The position numbers were made by a program, and so were the translations under genes. This document shows, in pieces, positions 1 through 64,000 of a stretch of 64,000 nt of DNA. Numbering within the stretch: position 1 is the stretch's first letter; each line of letters begins with the position of its first letter. This DNA is from Chalara sp. BL73 (Eukaryota > Ascomycota > Leotiomycetes > Helotiales), in NCBI GenBank assembly GCA_918026815.1, contig CAKJVC010000105.1, positions 105,431 through 169,430 on the forward strand, read 5' to 3'. Under the pieces are notes generated by a model. That model was not told the origin of the DNA and searched no databases. It saw nothing but the letters and a program-made list of their open reading frames with translations.

Positions 1-1434
1 ATGCCTGTCCCACTTCTCAGCACATAGAGCGTCCCAAAAATGAGGCTGTCATTGGAACGCTTACCCACCATAGTATTGCTCAACTAAGTCCCAGGAAGGT
101 CGAGGTCTAATAGTGGAATTCTGTATATAAAGTTCTGCCACTTTGGTTTGATTTTGCTGATAATTTACTGAAAAATGGTTGCTCGGATATCAGCAGGCGG
201 GGTCAATATCTTTTTTTTTGGGGGGGGGGGGGGGGAGGTGGCTGACTTTGGTCCGACCCAACTGTGGCAGGTCATCTATTGAGATGGGTCACCATTTCCG
301 GACCCATATATGGAGATCCCGTTTTCCGGGATCACCAGCTCATGTAGGTCATCCATTTTAGACCTGTAAGAACTCATCATATACACACTAATATTAAGAC
401 CCATTTCTCAGACTCATCGACGGGGAGGTCATCCAATCCTACATCATCAGTTTGAGGAGGTCATCCATTTTCAGACCTATCGGCTAGTAGAGATTACCGT
501 GTCCGCACTGACATTCACAGACATTTAAGGGTAAGTTACCCTGATGTCGTTGCCCCATTTTAAAGTCATCATCACTGGTCTCCGAGTTTCGTACGTGGTC
601 AGCACGAATATAGTACAGTACATGGTCACACCCCAATGCTGAGGTACGGACCGGACCTTTAGATCGATTAATCTGCACCGGATATGCAGGTCATCAAGAA
701 ATTGATTCAGGCGCACCAAATTTAAATGTGGAACTGCAGACCGTACAATCTTCGTGCTGACCACGTGTGAAAAGTGGATGTGGTGGTTGAAATTGCTGAG
801 ATCGGGTATCCCGCTCCGGATATTTATCCCCCGAGCCGAGCGACTAGTTAACCCCCTGGACAGCTGCCGATTCCTGGCAACAGTGGTACAACCAACGAGC
901 GTTATATTGAGCTGCAAGGGTTGGCCGGCAATGGTTTTTGATTGTTTATTTTTGCTGTACGTATATGCATGCTTAGGCTCATTTCGGGTTGGTTTTAGTC
1001 CATTGTATTATTGTGTGGTAAACAAAAGCTATAGATGTGTGACGTGCAGATTGAGGGAAATATATTCTCTATATAATGCACCCAGAACCCTTAAAAATCC
1101 ATACCGACAAAGATAGATATCCCAAGTTCGAACAAAGGATCGAAGATATCTCAGATTCAGGTTGTCATTGTCGCTAGACTTCCGACGTCGTCAATTCACC
1201 TCCTCAAGATCCGCTTTTCCGTATATGGACTAAGGAAAATATACTGGACAAGGCTGTCTCTCCTCCCTTCCTGCTGCAAAGCACCTCCTCTAACCTCTTC
1301 CTACCTTCACAACAAACCATACCCGTCGCCTTCACACAACACGTTCGTTACCTACTTCAACCGTTTAACTTACCCGTTAATTCATACAATCACTAAATCA
1401 ATAAATCATCAAGACACGCTTAAAGACCTTCATC
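1..1434. other. Non-coding subtelomeric sequence with poly-G run and degenerate repeats
   Basis: No convincing gene is visible. There is a run of 16 G at 220-235, a set of degenerate short repeats at 268-480 (separate entry), and an imperfect inverted repeat whose core GTGGTCAGCACGAA at about 594-607 is mirrored at about 750-764. The last 200 bases before the gene at 1435 are C/T-rich, as is common in ascomycete promoters, so 1200-1434 probably holds the promoter and 5' leader of that gene. The short open frames here match nothing I recognise. Confidence 0.6.
268..480. repeat. Degenerate short repeats around AGGTCATCCA
   Basis: The motif AGGTCATCCA(TTTT)AGACCT or a close variant appears at about 268, 344, 426 and 456. 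Each copy begins with AGGTC and most end with (C)AGACC, so each can fold on itself. Spacing is irregular. The family is not recognised. Confidence 0.5.
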
Positions 1435-2808
1435 ATGCGTCTTTTCACATCTACCGTCTTCCTCGCCGTTCTCGGCGCCGTCACTGCCCTTCCGGGACCC
1501 CAACCCATCACTCGTGAGAACAAGGACGTCCAAGGGTCCGGCCTCAGTGTTGGAAGTAGCGGTGCTAAATTCTTTGCTCGTGAGGCAGAGAAGACTCCTG
1601 CTGGTACTGTTGCAAATTTATGGACTCGCGGCAAGCAACTTCAGCAAGGCGTTCCCCATTCTCCCTTATTCACTCATGATGTTCAGGTCAAGTCACCAAC
1701 ACCTGTCGTCCCTGCTGTTCAATTTTTTACTCGACACAAGAAAGCTCAACGTGATCCAGCCTTGGTCGCAAGTCCACCATTCTGGGCTCGCGACATCAAG
1801 AATACCAGTGTTGAGTCAGCGCCCAATCCAATTGCATCGCTCTACCCTTACTCGGTCACCGGTACCCTCAATGGCACCCTCACCGTAATTCCTATTCCCC
1901 TTGCACTCGCTCGCAGTATTATCCCTGCCAAGTTGTAGGTTATGTCCCGTTATAAAGATACCATGGTAGGTGCTAATCTACATCCTTTAGCGCAATCTTG
2001 ACCAAGGCCATCAATGCAGCTCTTCCTTTCTTCCCTAAGAATGCGTACCCCGTAAGTTGGTCCCCCTCGGCCGTTCGCATAACACGCGCTGATATCATTT
2101 ACAGTTAGTCCTTCGTACTTGCCTGGACCATGACATTCAGGTTGCTGGTATCGGCATCCGCCTTCCAGATTTCCAACTTACCAAGCTCATGTTTCCCTTC
2201 GTCGATGTTCTTGGCGATGGCTATTCTAGCTTCACATGGATAAACAAGACCCTCATCAATGGGAATGAGCTCATTCAAAATGGCATTTTGGGTTACGATC
2301 AAACTCCCATCACCGCAACCTTCCAGCCTTTCCTCGAGGCTTACGAATCCGCTCCCGCCACTTCCACCTCCCGTCTTGTCGGCATCTCACTTGTGGCGAG
2401 CGTGAATAAGGAGCCTTGGTTGGACGTTAAGTTGAATAATCAGCATGCACAGTATTCGTACTCACCATACCCACTGGCCTTGTGAGTCTCCATTTTTCAC
2501 CCATCATCTTTTCTCTTGCCCATCTACATGACTAACAAAAAAAAAGCTTCAAAAACGTCACCAACCAGCCTATCGTGGGTAACGGTTCAACGTGCTACCA
2601 GCAAGTAAATTTCTTCAACACCACCCTCTCCACCGAAGCTTACGCCCCGGTTCCCGTCTGCGGTTCGGTCGAAGTCAAGGCTCCTCTGCTTCCAACATCC
2701 CAAAAGTTCAAGAATGTGTTTGGAATTCAGGTTGATGTTGCGTTCTTAGAGAACAATTACATGCCCTGTGAGCAGCTGAAAGGTTACAATGGCTTTGAGG
2801 GCATGTGA
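1435..2808 (+). CDS. Secreted hypothetical protein (4 exons, about 399 aa)
   Basis: I read exons 1435-1934, 1991-2051, 2105-2481 and 2547-2808. All junctions are GT..AG and keep frame (introns GTAGGT..TTAG, GTAAGT..ACAG, GTGAGT..AAAG), giving 399 residues ending in EGM. Residues 1-19 form a clear signal peptide, so export is likely. Exon 1 then carries five spaced aromatic-aromatic-A/T-R-like motifs (FFAR, LWTR, LFTH, FFTR, FWAR at residues 46, 62, 78, 97 and 116). The C-terminal two thirds is a mixed beta-rich sequence with several N-x-S/T glycosylation sites and a few cysteines. I do not recognise the family. It could be a cell-wall protein or an effector-like secreted protein. The exon model is fairly firm; no function is inferred. 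Confidence 0.75.
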
Positions 2809-3426
2809 GATGCTGGGGGGCGGCCAGGTTGAGGTGTCATTGACCAAGATGTTAGATAAGTCCAACAAATGCTTGGCAAATGGAATATAATGATAAAGTA
2901 GACCCAAAAAGACACACGTCACATATATGTTGTGCTCTGGAGTGAGTGAAGTTTCTATTGTGATTGTAAAGCTGAGGAGGTATCTATTTATAGTTCGTGT
3001 CCTCCTCGAAAGAGGCAACGATGTCAGCTTAACATAAAAATTATCTGCTTCTAACTTTACCTCCTCATGGGCCCCCTCCCCCTTTTCCTCTTCTTCTCTT
3101 GGTACAGTCTTCGGTTGCAGTCTCTCTGTCGCTTTTGCAAATTGAATAACAGCCCTGAGCTGCTATATTTGGCTTCCACTCGCCTTTATTGCATCAATCT
3201 GCTTCCCTGTTCCTTTCTCAGTTCGACCGCGCCATCACCTAATGCAAACGACAAATCGTCTCTCCGCTCCCCTAGTGCTTCCCGCAATTCTCGCCTTGTC
3301 TTCGCCCATTGTGGACACTGATGACATGCCGGTGCGAATTCCCTTGAAATACGGCTCTCCTTCTCTAGATACTTATCGCAGAGTAATGTTCGTGCACTCC
3401 ACGTAAAGTCCCTGCTGTTGCCTGCA
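2809..3426. other. Intergenic, convergent gene ends
   Basis: This is 3' flank between the secreted-protein gene (+) and the coiled-coil/kinase-like gene (minus). I see no gene, repeat or RNA in it. Confidence 0.5.
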
Positions 3427-5901
3427 TCATCTCTTGAATGATGTACTGTTGCCGACCAATGTAGTTAGCTCTGCCCTAGCTCTAGCTACCTCCTTCGCAT
3501 ACGCCTTGCCAGCCTTCTCTGGATACTTCGCTCCTGTTTGAGACTCAATCTTCCGTTTCCTATTAGTAGACAGACTTCCAAGGATCACGCGTGGTGGGAG
3601 GAATGTGGCGCGTTCAAAGTCAATCCAGGTTGTTCCTGGTCGATCTGGATGGACGAGAATGTTTCGGGCTGCGGGATCCTTCTGCAATACTCCCAGCTGA
3701 TGGATGGCCTGCAAACCACGGATGGCCTCGTCAGCGAGTGTGGGTGGGATCGGCGATCGGATTGGAAACCCGCCAAAGCTCAAAAACATCATATGGACAA
3801 TGCGAACGGCTCCTGCGTAGTATAATAAGTTATCCACTTCAATGTCCCCTAGGTGAACAGGCACGTACTTCCCCTGAATGGGAAGAAGACGGCGGTATAT
3901 CGCCGATTCATGCATCAGATCTCCAACACACTCAATCCCGGTAGCTTTTGCAACAACAGCATAGCCATATCCAGGTAACTTGACTTTGAACAAAGCTCCT
4001 CTGGCTCCATGGATGTTCATTTCTTCACAATAATCAAGATGGTCGCGGAATAGCTGGCGGATTTGTCGCATGAAGCTTTCATGGTTGAGCTGATGACAAC
4101 CTATTCCATGTTCCCTGACGTTCGGACACTTCTGATCCAGTGCTCCTCCTCGTATAATACCCATCAGACATTGGGGCGTGCAGAATCGACCTAGATTTCT
4201 CTGGCGATGACCGCTGCTGTGACCACCCTTTCGTCCTCTATTTTTGTCACTTTGTGTTGTTGGGATCGTGGATGTGCGACTCCTGGTGGTGTTGGACGGT
4301 TGTGGGGGACGACTCGGTGTATCAGGGTGATTGTCATCGTTGCTGCTGAAAGAAGATGTTGCTGAATCACAAGTCGCGCCCTCTGATTTCTTCTTCCGCG
4401 GTCGAAATTGAATCGGTGACCGTACTATGTCCTGATTTGCCCCGGGTGAAGGACGATACTCTGAAGACGGTACTTCATCGTCTGCGATGGCTTCCTCAAT
4501 CTCTTTGACTACGACATTCCAGGTCTTGAGCTGACGTAATGCTTTTGTTCTCCATTTCGCATCGCGCGGAGGCGTTTGAAGTGCACGTAGAGTGAAAGCC
4601 ACTGCTTGGCCAACCGCGGTCAAGTGCAATCGGTTGGGCTGATCGCCGCGCTCACTCCAGTCGGTCAGGGGGCCGACGTCTCCTTTAGGAACTGATAGAG
4701 AGTAATATACGATCGAGGGGTCGACAGGAATGCGCAAGAAGATCGTTGCTTCACCGGTATAAATCTCTCCGTATTCTAACCCAGCCCTCACCATATATGC
4801 ATAGCCTTGCGTGATCACGGCAGCCACCAAACGGCGGCAGCGAATCGCCACACTTTCGTCCTCACCTACTTCCACAACTTCGTCCAGCTCCATCTCGCCA
4901 AGACCTCCGTAAATATGCCCCAAGGTCAGCTTGTGAGGAGCTTTGTATTCGATGGTAAGCGCTGCCACCCGATGCTCAGTCTCGCCATCGGCACCGGAGA
5001 TGTTATAGACGCAGAACTGGTCTGCGCGAGGACGGGAATATTTCATTGTGCGAGTGGATTCCGCGGCATTAGAAGTAGCTCGGCCAGGGTTATTTGCATT
5101 GGCTCGAAGGCGTTCTGAGCGTCGTGGGTTCTCGGAAATGCTTAGAGACTGCATCCCTTCCGCTGCTCGATCCGGACTGAGGGTGTTGCTGTGATTTTCG
5201 AACCTGACGGAACCTTTGAGGCCAAAACGATCGCGTAAGACTTTGTCCTCAGACAGCCGCTCGATGATTTGCGAGACCGGGTCCTCCACTGTGAATCGAG
5301 CAAAATTGTTGAGGTCCAGCTCAGATCCCATCTGGCGGCGACGTACAGCTTCTCCCGATTCCTCCAGTGTATGCAGAGAGGTAAAATGTCGTTCAAGCAC
5401 AAAACTCGACTCCATCAAATCTTCCCAAGTCTGCGACTGCTCGGCATCAAATTCTGGCCATGGCAAGATCCGATCAGGGCGGGGTTTGTTCTCCGCATTT
5501 GCGGCATCGCCTTGTGTAGACTGAGTGCTGTCCGGTTGAATGGTCAGACCCAAACAAAGGTGAGTATGGCATGCGTCGAGAAATTCGGGCAGTGTTGTCT
5601 TTCCCGTTCGCCGTTCATAGTGCTCTCGTTCCTGTTCGCGGAGGCGTTCTGCTTCTTGTTCACGTCCTTCCGCTTCTTCGCGGAGTCGTTGCTCTTCTTC
5701 ACGGAGCTGTTGTGCTTCTACTTCGCGTCGTTCTGCATCTTCGCGTAGTCGCTGCTCTTGTTCACGGAGTCTTTCCGATTCTAGTTCGCGTTGTTGTGCT
5801 GCTTGCTCGCGTTGTTGTGCTTCTTTCTGGAGCTGTTCTGCTTCACGAAGCTGCTTCCGTAGGCTCTCAAGTTCCGCCGACATATTCGACTGCTGAATCA
5901 C
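3427..5901 (-). CDS. Coiled-coil protein with C-terminal protein-kinase-like domain (824 aa)
   Basis: A single uninterrupted frame of 824 codons. The start is the first ATG at 5901; the second Met, residue 7 (MSAELESLRK), is an equally good start. Residues about 8-105 are an almost pure heptad coiled coil of L-R-E-Q/E repeats. A middle region (about 150-480) is globular and unrecognised. Residues about 490-560 are Ser/Thr/Pro-rich and basic (RPRKKK), looking like a disordered, perhaps nuclear-targeting linker. The last 220 residues have kinase-like landmarks: a VAK lysine, HQLGVLQKDPAARNIL resembling a catalytic loop with Asp and Asn kept, and WIDFERA as the metal-binding Asp. Catalysis is therefore plausible, but the divergent family is common as lineage-specific expansions in filamentous fungi. 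No partner gene is adjacent. The coiled coil probably drives oligomerisation (inference). Confidence 0.75.
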   Translation of the reverse strand: MIQQSNMSAELESLRKQLREAEQLQKEAQQREQAAQQRELESERLREQEQRLREDAERREVEAQQLREEEQRLREEAEGREQEAERLREQEREHYERRTGKTTLPEFLDACHTHLCLGLTIQPDSTQSTQGDAANAENKPRPDRILPWPEFDAEQSQTWEDLMESSFVLERHFTSLHTLEESGEAVRRRQMGSELDLNNFARFTVEDPVSQIIERLSEDKVLRDRFGLKGSVRFENHSNTLSPDRAAEGMQSLSISENPRRSERLRANANNPGRATSNAAESTRTMKYSRPRADQFCVYNISGADGETEHRVAALTIEYKAPHKLTLGHIYGGLGEMELDEVVEVGEDESVAIRCRRLVAAVITQGYAYMVRAGLEYGEIYTGEATIFLRIPVDPSIVYYSLSVPKGDVGPLTDWSERGDQPNRLHLTAVGQAVAFTLRALQTPPRDAKWRTKALRQLKTWNVVVKEIEEAIADDEVPSSEYRPSPGANQDIVRSPIQFRPRKKKSEGATCDSATSSFSSNDDNHPDTPSRPPQPSNTTRSRTSTIPTTQSDKNRGRKGGHSSGHRQRNLGRFCTPQCLMGIIRGGALDQKCPNVREHGIGCHQLNHESFMRQIRQLFRDHLDYCEEMNIHGARGALFKVKLPGYGYAVVAKATGIECVGDLMHESAIYRRLLPIQGKYVPVHLGDIEVDNLLYYAGAVRIVHMMFLSFGGFPIRSPIPPTLADEAIRGLQAIHQLGVLQKDPAARNILVHPDRPGTTWIDFERATFLPPRVILGSLSTNRKRKIESQTGAKYPEKAGKAYAKEVARARAELTTLVGNSTSFKR

Positions 5902-6820
5902 AGAGGGAGCTTCGAAGATTTTCTCTTCACTCCAATACTAGTGACGCGAGAACTGGCATCGTAGTCATCAATATGAAGAAGTTGATCATCTCAGATGTGG
6001 TTCTGCAATTCATGAGACGTTAATGTGACCCGTGCATAGCGAGGTGCAGTGCAGAAACATAACGCCCCACCCTGCGACAATAAGCGAGAATAGGATCTCC
6101 AAAACAAACAACAAATTGTACTGCAAGTTAGTTCATAGCTAGGGATCCTAAGCAAAGACATCAGTTCTTTGATATGCCAAAGAATGCTCGCCAGAAATGA
6201 ACCTAACAAGACATTCCTACCAAACCGCTGGTAGTAGGTATAAATTTGCACCGCGCCAACGGAAAATCGCGAAGCAGCAGCCTGACGCATTGAGCCACGA
6301 CCCACCGAAGCCTCGCGAAGCCTGCCACACACGCTGGCGCCGAAAACTACGCCCCGCTAACCGTCGCACAGAATACTCAGTAAAAATTTATGTAAATAAA
6401 ACCTGTGACTGGTGTAACTGCCAAGTGTGTGGCTGTGCGTAGCGGATCTTGCCGGAAAATCCCGCTTCCCGACATCGTCCGAGCAGAGCAAAAGGTGGCC
6501 TGTGCGAAGCAGTTCCTCAACTTTGTAGAAGCCCGACATCTCAACAACAGCGGACAACTTGTCCTAGAATCCAGTCTGTAGTGTGTAAGGTTTCCAATAA
6601 AATGAAGCGTCCTTTGCGTTCTGTCTACCTTCGCCATGCAAATGGCTGGCCAGGTTACGCCACGATATAGCCTCCTGGGCGGCGCCTACGACCACGACTG
6701 CATATCCTTCTAACGCTCAATTCTTCAACATCTCGACCTTGAAATCGTAGTGCTTGCGCTAATTTGCCGAATTAGTGATACGAGTCGCGCTTGCCATGAG
6801 ATCGCTCGCGAACCTCCAGC
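5902..6820. other. Divergent intergenic region between kinase-like gene and HET gene
   Basis: Upstream regions of two divergently transcribed genes. Small open frames here overlap one another on both strands and match nothing recognisable. No repeat was seen. Confidence 0.4.
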
Positions 6821-7952
6821 ATGTCTCTTATACGCCTCTTGCAACGCAAACCCGACGGCGAGATCGTCTTTCGCGAACCTACCAGCGGCGAAGTCCCTGC
6901 CTACGCAATACTCTCTCATACCTGGGGAGAAGAGGAGGTCATCTATCAAGACTTGAAGAAGGGCAAGGACAAGAGCAAGACTGTGAACAAGGCTGGGTGG
7001 AGGAAGATACAGTTCTGCGCGAAGCAGGCAGCAGTAGATAGGCTTGAATACTTCTGGGTGGACACCTGCTGCATCGATAAGAAGAATGCGGTCGAGCTTG
7101 GCGCGGCAATCAATTCCATGTTTCGGTGGTATCAGAACGCTGCGCGCTGCTACGCTTACCTATCTGATGTTTCAATATGCGATATTGACAAGAATTCTGC
7201 CTTGAGACAGAGTAGGTGGTTTACTCGAGGCTGGACACTTCAAGAGTTCCTTGCACCAAAATCGGTAGACTTCTTTTCAAAAGAGGGCGAGTGGCTTGGC
7301 AATAAAGAGTCACTGAAAGGGCTACTCTGTGACATTACTGGTGTCGCAATCGAAGCACTTGAAGACAATAAAAAGTATTGGGACCAGTTCGGCCTTTTTG
7401 AACGACTGCAATGGACGGCAAACCGACAAACAACAATCCCAGAGGATCAAGCGTACTGTCTGCTGGGCCTTTTTGGCGTATACATACCGCTCATCTATGG
7501 TGAAGGAGTAGTAAATGCATCGGTCCGTCTTGGAGAGGAGATCAACAGGCGTTGCTATATTGAAGACACTGAACCGGTATTGGAAATTGCTGGTATGCAT
7601 TATCCGTTATCAGTGTTCCATTGATTAACATACTATAGATTTTGGTGCTCCAAGGAGTGCTGTTCCTGCTTATTTCTATTTTGCCAACGAGAATCGGGAT
7701 AAGCTCCGAGACAATAGTCCTGGCATCACGCCTGGTAAATTTATATCCCCTATGCATACATAGTCTTATGCTTATATGTCCCCAGGTGCCATCGGCGTGC
7801 TTCTTGGGGAGAAGTGGAAGACATTTGGCGATCACGAAAAGAGACCTTATGAAAATATTGCTAAAATGATTAAGGAAGAGAATGAGCGCCATATGGGTAG
7901 AACGGTCGCTGGGATTGTTTATAGGGCTGCTATGAAAACGAGAAGAGATTGA
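6821..7952 (+). CDS. HET-domain protein with C-terminal HMG box (3 exons, 344 aa)
   Basis: Exons 6821-7592, 7639-7734 and 7786-7952. Intron 1 (GTATGC..TATAG, 46 nt, with a TTGATTAAC branch site) and intron 2 (GTAAAT..CCCAG) both keep frame. Residues 1-257 are a HET domain: ILSHTWG at about 30, FWVDTCCID at about 78, WFTRGWTLQEFLAP at about 133 and LIYGEG at about 224. HET domains trigger cell death in heterokaryon incompatibility. Residues about 258-325 read as an HMG box: a PRSAVPAYFYFANENRDKLR-type helix 1, then GVLLGEKWKTF and EKRPYEN, typical of HMGB/Nhp6 DNA-binding boxes. If intron 1 is not spliced the protein stops at 7624 with no HMG box. Alternatively the HMG exons belong to a neighbouring remnant gene. 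The clean phase match favours a genuine fusion. Confidence 0.7.
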
Positions 7953-8645
7953 ATTGAAATGGCATGATAATTAAAGTTTGGAGAGCGTACATCAACTTAA
8001 ACAAACCAGTATCTTACCCTTTATCTTCGCATCCCTTGCCCGTTTTTGAATCAATAACAAGGATTCGCTGTCTGGAATGTCTGCCGAAAACACTTGCCTG
8101 GCTCTTTGATACCGAGGATACTTCTACTTATGCTTCTGGATTAAGCACCCCTGTCAAGTTGATTGGATAGACGAGGATGAGAGAACGGAGGCTCATTTGA
8201 AGCATGTGCAAATCCTTCTTAGTATACGAAAGTTTGAGGGCCCCAGACAAGTCTGTGTGTACATGGCCATGGCCATGGCCATGGCCATTTACTTACTGTA
8301 CTTACTTCGGCAAATGATTCACGCCTCCCCTCCCATGTTGAAACAAGTACACAATTAAGCTATGTTTTCAAATAGCTATATCACCACAACTATTGAAATA
8401 TGGGTACTCGGAAGCTTGTATTGTACGCAAGTAATGACGGCCCGTATTACTCCGTCACATATCTTACGGGTGGGCTCCACTACCAATTCCAACAACTACT
8501 ATGAAAATCGCTCAAATTAGTTCTAGAATCGTTTGATTATTGTATTGGAAATATACAATCTTGTTTGAGAACCCCCTTTTTTTAATTTATATGTGATTTT
8601 TCTAGTTTTAGCTAAAGAGCTTATTGTCATCTACAGATACAGTGG
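7953..8645. other. Intergenic region with CATGGC microsatellite
   Basis: 3' flank of the HET-HMG gene up to the left end of a hAT element. It contains four CATGGC hexamers at 8262-8288. No gene was seen. Confidence 0.5.
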
Positions 8646-11600
8646 CAGTGTAGCCAGTAGTGTGGCCGTAAAAATACCACGGCGTAAATTACGGTACGGT
8701 ATAATACGGTACTGCAGGCCGTAATGGTACAGCTTTAAGAATACGTACTGCTTAGTCAGAATACGGCGTAATATGGCGTAATACGGCGTAATACTGTACA
8801 AGTACCACCAAATGAGGCTGAAATTAAGCTTTCCCTTAAGGTATTATCTGCTACCTCAACAATACGCTTGATTATTAGACTGAGAATGACTCTCATAGTA
8901 CCAACGCTATAATTAAATACTAGATATATGTTAATTTACTGGCTCACATCTTTCGAACGGTACTAAATTCATAATTTTTGAATGTATGATTGGCGTAGAA
9001 TTTAAGTTTGAAGTTATCGTGCCAAATTCGGATATTTCCACCCGAACTTTGCTTCAAATATCCAAAGGCCAACTACGCCTTCAATTCTTACCTAAATTGC
9101 GAGACTCTTATATATATAGATTAACTAATATGCACTCTGTCAATTGGGCCTATGTAGGCTTAATTCGGCTGAGGCTGAGTAACATTATTATTCAATAGTT
9201 TAATTTTCTAATTTTTGAAGCTATTCCCAAGTATTTGGCATATATGGCTTTAATAACCCAACTTCACTTAAATTCTATATCACCAAAACTTAACCAACGT
9301 ACATCGGAGTGATGTCATTTGAAAGCCCTTCCTCTAATACGCGTAATATCTCAATATGAAGTAATTTAGAGTATATCTTTATGTTTTCCGAAGGCTTTGA
9401 AGTCAATGTTTTGATAAAAAAAACACACGCTAATTCTAGTGATTCGAAATCACCAGAATCCCTGTGCAGTGGAGTTTGGTCTATATAAACCTTGATTTCT
9501 TATCGTTCTCTTACTTTATTTCTTCTTTCTCTTTCATCAAAATATCAATCATCAATTTGTTCCCCACCTACCTACCAACCAACCTAGAACCAAATCCAGA
9601 TGTCTCAAGCCTCAATGATATCATCATCTGACCTTGAATATCTTGATATTTCTTCCTCTCCACCTCCTTCCTCTCCACCTAGTTTAACTAGCTATTCCTC
9701 AGGATATAAAAGGCTTCGAACTAGCTGGGTTTATAAGCATATGCCAGATCCTGATCCGGAATACCGATATTTTTAGAAGGGAAAAGAAGAGTGGCGTTGT
9801 AAATATTGCTCGAAAGCTTATAGTACAAACGGGGGTACTCGAGTGATTCAGAGGCACCTCTTTGAGAAGCATACCAAGTCGGAGAAGTCTTCTCCGGAGA
9901 ATATTTCGGCAAAGCGGCAGCAGTCAATTGAGCATGCTCTTGAGCTCTCTTAGGATCAGTCCTTTAAGCGCCGAAAGCTTAATACGACTAATAGTGATGG
10001 CAACTCACTTGATGGCAACCACCTTGAGGTCTTATATATTATGTTCCTTACCGCCTGCCACCTCCCACTTCGTCTGGTCGAATGCCCTGAGTTTCGGGAC
10101 CTCCTCAACTATATCAACGATGATATTGATACCTGGCTTCCTACTTCTCATACAACAATCACTCAATGGGTTCTGCGCCAGTTTAGCTCTATGAAGGAAC
10201 AGATGAAGTCGAGGCTGCATAGTGCTCTGACCGATATCCACATTAGCTGTGACCTCTGGACATCACCAAATAGCTTACCAATCCTGGGACTTGTTAGCCA
10301 TTATATCGCTCAGGATGGCTAACTTGAGAGTGCTACCCTAGCACTTGTTGAGATGGAGGGGGAGCACTCCGGAGAGAACCTTGCTAAATATCTACAAGAG
10401 GTGGTAGCGGACTGGGGAATTAGTAGTAAGTTAGGATACATACAGATGGACAATGCGACAAATAATGATACCATGATGCGAGAGTTTGAGGATCGTGAGT
10501 AATACCCGATTACCTTGATATTTGTCCTAATTTCATCTAGGCGCATATGACTCCTGGAATATTGATTGTAACGCAAAGCACCATCGAATCCGATGTATCG
10601 GCCATATTATCAACCTATCGGCACAGTCTTTCCTATTTGTCAACCAAGCCGAAGCTCTTGAGACAACTCAGGATGAAATGGACCAGTGGAGGAGGCTCGG
10701 ACCACTTGGCAAGCTTCATAACTTTGTTACTCACATTGGACGTACCGCACAACGAAAACAACAATGGAGAGCCATCTCAAGAGGCAGAAATATCGCTCGA
10801 GATAATGGCACCCGGTGGAACTCTTGGGACAAGATGCTTAGCGAGGCTATTCCCCTACAAAAGGCTGTAGACCGGTTCTTTGCGCAATACCCCGAGAAGG
10901 AGCTAAATCTGGATCGACTATTGCCTGAGGACTGTGCCCTTTTGAGCAAGGTAAGGTGTTCTATTTCCCTATTTTTTTCCCCTAATCTTGATACCAATCA
11001 TTAATCCTTAACTTATAGGTTAAAGGTTTTCTTACCAACCTCGCACATACGACCAAGGCTCTAGAATCAAACCATAATACCCTTGACGAGGTACTCCCTG
11101 CTTTAGATTTCATCCTTCAACAATATGAGGAGGGCAAAGCTCAATATAAGAACGACCCAGTCATGAGTACTTGTATTAACTCTGGCTGGGCAAAGCTAGA
11201 TAAATACTATGCTCTTTCTAGTGAGACACCGGCATACGTAGGCGCACTTGTCCTTCATCCGGCTTATAAGTGGCAATATATTGAGGAGCACTGGATGTGT
11301 GAGTGGTGGGGCCCAGCTAAGACCGCGCTGGAGGACCTATGGAGAGAGAAGTATATGCCTACAGGCCATGAGAGACTCCCAGGCGAAGCTACTGCTGCTG
11401 CTACTGGCCGAGTTCTTGCTCCCACACACGCAACGCCAAATAAGTTTACTCAGTGGAAGAACTCCTTAAAAGCAAAGGTGCCGACGACTCCATCCCAGGA
11501 CGAATATACTCGATATTGCAGTTCACTGCCACACCACGACTTTGAGGATGTGAGGGACTGGTGGCTGGCACCTGAGCAGCAGGCCATATACCCTAATTTG

Positions 11601-12009
11601 AGCAAGATGGCCCTAAACTTTCTTTCTATTCCTGCAATGAGTGCGGAGCCAGAACGTCTTTTCTCGTCTTGCAAAATTACAGTTACGGATCGCCGTAATA
11701 AGCTTTCAGTAAAGGTGATTGAAGCCTTAGAGTGTTTAAGGTCCTGGCATAAGGTAAAAGCCTTTGAATCAGAGGAAGAAATAGGTGAATAGGAGTTGGA
11801 AGGTAGAGGAAGAGCAAAAGGATATATGAGTCACGTGTAATTATACTCTAGTATCCCGTATTACGCCGTATTACGCCGTGCGTATGACAAAGGAGGTATA
11901 TTACTGCAGTACTATTCAGTGCGTATTTGTGGGAGGAATCTGTACTGCAGTGGTAATAAGGCATCAAATTACTGCAGTAATTACGGCGTACACACTACTG
12001 GCAACACTG
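8646..12009 (+). mobile_element. Decayed hAT transposon, full length
   Basis: The left end CAGTGTAGCCAGTAGTGTGG (8646) is matched in inverse orientation by ACACTACTGGCAACACTG ending at 12009, as in hAT terminal repeats that start CAGTG. Subterminal repeats of TACGGCGTAATA type are dense at 8670-8800 and again, inverted, at about 11850-11990. The 8-bp flanks (TACAGTGG versus ATGCTACC) are not identical, so the target duplication is lost or the ends are slightly misplaced. The transposase lies on the + strand (separate entry). Confidence 0.75.
9601..11792 (+). pseudogene. hAT transposase, inactivated
   Basis: Reading from ATG 9601 gives a Ser/Pro-rich leader, then a BED zinc finger (WRCKYCSKAY..RHLFEKH), then the hAT core (ISCDLWTSPN, MDNATNND, RWNSWDKM) and the C-terminal dimerisation region (MALNFLSIPAMSAEPERLFSS..RRNKLSVKVIEALECL) ending at 11792. 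The frame is broken by in-frame stops at about 9774 (TAG), 9952 (TAG) and 10321 (TAA), each one C-to-T change from a glutamine codon. Introns near 10498-10540 and 10950-11018 look real. The pattern suggests inactivation by C-to-T mutation, possibly repeat-induced point mutation. Confidence 0.8.
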
Positions 12010-12483
12010 ATGCTACCCGCGCAGCCCGATTTGCACTTGAAATAACCTTCTTGATAAAGGCCATAAGGTACCGTCCGCCGCCCCTAGTATGCCTCTTGAT
12101 CATCTCTTGCAATTGTCGCTTTTTAACGGGTATATCGAAGTGTGCGATCTGTGTTTCGTAGGGGTGTTCGCGGACTGGATTCGACGGATCAACAATAGAT
12201 TTACATATCGATGTAGTAACTTTTGACTTGCCCCCAAGTATAGTAGACTTCGGCCTAGTCCTTCTACGGGCTGGGGAGCCCAAAGTTTCGTATTGTTTCT
12301 TCCATTTTCGCCCGCAACTTTCAGAGATCTTGTTCTCGGTCGAAATCGTGGAGAGATATTTGCGCCCAAGGTCACGGCGTAGTGCGTCGAAAATTGGCAC
12401 TTTCTTGGAGTTCTAGCTTCTCTACTACTTAAAGGTTTAGGGGATAGGTCTCGTAGAGGTTGTGTTCGTGTTGGTGGTGCCAT
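12010..12483 (-). pseudogene. Tc1/mariner-like transposase, N-terminal stump
   Basis: On the minus strand two overlapping frames give a helix-turn-helix-like N-terminus (IFDALRRDLGRKYLSTIS.. SCGRKWKKQ..) followed by NPVREHPYETQIAHFDIPVKKRQLQ, which resembles the N-terminal part of fungal Tc1/mariner transposases. One frameshift is needed near 12390. The catalytic DDE part is absent: the sequence stops where the hAT right end begins at 12009, and I found no continuation beyond its left end. It is probably truncated by or before the hAT insertion. Confidence 0.5.
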
Positions 12484-12525
12484 ATTAGTTGTATAGTTAT
12501 TTGTTTACAAAATATCGAGGTTTAT

Positions 12526-13055
12526 CAGTCCAGGCACCAATTAAGGCAATAAGGAACCAATAAAATATCGGCTATCGGCAATATATCGGCAATATGATAT
12601 TCCAATATTGGTTAAACACGTGCCTGCCTGCCTTACTCAGTAAAACACTTCTTTTACTTTATAAAATATCTAGAGAATATCATTAAGCAAGTCTTTATTA
12701 TGGCCCTATATAGACGCCTTAAAAAGACTGTGATAGAATTCATTCGAGACTAGAGAATACGATTATCACGTGCACATCGAAGCGCATCTCTCACGTGACG
12801 TTCCGGCCTATCGCATTCACAATTCCCACGACAGCATTTGAGGTAACTTTAATTGATATTTTAAATTCTTCAATTTCTGAACTTCCCAAAGATATATTAT
12901 ACAATATTTTAGAGAAAAAGAGATGATTTCCAAAAAAAATACTGAAATCTTTGAATACCAAGAAATATTGCAATATTATTGCAATATCGGCAATATTGCC
13001 AATAACCGATATTTATTGGTTCGTATTGGATAAGATTTTATTGGTGCCAGCACTG
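12526..13055. mobile_element. hAT-like MITE (about 530 bp)
   Basis: The left end CAGTCCAGGCACCAATTA is mirrored by TTGGTGCCAGCACTG ending at 13055. Inversion symmetry extends about 70 bp inward through blocks such as ACCAATAAA-TATCGG. The interior is AT-rich with repeated GCAATAT motifs and no coding capacity. The CAG..CTG ends and length fit a non-autonomous hAT. A matching 8-bp target duplication is not visible (AGGTTTAT versus GGGGTATC). Confidence 0.6.
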
Positions 13056-13146
13056 GGGGTATCGGAATGGGGGTGCACGGACTTATAGCCCAGAAGATGA
13101 GTTGGGCGGCCAACAGAACAACAACGAGGATTGAAGACATTGCTTA

Positions 13147-13290
13147 CAGTAGAACCTCGATATAAGCATATGATGAGGTATGCTTATATCGAAGAATTAA
13201 TTATACTTATTTAAAAAACGGGACCTGAATCTTTATGCTTATAGGTGAGGTTATGCTTATATCGGGGATGCTTATATCGAGGTTCTACTG
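13147..13290. mobile_element. Tc1/mariner-type MITE, 144 bp, TA target duplication
   Basis: Perfect terminal repeats CAGTAGAACCTCGATATAAG (13147) and the inverse ending CTACTG (13290), flanked on both sides by TA. Internally the CTTATATCG motif is repeated in both directions. Size, ends and TA duplication fit a mariner/pogo-type MITE. Confidence 0.85.
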
Positions 13291-13404
13291 TATTGCCTAC
13301 TTGGCATATTCAACGTCCATATGCCGTTGCTGTATGGTGAAGGGAACCGAGCATTTATAAGATTGCAGGAGATTACAAAGTCTTCCGATGATGAGACCAT
13401 TTTC

Positions 13405-13424
13405 GGGGGGGGGGGGGGGGGGGG
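13405..13424 (+). repeat. 20-G homopolymer inside HET pseudogene
   Basis: Lies between the HET domain and its downstream region. With 20 G the two coding segments are out of frame; a change of +1 or -2 G would put them in frame. Confidence 0.8.
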
Positions 13425-13599
13425 TTTCAGCAAACTCCAAAAGATGATGACGTCGAAAGAAACAAACTATTCGCAGCTTCACCTTCGGATTTTGCAGGGT
13501 GTGGGGATGTTGTTGCAGCGATACCAAAGAACATAAGAGCTTCTCACTACGCCTTAACAAACAAGGGCCGCCCTCAGTTTTGGGTAGGCCACTAGGTCA

Positions 13600-14340
13600 T
13601 GCACCACAGTTTTTCTTGCCCCATATTCACATTTGTCCTCTTCTTTGAAGGCGTAAATTTTGGCGTATGTCGCTAGCTAAGATGGCTAGTCCTGAGCTGT
13701 GCCAGCAGATATGGCTGGCTCCTCTGGAGTGGGCTGTATAGGCTTTGTGTGTATTTAGAAGGGAGTTCGTCGTCAATCCGGTGTAAGTGTTTGCCTTTGT
13801 CAGCGGACTGCCATTCTTCCTGCCATTCCTTGAGCGTGTTCTCGCGGTTGTCCTCTTCCTTGCGGAGATGAGGTGGCGGAACTCGTGTGTCTCTTCATGG
13901 CTGATGGCCTTTCCGCTAAGCTGTCAGCTATTCCATTCCCTGGATTCCGCTATGGCCGGGGACCCGGAGGAGGCGGATTTTGACTCGCTGTTCCTTGAGT
14001 CCTTCCAAGGATGCTGTGCACTATTGTGTCCTGATTTATTAAGTGGGTTCGCTATCGCTTGTAGGGCTGATTTGCTGTCGCTCACGATAGTGAAAGTTTG
14101 GTCCTTGGGGGTTAAGTTCACAGTTATTTTCCAAGTGCACGCTCTCTGCCGTGTCAACTGCATAGTAAATAGCAATAAGTTCCGCTGCGTGGACCGTGTA
14201 GTCCTGCCAGACGCCATTTTATGATTTAATGCTGAGGCTGAGCTCCCAGACCATGAGTCAACGCTCCATCGGGAGTCTGAAGAAGGGGTGGAAAGTTGCC
14301 TCCATTCTGGCGAATAGGTTGAAATCGAGTTGAGCATGTG
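13600..14340 (-). pseudogene. LINE relic: C-terminal zinc region and RNase H domain
   Basis: The minus strand shows a retrotransposon RNase H domain in shifting frames: VHAAELIAIYYAVDTAE with the catalytic Glu, then FTIVSDSKSALQAIANP with the catalytic Asp. Further downstream a KCEYGARK..H motif resembles the cysteine/histidine tail of Tad/CgT1-type fungal LINEs. Several frameshifts are needed and no reverse transcriptase is present, so this is a 3' fragment. Confidence 0.65.
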
Positions 14341-14691
14341 AGGCCCACGCATTATATACATCTGAAATCTCTCACTTAAAAAGCAGCACAGAAACACATC
14401 TAGCCCTTGTCATTTAACTCTATTCTCTTACAAACGCCCAAACCGCAACATAGGCGGTCACACGGATCCATGTAATGGTTTAATATGTGCGTCGCGTAGG
14501 AACACCGGCTAGATTGGTGCCTATTTGCTCTTAGTCTATTAATATTTGCTCTCGCTCCTTCACTTTTTGCACTCTCCACCGAAATCACCTACTGGATCAC
14601 GTCTGATATCTCACAATATCTCTTTTTACGGATGCCGCCCATAAACTAGCTTTCTAGCACAACACCGCCACTAATACTCTATACCAACATC
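14341..14691 (+). promoter_or_regulatory. Upstream region of cyclin gene
   Basis: About 350 bases with no coding signal between the LINE relic and the cyclin ATG. Presumed promoter and 5' leader by position only; no specific motif is claimed. Confidence 0.3.
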
Positions 14692-16246
14692 ATGGCTGGA
14701 GCGGGAGTAAGTTTATCGACCGCCGAGTTTCGGTGTTATAAACAGAGCCGAGCTACCAATCAACGAGTCATAACGAACGAGAACAAAGAAAATGCTATTA
14801 TACCTACCAGTCTTAGGAGATCCAAGCATGCTACATTCTACACAGATGTCCCAGCCACGAAGACTCTCCAATCGAATAATTTTGCTGCCAACAACCGTCT
14901 GCCACGCAAGAGCGGTTTTGGAACATTAATTTTATTTACCCCCTCACCCCTAGCTTCGCCCTTGGTCACATTGCTAATGTCTCCCAACGCCGCATGTTTC
15001 TCGCACACTATATCTACACAAATTATGCTAGGATCCAGAGATGCCCAAAACAAGGCAGAGCCCAGGCGTACGAGATCCGGTACGGGACACAAGGGTAAAC
15101 CACCCATCTACTTAGCGAAAGAGGCAGAGTTGCCGATCCCGGGTCAGCTGGCGGATGGCGTTCAAGACTTGGATGAACAAGATCTCGATGAGCCGCTGAT
15201 GGTAGCTGAGTATGTTGTTGAAATTTTCGACTACCTAAAAAAGCTGGAGGTTGCTACTCGACCAAACCCAGACTATATGGACCACCAAGAGTATGTGGAT
15301 TGGAAGATGCGTGGTATCCTTGTTGACTGGCTCATTGAGGTTCATACTTCATTCCGTCTCCTCCCAGAAACTTTATTCCTTGCTGTCAACATCATCGACC
15401 ACTTCCTATCAGCCAAAGCGGTTCGGCTTGATCGCTTCCAGTTGGTCGGTGTTACTGCTATGTTTATCGCCTCCAAATATGAAGAGCTTCACTCCCCACG
15501 TGTAGCCAACTTCCGACACGTCGCTGACAATGGATTCACAGAGAAAGAGATTCTGGGTGCCGAGCGATATATTCTTAGTTCCCTTGAATATGATCTTAGC
15601 TATCCCAATCCCATGAACTTCCTTCGGCGCATTTCCAATGCTGATAACTATGACACTCATACGCGAACCCTAGGCAAGTACCTCATGGAACTTAGCCTTC
15701 TTGACCACCGTTTCATCAAGTACCTACCGAGTCATGTTGCCGCAGCCGCAATGTACTTGGCTCGTGCTATTCTCGACAGAGGTGAATGGGTATGTTTCCA
15801 TCCCATTAGTCTGATGCTGGTTACTATACTAATATAACTAATATAGAATGCTACCTTAGCACACTATTCCGGGTATAGCGAAGAAGAGATTGAACCAGTC
15901 TTCAGGCTCATGATTGATTACTTGACTCGTCCTGTTGCTCATGAGGCGTTCTTCAAGAAATATGCAAGCAGGATATTTTCCAAGGGTAAGATAGTTATCC
16001 CTAGACCGCGATTATACTGACCCGAGTCCAGCTTCTATTCTCACACGACAATGGGCTAAAAAGCTTGCTGCTAGTCTTGATACCGATGTTTCCGGAAGTG
16101 CCAAGAGTGGAAGGCACGATAATTTCGAGCTGATATCCGCCTCCCATCCTGCTATAAACCTATTGCCGACTACACTTATTACATCATTTTACCTGCTGCT
16201 TTTCTTTACCCACCTACTACTCTACAGACTGTATACTCACAGCAAA
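14692..16246 (+). CDS. B-type mitotic cyclin copy, rearranged N-terminus, running into a transposase
   Basis: Exons 14692-15789, 15847-15985 and 16032 onward, with introns GTATGT..ATAG and GTAAGA..CCAG in phase. The cyclin fold is complete: MRGILVDWLIEVH at about residue 206, KYEELHSP, LPSHVAAAAMYLAR, and the second fold to ILTRQWAKKL. B-type cyclins activate Cdk1 for mitosis. Two oddities stand out. The N-terminal destruction-box segment (ALGDISNVTK) is present only on the opposite strand, at about 14964-14993 (see inversion entry). And instead of stopping about 25 residues after the cyclin fold, exon 3 stays open and continues in frame into the Tc1-like transposase beginning at 16247. This is probably a subtelomeric duplicate rather than the working mitotic cyclin. 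The cyclin identity is firm; expression is unknown. Confidence 0.8.
14912..15040 (-). other. Inverted segment inside the cyclin N-terminal coding region
   Basis: On the + strand the cyclin reading is unlike any cyclin here (FGTLILFTPSPLASPLV..). On the minus strand the same bases read HAALGDISNVTKGEA, the conserved destruction-box stretch of B-type cyclins. Flanking codons on both sides (NNRLPRK before, DAQNKAEPRRTRS after) remain in normal orientation. Breakpoints are estimated to within about 15 bases. The inversion leaves the + frame open. Confidence 0.7.
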
Positions 16247-17401
16247 ATGGGACGCGTACGCCACGAGTGGAACACACCAAAGAAGTCGAGATACTGGGGA
16301 TTAGTAGAAAAGGGCTATTCTCAGAGACATGTTGCACAAGAGCTCGAAATCAAATGGGGTACAGCGTCAAAATGGAAGGAAGGTTCTGACCGCAGAACTC
16401 GCCCAACCTCTGCCAAACAATTAGGGCGTCCAAGAACGATTACAGGCGAACATATCAGTCAGATGATTGTTTGGATTACTGGACACTACGACAGACGTAT
16501 TTTGCCACTTACTACAATTGCTCGCGAAGCATGTGGTATTAAGAACGCTTCATATCGTACCCTTGTACGGGCTTGGGCTCGCTGGGGATATCATCACCAC
16601 CTTCCTGACTCGAAACCACACCTCACAAAAGCTCAACGACTCGCACGCCTCGCTTTTGCAGTAGCACATTGGGATAAGTCAGTAAATTACTGGCGTAAGG
16701 GCATATATACAGACGAAACAATTGCACGTACAAACTTACGTCGACGAGTTAAAGTCTTGAGAAAACGCGGTGAAAGGAGACGGCTTGATTGCATTCAATT
16801 TACGTTCAACTCTGGCCGGGATTCTATAATGTGTTGGGCTGCAATTGGGTATAACTTCAAGTCAGAGCTCTATTTTATAAATATGGAAGGGCAAGGCAAA
16901 GGGTTTACACAGAAGAAGTACGAGGAGCAGATCCTAAGATGCCCTTTAGCTGGTATATTCGAAGAAAAACACTCACAAGGCTTCTTTTGTGTCGAAGATG
17001 GGAGTAAAGTCCATGGCCTTAAAAACACACGATACAATAAAAGCCTTTGCAACTCTACAAGAGTCGAATGCCATATTAACACTCTCTTAAATTGGCCTTC
17101 TTGCTCGCCAGATCTTAATCCTATTGAGAATGTATGGCGGATCTTGAAGCAGAGGTTAAGGAACAGAAACCCACACGGGGGCTGGAGTCTTACGCAGTTA
17201 AAAGAAGCTTTACAAGATATTTGGGACAATGAGATTACTATAGAGGATTTAATAAGTATATTGACTCTATTCTCAAAGAATCCAAAAGGTTCTTGCAAGA
17301 AGGGGAGCTCAAACACCTTATTAGAGCAGCGTGGAGATTTTACTATATATAGCTTAGTAGAATGGCAGAATCACCCCTGTACTGACAGGGGTGGCTCTTG
17401 A
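16247..17401 (+). CDS. Tc1/mariner-like transposase (384 aa from internal ATG)
   Basis: From MGRVRHEWNTPKKSRYWGL the protein has an N-terminal helix-turn-helix (EKGYSQRHVAQELEIKWGTASKW) and the DDE catalytic core: D156 in YTDETIA, D251 in FFCVEDGSKVHG and E294 in SPDLNPIENVW. Spacing between the last two is 42 residues, longer than the 34 of classic Tc1, as in fungal relatives with an EDG..HG motif. No internal stop is seen, so it may be intact. It is in frame with the cyclin exon upstream. I could not identify terminal inverted repeats with confidence. A GC-rich palindrome ACCCCTGTACTGACAGGGGT lies at its end, about 17373-17392. Confidence 0.75.
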   Translation: MGRVRHEWNTPKKSRYWGLVEKGYSQRHVAQELEIKWGTASKWKEGSDRRTRPTSAKQLGRPRTITGEHISQMIVWITGHYDRRILPLTTIAREACGIKNASYRTLVRAWARWGYHHHLPDSKPHLTKAQRLARLAFAVAHWDKSVNYWRKGIYTDETIARTNLRRRVKVLRKRGERRRLDCIQFTFNSGRDSIMCWAAIGYNFKSELYFINMEGQGKGFTQKKYEEQILRCPLAGIFEEKHSQGFFCVEDGSKVHGLKNTRYNKSLCNSTRVECHINTLLNWPSCSPDLNPIENVWRILKQRLRNRNPHGGWSLTQLKEALQDIWDNEITIEDLISILTLFSKNPKGSCKKGSSNTLLEQRGDFTIYSLVEWQNHPCTDRGGS

Positions 17402-17654
17402 ATTTTGGCAACCCCCTTTCGTACTAGCGGTGCAAGAGTGGAGAAATCCACCGATAGATGAAGCACCTAACTGGGTTAGCGAAGTAGAATCGGTAGAATT
17501 CTGCCTCATCATTGGTCGATGGTCTGAGTAAACCGGATCACGCAGGAAACCCCGCCGTGAATATGCACGCCTGGGTCCGGGGCTGTATCAGGCATAAAAG
17601 CTCGCCAACGCCTCTCATACTAACACAAATAGTTGAATCATCCTTCCCGGCAGA

Positions 17655-20600
17655 ATGTGGCAAGTAAAGCAAGAGAGTGCATCTGTCTTTCAACCAGGCT
17701 TGTTCGCTCCGGAGGACAAACTCTTGATTTCTCCATATGGAAATACGTGTGGAAATACTGGAAAGACCATGCCAGACTGGCACTGGGACTCACTAACGGA
17801 CCCATTCAGAAGCTGGTTCCGGATCAACGTCGACTTTCTAAATCGGGTGGGTGAGATATGTATAGAAACTAAAATTTTGGACTGCCGGAGCCAAGATTGT
17901 GTCAACAGGAAAGTGATCTTGGAGAAAACTGCGCCCAAATGTGGCTGGAAAGGTTTCAGAGATTGGGCGTTGGCGGTTATGTCCTGTCTGGATGTGTGGC
18001 TGACCAAAAACGAGACGGGAGATGGTTGCCGCCACCTGGTGGATGCCTTTGGTGCATGTTACAAGGTTTTGCAAATATACTTGGGCAAGTACGAGTCCCG
18101 TGAAACTCGTTTTGATGGTTTCTTACTTGGGCCTGCGAGTTTGCGTACTGTAGTGGCCCTATCAGGGGTGTGCAATATCATTTACTGGATGATGACAACA
18201 ATCCAGGCTTGGAAGCGGAAGCGACGCGGTCTTAAAGTGAGGTCTCTGGACCCGTGGGGCCACCATTTTCTGCCAGCAACGGTAATGATGCCCGAGATTG
18301 ACAGAGCGTTAAGACAAGTACGGGCCTTGGACGTGTGCAAAACCCGGCTCTGGAATTTGGTAGAACTTGCAGAACGGAAGCAGAGCGACTTGCCAGATAT
18401 TGTGGATGTTTTGCTGTCTCGCCCTTCTCTTTACCACAAAGGACATGACACCTGCACTCCTCGGAAATGCCAGTTTGCGCACAGAGACAGCACGAAAGTT
18501 GGGCAACTGCATAAATGTGGGAACCAGTACGATTCGCAACTTTTGCATTTTCCTGTTCATCTTCTTCGGGATGCGATTAACCGAGGGGAACCAACAGCAT
18601 GGTCAAGGAACTTGAATGACCACCGTCTGACCATGCCCTATCAACAATATATTGCGATTTCACACGTCTGGTCTGATGGCACCGGAGTCGGCGCTCAGGC
18701 GCACGGATCTGTCAACCGTTGCCTCTTTCAGTACTTCGCACATCTTGCTGAAGTCCTCAATTGTGATGGAGTTTGGTGGGATGCACTCTCAATTCCATCT
18801 GATAACGAGACAAGGACGAAAGCTCTCGCCCAAATGCATAATAATTATTCTAAAGCTAAGTTTACGGTTGTTCATGACCAGTACCTCTTGGACCTTGAGT
18901 GGACCGACGGTGAGACGGCCTGCCTTGCACTAGTGCTTTCGCCTTGGTTTACTCGAGGCTGGACATCGCTTGAACTTGCCATGTCAGAGAATGTTAAAGT
19001 GCTGTTCAAAGGTCCTCACCCGAGCACCCCTCTTATTAAAGACCTTGTAACGGACATCCTCGTTCTAGATCCTGGAACAGCGTCTCGGGCATACTGGATA
19101 GCATCTCGTCTAGTGGACAGACTTCGCACTCCACTCGTTCGCCTGGAAGACCTCCTGGCAGTCTTGCGGCCGAGGATGACCTCCTGGGTGCGCGATCGGA
19201 CTGTAATTGCTGGTTTGCTTTCGGGTCTTTCGAATTACGATTACTCGCGCAGTGAGGGGGATATTACACGAGATATTATTGTCCGTTTCGGCAAGGTTCC
19301 CTACGTCAGCCTTCTCCACGGCTTGCCAACCATGGCTGATGAAGGCGGCTTCTCTTGGTGTCCGTCGACACTTGATGACATGCCAATCCTTTCATCCACA
19401 GATTTTACTAATAGCCACAACACTTCCAATGAAGACAGGTTATTGATCGTTGAGAGCACAGGTGCGGTCTTTGGGACTTGGTTCTGTCGGTCCGTAAGCG
19501 AGCTTGATATCAGTGAACATAGGCTCCAGCCTCATGGGGGCGATCTTGCCGTTGTCGTGAAGGTTGAATCTGCTCTGCTCCATTGGGAGAATTGCATGCT
19601 CCTCCGGGAGGATGAGGAAAGCACGGGGATATGGCTTCTTGTTTCAACGACAGGGTCGGATCACGACGCGGAGGGCAATTCCATCATTGATTGCCGCTAT
19701 GTCGGCGCAGTGCGCGAAAACCGGCGAATCGACGAAGCAGACAAAGAGACTCTTATCAAAATTATCGAAGCTATTGACCTCGAAGACATAGAAAGAATTT
19801 GCCGGGGCCAGTGGTTTGCGATTCGCATTGGAAATGATCACGGTAAGCCCGAAGTCAACGCAGGGGACATATTAAGGCGCGCTAGAATGACTCACCAGTA
19901 CCCGAATAAGGACTTGGAGGAAGACTGGCAAATGATGAGTAAGGGCCCAACTGAACGGAATTTCTCTCTGGCCAACATCATCCCTGGACAACAATTCTCT
20001 CTGGCCGACATCATTGAGGAGTCAACAGTATGGGGCTCTAGTGACGCGGACGGCTCTCGACTCTACGAAAAGGTCCCGTTCGCAGGGCCGGCAGCAAAAC
20101 TGAAATGGGAAGTTAATGAAACAAACACTTCGCTCAAGCAGATGGAAGAACGGAGCATCCGTTACCTGCAGAAGGACCTGTTGGATGATGCGGAGGTCAC
20201 GTGCAAATACGTCGCGGATCGACTAGGTGAAATGTATGGGTCGACTCATCGAAACGCCACTAACGCAACTCACCGGCTCGGTAGGGTATACGAGAAACGG
20301 GGGAAATTAAGCGAAGCAGCTAGGGCCTTCTCGCGGGTGGTATATGGATATCACGAGGCCCTAGCCAAATGGGATATGTTGTGGTTCAGTGCTGTTTCTT
20401 GGTTAACTGTTCTCTATGCAGAACTAGACAGAGCCCATGACGCTGAGGAAACATACCGACTTGCGCTTTGCAAATCTGGAGCAGCTGGTCTTCGCATACA
20501 TTCATTCGCCCAGGCATTTAGTGGCCGACTGAACACCGCTGGAATGGAGAAAACCGACCAGGAAATGCATGCGGAGTCAACAATCTACGAGACAGCGTTG

Positions 20601-21239
20601 AAGGCCTTTGAGAGTAACATGGGAGCGTCTCATCCCCTGTGGCTGATTACGGCACATAACCTTGCGGCGCAATATGTTGCTGAAGGCCGGCTTCACATAG
20701 CCCAGGAACTTATGAACTATGTATGGCGGGGGCTGGAGAAAAACTTTGGCCTGAGTCATACTTTAACGTTGCGGGCAGCCAATTATCTTGTGAAGATCTG
20801 CCAAGCTCGAGGAGATGTTAGCGGGCTGGAAGCCCTGCTCGTTGTTGTCTCATTCGCAACCTGTCATAAAGATGTATTCATTCTGGCACTAAGAATAGCC
20901 GAAGCCCACGATGATTCCGATGTACAGGAACTTTGTAGATTGGCCTTGCGAGCGATCGAAGACGGGGCGGTTCCCGACCCAGAGTCAGCATTATCCCTTG
21001 TTGTGTTACTGGGCAAGATATATGCAGAAATAGGGGGATTCGAGGATACCGAGAGACTATACCACTTTGCGATACAACAACTGTTGAAAGCCGTTAGCTC
21101 AGGACATGTGTTGGTAAACAAAGCATTATGTCATTTAGAGGCGCTGTACTGCGGGAAAGGGCGACCAGACCTCGCTGAGGAGATGCTTCAGCTTTTCTCA
21201 GAGACTACCGTAAGTCGGACAGGGAAACAGGTAGGATAG
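17655..21239 (+). CDS. HET-domain protein with C-terminal TPR-like repeats (1194 aa)
   Basis: One long open frame. A cysteine/histidine motif CTPRKCQFAH..HKC at about residue 266 precedes the HET core: YIAISHVWSDG at about 331, GVWWDALSIP at about 375 and PWFTRGWTSLELAMS at about 430. Conserved positions of the family are present. Residues about 830-1180 are helical repeats with TPR spacing (ATHRLGRVYEKRGKLSEAARAF, WLTVLYAELDRAHDAEETYRLAL, HNLAAQYVAEGRLHIAQEL), a ligand- or partner-sensing module often attached to cell-death domains in fungi. It probably works in self/non-self recognition (family knowledge). The ATG at 17655 is chosen as the first in frame. A further short 3' exon after the GTAGGATAGG-like site near 21231 cannot be excluded. 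Confidence 0.8.
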   Translation: MWQVKQESASVFQPGLFAPEDKLLISPYGNTCGNTGKTMPDWHWDSLTDPFRSWFRINVDFLNRVGEICIETKILDCRSQDCVNRKVILEKTAPKCGWKGFRDWALAVMSCLDVWLTKNETGDGCRHLVDAFGACYKVLQIYLGKYESRETRFDGFLLGPASLRTVVALSGVCNIIYWMMTTIQAWKRKRRGLKVRSLDPWGHHFLPATVMMPEIDRALRQVRALDVCKTRLWNLVELAERKQSDLPDIVDVLLSRPSLYHKGHDTCTPRKCQFAHRDSTKVGQLHKCGNQYDSQLLHFPVHLLRDAINRGEPTAWSRNLNDHRLTMPYQQYIAISHVWSDGTGVGAQAHGSVNRCLFQYFAHLAEVLNCDGVWWDALSIPSDNETRTKALAQMHNNYSKAKFTVVHDQYLLDLEWTDGETACLALVLSPWFTRGWTSLELAMSENVKVLFKGPHPSTPLIKDLVTDILVLDPGTASRAYWIASRLVDRLRTPLVRLEDLLAVLRPRMTSWVRDRTVIAGLLSGLSNYDYSRSEGDITRDIIVRFGKVPYVSLLHGLPTMADEGGFSWCPSTLDDMPILSSTDFTNSHNTSNEDRLLIVESTGAVFGTWFCRSVSELDISEHRLQPHGGDLAVVVKVESALLHWENCMLLREDEESTGIWLLVSTTGSDHDAEGNSIIDCRYVGAVRENRRIDEADKETLIKIIEAIDLEDIERICRGQWFAIRIGNDHGKPEVNAGDILRRARMTHQYPNKDLEEDWQMMSKGPTERNFSLANIIPGQQFSLADIIEESTVWGSSDADGSRLYEKVPFAGPAAKLKWEVNETNTSLKQMEERSIRYLQKDLLDDAEVTCKYVADRLGEMYGSTHRNATNATHRLGRVYEKRGKLSEAARAFSRVVYGYHEALAKWDMLWFSAVSWLTVLYAELDRAHDAEETYRLALCKSGAAGLRIHSFAQAFSGRLNTAGMEKTDQEMHAESTIYETALKAFESNMGASHPLWLITAHNLAAQYVAEGRLHIAQELMNYVWRGLEKNFGLSHTLTLRAANYLVKICQARGDVSGLEALLVVVSFATCHKDVFILALRIAEAHDDSDVQELCRLALRAIEDGAVPDPESALSLVVLLGKIYAEIGGFEDTERLYHFAIQQLLKAVSSGHVLVNKALCHLEALYCGKGRPDLAEEMLQLFSETTVSRTGKQVG

Positions 21240-21387
21240 GCTTGATATCCATACATATATATATATATTGACAACAATCATTGCCATGTTTGCTTAGAAA
21301 AAGAATTGAGCCACCGTACCCGTCCCAACTTATCAACAGCATACTCTCCCTCAGAGAATCCGGCAGCCTCGAGGTGTTGGGGGCACC

Positions 21388-21408
21388 GGGGGGGGGGGGG
21401 GGGGGGGG
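21388..21408 (+). repeat. 21-G homopolymer
   Basis: Uninterrupted G run following GGGGGCACC. It lies in no recognised gene. Confidence 0.8.
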
Positions 21409-21618
21409 AGGGGTTGCTGGAAAAGGATTTGGGAACTGTACAATACAATGATACTAAGGATGTCAATGAACGCACCACTTTTGTATAATACATCAATTGT
21501 TTTCCCATAAAGACGTTACGCCTCATGTTTGCTTCCGATGTTAACCTCTTCATTTCCTTTGTGGTATTTCTGATCCGCCCATCCCCCTCGACTTGAGCGC
21601 CGCTTCAACAAGGGTGTC

Positions 21619-22129
21619 AGCCAGTATTATATCGGAAACCTCCTTATATCGGACAGATAGCATGGAACGCTCGATTTTTGGCTGGGTATATCGGAATCCC
21701 CGCCGAATAGGTTCACAAACAGAAAGTAGAAGAAAGCGCCATAGTCCTTCTAACGAAGAGAAATACACTTTACGTGCGTGGTATTTTGACCCAAATTATT
21801 TCGGAAACGGATCTCACGGCAGTGACGGCACTAAAACTTTCAAAGATTATAGCAATTGGTAGAAAGCAAGTACAATTTGAGTGGAAAAGTGCTAAGCAGG
21901 CTGATTTTAGAGCTTATTTTTCTAAAGCTAAAAATTAGGAAAAGATAGTAATGCCTTTAGTCATTTAGTTTGTTGAACTGCAGACAATTTTGGTGTATTT
22001 ACTACTGAGGATAGCTTCAAGGAATCAATATATTGTTGCTTACATAATACCTCTTTACATCGGAAACCTCTATATATCGGAATATAGGCATGGAACCGAG
22101 AGTTCCGAAATATCCAGGTTCGACTGTAG
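21619..22129. mobile_element. Decayed pogo/mariner-type MITE or solo remnant
   Basis: Copies of CGGAAACCTC(C)TTATATCGG lie near both ends and a GGTTCGACTGTA terminus at the right. The interior has no transposase. The ends are too diverged to define target sites. Confidence 0.35.
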
Positions 22130-22649
22130 GAGCGATGACGTTCATCAACGTCGATCTTTCAACTTCGTCGAATAGCGCACCTGTAACGTCCCTTTACTTC
22201 GATGAGGGAGAGCAGCATGAATCTCTGGACGGCGCACTGTCTGACGCTGCAACAGTGCCCGACACATCCCGGTATCTAGAGCGACTGATTCAGGTTCTCC
22301 GAGGTCGGACGTAGTATCTTGTCTCCGCCCCCGGTGTTGTGCATGCGGCAGCAATTCCTGAGAAAATGTGAGACAATATACGACTTTCGTTCCGACGGTC
22401 TTCAGTGTAAAGTAGCCATGGATAGGCATCTCTTCGCTCCAGTGAAAGCACTAGTGATATCACGATATATTGACCCCTAAAATCAAATACTATACACCAC
22501 GCAATATGAGATTTGAAAATTGTATACGTATCACGGCCAAATTTGCAATATCATATTATATCATACTATACTGTGATATACTACGATATCGACCTAAATT
22601 GAAGCTATTCCCAATTAGTAATACGTGATGAACTATCTCGAGATCTTAC

Positions 22650-23640
22650 CTAGATTTGCTCTACTAATACTCCAAGATCCTTTTCAAGCTCGTCGTGAGT
22701 AAAGCTATCAACGCCCATCCACTGTTTAAGCTTTTCTAATGAAGCTACAGTTCCTATATTAAGGCGATTCCGTCGATCTTCAATTTTGCGCTGGAAAACG
22801 CTCTTTCAGCGTCAGTCGACATCGCGGGTATTCCTAGAATATCAATAGCCATTTGTGATAGGTTTGGCCATTGATTTCGGTGCGCTAGCCACCAAGCTCG
22901 AGGGTCAAAGCTATCTCCAAAAGCTACTTGATGGATAGGAAGAGAAAGGTAATTCTGTAGCTCGTCATCCTGATTTCGATATCCTGATCGACGGCGCTTT
23001 TGTAAATGAGCTACAAACGCGTTTTGAGAGAGTTCCTCGACGTCAGCAAAGCTAGGAGCTGTAGATCTAGCTCGAGGAGCTACTGATTGTCGATTAGCAC
23101 CAAATATGTATTGGGATCATTAAATGCTTACTTTTATCCTTGTATTCCACTTTCCAGTATTGCTCGATTCTGTCTTTTATAGAAATCAACCATTGCGGCT
23201 GATGAGCCCAAGCTTCCTCAAAATAAGCCCAATTTTGAGTAGGATCTAGCACAACACCAAGAGCGTAGGCTGGAGATTCATCCGTAAGAATGTAATACTT
23301 ATTAAGCTTCTCCCAGCCAGAGTTGATCGACGCTGAAAGGAAAGCGTTATCCTTATGGCGTTCTTTGCCGTTCTCAAAACACTCCATCACGAACTCCTAA
23401 TTAGGTAGCCATCTCTCAATAGTACCCTTATGTGATTCCGTAAATAAAGTAGCATCTTCGAGAGGTTGAAGGAACTCTACAATACGCTCCAATTCAACGT
23501 AATCGTCGCTGGTGATTCGATCAGGAAGGGAAACTGCGCTAGGGTGCTTTTTGTAAAACTTGGGCAAAGCATCGCGAATACAAGGTGATAAAGTCGATTT
23601 GATCGTTCTTAAAAGAGAGTGCCACCTAAGTAAAGATAGT
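22650..23640 (-). pseudogene. hAT transposase C-terminal half, inactivated
   Basis: Minus-strand reading from about 23640 gives RWHSLLRTIKSTLSP, then SINSGWEKLNKYYILTDESPAY, then WWLAHRNQWPNLSQMAIDILGIPAMSTDAERAFSSAK and RRNRLNIGTVASLE, ending at a stop at 22650. This is the core and dimerisation region of a hAT transposase, distinct in sequence from the copy at 9601. It has an in-frame TAG near 23400 (C-to-T from Gln) and at least one frame change near 23090. The BED finger and N-terminal half are missing. AT-rich GATATCACGATATA motifs at about 22455-22585 and a partly matching inverse near 23700 may be its ends. Confidence 0.7.
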
Positions 23641-23727
23641 GCTAATTAGTAAAGTTCGTACTAATAATGCAAAAGCTATTGTAAAGCAAATAATTACCTT
23701 GTAACGTATCACGGCATATCACCCATC

Positions 23728-24110
23728 GTGCCCACGGAACTCGAGATGCAACACTGGCGACGGAAAAGCCCTCTGGCTACTGGTAAATTCTCGTCAGTAG
23801 ATTCTAAAACTAGCGCCCATCGGGCCAGTACGTCCTCATCGAGGCCATGGACAAGCTTCAAGGATGGGAAATCCAGATACGATGGATCCCAGCACATGTC
23901 GGAGCCAGGCAACGAAGCCGCCGACCAAGCATCCAAGGAAGCTGCTCAGGGCAACTCAAATGAGCCAGCATTTAATGAACCCCAATCAGAATCTACCCCC
24001 CCGGCGGAACCTGATGGCAACGACGAAGTCCATCATCCATCGGACGATGAAAAACGAATGGGAGCTCTCGTGGAAATCAGCCAAACACGGTAGTCGAGCC
24101 TCACGTTTCA
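23728..24110 (+). pseudogene. LINE RNase H fragment
   Basis: In two frames joined by a frameshift near 23900 the + strand reads [17 protein letters not shown] then [15 protein letters not shown], the C-terminal His/Asp part of a Tad/I-clade LINE RNase H domain. Nothing else of the element is present next to it. Confidence 0.65.
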
Positions 24111-24299
24111 CCAAAGGTGAGTCGTCCAGCTTTGCCTGTTCCCTGATTGTCTTCCTTGCTTCTGTTCCTTCGTCGGCTGTACGAGGTGGTGGGGGGAAGA
24201 ATGAGCATGCATTTCGATGTGCGGCTTTGCTTTGGTACAGGACTTTGGTTACAGTACAACATCCGCTCTGTAGCCCTCCATAGACAACGCCAAGTCTAA

Positions 24300-24664
24300 C
24301 TAACCCAGCGCCGCAAGAATCTTTCTGTTTCCCCCGCTTGCACTAATTGCAGCACCGTTGACCCATCTACCCTCCTCGCTAGCTAGAAAGCCAACAATAT
24401 ACGCAATATCGTCCGGAAGACCAACCCTATCGGCAGCAGAAGTTTCTTCAAGCTGTCCCTTTAGAAATTCTGGCCCTAGCGCATCTTTGGCTTGTGCAAA
24501 TGCATCAGTAGCCGTTAGGCCAACGATGATGCTATTGAATGTCGCCCCTTTCTCCTTAGCAAGGCTGCCTGCGAAGCTCGGCCAATTCCCCTGGATCCCC
24601 CGGTCACTATGGCTGTTTTCCCAGCCAAAGACCATGGCTCCTTCGAAGAAAGAAGTTCAGACAT
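24300..24664 (-). pseudogene. Short-chain dehydrogenase/reductase with internal deletion
   Basis: The start MSELLSSKEPWSLAGKTAIVTGGSRGIGR gives the nucleotide-binding Rossmann motif (TGGSRGIG). The sequence then jumps, with a change of frame near 24585, to the late SDR region FAGSLAKEKGATFNSIIVGLTATDAF and the C-terminus IAYIVGFLASEEGRWVNGAAISASGG. Roughly 120-130 residues are gone, including the catalytic Ser and Tyr-x3-Lys, against a usual length near 250. Non-functional. Confidence 0.75.
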
Positions 24665-25388
24665 CTTGGTATTTAAGAGAAAAGTAAGAATCGAGTGAGT
24701 TGGCTGAAGGAAGAAGACTGGTGCTGGTGGCGGATTCAATTTGTGTTTATTTATTTATATAGTGCCACTTCTCGCGAAGTGCCGCGCAAGCAACAAACTA
24801 TAAATTATGCCATGCTTACAAATATTTATGAGGAAAACTCCATAATAATGTCATAAGATAGTAACCTCAAGCTCGTATGACTGTATGAATCTCAACAAAC
24901 GGAACCGGATTCGGGTCGTGTTGCAATCCGCGGTCCTGCTCCGACACTACAAACTTAATAAGAGCTTAGCATGGGAGTTTATCGTCCAGCATAAGTGTAT
25001 TAGTGGGGTCCATTGTACTATTAGTCTGTTGCAAACTTTCTTTCTTTCACAGCCCCTGAAGCTTTTCAGCCGAAACTCGGCCGAGTGCCCGGCTATGGTA
25101 TGAGCGAGAGAGAGAGGTTGTGTTTGTGCAGTTGAAACTTACTGCAACTTGTTGAAAGGGCCCAGCGTGGCGTTTCGGCCTTCTGCCCTTCCTCAACGAT
25201 TATTCTCCGCCGCAAAGTCGGCCGTACGGCCGGATCTCGGATTCTCGCTCATCCGGTAGCGCCCTGCCAGCCCCTCAGATGTTTTGTCTATGTATTGTCC
25301 AGGCAGGTTGGGTTTCAATACACTTACCACCCTGGTAGGTTTATAATTTGCTTAGTCAGCAGTTTTCAAAACCTACCACCCCCCAACC
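24665..25388. other. Intergenic, nothing recognised
   Basis: Between the SDR relic and the tandem repeat upstream of the DPP III relic. No coding, RNA or repeat signal that I can support. Confidence 0.4.
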
Positions 25389-25495
25389 ACTGTAAGCCCT
25401 GTAAATACAGGGACGCTACAGGCACATGACACACTGTAGGCGCTATAAGTACAGGGGACGCTACAGGCACAGGAAACACTGTAAGCGCTGTAATG
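25389..25495 (+). repeat. Imperfect tandem repeat, about 43 bp x 2.5
   Basis: Units begin CACTGTAAGCCCTGTAAATA, CACTGTAGGCGCTATAAGTA and CACTGTAAGCGCTGTAATGG, each followed (in the complete ones) by CAGGGGACGCTACAGGCACA-like sequence. The array ends where DPP III similarity begins. Confidence 0.65.
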
Positions 25496-27729
25496 GCAGC
25501 AAAATTCTTATGAGGCAGGTCTCGCCTGAAGGGCCGGCTCTTTTCGATTTCATTATGTCCCTCTATAGAACCTGCGCTGGTCACTGGAGTCAGTTAGCTG
25601 AGGACACTGGTATTGAGGCTAGTGAACTTGATGCTTTCCTCGACTATTCTGCCCAGTTCTTGTGCAATATGGGTAATTACTACGTACGTGACTTGTATTT
25701 GTTCCCAATATGCCTGAGCCTGGAAACCAATCTCGCATTAGGGCTCTGGAGATCAAAAATTTGTTCCAAAAATCTCAAAAAGCAGCCTACGAAAGTTATG
25801 CACTCGCTCAACCGAAGCGAATGCAATTCTAGATGATATTCTAGAACCCATGTTCAGTATACCACCGTATGCTATCGGCTATCCGGACCGTAAAAATCAA
25901 TCAAACTATTATATAGGGGAGAGAATTACCCAGCAAGAGATAGCTCAGGTTTCAAAGGTGATGGAGGAGCACAGAATTGAACCCGAAAATACACGGCTAA
26001 GGAAGCTTTGGGAAGGCTCACAGTTGATCTTTGAAATTCTCCAGGCTTCTGAGGAAACGGATCCGTACTCTCGAGAGCTAGAATTAACAGGGCTTGACGC
26101 AAAAGTTCGTATAGTTCGGGGAGATCACGCTGCCGAGATGTCTAAGATCTGCTCTAGCCTTCAGGCAGCAAAATCTTACGCATCTAATGTTAAAGAGACG
26201 AAAATTATCAGCGACCTGGTCGAATCTTTTCTCACGGGTAGCATAAATGCGTATCGTAATGCCCTGAGGGAATGGATCACGGATGTATCCCCAGCGATCG
26301 AAACAATATTGGGATTTATAGAGCCAATAAGAGATCCCCAAGGAACTCGAGCAGAGTGGGAGGGAGTTATATGCATATCTGACGCTGAAGAATCCGCAAA
26401 ATTGAAGGAGCTTGTCAACAATTCGACTAAATACGTGTGTATGCTTCCTTGGGCCGTTGAAGGGGTCAATAATGGCAAGGGTCCTTTTGAACCAAGTCGC
26501 TTCGAGGCGCCAGACTTTGCAATTGTCCATGGTGAGAATTTACTTGGATTTCTAGCATTACATAGGGACGTAATAAGACTAATAACGACTATAGCACTTA
26601 CATTCTGTTCGAGCTGTGTCTGGGATGCTGTCAATCTACCTAACGTAATTACTTATTTCTCTTAATATGGTTTTATCTAATAGGAAGACTTAGTATCTCG
26701 ATATCAGACAGGCTTGCGGCTCTAAAAATCTAATGTTCGCTAATCGTATGAACACATACAACAATCCCGCCTACACATGCCCATTTGTCGACCCTTCGGA
26801 TTGGGATGAGTTTAGAAATTGTTTTCATCTGATTCGCTTTGTTATGAACGCGATCCACGAGCTTCTTGGTCATGGCACTGGGAAACTCTTGTGTGAGACT
26901 TCACCTGGAGAGTTCAACTTTGACTATAATTACGACCGTCGTCCTATAAATCCGCTTACTGGCCAACCGGTTGACAGTTGGTATCATCCCGGTCAGACTT
27001 GGCCTAGTCTGGGTGGCAAGCTTGCCAATACCATAGAAGAATGCAGAGCTAACCTTGTATCATTTTTTCTTGGAGACAATCGAGATTTGCTGTCTACATT
27101 TGGCTATAATGACTCAAGTAACCCTACAGCAGACGACTGTAAGTTGAATTTTTGACCAGCGGCAAGATGATGCTCATCTCCAATAGTTATATACTTTACA
27201 TATCTCTTCATTGCTGTGGAAGGGGTTCTTGGGCTTCAATTCTACAATACTGAGAGCAAGTCTTGGGGCCAGCCTCACAGAAGGGTAAGTTTGCGGGTTC
27301 CATGGATTCATGTACTTACTAAGACGCAACGCACATGTACAGGCAAACTTTGCTATTCTCAAACATCTACACCTCGATGGAGGTGGTGTTGTTTCTGTGA
27401 ATCATGACTTAAAACGCAAGACCCTCCATGTTCGAGTAGATCGAGACAAAATCTTTTCGCATGGAAAACCTGCGATTGGCCGTATGATGACGAAAATTCA
27501 CATTTGGCGCTGTATTGCCGACATAAAATCTTGCAGGGACCTCTATGAGCCTCTCACTACAGTCGAAGGAGTTTATGAGGAGTGGAGACAGATCGCGGTC
27601 GAGCACCCAGAGCCACAAGCGATGTTCGTACAGGCAAATACATTTTTGATTGGAGATGAGGTGCATATAAAAGTATACGACCAGACAAATGAGGGCATAA
27701 TTCAATCTTTTGCTGAACGAGATTGTTGA
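25496..27729 (+). pseudogene. dpp3: Dipeptidyl peptidase III, truncated and frameshifted
   Basis: A clear DPP III (M49 zinc exopeptidase that removes N-terminal dipeptides). It has RQVSPEGPALFDFIMSLYR near the start, EPMFSIPPYAIGYPD, the zinc motif HELLGH at about 26856-26873, the third ligand region EECRAN at about 27038, and the C-terminus to AERDC at 27729. Introns at about 26645-26681, 27139-27186 and 27286-27343 are plausible. The first about 60 residues of the family are missing, replaced by the tandem repeat upstream. Frame changes near 25690 and 25815, and poor continuity around 26550 and 26690, indicate a pseudogene although the zinc ligands survive. Total length would otherwise be near the usual 700 residues. 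Confidence 0.8.
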
Positions 27730-28520
27730 AAGCTCTAAAGTAAAGTAATTAGTTCTATATAAGCAGTCGATTGCCACAACCGCTGACTTGAGTAGCTACG
27801 TTACTTTGTAGCAGTAACCCAGCGCTATTGCTGGGTAAGGGCAATTTAGACCCCACAAGATATAATGGAGCTTTCTTAAAGTCAATCCTTGGTTTTACTA
27901 AAGGGTAGAACAAGCGTAATGAATACATGTTCAGAAAGAGACCAAACTGTCATGGGTGCCAATACACTATGGCGCTGGCGCACCTTCAACCCCTTGTTGG
28001 CGCTATACCAAGCACCCATAAAAGGACCATGGGGAACGCTACATGCTCAACCCTCCTACTTTGCTTTCCGCTTCCATAGCTCCATAATTCTATTATTCTG
28101 AGTTTTACTTGTATTACTTCTATTCGTTGCTACTATTTTACATACTGTGACATTATAATAGAACGTATTATACTACTTTACTTCCAAAAATATAACTTTT
28201 ACGTTTCCACACGTTTTGCAAACTTCTAACGGTTTAAATTCGTGCTGTAGCTAGTTCTAGCTTTAATTGTGCTAAAGATTCGGAATATTCGTAAAACGGA
28301 AATTATATTATTATATTGCAAACTCTACTAGAAAAGAAATTTTCTTAAATTTAACAGGCCTTAAATTAATTAATAATATTGAAAATCGCTATACTATACT
28401 TACATTTGCTGTTTCCGTTAATATTTTAAACACTTCGATAGCGCGTAAAAGTTCACTTAACAAATTTAAACATTTTAACTACTTTAAAAACTTAGCACGA
28501 AAAAATATTTTAGGTTTTCT
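27730..28520. other. AT-rich intergenic region
   Basis: Increasingly AT-rich toward 28500, with no supported gene. It forms the left edge of the 28.5-47.2 kb island. Confidence 0.5.
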
Positions 28521-28534
28521 TTTTTTAACAAAAG

Positions 28535-28720
28535 TGTCGAGGGGCGGGCGGGCCAGCGGGCCCCCCCGGGCCACTTCGGCGACGGTGACGGCGACGCCCC
28601 GCCCCCCCCGGGCGCCGGCCCCTCCTTCCCCCTTCTCGCCGCGACCCACGCCGGCCGGCCTGGAATCAGGGCCCCGCCGTCGCCGGCGCGCGCGGCGAGG
28701 TCGTCGTCGCTCAGGTGGCG
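28535..28720. other. Extremely GC-rich block
   Basis: About 185 bases of nearly pure G/C with many CG dinucleotides and C runs, starting abruptly after a T-rich stretch. Open frames in it are an effect of composition. It could be a CpG-rich upstream region of the gene at 29229 or foreign DNA. Not recognised. Confidence 0.5.
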
Positions 28721-28946
28721 CTAGGCCCAACCAGGTAAACGTAGACATCACGTGACCAACCCCCTCCGGCGGCATGGTCGAATTGCTTGCAGCTTACCCG
28801 CGACCGCATGCCGCGTGTGCAAGAGCGGCGGCGCGTGCTCGCTGCTGCAAAACCCGGCGGCGGAACGTAGCTGTCGCGACATACAAGCGCTGCCCACTGC
28901 CAAAGTCGCGCTAGTCCCAAAAGCGTAAACGTAGACATCATGTGAC
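28715..28946 (+). promoter_or_regulatory. Direct repeat of a GCGCTAG / TAAACGTAGACATCAYGTGACC module upstream of the 1179-aa gene
   Basis: The module GCGCTAG, about 15 bases, then GTAAACGTAGACATCA and YGTGACC occurs at about 28717-28757 and again at about 28905-28946, 188 bases apart, 280-470 bases before the start codon at 29229. A third, more diverged copy lies at 43255-43304, about 240 bases upstream of the minus-strand RING gene. It includes a CACGTG/CATGTG core. A shared promoter element or an element end (inference). Confidence 0.55.
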
Positions 28947-28997
28947 CCGCTTTTCTACGCTGTCTGCTGGCCAGTCTGTGAGCAGGTTGTGCCAAAG

Positions 28998-29088
28998 TTT
29001 CCCCCTTTGTTGAACGTGTTCGAGAGCAGCTGGGCTAATAGGTAAAAGTTACGCCTGGTTGAACACGTTCAACAAGGGGGGGGGGAAA
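28998..29088. repeat. Hairpin element A
   Basis: Two palindromes TTGAACGTGTTC and TTGAACACGTTCAA in inverted arrangement, 39 bases apart. The outer flanks TTTCCCCC and GGGGGAAA also pair. Located between the GC-rich block and the 1179-aa gene. Confidence 0.75.
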
Positions 29089-29228
29089 AAATATAATGGT
29101 GTAAAAACTGCGTTTATGTAAGCGCGCCGTGTAGGAAGCGCAAAAGCAAATACAGAAAAACGAAGCATGCGCTTTCGAGATTATTTGGATAAAGGAGCCA
29201 TGCCAGGGCCATTATCGCTTTTATTTCA

Positions 29229-32200
29229 ATGCCTCGTCGTAAGCTGTCTCCAAGATCAAGACGTGCTGCGGCCACGGCGCGCACAAATCGATGGCGGCAG
29301 CGGGTTGCGACGCAGCAAAACCAAAACAGACAGCCTGGGCAGTTTTTGAATACCCTACCACGTAGCCAACAAGCAAAAGTTCCGACAAACGAGCATAGTA
29401 GGAACTCGGAGACAGCTCAGCCAAATACTCAAAGCGCCGCGGAACGGGTTGGCTCAGCTGTGGCCAGCGCCGAAGTTCGGCCATGTATTAGCGGACCTCC
29501 AAGCCTGGATCAGGATGGAAGCAGCCGGCAACCATCTGTTGTAGGATCCAGGCGATCTAGTCGGCAAAGCTCAAGCCGAGCCCACAGCCGGATCAGCGAC
29601 TACTATCGCGTCTCGAAGTCGGCGTCTCCTTTGGCGGCACAAACTGCTGGCCGCCAGCGAAGCAAAGCACCATCTCTAACACCACAACGCGCAAGCGGCG
29701 AAAGCGCAGCTAGCTTTGCTATTATTATCGACTATAATGCGTCTCTACACCGTACCCAAACTCTAAGCGACTTCAGTAGCTATACTTTAAACGATCAGGA
29801 CGTCGACGAAAGCGACGATGCCGCCGCTCAAGAGCAACTTCTTCAAGAAGAACGCACGCTTGACATCGCAACTCAGCTAGGTCAGCATTTGCTCCGGTTT
29901 CGCGGGTGCGAGCTCGAAGCGCACGGCCGGGCACAAGATCGCCACTTTCAGGACCTGCGTCGACTTACCAACCACTATTCGTTGGCCGACCTTCAGCTCT
30001 TTACCGGGCAAGTGCCCAACGTGCTTGGATCTTCCACGCTTTTGCAGCACAACAGCCCTGAGCTGACGCAGCCCATTGACTGGGCCCGCATTTTTGAAGG
30101 CAACCATGCAGAAGCCGATGAAGGGGAAGAGGAGGAAGACGAAGCGCGAATCCATGTTTGTCTTTATAAGTCAGGGCAAACCCACCGCCCCATGGTCATC
30201 CAGTACGATGTTGACAGCGTGCTGGGGTACGCTAGTAGCCTTGCATTTGCAAAGCAAGGGCTGATGGTAAACCTGGCGCCCCAATTCCACTCTAACCTCC
30301 GGACCAACCTGCACCTTTTTACCTACGTTACTCACGATACCCCGCGAGGGCCTCAACGGCTCCGGGTCAAGCTGCACCAAGTACCTCATTACTGCCTTGG
30401 CTATTTAAGCCAACAAGCACATACCCAGGTTTGTGTCTTCTTCCCGCGGCAATGGGACAAGCACAAGCAGACCAACTTCCCTGGGCAAGGCCTAGACGGC
30501 GAAAAGCACAAGCTGCTGCGGGTATGGACCGATGAAATCCTACTCCCGGCGATCGCCCGTTACGCTACCTCTGACATTGGCCAACATATGCCTTCTTCGT
30601 GGCGGCAGGCCCGCTTAAACGCCCGAGCTCACTACAGCGAAGCGAATACGCGGCAGTCCAACATGAGCTATCAGCGGATGCTTTATTCTGATTTGCAGCC
30701 CGACACCCTGGATCTGATCTGGCGCGATATACAGGATCGCCTTGGCGCGCCGGAATATGCTATATACCAAGGCGCGTATCTCTTCTTTTCTAGCAAAAAT
30801 ACCAAAGTTAAGTACAAAGCCGCTACGCTGGCCGGGATGTGGGAGAAGTTCGGTGCAGTGCTGTATGCTGCACTTGACTTTCGGTATCTTAACAAAGACC
30901 GAATTTGGCTTGACCTGGGCAAGGAAACCGCATGCGCGGACTGGTGCTTGCCACAGCAGGACCTGTCGCCCAACCAGGCGCCCGCTACATATTTGATGCG
31001 ATCTTGCTGTATCGAGGCTTTTTACCAGTGGTCGCATTTCGGAGAGCCTTCATCACGAGCCAAAAAGACTGTGTATGTGCCGGCGATGCTTGGTGAAACC
31101 TATGATGTAACTGTAGAAATGTCCCCTAACTCTATGAAGCGAAGCGAGGGTTGGATATTCTACCAGATGTACAACAGCTATAAGGAAATGACAGATGTTG
31201 CCAAAACAAAGCCATTTCGGAGCCCGTATTTGAAGCAGCTTGCCTGGGACGCCAAAGTGCGCGGCATGATCGAGCAAGCCGGCGGCCGCCCCGTTATCAG
31301 CGCCGCTCGAGTTCGGGCAAATTATAGCAACAGCAAAACTAGACTGGCCGGGGCGCTTTCTGATGGCCGCAAAAAGTCGTATGGCGTCCGCGAAGAGCAT
31401 CGTATTTCTCTTACCTTTTTCCATCGGATGCAAGACGGCCTTATAGCGGCTGGTAACTGGGAGCAGCAACCAAGTCAGAATGCTACCCCGCATCCGTTTT
31501 GGGAGCTCCCGAGCAGCTTATTTACCGCATTTTTGGAATACAATGCGAACAAGTTCCTTTACGCTATTGAAAAAGCCCTGGCTTTGGCCGCGGATGGCTT
31601 GATCAGCTACGAGCGCTGCAAAATTATTGCCATGCTTCTCGACGCGGTCAAGTACTGTTACGACACGTCTCCCCTGTCCCGCGAAAGCGGCTTATGGAAG
31701 GACCGGTACCGGGTCAACGAAACCGGTCCTTTTAGGCAGGGGGTTGGGCTCCAGCAAACGATTCATGAATCGGGCTATGGCTGGCTCTTGCCCAAGGTTG
31801 ACTGGCAGCAGCTGGTATTCCGGCCTGAGCTTACGCAAGAGATTCGGTACAACGAGACCGCTTTATACGATACGTATCGAAAGCGGTGGGCGGCAGTGAA
31901 AAACGTGAAAGACGATTTTCAGCGGCTTGAGGTCGCTCACGGGTGGTTCGGCTTATATTGTGCCAACCCGCCGCTGGCAGATTGCGTGCTCGAGTTTATT
32001 ATTACTCTTGTTATTCACCGCTTTCGCAAAGACGTTTTTCAAGCTATCAAAAAAGATATTCGACCCGAGTATCAAGAGGCAGCGTTAGCGGGCAGGGTTA
32101 TGCTTTGCAAAACGTCGTTGGAGTCTGTCCTTTTGCCGGGGGAAACCGAGGCTGACCGCCCCTTATACATTGTCGAGGCGAACCGAGCGAAAATCCGCAC

Positions 32201-32768
32201 TCTTACGCAGCTGGTGGACTTTTTATGGGACTTCGACGATGGCCACCAACGCACTCAGTGGGCAGATCGCAGTTACCGTGTACTTTACCAGCGAGCACTT
32301 CAAATTACGCGAATTCATCACGGCGTTGATCAGGCGAAGCTGCTCGGCGATATAGTCAAACGACTGTTTATTGCTACTAATTGGATCGTTCCTTACCCAA
32401 CCGAAACTAAGTTCTTTCGGCGAGGCAGCGGCAACAAGCGCTATTGGATGTCGATTTGCCACCAAGACTGGGTCGATCGTCCTTCCACCGAAACTATTCC
32501 CCTGATCGAGCTGCTGGCTTCCACACTGGATGGCAAACGAAGCTCACAACACTACTTACCCGGCGCGATCATCCCTGCGCGTTCGCGCCGAGTCTCCGAG
32601 TATACGAGTGGCCGGTGGACCCTGTACGAAACTACGTTCCCCTGTGTAATGAGCGCTATTCCTGGCGAGAGCGAGTTTTTGGGGAATCAAGCCGACGTAG
32701 ATATGACCGAGCTAGGCAAAATGTTCGCGCGAGAGTGGCAACGAGACGAGGATCAAGTTAACGAGTAG
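29229..32768 (+). CDS. Large intronless protein of unknown family (1179 aa)
   Basis: One open frame with GC-rich codon use, unlike the AT-rich DNA on either side. Residues 1-165 are basic and Arg/Ser/Gln-rich, probably disordered (RRKLSPRSRRAAAT.., SRRSSRQSSSRAHSR). An acidic patch EGEEEEDEA lies near residue 300. The remainder, about 310-1179, looks like a well-folded alpha-rich protein with many Trp and Tyr (CADWCLPQQDL, YLMRSCCIEAFYQWSHFG, TFFHRMQDGL, FIITLVIHRFRKDVF). I recognise no catalytic motif or domain. After the stop an AATAAA at 32879 is followed 11 bases later by 17 A in the genome, as in a reverse-transcribed mRNA copy. Upstream are two copies of a shared module and a hairpin element. 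It could be a replication or mobility protein of the island (inference only). Confidence 0.75.
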   Translation: MPRRKLSPRSRRAAATARTNRWRQRVATQQNQNRQPGQFLNTLPRSQQAKVPTNEHSRNSETAQPNTQSAAERVGSAVASAEVRPCISGPPSLDQDGSSRQPSVVGSRRSSRQSSSRAHSRISDYYRVSKSASPLAAQTAGRQRSKAPSLTPQRASGESAASFAIIIDYNASLHRTQTLSDFSSYTLNDQDVDESDDAAAQEQLLQEERTLDIATQLGQHLLRFRGCELEAHGRAQDRHFQDLRRLTNHYSLADLQLFTGQVPNVLGSSTLLQHNSPELTQPIDWARIFEGNHAEADEGEEEEDEARIHVCLYKSGQTHRPMVIQYDVDSVLGYASSLAFAKQGLMVNLAPQFHSNLRTNLHLFTYVTHDTPRGPQRLRVKLHQVPHYCLGYLSQQAHTQVCVFFPRQWDKHKQTNFPGQGLDGEKHKLLRVWTDEILLPAIARYATSDIGQHMPSSWRQARLNARAHYSEANTRQSNMSYQRMLYSDLQPDTLDLIWRDIQDRLGAPEYAIYQGAYLFFSSKNTKVKYKAATLAGMWEKFGAVLYAALDFRYLNKDRIWLDLGKETACADWCLPQQDLSPNQAPATYLMRSCCIEAFYQWSHFGEPSSRAKKTVYVPAMLGETYDVTVEMSPNSMKRSEGWIFYQMYNSYKEMTDVAKTKPFRSPYLKQLAWDAKVRGMIEQAGGRPVISAARVRANYSNSKTRLAGALSDGRKKSYGVREEHRISLTFFHRMQDGLIAAGNWEQQPSQNATPHPFWELPSSLFTAFLEYNANKFLYAIEKALALAADGLISYERCKIIAMLLDAVKYCYDTSPLSRESGLWKDRYRVNETGPFRQGVGLQQTIHESGYGWLLPKVDWQQLVFRPELTQEIRYNETALYDTYRKRWAAVKNVKDDFQRLEVAHGWFGLYCANPPLADCVLEFIITLVIHRFRKDVFQAIKKDIRPEYQEAALAGRVMLCKTSLESVLLPGETEADRPLYIVEANRAKIRTLTQLVDFLWDFDDGHQRTQWADRSYRVLYQRALQITRIHHGVDQAKLLGDIVKRLFIATNWIVPYPTETKFFRRGSGNKRYWMSICHQDWVDRPSTETIPLIELLASTLDGKRSSQHYLPGAIIPARSRRVSEYTSGRWTLYETTFPCVMSAIPGESEFLGNQADVDMTELGKMFAREWQRDEDQVNE

Positions 32769-32878
32769 TAGCGTAGCCGATAGCTGCTGTTGGTCAACGT
32801 GTTTGTAAACATTCCTCTGCAAGTATATCTTTTTTAACACGCATGTCTTAACCGGATTGTAACTCCTTGTGGGTATTG

Positions 32879-32912
32879 AATAAAAGCCGTTCAGCAAAAA
32901 AAAAAAAAAAAA
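32879..32912 (+). other. Genomic AATAAA plus poly(A) run after the 1179-aa gene
   Basis: AATAAA at 32879-32884, then 17 A at 32896-32912, 128 bases after the stop codon. Consistent with insertion of a processed transcript. Confidence 0.6.
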
Positions 32913-32944
32913 GAGCATAACCACTTGGTTAGGCTGGAAATTTG

Positions 32945-33035
32945 AGGTAGTAAAAACTGCACGTGCCTAGATTAAATGTAAGCAGCGCTCACGGGGTCGG
33001 CTTTATTAGTTTGCAAGCGATGGCTGGATTTGATA
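32945..33035 (+). repeat. Flank A, copy 1 (related to 45225-45315)
   Basis: CGTGCCTAGATTAAA..GTCGGCTTTATTAGTTTGCAAGCG matches the sequence at 45235-45297 with substitutions, and both copies are followed by a hairpin element. Confidence 0.65.
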
Positions 33036-33103
33036 ATTCCAGGCCTTTATTGAACGTGTTCAGATAGAGATCTCTCTGAACGTGTTCAACAAGGGCCGGA
33101 ATA
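33036..33103. repeat. Hairpin element B
   Basis: TTGAACGTGTTCAGA..TCTGAACGTGTTCAACAA with a central GAGATCTC palindrome. The outer ATTCC(A)GGCC and GGCCGGAAT arms pair too, so the stem extends well beyond the core. Confidence 0.8.
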
Positions 33104-33235
33104 TTAGCAGTAGTATGTGCACCACTTATTTTTACGGGAATCCGCTGGTTCTTGTGATATTATACACATAGTTTAATTAGGGGTTAGCAAACCGGCGTGT
33201 AGCCCCGGAGTAACTCCAACTCAAGACTCGTTGCT

Positions 33236-33510
33236 TTTATTTAAAAAGGTTTGTATAAGTTCAGAATTATATTGCTATGCCAAATTTAATACTAATTACT
33301 TATGTACTAATAGCATTTTTGTAAATTATAATTTATATGCAGGTTGCGGTTATACATTACATTGCATTGTATATTCATGTCGTTGAAAGAAGTAGTGGCT
33401 AAGCAGCTTGTCGTAAGGATGTCGGAAAGTGATAGCTATTAAACATATTCGGCGTATAATTGCACGCTTACAAAGCAGGGCACGAAACTTGCATGCAAAG
33501 CAACCCCTGC
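33236..33510 (+). repeat. Flank B, copy 1 (related to 44205-44425)
   Basis: ATATTGCTATGCCAAATTTA..ACTAATTACTTATG.. and AGGATGTCGGAAA..ATAATTGCA..CTTACAAA align with 44255-44400. Both copies lead into uS3 sequence, so the unit duplicated includes the uS3 gene and its flank. Confidence 0.65.
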
Positions 33511-33907
33511 CCCGTCATAACTATAAACCCAATCTATCGCTCCTCACCTGGCGCCTCCTCGCCCTGCTGCTCGCTCGCTCGCTCGTGCCGCCTCTGCCGC
33601 AGCCTGAGCAGCAGCTGCTTTCGCTCCATAATCTTGGCTGATAGGCTGGACAACGCTCTGCTCCTTCTTCGGCTCGATAATTGCAACAGAGTTTTGGTCC
33701 GCTTTCACCTTCGGGGTCCGCTTCCACGCATGATCTTGACCTTGATACCCAACACGCCTTGACGGAAGAGAACGTGGCGAGTGGCCGAGCCGATGAAGTC
33801 TATAGCAGATTGGCAGAAGTAGATCACGAAGCCGTCGGTGAGCTTCACGAGCTTCACGCTCTTCGCACAGGCGGCACGCAGCTTTCCTGAGACGACAACC
33901 TCGCAAC

Positions 33908-34419
33908 CCTTAGCACCGCTCCTCCTTCGGCTTGATAATTGTAACGGAGTCTGGCAAGCCCTTGCTTGGTCCGCTCTTACCCTCGGGGTCGCTCCCACGC
34001 ATGATCTTGACCTTGATACCCAACACGCCTTGAAGCCTTAGCACCGCTCCTCTTTCGGCTCGATAATTGTAACGGAGTCTGGCAAGCCCTTGCTTGGTCC
34101 GCTCTTACCCTCGGGGTCGCTCCCACGCATGATCTTGACCTTGATACCCAACACGCCTTGAAGCCTTAGCACCGCTTCTCTTTCGGCTCGATAATTGTAA
34201 CAGAGTCTGGCAAGCCCTTGCTTGGTCCGCTCTCACCCTCGGGGTCGCTCCCACGCATGATCTTGACCTTGATATCCAACACGCCTTGAAGCCTTAGCAC
34301 CGCTCCTCTTTCGGCTTGATAATTGTAACGGAGTCTGGCAAGCCCTTGCTTGGTCCGCTCTTACCCTCGGGGTCGCTCCCACGCATGGTCTTGACCTTGA
34401 TACCCAACACGCCTTGACG
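33908..34419 (-). repeat. 128-bp tandem repeat x4 within uS3 pseudogene
   Basis: Units start CCTTAGCACCGCTCC at 33908, 34036, 34164 (CGCTTC) and 34292, with very few differences, each coding (minus) the uS3 stretch around [14 protein letters not shown] and [10 protein letters not shown]. High identity points to recent expansion. Confidence 0.85.
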
Positions 34420-34749
34420 GAGGAGAGCGTGGCGAGTGGCCGAGTCGATGAAGTCCTTAGCAGGTTGACCGGAGTGGATCATGAAGCTGTCGGTAAACTT
34501 CATGCTTTCGTACGGGCGGCACGCAGCTTTCCTGAGACGACAACTTCGCAGCCCTTGGCGCCGCTCGCCATGATGAATCGGAGCACGCTATAGCATGCAC
34601 GGCGGACGGCGAGACCGTTGACAAGCTTGTAGCGCAAAGACTCGCACTGGGCGACGGCAGAGAGACCACGGTTTTGGACCTCGGCGGCGTAAAGGGAAAC
34701 AGAGTTTTCGGGGAACTTGAAGCGCTTCTGAATGAGGGAGGTGAGCTCG

Positions 34750-34895
34750 CGGATACGTCGTCCTTTGCTCGCCGAGAACCTCTTGTGTGTGTGTTGCGCC
34801 GATACGTCGTCCTTTGCTCGTCGAGAACCTCTTGTGTGTGCGTTGCGCCGATACGTCGTCTTTGCTTGTCGAGAACCTCTTGTGTGTGTGTTGCG
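34750..34895 (-). repeat. 48/49-bp tandem repeat x3 within uS3 pseudogene
   Basis: GAGAACCTCTTGTGTGTG..TTGCGC..ATACGTCGTC repeats at about 34774, 34823 and 34871, coding (minus) RATHTQEVL. Confidence 0.8.
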
Positions 34896-35143
34896 CGGAT
34901 AATGATGTTGGTGATGGTGGGTGTAACGCGGGCCTCGACACCAGAGTATCCCTCCTCTGCCAATTCACGCTGGAAGAACTCGTTCAACTTAGCGAAAAAC
35001 ACTTCTAAGTTCAACACTTGAAGCATTATTGCAGCTTATTACTATAATAGTTCATAGCTAGTATTGAAATAGCATTTATACCAATTTTTGAGAATGTCTA
35101 ATATTGTGCAAAATACAACAGAACAATACAAACAAAATAATAC

Positions 35144-35170
35144 CAGCCCTTGTTGAACACGTTCAGTTAC
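35144..35170 (+). repeat. Hairpin element C, left arm
   Basis: CAGCCCTTGTTGAACACG followed by TTCAGTTAC. A single arm, with its inverse partner possibly at 35588-35615, about 420 bases away. Confidence 0.6.
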
Positions 35171-35587
35171 TTGTTTGTACTCACCTTTGCTTAATATTCA
35201 CCACCAAAGATAGAAAAGAGCAAGGCTGGCCTAGCCTGTTTGAGTCATAAGGGTCCTCCTCAGGATTAAATACAGCCTGGCTGTTTATTTTCCTCCCACC
35301 ACACCCAAACAATACAACCTCAGAATTCTTGCTCCACAACTCCACCACTTCTACAACCACCAAACCACCTCAGATTTTGCGCTGAACGAGACCACTTTGC
35401 ACTACAGATAGTAAGTAAACCACCTTTTTTTTATTCCATAGTTTGCAAATCCCAGATCCACAAATTATATGCTCTGGGGAGTCCAGGAGAGGCACGATCT
35501 GAGGCTCTGCGGGTAGACCCGAAAGAGGCTGAAGACGGGCCCACTTTTCACATGATCTGGTCCTTTGCACTTTAGGCGTTCAGATTT

Positions 35588-35615
35588 TCCAACTGAACAC
35601 GTTCAACAAAGGCCT
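35588..35615 (-). repeat. Hairpin element C, right arm
   Basis: AACTGAACACGTTCAACAAA followed by GGCC, the inverse of the arm at 35144. If paired, the element encloses about 420 bases. Confidence 0.6.
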
Positions 35616-35685
35616 TGAAAATTTCTGATTTCTTCATTCATATTATTGTTTTCCTGTGCCAGAATGCTGACGGTTGTAGGACACC

Positions 35686-38600
35686 ATGGCGCGTGGTGGG
35701 AAGGCGCGCGGTGGGAAGTTGCCCCCTGGGGCTGGCAATATTCCTATTAGGCAGCTTATCACCAAGAGAACGGCAGTCCCCACCCCAGAATCGTCACCCG
35801 TGCCCTCTGTGCAAGGTTCAGCTGCGCAACCTACCAAAGTATCCACAGGACGAAAGTCCAAGAAGGAGAAAAAAGGTTCTGCGGAAGTGTCGGTTGACGA
35901 CCTTACTCCCCAGCGTAAGCAGCTAAGCAACGATACTTTGACAAAGTACAAGAATGCTGCCAAAGCCACGATTAACGCCAACTCTACAAATGGCCTGGCA
36001 TGGATCCGTGCTGTTCACACCGAATTTCCGAAAGATGGCAGATTAACAGCTGGGTATCTTGGCTTCCACTCCTTGACTAAGCTTCGCGAGTTCTGCAGTA
36101 GTGCAGGTAAGCAGTAATATTTTGAGTTTGGCACCTTGTTGAACATGTTCAGCTATTACTTTGTTGAACGTGTTCAACAAGGTGCTAGTCATACTTTTCT
36201 TTTAGGTTGAACTCAACTAACATGTACACAGAAGCTTTGGACGTGTTGAACGCATGGCGTCAGCGGAAAGAAGCCGGATTTGGCATTCCTGGCAAAACCA
36301 AAGACAACCTTTCTTTCTACCCCAACAAGTTCTATGTCCGCCTGTCTAAAATACGACAAGGTTCCCCTGAAATGCTTTCGATTGAAAACGGCACTTTCTC
36401 TGATTTGGATAGCCCCGAAAGCCAAACTGGTGGTGCAAAATCTGACCTTCGGATGTATGTCGATTATGCAGTTGCAGCTTTTCAACTTCTTCGTCTATCA
36501 GATGCTGATCTAACTACTGATCTTTTTCCACAACACATCCATGATACGACCGTTATGCACGGGCGTTTTGGAGGATTTTGCTTTGAAGACATCAATCGGG
36601 CGATTATGCTGATTCGCTGGTGGGGCAATGAAGTCATGAATGACCGAGGGAAGAAGACGGACAAGGCTCTGACTGCGGCTGCCGACATTGCACACTTGCC
36701 ATACTACCTCACCGATCACGATCTGGCTAATCTCATTGATGATGAGAATCTTAGTGATCCTGGTGAGGGTAGCAACGATGACGAGACGGACGAAGCTCGT
36801 GCGCAATGGCGCTATGTTCATCGGCTTGCTAAATACCGGAAGGATTTCGAGGCGGCTGTTGGAGAGGATGCAATGCCCGAAGATGTCAGAAGCATTCTCT
36901 TTACAAACCCCTCTAAGCTCAACAATACCAAATACAAGGAAAACCTGGGTATTCTGGAAAAGGCTCTAAGTGGGACCTTTCGGAAACGAAGCCGGACTCA
37001 CCTGACATCCACCACTACATTTGAACGCCTCCCGATTGCGGCGACTGACGCACTGAACTTCTGCAAGGAACAGGCCGCTAATGTTCGAATCCTCTGGGGC
37101 TTAGAAGATATCGATGCGATGCGAAAGCAGGCAGCTGTCATCCAGGCAGATACGGCCGCTACATCGTTGTCGTTGAATGATGTTTTGGTCAATCAGCATG
37201 CTATAGAGGCTGAGGGTGCTGGTCTTGACGCGGGTGAGGAGCCCACAACACAGTTTCTGTGGAACATGCGAGCGCAATTGGGGTCCCAGAGCGTTCCGCT
37301 GCCTAGTTTTTTGGCGGCTTGCACATGGGCGGGCATTGATCCTCAAAATCTCGAAATTTCCGAGTCATCATTGGATCATGCTGGCAAAAAGTACCACCAC
37401 AAAGCTCACCAAGTGCCAGGTAAGTATTGGCCCCTGGTGGAACATGTTCAGCAACCCTAACCAAAAACACTGGGCTAATATTACTTCCTAGCTGCACTAT
37501 TTATGGCAATGGCCGAGCTTTCTGCGGTTCATGCTTCTATCGTTGCCCTTGTATGTGGATTGGGTAAGACCTTTGTGTCTCTTCGGCTGATCAAGACACA
37601 ACATGATCGCCAGAAGATCGAAGCCGAGCAGCACCCGGAAGTCCAACATATATTCAAGCCTACGCTTATTTGCTGCCCTAACAATAGCATTGACGTTTGG
37701 ATTTCCGACATTGAGAAATTCTTTCCCGGCATCTTTACCGTCCACCAGTTTTACGGCACTCCAGGATCTATCACGGATCCCGAACGACTCAAGATGCTGG
37801 TAGTTCCCAATCGGGTTGATCGCCTCAATGAAATCTTGGAAGCTTTAGATCCACACGACCCAAATGTAAGTGGACCCTTGTTGAACATGTTCAGCTATTT
37901 CCAGCTTTTAAAAAGGGGGGGGGGGTTGTGTGTTTCTGAACACGTTCAACAAGCCCCCCAAATTTTGTTTTTTTTACTGCCGCGAAACTAACAATTTCAT
38001 AGACCGGACTTACTATTATTCTGACTGCTCACACTACCTGGTGGGGTCGCACTTTGGGTACGCTCGCGGAAAACCAAACTGTTCAACCATGTGTTTCCGA
38101 TGAGTTAGCCGACCTTGCCGAAGAGGATGTCAACTATTCCGATTCAGACGATGCTTCGGATGAGGAACGGGCTCAGACTAAGCGCCGGGACCAAAAGAAG
38201 CGCCGCAAACAACGCAAGAAGGCCGAAAAGGATATGAATACCAGCAAGACCAAAGAAGGTGAAAACCGCGTTTGGGTGTCTCGCTGCAAAGCTGTTTTTG
38301 CGAGAGTTATCATTGATGAGGCGCATGCTCTTCGCAATCCTGACACGCTGTTTGCCGAAAGCATTTTCCAGACTCGGAAAGACAACGTGCATTTCCTCAC
38401 TGCGACGCCTATGCTCAATCATGCCAAAGATCTCCGAGGCTACCTCCATCAGATCTTTAAGGAAAGCTGGGCTCTTCCTGGTGTGTACGGAGACCCCGTC
38501 TCATACGACGAAGACTTCGATCCTGAGAACGTGGATGCTTCGTCGATTAAAGAGAGAACCAAAACCATATCGGTTTTGCCTGAGCGAACGCCGCGCACCG

Positions 38601-41032
38601 AGGAGTTGCATGTTGCGTGGGAGAAACAGATCCGCTTGTGGCTTCTCGATCCTCGTCAGTATGCTCGCTGTGGGCGAGCTGGAGGCTGGTCAGCTGCGAT
38701 CTGCCAGAAAATCATGCCACCAATTTTGAAGATGCTTTTGCTACGGTTGGGGTACGAATCCACGGTTGACTTGGAAGACGGTTCTCCTCCGGCGCGTGTG
38801 GGTCAAGCTATTCCCGACTGCCACATTGTGACGCCTCAGCTACAAATGAATTCTCGCGAGCATACACTTCATGACAACTTTACCCTCGCGCTAGTCAAGG
38901 AGCTTGGGATTGGTGCTGCACACAGCGGTGGTCCGAAACGCGTCGCCGAGACCGCCGGAGCTACAATCGGTGGGAACGAAAACGAAGGCATTCAAGATCA
39001 AGGAGTCTATCGATTCTTAAAACACTCTACCTTCGAACCCCGGTTAGGACATCTTACCGAGATCAACCATCATTATATGTCGGAAGCCGAAAAGCGGCAG
39101 GCAGCCAAGCATCGAGTCAACTCCTGGACCGGTCTCGACTGCGACAATGGCGCATCTTTCTTTTTCAAGCGCACACGAGCAGGACCCGAGTATGCTATTC
39201 CCGGTGACCGCTTGACCATGGCTCAATATCTGGCTGCTTTTTCGGTCAAGTCCCGATATGGACTCGGCGTCATTGGTGAAAATTTGGCGAAGAAGGAGAA
39301 GACGATCATCGTTTTTGAGTTTCCTATGTGCCGGTGGTATGTGGGACCTTTGTTTTTTTTTTGTTTTGCTTCCCTTTTTTTTTTCCCAACCAGACCTTTG
39401 TTGAACACGTTCAACTACTACTATTTACAATTTACTTGAACATGTTCAACAAGGGTCTGGGTTATTGTTTAGGTTTTTTTGGGATTTGAAATTATCTAAG
39501 GTTCCTGAACCTGTTCAACAAAGCACCAGTTTCTAATGTAACACTTCACATAGGCTTTTCGAGACGATCCTTACAACACTCGGCTTCACATTCGTTTCTA
39601 TCACCTCATCGCAGACGACCGAAGAGCGAACGAAGTTGATCAACCGATTTAATGACCCCAACTCCGGCATTATGAATCTCCTGGTCACCACCGCTTTGGG
39701 TTCCGTTTCTCTCAACTTGCAAGAGTCGTCATCCTGCATCCTGGTCCTGGAGATCCCCGGTTCGTTTTATGTCCTGCTGCAAATCCTGGGTCGGATCAAC
39801 CGTATCGGTCAGTCACGGGAACAAATCGTGCATATGCCGTGGATCGATCACTCTTTCGACCAGATTGCACTTCACCGCATTTTTCGGAAGATTGTCCCAT
39901 CTCTTGCCGGTGAAGGTCATGCAGCCGAAAGTGAAGACCCCGAAGGTGCCGCTGAGCGGTTGATGCAAATGTTTCTCGGCCTTAAATTTTCGCATACACC
40001 ACTGCACGACACATGGGCAACGGCCCCGTATGAAGAAAAGGACGCCACTGTGAAGCTGCTGGAAGAACAAAAGGAAGCGGGCTTGACCGGCGGCCCGGAC
40101 TTGGGGGAAGACACTATCATGGACGATGTGGATGTTCCTGAAACCACAGCCAAGCGGCGAACGTACCAGCCCAAACCTATGCCCCGCCAAAACGTCCCTA
40201 CTCGTAAGTTAGACCCGCTATCAACAATGCTGTATATGCTAACACATTTTAAACAGCCCAGAAATCTCAAGCCGTTCGCCCTCTCAGACGTCAGCATAAC
40301 CAGGTTGAGGAGGATGTGCTTCCCATATTGTCTGCTGCCGACCAGGCGCTTTTTGATCAGCTTCGTCTGTTGGAACATGCTAGGCAAGCACGGAGCACTT
40401 TCCAAGGCTCTTCCACCAAGAAAGGCCAGCTGACCAAAGCATACAACAAGCTGTTTAATCCTCTGAAGGATCAGCAGCTGGTGACCGAGGCTGTCCGGTT
40501 CTCCCCAGTCGCAGGAATGACAGACGAAATGGTTACCCTTTGGGATCATACGGACGCTGCCCAGTCTGGCCCACCGCCAAAGAAGCCTAGAGTATTGTCG
40601 ACTGGCAGTACAGGCACCGGCTCTCCCGTTCCCAAACCCCGCCCTCCCCCAAAGTCAAATACGCGATCCAAGAAACCGAAGCGTAATCTTCCACCAAGAA
40701 AAAAGAGCTCAGGTCCATCTCGACCATCTCCCACGTCAGACGACGCGTTTTTGGCAGAGATGGATGAGTTAATCAACGATTCAGCTGCAAAGTTGTCCAA
40801 TCCCAGAGTCACTGAATCCGATGAGGAATGTAGTAATGATGTTAGTCCAGATACCCCAGCAGATGAACAGCCGCAGGAGACAGCCGCAGGAGACAGTTCA
40901 GGTTTATCAGATGACGAAGAGCTGCCGGACCCAGGGAATGACCTTCATCCAGGTACACCAGCAGGCGAGGACCCGATGGAGGCAGCAAACGGGGATGGCG
41001 ATCATTATGACAACTCCGTTGACAAGGTCTAG
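35686..41032 (+). CDS. SNF2-family (superfamily 2) helicase-like protein, 6 exons, about 1580 aa
   Basis: Exons 35686-36106, 36232-37419, 37492-37865, 38003-39336, 39554-40203 and 40257-41032. All five introns are GT..AG and in phase. Helicase motifs in order: GLGKT (motif I) at about residue 560, DEAHALRNP (II) at about 765, FLTATPML (III) at about 794, then in the second lobe TTALGSVSLNLQ (V) and LQILGRINRIGQ (VI) at about 1185. This order and spacing fit SNF2/Rad5-like DNA translocases acting in chromatin or recombination; the motif I lead-in CGLGKT differs from the usual DMGLGKT. A basic/Ser-Pro N-terminus (1-90), a long unrecognised region (140-540), an acidic/basic insert near residues 690-745, and a Pro/Lys/acidic disordered tail (1370-1580) surround it. 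No RING was found. Introns 1-4 contain hairpin-family elements; intron 5 (53 nt) does not. Confidence 0.8.
36131..36185. repeat. Hairpin element D (helicase intron 1)
   Basis: GCACCTTGTTGAACATGTTC, a short loop, then GAACGTGTTCAACAAGGTGC: an almost perfect hairpin of about 20 bp. The outer GCACC/GGTGC differ from other copies yet pair with each other. It lies wholly inside intron 36107-36231. Confidence 0.9.
37425..37479. repeat. Hairpin element E, partial (helicase intron 2)
   Basis: TATTGGCCCCTGGTGGAACA then TGTTCAGC keeps one palindrome. The second is lost, but a matching outer arm TGGGCTAATA at 37470-37480 still pairs with TATTGGCCCC. Inside intron 37420-37491. Confidence 0.55.
37871..37960. 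repeat. Hairpin element F (helicase intron 3)
   Basis: GACCCTTGTTGAACATGTTC and GAACACGTTCAACAAGCCCC flank an 11-G run. Inside intron 37866-38002. Confidence 0.8.
39388..39527. repeat. Hairpin element G plus an extra arm (helicase intron 4)
   Basis: AACCAGACCTTTGTTGAACA..TGTTCAACAAGGGTCTGGGTT (39388-39464) pairs through the outer AACC-AGACC/GGTCTGGGTT. A further single arm TGAACCTGTTCAACAAAGC lies at 39505-39523. Both sit in the 217-nt intron 39337-39553. Confidence 0.85.
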
Positions 41033-41112
41033 CCAGTAGCTGAGGAAAGCTCAGAGAAAGGCGATGACTAGGGTTTCTCATAAAGTTTTTTTTTTCCTAA
41101 ATCTTTGGTATG

Positions 41113-41174
41113 TGGACCTTGTTGATCGCGTTCAGATAAAATCACTTATTTGAACATGTTCAACAAGGGCCCTC
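41113..41174. repeat. Hairpin element H
   Basis: GGACCTTGTTGATCGCGTTC with two substitutions in its left palindrome, and TTGAACATGTTCAACAAGGG on the right. 80 bases after the helicase stop codon. Confidence 0.75.
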
Positions 41175-41597
41175 CAAAACCAATATATTATATTTTCTTT
41201 TATTACTATGTTAACTTCACCAGACGAATCGCGATAGTGGAGAGTTTTTCTCAAGGGGTATTCGGGGTTCAGCTAGTTAGGAATACCAGAACTCATTTTT
41301 TTTCCAGATATTTTGACTCTTACATTCGGTGAAAAATATGTAAACCTTAGTGCGTAAAGTAGTTGAAATGACATAAATATGCTGTAAATAACCACAGGCT
41401 TAAATAGCTCTGTACTATACCTAGGTTCAAAATAGGCAGATTTAATATCGGTACAGTCGAGCAAACACATATTGCTATTAGGCTATTGGTGGTATCCAGA
41501 CTTGAGCAGTTTATCTTTTCTACTTTCTAGTTTTGTAACATTATTGGGTATACAATGATATTCGCTAGAGTTATTTATTGTCAAGTTCATGTTTTAG

Positions 41598-41655
41598 GCT
41601 CTTTGTTGAACATGTTCAAAGGGATATTTTGTTGAACGTGTTCAACAAAGGGCTG
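41598..41655. repeat. Hairpin element I
   Basis: CTTTGTTGAACATGTTCAAA, loop GGGATAT, then TTTGTTGAACGTG and TTCAACAAAG. Both palindromes intact. Confidence 0.85.
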
Positions 41656-42097
41656 CAATCAATACTATTCTTAATCAAAAAGCGACGTTTTATCAAAACG
41701 CTATTTAAGGAAAGTATGAGTAAATTCCATCTTGTATTTCCTACAACTTCAGCTGCTTTATGTTTCGGCAAATAACTTATGGTTGCTGGCACATCGGCAA
41801 TCAGTAAATGATAGCAGACATAATGTGTCTTACATATACAGTAATTTGGCCTGGATAATCGCATAACGGAGGCCCATATATATCACAAACTTTGTAAGCA
41901 ACCGGATAGTGCCGTTTGCAATAACCAAGAGATCCAGTATTTAACTTTTCTAAGTCTCACCCGTATTACATGTTTAGAATAAACAACAAGAAAAAATATT
42001 GAAGTTAATAGTAACTTAGTTTTATACATTAAAAGCAATTCATTCGCTTAATACTATTTACGCTTGCGGCTACGAAAGTCAAAATGCAATTCAAGTA

Positions 42098-43015
42098 TCA
42101 AGCTTCTTCAAGATGTTCTATGGGAACAGGGTCTTGTTGCTCGGCAGGGTCATGCCCGCCACATAGCTGTTGAAGCCACAGCGGGCACTGCGATGCTTGC
42201 CGATACGGCGCCGGAAGCAAGATATTCGCGGAAAACAGCTCTTTTCGATCATATGGGCACCGTGGTCCATCCGGATGCGAGTGGTCGAAATGGCTAGCCC
42301 ACTTTTTAATATGCGTGTCAAAACAAGACCGGCCAAACACGTGCTTGCTGTGGCAACAAAGCTGCACAGGATGATGAGGAGGGTCGACCGTTGAACAGTA
42401 CGGCTGATAGCAAATAGGGCATTCCTGCTCGTCGTCCGGACCAAGGTCGTCCGGGTCCAGATCCAGGCAAAGCTTGTTCGCGCGCATGTAGCGTAACGCA
42501 TTTTCGCCGAGCTGACCTTCCCACTGTTCAAGAATCCAAAACGTTAGCTTTTCCCGTTCTATAACTTTCCGAAGTTTTAGCATTAGCAAGATTTGGGGTC
42601 GGGTTAAGGGCGGCAGGACCAGCCGCACCGTGGCCCAGTACTGAGTTTCCATCATTATGTAAAGCTGTCGAACCGCGCGTGCTCGAGGCGGAGTTAACAT
42701 ATCATATGCGAGGTTTACAAACTCGCTGAGCTGTTCCGAGATATTTGGTTGCGTGTATACACTTGCGTGCTTCCACGGATCGAAAAGAAGATTTTCTTCA
42801 ATGCGATCTAAGTGGTTAGGAGCGGTATACGGCTCACCGTCTCGAATCGGATCTCGGCGGTCAAGCATACAATCATCACATAGCTGGTTCTTGAATGCAA
42901 GCACTTTCAAGCTGTAGTGTTGGCACGCGTCCGGATCTGGTTGTTGACATGGCCGAGAATAGATTTCGCTAGTGTGCGAACACACCGGCCAGTGTAAAGT
43001 GTATGTAAGACACAT
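42098..43015 (-). CDS. RING-finger protein (305 aa)
   Basis: A single intronless frame starting MCLTYTLHWPVCSHTSEIYSR. The N-terminus is Cys/His-rich (C2..C12..H14..C22..C32, then CDDCMLDRRD), resembling a small zinc-binding leader. The middle is helical. Residues about 200-262 form a RING: CPICYQPYC, then CCHSKHVFGRSCFDTHI and RCPYDRKEL, with the C-x2-C / C-x-H / C-x2-C pattern. RING domains usually recruit ubiquitin-conjugating enzymes, so an E3 ligase or an interaction module is likely (family knowledge). Substrate unknown. Upstream at 43255 is the module shared with the 1179-aa gene. The C-terminus is acidic (EQQDPVPIEHLEEA). Confidence 0.8.
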   Translation of the reverse strand: MCLTYTLHWPVCSHTSEIYSRPCQQPDPDACQHYSLKVLAFKNQLCDDCMLDRRDPIRDGEPYTAPNHLDRIEENLLFDPWKHASVYTQPNISEQLSEFVNLAYDMLTPPRARAVRQLYIMMETQYWATVRLVLPPLTRPQILLMLKLRKVIEREKLTFWILEQWEGQLGENALRYMRANKLCLDLDPDDLGPDDEQECPICYQPYCSTVDPPHHPVQLCCHSKHVFGRSCFDTHIKKWASHFDHSHPDGPRCPYDRKELFSANILLPAPYRQASQCPLWLQQLCGGHDPAEQQDPVPIEHLEEA

Positions 43016-43360
43016 TGTGCGTTACGTAAAGTGGAAGTGATTGCAAATAGTAGCGAGTTTGTAATTGTTGAGTTGGAGTTGCTGAAGTTCGAGTATTTTT
43101 TCTCTGCGAGTTATTTATTTATGGAGAATATGTTAATTGTTCATACAAAACGTGAACAACGTAGTTTATTCCAGAACTACTTTCGCTTTATTGTAGCTGG
43201 CTTTACGCTCCGCTGTTTTCTCCGAAAACCATGCTACTCGGCCATAGCGCCGCTAGCTATTCGCAAGATGCGCTAGTCTTTAAACAGTAAACGTAAATAC
43301 TACGTGACTATTTTATTTTTATTAATTGCTTATATTCCGCCGCAGCGTTTTGCAACGAAA

Positions 43361-43434
43361 AATATTAGGCTTTCTGTTGAACATGTTCAATAGCACTTAT
43401 TTGTCGAACGTGTTCAACAAGGGGCCTAATAATT
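43361..43434. repeat. Hairpin element J
   Basis: AATATTAGGC at the left and GCCTAATAATT at the right pair outside the core palindromes TTGAACATGTTCAA and TCGAACGTGTTCAA. Clear example of flanks that pair yet are unique to the copy. Confidence 0.85.
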
Positions 43435-43800
43435 ATTTGCTTAGTTGTTAGAAAGTTTTCTATCAAAAAAAATCAAAAACAAGTAAAAAGGCAAAAGCTG
43501 TCACGTCGCGTGCTCCCAAGCACACGTGACGCAAATTAGACGAGCTCCCCGAGCGCCTCGTGTATATATAGCCTGCTCTCTTCGAGCTCCCTCTTCCTTC
43601 CTCAGCTATAGATTCTCGTATTGCACCACCGTTGCCCTCTGTATCTGTAGATCCACAGCGCGTGCCGTGACAAAAGCCAAAGCGGTCTGGGCGAATCAAA
43701 ATGCAGCGGGACAACAAGAAAAACGAAATAGCTATTTTACTATTTGTTCATTATATCAAATCTTAGTAAAAATACCAAAAAACAATACAAACACAATACC

Positions 43801-43858
43801 TGGCTTTCGTTGAACGTGTTCAGCTAAATATTTATTGAACATGTTCAACAAAGCCCTA
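43801..43858. repeat. Hairpin element K
   Basis: GGCTTTCGTTGAACGTGTTC..TTGAACATGTTCAACAAAGC. Both palindromes intact, loop of about 17 bases. Confidence 0.85.
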
Positions 43859-44204
43859 TATTTCTTTTAGTATATGTGCTTGTTTTATTGTTTGTGTATT
43901 TTAAATTATTAGTTTTTTTTGTAAGTATTCTTAAATTATATAACGTATATTAAAAAAAGTATCAATAAAAGCTTGTGCTATGCGCAAAATCTGCCCAATT
44001 GCATTGGTTCAGAAAAGATTGATTTACTAAGCAACTATGTAAAAGGTTCATTAACAGACAGGGCTCAACTCATTTATTAATAACTAATTATTTTACACAA
44101 AGCAATAGCTTTACAGCTTAACACGTGACCCAGCCATATGCTTTACAAGTAAGCTACACTTGCCAATTCTTAACAATATTCGTTAAATAATAAATATACG
44201 ACTG

Positions 44205-44429
44205 GTTGCTTCTGTTCAATAAGTTTATGTAAGCTGAGAAGTATATTGCTGTGCCAAATCTAATACTAATTACTTGGGTAATAATAGCATTTATGCAAAG
44301 TATAATTTATATCCACGAGTATACAATGTCATGTTGTAAAGATGTCGGAAAAGGTAATGACTAAGCGAGATTCTGTATAATTGCAAACTCACAAAAGCAA
44401 GCTACGAAACTTGGATACAAACCAATCCT
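44205..44429 (+). repeat. Flank B, copy 2 (related to 33236-33510)
   Basis: TATTGCTGTGCCAAATCTAA..ACTAATTACTTGGG and AAGATGTCGGAAAAGG match flank B copy 1. It precedes the second uS3 copy. Confidence 0.65.
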
Positions 44430-44962
44430 CGCGCTTCTCCGTCTCTTTTTACGCCGCCAAAGTCCAAAACCGTGGTCTCTCCGCCGTCGCCCAGTGCAAG
44501 CCTTTGCGCTACAAGCTTCTCAACGGTATCGCCGTTCGCCGTGCATGCTATAGTGTGCTCCGATTCATCATGGAAAGTGGTGCCAAGGGATGTGAAGTTG
44601 TCGGCTCAGGAAAGTTGCGTGCTGCCTGTGCGAAAAGCATGAAGTTTACCGACAGCTTTATGATCCACTCCGGTCAACCTGCCAAAGACTCCATCGACTC
44701 GGCCACTCGCCACGTTCTCTTTTGTCAAGGTGTGCCGGGTATCAAGGTCAAGATCATGCGTGGAAGCGACCTCAAAAGTAAAAGCGGACGAAACAAGAGC
44801 TTGCGAGACTCCATTACAATTATCGAGCCGAAAAATGAGCAAAGCGTAGTTCAGCCTATCAGCCAGGATTACGGAGCGAAGGCAGCTGCTGCTCAGGCTG
44901 CGGCGGAGGCGGCATGTGCGAGCGAGCAGCAGGGCGAGGAGGCACCAGCTGAAAAGCAATAA
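44430..44962 (+). pseudogene. rps3: Ribosomal protein uS3, C-terminal two thirds
   Basis: A continuous + frame from [17 protein letters not shown] through [42 protein letters not shown] and [11 protein letters not shown] to the tail [21 protein letters not shown] and a stop at 44962. Nothing before residue about 95 of uS3 is present in this orientation: the N-terminal part follows at 44965-45172 on the opposite strand. Dead as a ribosomal gene unless fused to an unseen start. Confidence 0.8.
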
Positions 44963-44964
44963 AT

Positions 44965-45172
44965 TCGGTGTTCTCGGGGAACTTGAAACGCTTCCGAATA
45001 AAAGAAGTAAGCTTGCGGATGCGCCGTCCTTGTTCGCCGAGAACTTCTTGTATGTATGTTGCGCGGATAATGATGTCAGTGACAGTTGGTGTAACGCGGA
45101 CCTTAACGCTAAAGTAACCCTTCTCTGCCAAATCACGCTAAAAGAACTCGTTCAACTCGGCGTAAAAGAGCA
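44965..45172 (-). pseudogene. rps3: Ribosomal protein uS3, N-terminal third, inverted
   Basis: Minus-strand reading gives FYAELNEFF, a stop, [56 protein letters not shown] and then diverges exactly where the + strand copy ends. It is the missing N-terminal part of the copy at 44430, turned around. One in-frame stop (Gln to TAG-type change) near 45140. Confidence 0.8.
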
Positions 45173-45224
45173 GTTCAGCCAAAAGAAAAAGCGTAACAGC
45201 CTGACCGTGCCGGACAATTAGAGT

Positions 45225-45315
45225 TTGAGGACTATACGTGCCTAGATCTAATAGTAAACCGCGTTTAAAAAGTCGGGTTTATTTGTTTGCAAGCGGCAGC
45301 TAAAGTTCGCACATT
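45225..45315 (+). repeat. Flank A, copy 2
   Basis: CGTGCCTAGATCTAAT..GTCGGGTTTATTTGTTTGCAAGCGG corresponds to 32945-33035 and is likewise followed by a hairpin element. Confidence 0.65.
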
Positions 45316-45317
45316 CT

Positions 45318-45350
45318 TAGTCTTTGTTGAACGTGTTCAACAAGGGCCCA
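45318..45350. repeat. Hairpin element L, single palindrome
   Basis: TCTTTGTTGAACGTGTTCAA then CAAGGG. Only one palindrome, as if the loop and second half were lost, or an ancestral single unit. Confidence 0.75.
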
Positions 45351-46210
45351 AAATACAAGCAGTGATATATGCCGGGTTGCTGTTGTTTTTATGTCAACGC
45401 CACAACACGAATCGCTTTGTGAATGCGCAGTATTTTGAACAGTTTATAATTGGCTGTCTAAAATTAATACCAACGTAATGTCTAAAGCACCCTTGCTCAC
45501 GGTTGGCTTTTGACTCGAAAGTTATTGCGCTTATTGGCTCTTTGGGAAAAGATACCAACAGAAAAACCAACAGTGGATTCGCAAAGAATCCCAACGCTTT
45601 GCTTACAGTGGCTTTTGAAAGCAATGTTAACATAGGAGCTGCTTCGCCTCGAAAAATGTCAAGTTGATAGCTGTATTCTCAAGCTATGCTGCAGGAATGC
45701 AAATGTTTTGTAATATATACTTTGTGGTATATACTATTACTTATTTTTATTTGCTTATATTTACAACTAGCTTCTTTTGCAAGCATAATCACGCCTCGGC
45801 CGGCTGCCTAGCCTTGGCATTGCCACGCCAGGTGACCCATTTATAGTTTATTTTCTTTTTCGCATTTCCAACCAAACTTTTCAACAGCTTTTCTTATCCT
45901 TTTTTCAAGTTATAGCCACTTCCTTCACAGTCAACTCCAGAAAACTTTCTATTTATATCAAGAAACTCTTTTTTCAATCCTCAGGATTGTTACAGCCTCG
46001 TCCGCCAGTGATTTCGACGCGTTGCTACTGTTGATTCAAATTTACTCCTGGGTTGCTTTTGCTTTATTCAAGTATAAAGTCAAAGTGTTTCCGACTTTGT
46101 ACCAATATACTACTACACTGTCTCAACTGATTTTTCTGTTAACAATCTCAAGTAAGATTCCTTTTTTTACTTATTATCCCAAATTTATTTTTACATTTTA
46201 ACTCGCGACT
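45351..46210. other. Upstream region of small secreted protein
   Basis: No gene is supported. A TATAAA at about 46074 and C/T-rich stretches 45870-46160 suggest the promoter and leader of the gene at 46211. Confidence 0.4.
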
Positions 46211-46501
46211 ATGCAACTTTCTTTGCTTGTTGTTGCTGCTACTCTTTTCCTAAGCTCACTTGCACTTGGCAACCCAGTCCCAGAGCCGGCTAAAGCAGTT
46301 AAAACATCACCCAGAGTAGGCACGGGTGCTCGCACCAAAGGGAAGTCACTCGGCGTATCGTCTAAATACCGCATTATTTGCAGTGGTGGCATGTACGATA
46401 CCTGCTTAGCCAACTACGTTGACAACAACAACTACTGCGATGGCTATGGAGTCTACCACAGCCTTAGCGATACCTGCCGAGAAAAATGCGGATGTCAATA
46501 A
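46211..46501 (+). CDS. Small cysteine-rich secreted protein (96 aa)
   Basis: MQLSLLVVAATLFLSSLALG is a standard signal peptide (cleavage about residue 20). A basic pro-like segment follows (residues 21-52), then a compact C-terminal module with six cysteines at 57, 65, 76, 89, 93 and 95, enough for three disulphides. Size, leader and cysteine-rich end fit fungal defensin-like or effector-type secreted peptides. The family is not recognised and no activity is claimed. Single exon, start at the first ATG. It stands alone at the right edge of the hairpin island. Confidence 0.65.
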   Translation: MQLSLLVVAATLFLSSLALGNPVPEPAKAVKTSPRVGTGARTKGKSLGVSSKYRIICSGGMYDTCLANYVDNNNYCDGYGVYHSLSDTCREKCGCQ

Positions 46502-47035
46502 ATGTAAGTTATGTCCAGTCGACCTGGTAGTGTCTAAAAATAACCTCAACGCAGCTATACATCCAACTTCTTTACTTATGCCCGAGACCAACGTAACCAC
46601 AGCGACCATTGACATTATTTGGCACAACGTTTACCGTCGTGAGCAGGATGATCAAAGTTTTGTTATATTTCGACGGCGGACTACTACAACTATCGAGCAT
46701 ATTTTAAGCGAATTTGTCAAGTTGATTGCAACAGGGATCTTTGAGCAAGTGATTAGTGTTAATGCATCTAAGCACATGTTTTGTGTTACAGTTGCTTGCA
46801 CTAAGCCGGTAAATGAAGTTATCGAGTTGATTGCAGCGGTTGGATAAATTTAGCACCGTGGTATATGTATTTGGCCGTGTTTTTGTTTTTAGATTGTTTT
46901 GATTTTTTTTGATTTTAGAAAAGGAATACTGGAGTTACGGTCGTCTGCTTTAAATAAACACGTTATCCTGATACTATATTTTATTATGTGTACAGTGATT
47001 AAAATACTTTTAAATGCAAAATTCTCGAAGCACTT

Positions 47036-47059
47036 AGTCTTTGTTGAACGTGTTCAAAT
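47036..47059 (+). repeat. Hairpin element M, single palindrome
   Basis: TTAGTCTTTGTTGAACGTGT then TCAA. A weaker related TGTACATGTTCAAGC lies at 47108-47122. Confidence 0.65.
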
Positions 47060-47182
47060 AGCTCAGACATTTATTTACATCAAAAACTCAGCAATTTCGG
47101 GCTTTTGCTGTACATGTTCAAGCATTTATTTATTATTTATTTTCAAGTTAATCGGCTATTTACAACATACTTTGAACAATAC

Positions 47183-47211
47183 CAGACCTTTGTTGAACGT
47201 GTTCAGCTATT
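47183..47211 (+). repeat. Hairpin element N, single arm
   Basis: CAGACCTTTGTTGAACGTGT then TCAGCTATT. This is the last member of the family in the window. Confidence 0.7.
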
Positions 47212-47213
47212 TG

Positions 47214-47644
47214 GTTTATATTTATATTTATTTATAATTTATAAAGCTAATATTTTACTTTATAGTATTTAAACGATTATAGTATTTTAAAACTAACTTG
47301 TAGCGTGTTAAAACTAGTTTTATAATTTAGTTTATTATGCTTTTTTATAATTTTTAAATAATTATAATATTTAAAAACCAAGTTTTAACGTATTAAAATC
47401 GATTTTACAATTTAATTTATTAAGTTTTTTATAATTTTTATTTTATTAATTGCAAAAATATTAATAATTATAATACTTTTAAATAAAAAATTTAATAAAA
47501 CTTAATATATAATATTAATTTAAACTAAATTATAATATTAAAAAATATTTTTATTTAATTTAATTTTATAAAAATAAAATAATTAATTTTTATTTTATAT
47601 ATATATAATACTAATTTTTTAATTTTTTTTATTTATATAAATTA
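47214..47644. other. AT-rich tract
   Basis: Almost only A and T. No gene. It is the left flank of the MULE. Confidence 0.6.
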
Positions 47645-47741
47645 TTTAAATAACGGCAAATATCTCAAATACCATCAAAAAGTCGATAAATATCTGAAAT
47701 ACCACCACTGAATTTGGAGGCTTTCTCATATACCACAAATG

Positions 47742-47934
47742 ATGGTATTTCAGAAAGCCACCAAATAATTGATGGTATTTGAGAAAGCCTCCAACACTCT
47801 TAAATTTTTAATGGTATTTCAGAAAGCCACCAAATAATTGATGGTATTTGAGAAAGCCTCCAACACTCTTAAATTTTTAATGGTATTTCAGAAAGCCACC
47901 AAATAATTGATGGTATTTGAGAAAGCCTTCAACA
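47742..47934 (+). repeat. 69-bp subterminal tandem repeat x2.8 in MULE
   Basis: ATGGTATTTCAGAAAGCCAC..TTGATGGTATTTGAGAAAGC..CTCTTAAATTTTTA repeats near-perfectly. The ATGGTATTT motif also occurs in the right terminal repeat, so it may be a transposase binding array. Confidence 0.85.
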
Positions 47935-48020
47935 CTCGCTGTAAGCACGTTGTAGGTACGCTGTAAGTAGAATATTGGCCAGAAATCAATGTACTTTTAT
48001 TGTTGTATTCCTAAAATCAA

Positions 48021-49991
48021 TTATATTCCATACGCTTTCCCAGACCTTGTAGAAAATCGTAAAGCTAGATCTGTAGGTTGAATAGAATCTTGATCGAAAA
48101 TATCGCTGTCGACTTCTGAAAAGTTATAGCTGCTATCACTTGTATCCAGCTCAATAGCCTGATCAACCTCTTCAATTTGTATGCCTAACTCTTGATCGAG
48201 GCGTGATTCCTCTTCTTCGTCGGTACTCAATTGATCCTCTTCTTCCTCTCTACTATCCTCATTCTCAGATTCCGATTGTAGCCATTCGTAAGCTCGTTCT
48301 CGACGTCCATTTGAAACAGGCTGATTTGTACAACGACGGCGATTATGACCCCATTCAAGGCAATTCCCACAGCGTGTTTGTTTTCTGCTCCACTGGCCTT
48401 TGCGTACGCGTTTTGTTCGAGGTCGGCCAGCTGCTTTGCGCAAAATCGGTGGCTTAATTGAATCGTCACGAGGAAGGTTTTCGATTGAAACTGGTAGTAC
48501 TGTATGGCGGTAAGTCGACTCGTAAGCCTGCGTAGTGAAATACTGATCAAAAAGCTCAATTGAATCGATTCGCAGAAATTTTGCAGCGGCAATTGCGTGA
48601 GAACAAGGCGATTGATACTCATTGAAATCTGTACAGTCGCAATACTTTTGATTCAAAACAACTACCCACTTCCGGCCTGATTCAGGATCCTCGACTTGCG
48701 CAATATTTTGATCTGAAAGATAAACTCGATATCGACGAGAAGCTTGTATTCGGCTTTTGAATTTGGCCATTGGCACGTTAGCAAGATCATTAGATTTGCT
48801 AGTTTCTGAACGCCTTTTGAACCACGTTTCAGTCGCTGCCAAATAAATACCGTCTAGTAATCGAAGAGGAGGCAAACGTCGATAATCACTCCAAACTGAA
48901 TTCAACGATTCGACAATATTAGAAGTATTATGGCCAAATCGAGGATATTTAGAATATGCTCTAGTCCAAAGCTCTTTGTCGATATTGCAAAGGTAATCGA
49001 AAGCAGGCGTACTTAGTTCTTTCAACTTCATCATTTCGGCTTTGAACAACAATGGCGTTTTAGCTTTACATGCTCTCCAGAAAAGTGGCTTCACTTTGTT
49101 ACCGAATCTTTGCTGTAAGTTATCTGCAATATGCTGACAACAGTGAAGATGAATTGCTGCAGGATACTCCTCTACTATAGCTTTCGCCATACCCTTTTCA
49201 CGATCAGAAATAAAAGTATGGCGACGTTGCAAAGTTACTGGAAAAGCAATCTTTAAATGACGTAAAAACCAGCTCCACCAATACTCTTCTTCAATAGGTA
49301 CTAATGCCCAGGCTAAAGGCACTACTTTGTCGTTGGCGTCGATTCCACAACAAATCAACAATATCATACGATATCGCGACTTTGTATGAGTTCCATCAAG
49401 AGCAAAGAACTGACGAAGCTGTTTTGCAGCTAAACGAAGAGGGCCTGGAGCAAAAAAAGCTGCTTGGAATACGTTATCAGCCTGCGTTTGAAGTACAGCG
49501 TAATTGTTTTCATCGATTTCTTTGAACCTTTCGATATAGCTAGGAAATAGCGCAAACGATTCAGTTTCATCACCATACATCTCGTCGAGAACAGCCTGCT
49601 TTACACGATACGCTTGAAGGTACGGAATTTTGTTATAAAATTGCAAGCGTTCAGTTGATTGAATTTGCTTTGGAGTAATTCTAGGATTCTCGATAATCGA
49701 AGAACGGTGATGAGGTATTATATACTCCAAACTGTTTGTATTTGAAGCTTGAAAGTGACTTGCAGGAGAGCAAGTATGGGGTTCCAGATGAGTTATAACA
49801 ACTCCTTTTCTTTTAGAATTACAAGCTCTAATTTTGAACTTGCAGTTACGCGGCGTTCGACATACAATATTGAATCGTTTTTTATCTGAATGAGTAGCTT
49901 TCCATGATTCAGAAGCGTTTGCAACAAAGCTTTTGATAGCTAACTTAGCTGAAGAAATATCAGGAAACGTAGAGCCTATTTCGAGAGCCAT
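48021..49991 (-). CDS. MULE transposase (656 aa)
   Basis: The N-terminus has a C-x5-C..H-x-C zinc-binding module (residues 44-74) of the WRKY/GCM/FLYWCH type that contacts terminal repeats in Mutator transposases. The DDE core follows: D199 in FFALDGTHT, D263 in FISDREKGM, then the CQHIADNLQQRF helix. A SWIM zinc finger CDCTDFNEYQSPCSHAIAAAKF lies at about 450-475 and a CCHC knuckle CGNCLEWGHNRRRC at about 553-566. The acidic tail ends RFSTRSGKAYGI. No stop or frameshift. It sits between the element's two inverted repeats and moves them by cut and paste (family knowledge). Confidence 0.92.
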   Translation of the reverse strand: MALEIGSTFPDISSAKLAIKSFVANASESWKATHSDKKRFNIVCRTPRNCKFKIRACNSKRKGVVITHLEPHTCSPASHFQASNTNSLEYIIPHHRSSIIENPRITPKQIQSTERLQFYNKIPYLQAYRVKQAVLDEMYGDETESFALFPSYIERFKEIDENNYAVLQTQADNVFQAAFFAPGPLRLAAKQLRQFFALDGTHTKSRYRMILLICCGIDANDKVVPLAWALVPIEEEYWWSWFLRHLKIAFPVTLQRRHTFISDREKGMAKAIVEEYPAAIHLHCCQHIADNLQQRFGNKVKPLFWRACKAKTPLLFKAEMMKLKELSTPAFDYLCNIDKELWTRAYSKYPRFGHNTSNIVESLNSVWSDYRRLPPLRLLDGIYLAATETWFKRRSETSKSNDLANVPMAKFKSRIQASRRYRVYLSDQNIAQVEDPESGRKWVVVLNQKYCDCTDFNEYQSPCSHAIAAAKFLRIDSIELFDQYFTTQAYESTYRHTVLPVSIENLPRDDSIKPPILRKAAGRPRTKRVRKGQWSRKQTRCGNCLEWGHNRRRCTNQPVSNGRRERAYEWLQSESENEDSREEEEDQLSTDEEEESRLDQELGIQIEEVDQAIELDTSDSSYNFSEVDSDIFDQDSIQPTDLALRFSTRSGKAYGI

Positions 49992-50311
49992 GATACGATA
50001 TCGATAAAATTACAATTGAAAGGAATAAAAGGATTTCAAGTTACAATAGTATTAAGGTTTGTGGGTCATGTGTTTTAGTCTCTTGGCGGCAAATGGTGGT
50101 ACGTCAGATATCTGCCAACAAAATGATGGTATTTCAGAAAGATTACCTGTAACTACTAGAATATCTGAAATACCATCATTTGGTTGGCAGATATCTGACG
50201 TACCACTGTTTCAAAACGGTGGTACGCCCAGAAAGCCTCCAAATTTAGTGGTGGTATTTGAGATATTTACTGACTTTTCGATGGTATTTCAGATATTTGC
50301 CGTTTAAATAA

Positions 50312-51878
50312 ATAATTAAAAAAATTAATTTTTAATATTAAAAATATAAAAAAAAAATTATATTAATTTTTAAATTTTTATTTATTTATATAAATTATTT
50401 AAATAAATAATTAAAAAAATAAAGTTTTAATATTAAAAATACAAAAAAAAATAATTATATAAAATTTTTTATTTAATATTTAATTTAATTATTTAAATAA
50501 ATATAAAAATTAATTAATATTTTAAATTAATTTATATAAAACAAATTATAAAATTTTAATTAAATTATATTTATTAATTTAAATTAATTAATTTAAATTG
50601 TTAATTATAAAATTATTATAATTTAAAAAAATAATTTAAAATATTTAATTTTAATATTTTTTAAAATTATTAAAATTTTAAATTTTAAAATAATTTTAAA
50701 CTTTAAATTAATTTTAAACTTTAAATTAATTTTAAACTTTAAATTAATTTTAAACTTTAAATTAATTTTTTAATTTTAATTTTAAATTAATTTTAAATTA
50801 TATTATTTTAAAATAATTTTAAAAAATATTTCTTTTTAAATATTTTTTTTTATATATATTTTAATTATATAATATATAATATAATAATTTATAAAATTTA
50901 TAAAATCGATTTTATAATTTTAAAATTTATAATAATAATAATTTTATAATTTATAATTTATAAAATTCGTTTATATAAATTATTTATAATAATTAATAAT
51001 AATTTTTTTTTAAAATATATAATAATTTTTATATTAATTTAATTAATAATTTTTAATTAATATAATAATAAAAATTAATATTTATAAAAATTATATTAAT
51101 AATTTAATAATTTTATATTAAAACAATTAAATTTTTTTAATAAATTTTTTATTAAAATAAAATATATTATAATATTATTTATTTATTTAATTTTTTTTTA
51201 ATTAATTAAAATTAAAATTAATAAAACGTTATATATTAAAATAATTAAATATTAAATTTTTATTCGATTAATTTATAGTTTTTTATTTAGTATTTAATTA
51301 TAAAACTAAATAAAATATTTTTTGTAACTTTTTAAAAATTATAAACATTTTATATAAAAAAAAAAAAAAACAATTTTACTTTAAATAAACTATAATTTTA
51401 AAAATTATAATAATAATTAGCTATAAATTTACGTATTAAAATTTAAGTTTTATACATTTTATTTTATTAAAATTTTTAATTATATATTTTATAATATTAA
51501 AAAATAAAACATAATATAAATATATACAATATTAAAAATACTTTTTTTTTTAAAATATTCGCTAAATAACTATATTATTTTTATAACAATTAAATTAATA
51601 GTTGTATAATAATAATTTAATTAAATAAAATTTAATTAATATTAATATAAATAAATAAAATTATATACTGTTTACTAAACTAAATATAATAACAAAATTG
51701 ATTACTGTTTATTATATTAAATATAATAGTAAAATCGATTATTGTTTATTATATTAAATATAATAACAAAATCGATTATTGTTTATTATATTAAGTGTAA
51801 TAATAAAATTAATTGCTATTTATTATATTAAATATAATAACAAAATCGATTATTGTTTATTATATTAAATATTAAAAC
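50312..51878. other. Extremely AT-rich tract with tandem repeats
   Basis: About 1.5 kb of nearly pure A/T with short repeats such as TTTAAATTAATTTTAAAC (50695-50765) and a 37-bp repeat at 51666-51871. No gene. Such blocks in ascomycetes usually come from repeat-induced mutation of old repeats (inference). Confidence 0.65.
51666..51871 (+). repeat. 37-bp AT-rich tandem repeat, about 5.5 copies
   Basis: Units of GATTATTGTTTATTATATTA then AATATAATAACAAAATC with slight variation. The last unit ends at the hAT insertion site. Confidence 0.75.
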
Positions 51879-54800
51879 CAGTGTATACAATTAGAGTAAT
51901 TACTCTAGAGTAAGTAATATTACGCTAACTCTAATCTAATAAAAAAGCTGTTACTCTAATCTAACTCTAATCTAATTTAATTACTTAAATTTTATTAGAG
52001 TAATTAGAGTAACGACACGTAATACCGGAATATTGATTTCCCGGTTAGTGCTAAGCCTAATTAAGGCTAGTATATTTAAATAAGCGGGTTTCGGCACGGA
52101 TAAACTTTTATTTCCGAACCTCGGCTTAACAAGTTGTCGAACTTGCTAGAAAAATCTTTGAATTTCTAATAGTTTATTAATAAAAACTTAATTATTAAAG
52201 CGTTTTATCGAAAAGTTTCTAACTAGTTTTATACTTATAAATCAAGATGTTGATTTCTAATACATAGAATTTAAAAGCATTTACTAGATCATTTTTTATT
52301 ATTATAAAAAAGTCGAGTTTTCAAATTGTTTATAATTTTTTTTAATTATACACAACAACTACTTATTATAACAACTTTATTAACTTTTTTATATAAAAAT
52401 CTTTTATATACTTTACTTTTATATAAAATGCTTTATCAAACTTCAGAAAAAACAAGTCAAGAACAAAATCAAATTGATTTTGTTTTAGAGCCGATTAATT
52501 TACAATTTTCTTGCTTTAAATATAAGTTATTTGAAAAGGTTTTAAATCCTATTCAAAAAGATATTAATAAACCAAGAACTTGCACAATTAAGTGCCTTTA
52601 TAAAAATTGCAAGTAAGTTATAAAATAAAATTAAAAAACTTTATAATAATACGATTATAGTAAAAAATATTTTAATCAAAGACTTTATGAATCAACAAGT
52701 AATTATTTAAGTCATTATCGGCACACACATAAAGCTTTTAATTTAAAAAGAGCTTTAGTAAGCGAAGAAAGTAAGTTTTTATTAAAGTATATTAAAAACA
52801 AAAACTAATTAACTTTTCGATAAATTATAGTTCTGATAATAGCTCTTTACAACAAAGTCAATTTTCTATTATTGACTCTTTTAGTCAATTAAGAGCAAAT
52901 AAAAAACCTAAATCGCCTAAAGAATTTGATAATAATAAGTTTAAAGAACTACTTTTAAATTTTATTATTTCAAATAATTTATCTTTTCGATCAGTTACTA
53001 CAGAATCTTTTAAAAAGCTAATTGAATTTTTAAATAAGTAAGTTTTTTATTTTTTTAATATTAAAAGCAATACTAATTGTGTATAGTAATGTGCCTCCGA
53101 TTTATCCTAAATTATTAAAAGACGAATTAAATTCTGTTTTTTTAATTAAACAATTACAAATTAAAAGCGAATTACAAGAACAAATAAAAACAAACGGAAG
53201 TTTTTCTTTAACTTTAAACGCTTGGACTGCTATAAATCAAAACGCTTATTTAAGTATAACAATGTAAGTTAACTATTAACTTTTTATTATTTTAACTTTT
53301 ACTGATTTAAATACTTTTAAACATTTTATAAATAAAGACTTTATATTAAAGTCTTATTTACTAGAAATAAAAAACTTGAAAAAAAAACACTTAAGCGTTT
53401 ATTTAAATAACGTATTATTAAATACTTTAAATCAATATAATATTGAGTATAATATTACAAGATTAGTTAATAAACTTTAATAAAAATTCAAAACTTAACT
53501 TTTTTTAGTATAATACGAAATAATGCTGCTTCGAACGATACTTTAATTAGTGCTTTTAAAAAGCATTATAGTATTAATAGTATTAAGTTCGAAAAAGACA
53601 TTGCTTGTGTAGCACACGTTTTAAATTTAGCTGTACAAGCTATATTAAAAGCGCTAATTAAAAACAATAACGATTATAACGCTTTTGATAATCAAAACGT
53701 TTATAATATTGAAAACGAAGACAACGAAAACGATATTGAAAATTTAACTAGTAAGTTATTTGTTAAATTAATACTATTTTTAACTATTTAATTATTTGCT
53801 AATAATTAAATAGATATATTTGTTTAGCGGAAAATCCGAAAAATTATTATTGGAATTAAATATTCTCAAGAAAATAAACGATTGTTAAAAGCTCAAATTA
53901 TAGCACAAAATATATTAAACCCTCATATTCCGCAATTAAGTAAATACACTTCTTTTTAGCTAGTAAAGTTAAAAATATACTAATTATTAATAAATCAAAA
54001 AACTCGCTAGTCTTCGACTTATAATATGCTAAAAGACTTTTTAAATCTTTGGAATCCTATTAAAACTGTTATTAATTTATCAGAAAGTAAAGCTTTTAAA
54101 CAAAAAGCTTTACTTTTGCTAACTAATAACGAAATTAAATATTTGGAAAATTGTTTAAAAATATTTTCTATATTTATTAAAGCAACAACAAAATTGCAAG
54201 CTGAAAAATACTCTACAATATATTATATTCTTCCGGAGCTGTATAGTATATATATAAAACTAGAACAAATTCGAGAAAACTTAAACGTAAGTAATTTATA
54301 TATATTGATATACAAATATTTCACTAATATTTTTATTTTAGAACCCGGTTTTTAGTAATGCTATTAATAAAGGAATAGCAAAGTTAAAAAAGTACTATAA
54401 TAAAAGCGGAATTAATAGCGCAAATAAAGCGGTTTACTTGTTTTTAATTTTAGATCCTCGTATAAAAAAAAAAGGTTTAGAAACTCTTTTAACTCGAGGT
54501 CAAGCTAGCGAAATATATAATAAGTTATATTCCGATTACCAATTGTAAGTTTTTAAGTATTTTTTTTTGAATATTTTTTACTAATTTTTTTAATAGCTAT
54601 AAAGAAGATTACTTACTATCTTTTCCGGAAATACAACAACCGGTTAATCAAAATATAAATCAAAATAAAAACGAGTTAGATATATATATTGATAATAACG
54701 AAGACGAAAATATAAACGAATTTAATTTATATTTTGAAGAAAAAAAATCAGGACGACATGTAAGTATTAACTTAAGTTTTTTTTAAAAATAAATAAAAAA

Positions 54801-55312
54801 CTTACTAATATTTAATAGATTAATCCTTTAGACTTTTGGCTTAAAAATAAAACAAAATATCCTATTTTGTTTTTAATTGCTAGAAAGTATTTACAAATTC
54901 CTGCTACTTCGGCTTCTTCGGAAAGATTTTTTTCACAAAAGGCTTTAATTATATCTAAATTAAGAAATAAAATAAATAAAGCTACTTTTGAAGCTATTAT
55001 AGCTTTAAAAAGTTAGAGAGTAATTAAAGAAGAAAATCAAGAAGAAGTTGAAGAAGAAAACACTAATATACAAAACAATTTTATAATAAATTAAGCTTTA
55101 AAACTTATTTATTATTTAACTTTATTATTATTAGATTAGTTAGATTTTAAATATAAATAGTTGTAAAATTAGAATAAAATTAAAGTAACGTTAAAGTATT
55201 ACTCTAACTCTAATCTAACTCTAATAAAAAATCCGTTACTCTAATCTAATTTAATCTAATTAAAGTAACTCAAATTTTATTAGAGTAATTAGAGTAACTT
55301 GTGTATACACTG
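51879..55312 (+). mobile_element. Full-length AT-rich hAT transposon, 3434 bp
   Basis: The left end CAGTGTATACAATTAGAGTA and right end AGAGTAACTTGTGTATACAC-TG are inverted repeats. The 8 bases ATTAAAAC occur immediately on both sides (51871-51878 and 55313-55320), a perfect hAT target duplication. AGAGTAATTA and TCTAATCTAA motifs repeat near both ends. The transposase gene fills the + strand. Confidence 0.92.
52428..55015 (+). CDS. hAT transposase of AT-rich element, multi-exon
   Basis: Many small exons separated by GTAAGT..TAG introns. Exon 1 52428-52612 and exon 2 from 52661 join in phase to give a BED-type finger (CTIKCLYKNC..SNYLSHYRHTH). Later exons give the hAT core SFSLTLNAWTAINQNAYLSIT (about 53200), DIACVAHVLNLAVQAILKAL (about 53600), MLKDFLNLWNPIKTV (54026 on) and the dimerisation end FLIARKYLQIPATSASSERFFSQKA (about 54870). 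The frame stops at TAG 55013-55015, where a Trp would be expected, and stays open for 26 more codons. I could not bring the exon 2/exon 3 junction near 52770-52831 into phase, so slight damage is possible. Codons almost always end in A or T. Confidence 0.7.
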
Positions 55313-55320
55313 ATTAAAAC

Positions 55321-55525
55321 AAAATTAATTATTTCTAGTAATTATTAAAATAATATATATATAAAAATAGCAGTAATAAATTAAAATTTTTTATTGTTTT
55401 TAATCGATTTAGTAAAATTGTATTTTTTATTAGTTTTATTAATATTTCGAAATTTTTTAATTTAATTAAAATTACAAAACACGCAATAAATAATTAAAAA
55501 ACTACTAAAGTATACAACAGTTTAT
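55321..55525. other. AT-rich sequence between hAT element and LINE
   Basis: No gene or repeat that I can support. Confidence 0.5.
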
Positions 55526-55539
55526 TTAGGGTTAGGGGG
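55526..55539 (+). other. Interstitial telomere repeats (two TTAGGG units)
   Basis: TTAGGGTTAGGGGG, in the same orientation as the present telomere, directly at the 3' boundary of the LINE. Confidence 0.75.
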
Positions 55540-56362
55540 TCAATGAGTATTATATTTATGGCTATAACTACCGTACATATTGAAGCAGCAGTTCCTAGTT
55601 TCAAAACGCAGCAGCACCACGCGAACCTCTAGGCGCTTACATCTCTATTTTACAGCTCCCTCCTAGAACTTTCGGCGAAAGAGGCTCGACCTAGGTTTCA
55701 CGTCTCCGCTACTCCAAGGGCTGGTGCCTTGCAAAGTAATCTAGTGGCTGGAGGACCGTCCGATTTCCAGCTGGGATTACACCTCCAACGCTTTCTATCT
55801 CCCGCCCTGAAGAACCAGATCGCGAACCCGAACAATACCGTTATCCAAGTTACCACCCAGCCAGAGACCTTCCGCATAACCCACGTCTCATCCAGTGGGA
55901 TCGGTGTGGTGACCAGTTCAACCGAAACATTCCTGGCACCCTCCGCCGACATAGGTTCCTTCGTGTACGGTGAAGTTTCCCGTGATCTGTTGGCAGCCGT
56001 GACTACCCTACGCTGTCTCCCCGCGCGCGTCTCCGGATTCAGCAAGCAGGCAACTGTTTTTCCTGATCCGTCGGCTGCAGTAGCTCACTGCTTGGAGTTC
56101 TTCAGCTCCGTCAAGTCTATGCACCTTTCCTCTCTCCCGTAACTGGCAAGCAGAACGAAGCCTGACGTATCGTAGAAACCCATACGTCTATAAACTGCAA
56201 AAGCTGACGACAGTAGGTTCCGCTAATGAGAAAACTACTGACGGAATTAGCATCACGCCGTAATTCAGGACGATACACATCTCTTGTAACCAGGGATGCG
56301 AGTAGTTTAGCAGGACGTGCTTAGGTCCGTCGGGTGGGTTTGGGAAGGGTCGAGTAAACATG
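55540..56362 (-). other. Presumed LINE 3' region
   Basis: GC-richer than the DNA to its left and contiguous with the LINE pol. Open frames on both strands (for example 55698-56142) look incidental. No poly(A) was found at the 3' edge. Confidence 0.4.
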
Positions 56363-59300
56363 CTAAACATTGCTTTCGGCCAGTACCAATTGCTCTTGAT
56401 GATATGTTTCATCCAACTTGGTGCTAATGGCGGTCAAGACCTCGGTGGCTTCTATTAGCCGGCCTTTATTAAGCAGGTAATCAATATCGGTCGTCTTGAA
56501 GTCATCCGGCTGGAGATGAGCGAAACATGGCAGCTTTGTCGGCTCGTTCTGCCTTGGAAAGGTGGATCGGATGCGGTAGGTGAGAGCATATCTCATGCGT
56601 TCGCCGAAATGGTTTCCCACAACGACAGTTCTTCCTTGCGCCGAACCGATTCCGCCGATACGAGAGCAGCATCTGTTGCGCAGGCACGGGGGCAGCTAAA
56701 CTGATGTCTGCACAGAAAAGACCCGGAACTTTTCGAGACTCGATTGGAATGATTCGAGTTAGCTTCGCCTGCTGGGCTTCTTTCATAATTGTTTCACGCC
56801 GTGCCGTCCGTAGAAAATTGTATAGTTGCGGCTCCAAGTCTCGTTCGTTTGATGCCGTCTTTCTGAACTCATTAAAACCTCGGTCCCGTTTCAGCGCATA
56901 AGCAAAAGGTGAGCAATGTGACTTGTGACCCGTGTCCAAAATGACTCGCAGCGGGTTTTCGCCCGCAAGTTCTTCTAATACGAGCTGGTATTGGGTCTTG
57001 AGCCGCTGAAATCTTTTCTGGGGCGATGTGAGGCCGAGCAGGTTTGCGGTCACGTTCGTACATGACTGCGACCCGCTATTGATCCACGCGATTAGTTTCT
57101 TCCACGGCTTGACCGCCCCCACAAATGCTTGTCGGTTTGCGCGGGAACTCTGTCGCCAGCTTTCCACCAGCGGGGCCCCGAATTCGAACATGGGAGCGAG
57201 ATGTTGATGGTAGACCCGCAGGCGGTTTGCTACTCCCCAGCTGGCGGACTTCATCATCAAAAAATCACACCACCGCACGGCTGCTCCGATTCGATTCGTC
57301 ACATGTGCCGCGAAATCAATGCCGTGGGCGGTGACCGGGAATCCCAGGTATTGGTAGGTGTTGACTACGGGGATGGGTTGATTCTGCAAGATCAGCACCG
57401 CCGATTCGGCACTGATCACGGCGCATTTCTTGACATTGAAATTCAGTTCGACTTGCTCCACCCAGCTTTCTGCCAGATCCAACAGTCGTTGTGCTTCCCG
57501 AATCGTTTTGGTCAGGATCACTCCATCATCGGCGTAATACAGACAGTTCGGCAGGTCTGCCGCACCGGCATTCAAAATGTACAGCAACTCATCAATGAAA
57601 ATGTTGAATAATAGCGGTGGTTCGTGCTCCGGTTGAAAGCATATAGTGCAGCACGGCGGCATTCGTCACCACGGAATAGCCTCCTCGGAAGCCCGCTTGG
57701 GCCGGGTGAACTTTGGCCCAGCCATGCTCATCAAACGTCTGCAGCAGCAGCCGTTCAAAGATTTTCCGGAACATACAGATAATGGTGATCGGTCTAAGGT
57801 TCTTCGCATCACGGCTCTTTCCCACATCTTTACTTAGCAGATGGATCGTGGACCGGTTCCATGCTTTGGGGGTTTGCCCCGTCTGCGCACAAAGGACAAA
57901 CAGATTCTCCAGCAGCGGGATGAACTCGGTTTCCATCAAGGCTTTTAGGAGCCGGATGTGAATGCCATTATGCCCGCAGCTCTTTTCTCCTGCCTGCAAC
58001 ATGATTTCCGCCTTGATCTTCTCCGCATTGAAAAATGCCACCCAACTCTCATGGCAAATTTGCTGGCCTGGGACCAGATCTGCGGGTTGGATCTCTAGTC
58101 CCCTGGGGCCTAGAGATATTGGTGCCTGAGGTGGGAATTTCCTGCAGCCCTCTAGACCTTTGGGGTCTCGAAGTCCAACATCCACCGGTGCAGCGTATTT
58201 CATCTTGAGGATGTTCAAGTTTTCCGTCATAGCATCTATCGTCTCCGCGGTAGGAAGAATCGGACCATTGTCATTGGAGCCCCGCATGGCTTCTTTGAAA
58301 AGACGAGCCGCCGCGTGGGTCGTGCTTTCTTGGTGGAGATGGGGGATCGACTTGTCGGCTGATTGCATCTTGATAGACGGTTTGTATGACCCACAAATTT
58401 CCTCCGCCACGGTTTGGCAAATGGTAGTCAGCATCGTATTGAGTTCATTTACATCTGTGGTGGGGTGATGGACTTTCCGGATAGACTTTTTCAAGACCAT
58501 TGGAATCTGGTCAACCGATCTCTTCTCTTTTAATCGATGCAAGCGATAGCGGACCGGATCTATGCACGAACCGACCCTCTCGCCTTGGGCAGCGGCAGCC
58601 ATTGTCAAATGCATTACGTAGGGGTGGTCTGTTCGAAGCGCGATCTGGGTGCAGTCCAGCAACCGCAGACTGGCCCTCGTTAATAGCCGTTGGGAGACGA
58701 AACAGTGGTCGAGGTTTAGTTTGGGACGCAGCCCCGACCCATGGGACATGACGCGCTTTACATCTGTGCAGCTGTCTGTCCGTGGGAGCACTTGGTTTCT
58801 CCCGGTCGTGTTTAGCCATTGCGTGAAGACTCCGAGTCTGTCGGTGGGGCCCGCGGTTCCCTCTTGGAAGAAAGAATTTCGGAAACGGACATTGATATCA
58901 CCAATGATAATGGACGAATCGTGTAGCGTCTTGAGGTGCTTTTCCACATTTTGAATGCTCATCGAGGCTGGAGGGAAGTAGACCCCAGAAACGCGTAGCT
59001 TGGATGTCTGGAATGTGATGGAGTAGGTCGTAACCATCGGTTTGGCCGTGAGCACGCTGCGGGCGTGTTTGGTTCCCAAAAGGTAAATGCCACCTGTTGG
59101 ACGTCCTCGGATCTGCGTCGCCTTGCACGTGGACGCAATAAATCGCCGGTCTCGCTTCCGTAAGTGGTGGTCGACAAACCAGGTCTCTGCTACGAAGAGG
59201 AAGTCGTATATTGTGTCCACCAAGCGACTACAGATCTCAAATTTGTCTGGAGACAGCCCCCGGACATTGACGTAGCCAATGCGTAAACTCATGGCCGATC

Positions 59301-59433
59301 GGGGAATTGCATCCCATGCTGAAGCTTTTGTCGGTAAGTGCCTACCGCCGCATAAAAAGTATTTCCCTGGTGCCAGTTGTTGCACCGAGCGTAGAGGTAT
59401 GCTTTTACGAGTTTGCTCTGGCACAGCACCCAT
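56363..59433 (-). pseudogene. LINE endonuclease-reverse transcriptase, deleted and frameshifted
   Basis: Start likely MSLRIGYVNVRGLSPDKF (about 59292), the beginning of an AP-type endonuclease: later VAETWFVDHH, IIGDINVRF, LDHCFVSQ and LRTDHPYVMHL, with catalytic Asp and His positions kept. The reverse transcriptase starts AWNRSTIHLLSKDVGKSRDAKNLRPI and AQAGFRGGYSVVTNAAVLHYML, then jumps (about 57620-57660, with a frame change) to PPLLFNIFIDELLY and CLYYADDGVIL. The usual catalytic Asp motif and about 60 residues between are missing. A second frameshift near 56560 separates the Cys/His end CRCGKPFRRTHEICSH from the final VLTAISTKLDETYHQEQLVL. Not functional. Confidence 0.8.
58088..58118. repeat. 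Palindrome in LINE pol, copy 1
   Basis: ATCTCTAGTCCCCTGGGG then CCTAGAGAT can fold into a stem of 12-13 bp. A near copy is at 62633-62660 and a looser one (CTCTAGACCTTTGGGGTCTC) at 58152. Confidence 0.6.
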
Positions 59434-60230
59434 GCATGTGCCAGCGACCCGACATCGTATTCCTGGATCGATGTCAACTCGTCTATGTCCCTGGCGCCGT
59501 CTCTCGTCTGTAAGAACCGCTTCCAGTAGAACGGATCATGGATCTCACGCGGACCTTCATTCAGGTCTAACCGGGACCCCCCTCGGCCGAATTTCTCCAA
59601 CCATACCTCGGACAGCTCATACAGGGCGTCTTTGTATACGGTGAGCTCGACGGTCTGGTTGTCATCTCGCAGTTGCCGACACCACAGGATGCGACTCATC
59701 TGCTCGGCATTGTACATTCCCGAGATGTCCTCTCTAATCTGGTCGTGGATCTGTTTGGCTGTCAGGTCTTGGGGGTTCTCAATCAGACAATCCGCATACA
59801 TCCAGGTCACTTCTACCGGCCGACGGGTTTTCGCCTTCCCGGGTAGCGTAAATGTCATCACCTTGGTCGATGCTAGCCGGTCCAGATGGGGCTGGGTGGA
59901 AGGGATGCAGGACGAGGGATAAGGGGTTGAACCTGGGGTCAGCGAGCGTGGTCGTAATGATATTGGGGTGGGGTGGGGTGGGACGGCGAAGGAACGCTTG
60001 GGTGTGGTGTCGAAAGTAACGATGACCCATTTGGCTGCTGAGCTTGGATCGCCTGCATGGCTGTGGTCATCTCTTGATGACATAACGTGAGTTGATCGGT
60101 CAGGTCCTGAATCTTTCCCCCTAGGGAAGCGACTTGTTGGACCAGGGACAATAGTGTATGGCCGCCTGGTGCTCTGATGGGCAGTGGTGTCGACGGAAGA
60201 GAGGAGTCGACAAAGGTGTCGCCGGCCCAT
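59289..60230 (-). CDS. LINE-associated open frame (313 aa), function unknown
   Basis: An intact frame overlapping the endonuclease ORF by about 145 bases. The N-terminal 100 residues are Ser/Pro/Arg-rich and may be shadow sequence. From VMTFTLPGKAKTRRPVEVTWMYADCLIEN onward it looks like a folded protein (LTAKQIHDQIREDISGMYNAEQMSRILWCRQLRDDNQTVELTV). It is probably the C-terminal part of an ORF1-type RNA-binding protein or a third ORF (inference). No zinc knuckle was seen. Confidence 0.5.
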   Translation of the reverse strand: MGRRHLCRLLSSVDTTAHQSTRRPYTIVPGPTSRFPRGKDSGPDRSTHVMSSRDDHSHAGDPSSAAKWVIVTFDTTPKRSFAVPPHPTPISLRPRSLTPGSTPYPSSCIPSTQPHLDRLASTKVMTFTLPGKAKTRRPVEVTWMYADCLIENPQDLTAKQIHDQIREDISGMYNAEQMSRILWCRQLRDDNQTVELTVYKDALYELSEVWLEKFGRGGSRLDLNEGPREIHDPFYWKRFLQTRDGARDIDELTSIQEYDVGSLAHAWVLCQSKLVKAYLYARCNNWHQGNTFYAAVGTYRQKLQHGMQFPDRP

Positions 60231-60302
60231 TGGTTGTGTCGGTTATGGCGGTCGGTCTTGCTTGGGGTTGATCCCGTTGCATCGAATGCTTTCCTCTTGG
60301 TA

Positions 60303-60794
60303 TTACCTGCTCTTGCCGAGCACGGAAGCCCTGGTTGGGGTCGAAGGGGTCATCTCTGGGTCCTTCGGGCGTTGTTTATGCCTCATTACCCAGCCTTTCA
60401 AGTCGACGTTCTCTGGTTTGTGCATGTCATGGGTTGCCAATACCTCTCGGACTGATTGGCTAAATTGTTCCACGGTCAGCTGTCCCCAGCACAGCGTCAG
60501 CATATCAGAAACGGTCAGCTTCCGGCAGCTCTGGGTGCGGGTGCGGGAGCTCGCAATTCGACAGCTCCATAGTCGGCGGGTGGACTTGTCTGGGGCATTT
60601 CCGCCTTGGTTCTTGGTAAAGGCATGGTTTTGCTGGTACAGTAACGGGGCACGGCGCGCGAGTTGCGAACAGCACTGCGAACATGCCAGATAGTTATTGA
60701 AGTGTAGCAGCAGATTCTCGCACAAAAAGAGCTTTCCCAGCTCACTATGCCAGCGCGTTGGCTGCTTTATCGCGGTTGGACTCGGTGGATTCAT
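60303..60794 (-). CDS. LINE-associated open frame (163 aa), function unknown
   Basis: MNPPSPTAIKQPTRWHSEL.. with a CSQCCSQL cysteine cluster and SVREVLATHDMHKPENVDLKGWVMRHK. It lies between ORF1 and the 313-aa frame and could be joined to either by a frameshift. Not recognised. Confidence 0.4.
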   Translation of the reverse strand: MNPPSPTAIKQPTRWHSELGKLFLCENLLLHFNNYLACSQCCSQLARRAPLLYQQNHAFTKNQGGNAPDKSTRRLWSCRIASSRTRTQSCRKLTVSDMLTLCWGQLTVEQFSQSVREVLATHDMHKPENVDLKGWVMRHKQRPKDPEMTPSTPTRASVLGKSR

Positions 60795-60868
60795 TGAAGT
60801 TGCCTACGCTGATCGCAAGAACAGATTTTTATCGAGGAGCGCTCTTCTTTTATATCTACATACGAGCT

Positions 60869-62392
60869 TTATTTAACAAACGGGATCATCTTCTTCATCA
60901 CTGCTATCCTCCACCTCATGAAAAAGCACAGACGTATCCGGACAATCCTTGAGCTCTGCCGCCTCTGCAATTTCCAAACGAATCCTTTTTGGGGGATGGC
61001 ATGTCCCGACAAGGCCTGTTGCAACGCTGTGAGCATGAGTTCCCCTAGGGCCACGGCTGGCTGATTGCAATATGGAATCAATTGCACCCATGTGCAGAAG
61101 ACGTCGTACGGCAGGGACCTCTCGATCCAGGAGTTTGAAACCACGTCTGGGATGAGGGCAAAAACGCCAGCATTGGTCTGTTGTCTCAGATATAGCCACC
61201 GCCGGCCTTTTTCCAGCTTCTTATGGAACCCGTCCCAGTTTCGGCGGTGATGTTTGTCTTGTGGCGGGCGCTCCCCCGTGTATTCCGGATACAAGCTGCG
61301 AAAAAGCCGCAGCTTTACCACGGCGGCATTCGTCACCCCCTTTGGACGATCAGTGGGGTTCGGGTCTGCACCAATGACCGCCTCCGCATCTTGGTAATGC
61401 TGGAAAAGGTCGGCATAATAGCGTCGGTGCAGCATTAAATGCAGTGCCCCGTCGACATCAGATTGGTTGATCGTCTGGAACACCTGATACAGCGCCTGGA
61501 CTTCTGGGGGCTCTTGGGTCAAGTGCGGCGGTGCCGCGCGGGCCTGGGACGAGGTCGGGGTTCGCGCATAGAGATTAATGGTGGCCAGGGTCCCGTGGGT
61601 CCGCCAGTGTTTGAAAATGGCTTGCCAGGCGGCGACTGCAGTCGCATTCCCAATTGCTTTGGCTTTCTGAATCATTTTGTCTGCGGTTGCATAAGTGATC
61701 TTTCCGGCTGGGGTGGTCACGGAGCAGGGCGCCACGTTCTTGGACATGATCCAGGTCAGGGCCGGCAGGTGATGCTTGACGAGGGCGCGCTTCGCCTTCT
61801 CTTCGATCGGCGTCTGAGCCTGCGGGAGGGTCTGGCTCGACACCGTTGGGGTGGAGGGGGGCGATGGTGAAGAGGAAGTGGCGTTGCCTCGTAGGTTCTT
61901 GCGGGCTCGCCGCCGCCTTTCCTTAGTACGGTTGCGATTAGTGACGGTGTATTGGAGCTGCTGCTGGGTGAAAGGCGGGTTGGAACCGGACATGGCATCG
62001 TTATCGTCCAGGGGCTGGGTCCCATCTCGCTTTTGGCGTTTCGGTGCGGGACCCAGGCCGTCGTCCTGATCCTCCTGATCGTCACCGCTCTCCGGGTCAG
62101 ACATGAGCGAGGCGTCTTCGGCATCAGAGTCTAGCACAACTGGAGGAGGTTGGGAAGGATTAGGGTTTGCCAGGGCTAACCCATGAGTGCGCCTTGGCTG
62201 GGCTAAGGAAGTGAGATCGGCGTCGTCGATGCCGCCATCACTTATATCGGTGTCGTTCAATAGCACGGCACGGGTTTGAGAGGAGTCCTGCTGGATGAAG
62301 CGCAACGCAGCGGTTGCATCGCAGGCAACAAACAAAGAACAGGAGCGCGTGGAATCAGTTACTACCACGGCATCTTGGCGCATCCTTTGCAA
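60869..62392 (-). CDS. LINE ORF1 (about 507 aa)
   Basis: First about 190 residues are disordered, acidic then basic (PKRQKRDG, KERRRRARKNLRG). A folded region follows, LPALTWIMSKNVAPCSVTTPAGKITYATADKMIQKAKAIG to WIERSLPYDVFCTWVQLIPYCNQP. The last about 45 residues change character: a neighbouring frame offers CHPPKRIRLEIAEAAEL..DSSDEEDDPVC, which looks more genuine, so a 1-base frameshift near 61005 is likely. Position at the 5' end of the element suggests an ORF1 nucleic-acid-binding protein. No CCHC or RRM motif is visible. Confidence 0.6.
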   Translation of the reverse strand: MQRMRQDAVVVTDSTRSCSLFVACDATAALRFIQQDSSQTRAVLLNDTDISDGGIDDADLTSLAQPRRTHGLALANPNPSQPPPVVLDSDAEDASLMSDPESGDDQEDQDDGLGPAPKRQKRDGTQPLDDNDAMSGSNPPFTQQQLQYTVTNRNRTKERRRRARKNLRGNATSSSPSPPSTPTVSSQTLPQAQTPIEEKAKRALVKHHLPALTWIMSKNVAPCSVTTPAGKITYATADKMIQKAKAIGNATAVAAWQAIFKHWRTHGTLATINLYARTPTSSQARAAPPHLTQEPPEVQALYQVFQTINQSDVDGALHLMLHRRYYADLFQHYQDAEAVIGADPNPTDRPKGVTNAAVVKLRLFRSLYPEYTGERPPQDKHHRRNWDGFHKKLEKGRRWLYLRQQTNAGVFALIPDVVSNSWIERSLPYDVFCTWVQLIPYCNQPAVALGELMLTALQQALSGHAIPQKGFVWKLQRRQSSRIVRIRLCFFMRWRIAVMKKMIPFVK

Positions 62393-62632
62393 CAGGAGAT
62401 GAAAGAACTGGATATAGTCTAGCGGGGCGGTGGAACCTGCAGCCGGGAAGACATAGCGATGAGAACGGCCCAGCAGATTTCAAATAATTGAAGTTGAACG
62501 ATGCTAAAAGAACAAAGAGAAATGTCGCCGGAAATGAAAAGGAGGGAAGATAGAGTATCGCAAAGCCGCCTAGTGCCGCTAGACAGGGATATTTGGCACA
62601 GGTGGCGCCGGTCGAAACCGGACGGGTGGCGG

Positions 62633-62660
62633 GGATCTCCAGTCCCCAGGGGTCTAGAGA
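62633..62660. repeat. Palindrome in LINE 5' region, copy 2
   Basis: ATCTCCAGTCCCCAGGGG then TCTAGAGAT, nearly the same as the palindrome at 58088. Confidence 0.6.
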
Positions 62661-62720
62661 TGGTTTCGGGGCTCGCGTAAAAAGGGGTAACGAAGGAACG
62701 CCGGACGCACGGACGCAATT

Positions 62721-63623
62721 TTACCTTGACCCGCAGCGTTGTTCCTCTACTTTGTATTTTATTTTATTTTTAGCGTTGCGCCAAATTAAAACCAAAGCGA
62801 TTATAATCGAATAAATAAATGTTTTCGCAATTTTCGGAAACCTAGTATATATTAATTTATAGTTAGTTAGTTCTTCAAAGCAAAATAAATATAATATTTG
62901 AAAAGAAGGCAACTTGAATAACCCTAACTCTAAAACTAGTGAATAAACCCGATGCGAAAAAACTGGATAGTAATTTAACTTGAAAAATTTAGGATTAAAA
63001 ACGAAAATAAAGTTAAGGGAAATGTTAACGCCGCGCCCCCGCCCTTCTTCTAAAAGAAGGAAGAAAATAAAGTAAAGCAAAAGTAATAACGTATGTAAAA
63101 AGTTAAAAAGAGTATAATTAAAATAGGAAGAGTTTAACGGAGCATAAAAATAAGACGTAAAAAGTATTAAAGACTCTTCAAAAAAAAAAAAAAGAAGTGG
63201 TACGAAAGAAGTAAGTATTAAAAAGAACGGGTATTTAAAAGCTTCTTCTCTTTCTTAACAAAGAGAAGTTATCCAAGTAAAAAGGTTAAAGAAAAGTTAT
63301 ATTAAAAAAGAAAGAACAGGTATATGATGATTATTTCTAGGTACCAAACAAAGTAGCAATAAAATGTAAACAGAACCCAAGAACAAAATATAAAAATCAG
63401 AAAGTAAATAGTAGTTGAAAAGGAAAAACAAAAGGATACGGAAAAAATAACCCAGCCAGATAATAGAGTAAAAAGCTAAAATAAAAAGCCAAGGAATAAA
63501 AGGGCCCAAAAAGGAAATAAAATAACAAAAAACGGAAGATTAAAATTTACTTTAAAAATACCTAAGGATTAAAAGAACAAAGTAAATTGTGTGCAGGAGA
63601 ACTAGGGCTATCGAGCAAAACGA
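62721..63623. other. A-rich subtelomeric sequence
   Basis: The + strand is strongly A-rich (many AAAAAG/AAAATA runs) with low C. Long minus-strand frames here are hydrophobic low-complexity (FILLLL-type) and reflect composition. No gene is supported. Confidence 0.6.
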
Positions 63624-63703
63624 GATTTTACAACTAAGCAGGATTTTACAACTAAGCAGGATTTTACAACTAAGCAGGATTTTACAACTAAGCAGGATTT
63701 TAC
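63624..63703 (+). repeat. 18-bp tandem repeat, about 4.4 copies
   Basis: GATTTTACAACTAAGCAG repeated at 63624, 63642, 63660 and 63678, then a partial unit. Confidence 0.9.
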
Positions 63704-63751
63704 GTTGCTGAACAAGCGCTAAACGCTGTTGGGGTCAAGGCGCTAGCAAAG

Positions 63752-63883
63752 TTAGGGGTCGAGTTAGGGGTCGAGTTAGGGGTCGAGTTAGGGGTCGAGT
63801 TAGGGGTCGAGTTAGGGGTCGAGTTAGGGGTCGAGTTAGGGGTCGAGTTAGGGGTCGAGTTAGGGGTCGAGTTAGGGGTCGAG
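63752..63883 (+). repeat. Variant telomere-associated repeat TTAGGGGTCGAG x11
   Basis: Eleven exact 12-bp units directly next to canonical telomere repeats. Each reads as one TTAGGG followed by GTCGAG. Confidence 0.92.
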
Positions 63884-64000
63884 TTAGGGTTAGGGTTAGG
63901 GTTAGGGTTAGGGTTAGGGTTAGGGTTAGGGTTAGGGTTAGGGTTAGGGTTAGGGTTAGGGTTAGGGTTAGGGTTAGGGTTAGGGTTAGGGTTAGGGTTT
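63884..64000 (+). repeat. Telomere, (TTAGGG)n, about 19 copies
   Basis: Perfect TTAGGG units running to the end of the window with the G-rich strand 5' to 3' outward, so this is a right chromosome end. Confidence 0.97.

Follow-up and report, generated by a model that had tools for sequence, protein, structure and literature searches.

A clustered palindrome family in a subtelomeric element of Chalara sp. BL73: putative lineage-specific DNA recognition sites

A short palindrome, GAACRYGTTC, recurs in one part of a 64-kb stretch of Chalara sp. BL73 DNA (hereafter the window, with positions prefixed w), mostly as inverted pairs with hairpin potential, which raises the question of whether it is a mobile hairpin, a structure acting in RNA, a by-product of copying or a site read by a protein. 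Pattern counting recovered 23 exact cores, all within w29012-47204, so that the original prediction of a family confined to 29.0-47.2 kb was borne out, coordinates included; shuffled windows held 0.15 on average and two at most, and none of 100 shuffles came up to the observed number. All five flank pairs given earlier for copies A, B, D, G and J are present in the sequence. By our grouping, there are 16 loci. Nine are pairs (A, B, D, F, G, H, I, J and K, with centre-to-centre spacings of 49, 26, 25, 55, 35, 28, 26, 27 and 25 bp, respectively), and the other seven are single or irregular (C1, C2, E, G2, L, M/M2 and N); H-left, G2 and M2 each have one core mismatch. The centre is GT in 10 cores, AT in eight and AC in five, and the invariance of the remainder is partly built in, the cores having been collected by exact match. 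These loci belong to one subtelomeric element, roughly 18.8 kb long, whose left end is sharp (GTCGAGGGGCGG) and whose right end, in AT-rich sequence, is approximate. Its features are as follows (palindromes, located by pattern count, are unstranded).

28523..47337, + strand: subtelomeric repeated element, from blastn copies C169, C187, C162 and C124, plus C88, and left junctions
29004..29078: palindrome pair A, lying upstream of ORF1
29229..32768, + strand: ORF1, 1179 aa, four relatives at 54-60% aa, without Pfam family
33044..33095: palindrome pair B, downstream of ORF1
35147..35166: single palindrome C1
35593..35612: single palindrome C2, upstream of the SNF2 gene
35686..41032, + strand: SNF2-type gene, 1580 aa, six exons in our model (35686-36106, 36232-37419, 37492-37865, 38003-39336, 39554-40203, 40257-41032)
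36133..36183: palindrome pair D, in intron 1 of the SNF2 gene
37432..37451: single palindrome E, SNF2 intron 2
37875..37955: palindrome pair F, in intron 3 of the SNF2 gene
39395..39455: palindrome pair G, SNF2 intron 4
39505..39524: G2, a palindrome with a single mismatch, also in SNF2 intron 4
41116..41169: palindrome pair H, beyond the downstream end of the SNF2 gene, its left core carrying one mismatch
41600..41651: palindrome pair I, downstream of the RING-like gene
42098..43015, - strand: RING-like protein, 305 aa, weak RING match (E 0.011, below the Pfam cut-off)
43371..43423: palindrome pair J, upstream of the RING-like gene, where outer pairing extends farthest
43804..43854: palindrome pair K
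44381..44962, + strand: open frame with ribosomal protein S3 C-terminal domain (PF00189, E 1.2e-21)
45321..45346: single palindrome L, both arms present
46211..46501, + strand: small secreted-looking cysteine-rich protein, from our reading of the sequence
47038..47121: palindrome M and one-mismatch M2
47187..47206: single palindrome N

Within the element, the class GAACnnGTTC has 27 members, and the second-largest palindrome class of the same 4+2+4 form has five. None of the 23 cores falls in coding sequence, although this makes up 10,018 of the element's 18,808 bp; seven lie in introns of the SNF2 gene, which total 604 bp, and 11 of the 16 loci are intergenic by our grouping. Sites occur one or two per gap and 1-2 kb apart, and intron 5 of the window's SNF2 gene (copy C98) carries none. 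An Rfam search returned nothing at the gathering score.

The SNF2 gene contains SNF2-rel_dom and Helicase_C in the pieces searched against Pfam, its PDB relatives include RAD5 and ISWI, and no RecQ family was among the domain matches of those pieces. ORF1, whose four relatives are P0001-P0004, has no match in Pfam or PDB, viral_contigs and genome_contigs yielded no relative of it with readable DNA, and its AlphaFold model, with a mean pLDDT of 34, was set aside; its N-terminus is conserved and basic. For the RING-like protein, the protein database held no relatives at E <= 0.001, and an intact relative at 39% aa identity was found on C75. An adjoining MULE transposase, considered as part of the element, was dropped, there being no tblastn match at the other loci examined.

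Further copies of the element comprise four at the nucleotide level and the more diverged C88 copy. Across the 58.7-Mb genome, 55 of 59 strict half-unit matches lie inside element copies and four outside, which rules out a genome-wide hairpin family. The comparison with orthologous empty sites likewise yielded none, a palindrome being present in all 48 locus-by-copy comparisons and at both loci reached in C88, so that no target duplication can be read. The earlier suggestion of an element inserting into pre-existing hairpins is not supported, the site being always present and the strict half-unit nearly absent outside the element. Differences between copies are dominated by C>T or G>A (938 of 1,235 in C169, 1,254 of 1,549 in C187, 2,001 of 2,261 in C162 and 555 of 633 in C124); because such RIP-like mutation mimics compensation in a palindrome, compensatory-looking changes between copies were discarded as evidence of structure.

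The original prediction also held that flanks pair in a copy-specific manner, which we assessed in all nine pairs by setting true against permuted partners, in position windows picked after seeing the data. Over the first eight positions beyond the core (1-8), 57 of 72 pair, against 55.4 with permuted partners; this pairing is not copy-specific, since the flank consensus is common to the copies. The excess is centred on positions 9-12 (25/36 against 15.5, P 8.5e-4), and can be followed in positions 7-12 (35/54 against 25.4, P 0.002), 9-16 (37/72 against 28.0, P 0.017) and 9-20 (47/108 against 39.0, P 0.05), and is lost in positions 11-20 (30/90 against 28.4) and 13-24 (34/108 against 34.1). 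Copy-specific pairing thus survives in weak form, over some 4 nt (about positions 9-12) plus pair J, the one case of long outer pairing, and not farther out.

A distant relative of the element on C39, whose SNF2 gene has 26-32% aa identity to that of the window, carries a different core. A 21-kb stretch there contains 16 copies of GTACTAGTAC; of these, 15 lie in the 18 kb of sequence analysed, where the next palindrome class has three members and GAACnnGTTC is absent. Conversely, GTACTAGTAC is absent from the 64-kb window, and elsewhere in the genome it is scattered at about chance level. A further 12 places in 14 kb of C39 differ from the core by one or two mismatches; the majority of these are probably chance matches. 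The core is symmetric in both lineages, and both share the flank consensus TTGTT/AACAA. Sites occupy SNF2 introns 2, 3 and 4 in both, and likely intron 1 (three or four introns), at donor offsets in C39 and C98 of 21 and 20 (intron 2), 17 and 17 (intron 3) and 20 and 66 (intron 4); by our reading, introns 3 and 4 interrupt the same codon in both. Distances between sites agree from C1 to G, and less clearly outside (B-C1, 2103 in the window and 1588 in C39; G-H, 1721 and 835). The C39 copy is decayed, and the comparison of dialects covers these two lineages. All 15 C39 sites examined are single, and singles, suggested earlier to be either precursors or decay products, may be the older form; copy-specific flank pairing is absent from these sites (57/225 at positions 6-20, against 61 permuted). 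Among four weak ORF1 relatives, three loci (L032-L034) showed no repeated palindrome standing out as a third dialect; CTTAnnTAAG, present three times in L033, was dropped for its three different centres.

The palindromes are thus clustered and non-coding, with several places and the flanks common to two lineages and the cores distinct and unmixed. We give an even chance to the reading that they are dispersed, element-specific recognition sites in duplex DNA, with one core dialect per lineage, kept at set non-coding places for a putative dimeric factor. Each site would span about 20 bp (TTGTT, a 10-bp palindromic core and AACAA), the core being GAACRYGTTC in the window element and GTACTAGTAC in the C39 relative, and would be maintained up- and downstream of the element's genes and within introns. 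The window core GAACRYGTTC was probably once GAACGCGTTC; the core may have shifted in concert while the places stayed, because a single dimeric DNA-binding protein reading all sites of a lineage would have changed its specificity. The reader could be encoded by the element itself, with ORF1 and its basic N-terminus as first candidate, and might act together with the SNF2 ATPase and the RING-like protein, both also encoded there, on the chromatin or the transcription of the element. Paired sites would be local duplications of one ancestral palindrome, some including a little inverted flank. Several observations sit uneasily with recognition sites: ORF1 has no recognised domain and the reader protein is a candidate only, SNF2 intron 5 is empty, only the C1-G distances clearly agree, and three loci of weak ORF1 relatives have no dialect. 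The matching of pair flanks is not needed by this reading.

Part of the evidence could also be accommodated by host regulators. If one or two paralogous host activators or repressors bound the palindromes, the element, and a Ty1/copia retrotransposon that carries a D-like pair, a GAAC-type leader palindrome and one GTACTAGTAC, might keep them to exploit the host factor or because they suffer from it. We regard this as unlikely: the few sites outside the element imply that host genes hardly use the palindromes, the chance-level scatter of GTACTAGTAC argues the same way, and it would be unexplained why an element lineage keeps to a single host dialect when there are two. Used as a DNA query, hairpin D matched its counterparts in the four element copies and pair I, and missed copia at E <= 0.01. 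That one copia bears sites of both dialects is not predicted by a purely element-private code either. A bolder version of the recognition-site reading, which we also think unlikely and rate slightly below host regulators, would make the palindromes a self-recognition code, in which an element-encoded dimer reads the palindromes of its lineage and recruits the SNF2 remodeller and the RING-like protein of the element so that its chromatin stays active (or so that the element moves); dialects would separate related elements, and copia, with both palindromes, would freeload on two lineages.

Readings that start from the hairpin fit less well than recognition sites, as does that of introners. A MITE-like miniature hairpin that multiplied in the element before the latter was copied, surviving only in non-coding DNA, would account for units alike in sequence, hairpin potential and placement, and for the D-like sequence in copia; with copies nearly restricted to one element, no empty site in any comparison, and a different core in the same introns of the relative (at nearly equal offset in two), we find it distinctly improbable. 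A shade less probable still is selection for base pairing in transcripts or introns, acting in splicing, stability or small-RNA production. In seven aligned pairs (A and F left out), 87.4% of cells pair, the covariation score exceeds that of 492 of 500 shuffles (eight score as high) and one column pair shows C-G, G-C and A-U, and seven cores are intronic; two-sided changes, however, number four against 3.9 in shuffles (327 of 500 as high), the palindrome centre, which would be the RNA loop, is conserved, and copy differences are RIP-like. The single, unpaired C39 sites together with tolerated AC centres suit duplex DNA better than RNA hairpins. Functionless palindromes produced by snap-back or template-switch copying, which extends an inverted flank, would agree with the excess matching at positions 9-12 and the long flank of pair J, and are very unlikely as a full account: the pairs are explained, and left over are the sharing of one core by 16 loci, the existence of singles, the restriction to non-coding DNA and the C39 dialect. 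As the route from single to paired sites, snap-back could still hold.

Detailed knowledge of how selfish elements discriminate their own DNA, and of how such recognition splits into dialects, comes from few systems, namely VANDAL elements in plants and the stoperators of phages. The genome studied here has two lineages that retain the places of their sites while the core differs in concert. As one element copy has open genes, the reader and its code could be found and swapped, and the system could also show if marks of this kind can be borrowed by an unrelated retrotransposon.

At the level of titles and abstract openings, the literature searched describes no such element or palindromes in fungi. 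The double-hairpin elements found in mitochondrial DNA of fungi and algae consist of two adjacent palindromes repeated within one genome, as here; the present sites are instead nuclear, tied to one element, at places common to lineages and single in the relative. Introners are repeats that themselves constitute introns, at positions where the intron is new. Like the palindromes, they are repeated sequences that could form hairpins and occur in several introns, whereas 11 of 16 loci here lie outside introns and the introns themselves are common to C39. Telomere-linked RecQ elements carry a RecQ-type helicase gene; they resemble this element as chromosome-end repeats in one orientation encoding a helicase-like ATPase, which here is of SNF2 type and is accompanied by other genes and dispersed palindromes. 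Closest in behaviour are VANDAL/VANC motifs and phage stoperators. In Arabidopsis, a short motif is enriched in the introns, intergenic and terminal non-coding regions of one transposon family, a different protein acts on related VANDAL families, the VANC21 motif YAGTATTAY is non-palindromic and forms dense one-orientation arrays in tandem repeats, and both the binding protein and methylation loss are demonstrated (PMC5735166; PMC10398659). The element described here shares a family-specific motif in its non-coding DNA, with a second dialect on C39, and differs in having palindromes without dense arrays, several places common to distant lineages and a reader that is putative. The stoperators of cluster A mycobacteriophages are 13-bp sites dispersed over the whole element, mostly oriented with transcription, with a lineage-specific consensus and a cognate binding protein, and block elongation (PMC6550527). 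Unlike these, the present sites are symmetric and belong to a eukaryotic element; like them, they are dispersed, with a consensus distinct to each lineage.

The palindromes of the window lie within a subtelomeric repeated element (w28523-47337; w, window position). The original prediction of some 14 TTGAACRYGTTCAA palindromes at 29.0-47.2 kb, mostly as inverted pairs, placed them correctly, and exact GAACRYGTTC cores (the 'GAAC dialect') number 23 in the 64-kb window, all at 29.0-47.2 kb (0.15 expected by chance; none of 100 shuffles reached this number). Together with three further cores carrying one mismatch, they were assigned, by our own grouping, to 16 loci, of which nine are paired (A, B, D, F, G, H, I, J and K) and seven single or irregular (C1, C2, E, G2, L, M/M2 and N). 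Six of the nine pairs have a centre-to-centre distance of 25-28 bp, and the remaining three 35, 49 and 55. The central two bases are GT in 10 cores, AT in 8 and AC in 5, the restriction of variation to these bases following from the search design. The main element features, with coding boundaries drawn by us, are:

29229-32768, plus strand, ORF1, 1179 aa
35686-41032, plus strand, SNF2-type gene, six exons read through, 1580 aa
44381-44962, ribosomal protein S3 C-terminal domain (domain match)

ORF1, in which no Pfam family was found, has four relatives in the protein database, at 54-60%, and its basic N-terminus is conserved across the alignment. The SNF2-type gene contains SNF2-rel_dom and Helicase_C domains, the RING match of a 305-aa protein on the minus strand is weak and falls below the cut-off (E 0.011), and at 46.2 kb we read a small secreted-looking protein. 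Pieces of a ribosomal protein S3 gene occur on both strands at w33527-34970 and w44381-44969, one set with ~128-bp tandem units. Directly telomeric of the element, beside tandem repeats, lies an open MULE transposase (w48021-49991, minus strand; MULE, DBD_Tnp_Mut and SWIM) with no match in the other element-related loci examined, and w17655-21239 (plus strand) encodes a 1194-aa HET-domain protein whose TPR matches stay below threshold.

None of the 23 cores is coding, though coding sequence makes up 10,018 of the element's 18,808 bp (P 5e-6 by 16 loci). Seven fall within the 604 bp of SNF2 intron (P 7e-4 by cores); by loci the figure is 5 of 16 (P 0.004), or 4 of 15 without G2 (P 0.016), several P values in this analysis resting on choices made after the data were seen. 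Introns 1-4 each hold sites, and intron 5 (53 bp) holds none.

The window's own contig, C98, ends with the window in TTAGGG repeats and therefore at a chromosome end; TTAGGGGTCGAG repeats precede this telomere (w63750-64000) and have GTCGAG in common with the element's left end, GTCGAGGGG. The element recurs on other contigs of the genome: C169 (91-95% nucleotide identity, main blocks), C187 (89-95%), C162 (85-89%), C124 (88%, partial copy) and C88 (partial and more diverged). Telomere repeats are reached within the element or soon past the matching part on C162, C124 and C88, the C187 telomere is on the corresponding side, and C169 ends without a telomere 2.6 kb beyond the element. The sharp left end, GTCGAGGGGCGG, is common to five copies (C98, C169, C187, C124 and C88) with different flanks in all five, and is missing from the C162 copy. 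The right boundary is provisional, as it falls in AT-rich DNA and C169 and C187 are 96.7% alike across the last 2,882 bases of C169. Most differences between the window and the other copies are C>T and G>A changes at CpA, CpT and CpC, a RIP-like pattern. Together with the introns, the telomere repeat and the HET-domain gene, this pattern suggests a filamentous fungus as the source. The RIP-like change is strand-biased only in the C169 copy (C169:298010-317158 versus window 28536-47337; 786 C>T versus 152 G>A) and near balance in C187, C162 and C124. ORF1 has no stops in the window copy and 13-36 in the four other copies spanning the full ORF.

No copy that extends over a locus lacks it (C169, 16 of 16; C187, 16 of 16; C162, 14 of 14; C124 and C88, 2 of 2 each), and the sites are therefore older than the copying of the element. 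Outside the element copies lie 4 of the 59 matches to the strict half-unit GAACRYGTTCAACAA (C69 twice, C103 and C112); its reversed control pattern gave 2 matches.

An SNF2 search recovered a relative on C39 that is distant and has decayed (32% aa across exon 4; 26-32% across three pieces); C39 retains part of an ORF1 relative (20%) and a RING-like relative (28%), the latter on the other strand with respect to the SNF2 gene than in C98. An intact RING-like relative without stops (C75:42884-43777; 39% aa), where SNF2 exon searches gave no match, is possibly a host original or a third lineage. The 18 kb examined of the C39 relative contain no GAACnnGTTC and 15 copies of another palindrome, GTACTAGTAC, of which the whole contig has 16 (8,654-29,519). 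C40 has four, with spacings of 314, 242 and 467, nearly those at the C39 end (314, 249 and 468). Genome-wide, GTACTAGTAC occurs at 60 places (~56 expected from base count alone; reversed control, 100); among the 50 of 60 matches listed, those away from C39, C40, C71:101 and the copia places described below are scattered.

The two lineages, to which the dialect comparison is confined, agree in where several sites lie. C39 SNF2 introns 2, 3 and 4 carry one GTACTAGTAC each, at 21, 17 and 20 nt past the donor, and in C98 the first palindrome lies at 20, 17 and 66 nt; C98 intron 4 has CCTTTGTT and then a T-run at 18 nt, possibly the trace of a site since lost. C39 intron 1 likely holds a site as well, though its donor is damaged. 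By our own matching, C1, C2, D, E, F and G pair with C39 17818, 18279, 18727, 19935, 20368 and 21644, with successive C98/C39 distances of 440/461, 546/448, 1299/1208, 443/433 and 1520/1276; outside this run distances agree less well (B-C1, 2103/1588; G-H, 1721/835). A TTGTT/AACAA flank is also common to both, whereas two symmetric double changes, found again from site to site, separate GAACGCGTTC from GTACTAGTAC. From the shared introns, the spacing run and the common flank, together with the differing cores, it follows that several places are old and the core is not. An ancestral GAACGCGTTC would have had its CpGs at the two variable central bases of the GAAC core; H-left has a GC centre (GATCGCGTTC in C98, GAACGCGTTC in C187), with additional C>T or G>A in the C169 and C162 copies.

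A palindromic core that changes in concert while its places are kept is the expected behaviour of binding sites that track one DNA-binding dimer, and this is the likeliest reading here. The genes of the element, an SNF2 ATPase, a RING-like protein and ORF1, point to its own chromatin as the place where the bound protein may act. The copy-specific pairing of flanks originally proposed holds only close to the core: beyond the common CCYTTGTT adjoining it in the arms, true partners match at 25 of 36 places in positions 9-12 and permuted partners at 15.5 (P 8.5e-4, generous because the position ranges were picked after looking), with no such excess for 11-20 (30 of 90; permuted, 28.4) or 13-24 (34 of 108; permuted, 34.1). 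In a seven-row pair alignment (A and F, with long loops, excluded) the covariation score is high, being reached by 8 of 500 shuffles, with most signal from one column pair 9 nt off the core; the number of pairs changed on both sides is not high, at 4 versus 3.9 in shuffles (327 of 500). The 15 C39 sites examined show no flank pairing (positions 6-20, 57 of 225 versus 61), and these single sites, unpaired in their flanks, together with the kept centre of the palindrome, speak against RNA hairpins. We read the flank matching as slight and local, of the kind that short inverted duplication would leave if it gave rise to some of the pairs.

Both dialects also occur in a Ty1/copia-like retrotransposon, named from its frames, on C69 (C69:194810-200516, L019/L020), with a relative on C103 (L021). 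The C69 element has a D-like pair in a coding spacer, a leader palindrome, also with a GC centre, and a GTACTAGTAC 274 bp from the D-like pair. All nine listed 15-mers common to copia and the window element are at the D-like site; among 15 listed in common with C39, 11 fall at GTACTAGTAC, the other 4 being AT-rich runs. The 274-bp distance recurs on C69, C103 and C112 (C112:333247-333530), and it is this distance that suggests a copia at C112:333 kb. At C187 ~52240 (L018) the element's left end lies inside a GAACGTG palindrome of a copia copy; among the five left junctions compared, none of the other four is within a copia palindrome. Host factors, freeloading or a taste in targets could each account for these observations.

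Neither of the two features tested for MITE membership was found. The nine-base VANDAL21 motif, found within introns, between genes and in terminal non-coding sequence, is bound by VANC21, with VANC6 acting on other families (PMC5735166; PMC10398659), and stoperators are dispersed across phage genomes with consensus sequences distinct by lineage (PMC6550527). The present sites resemble both systems in their anatomy.
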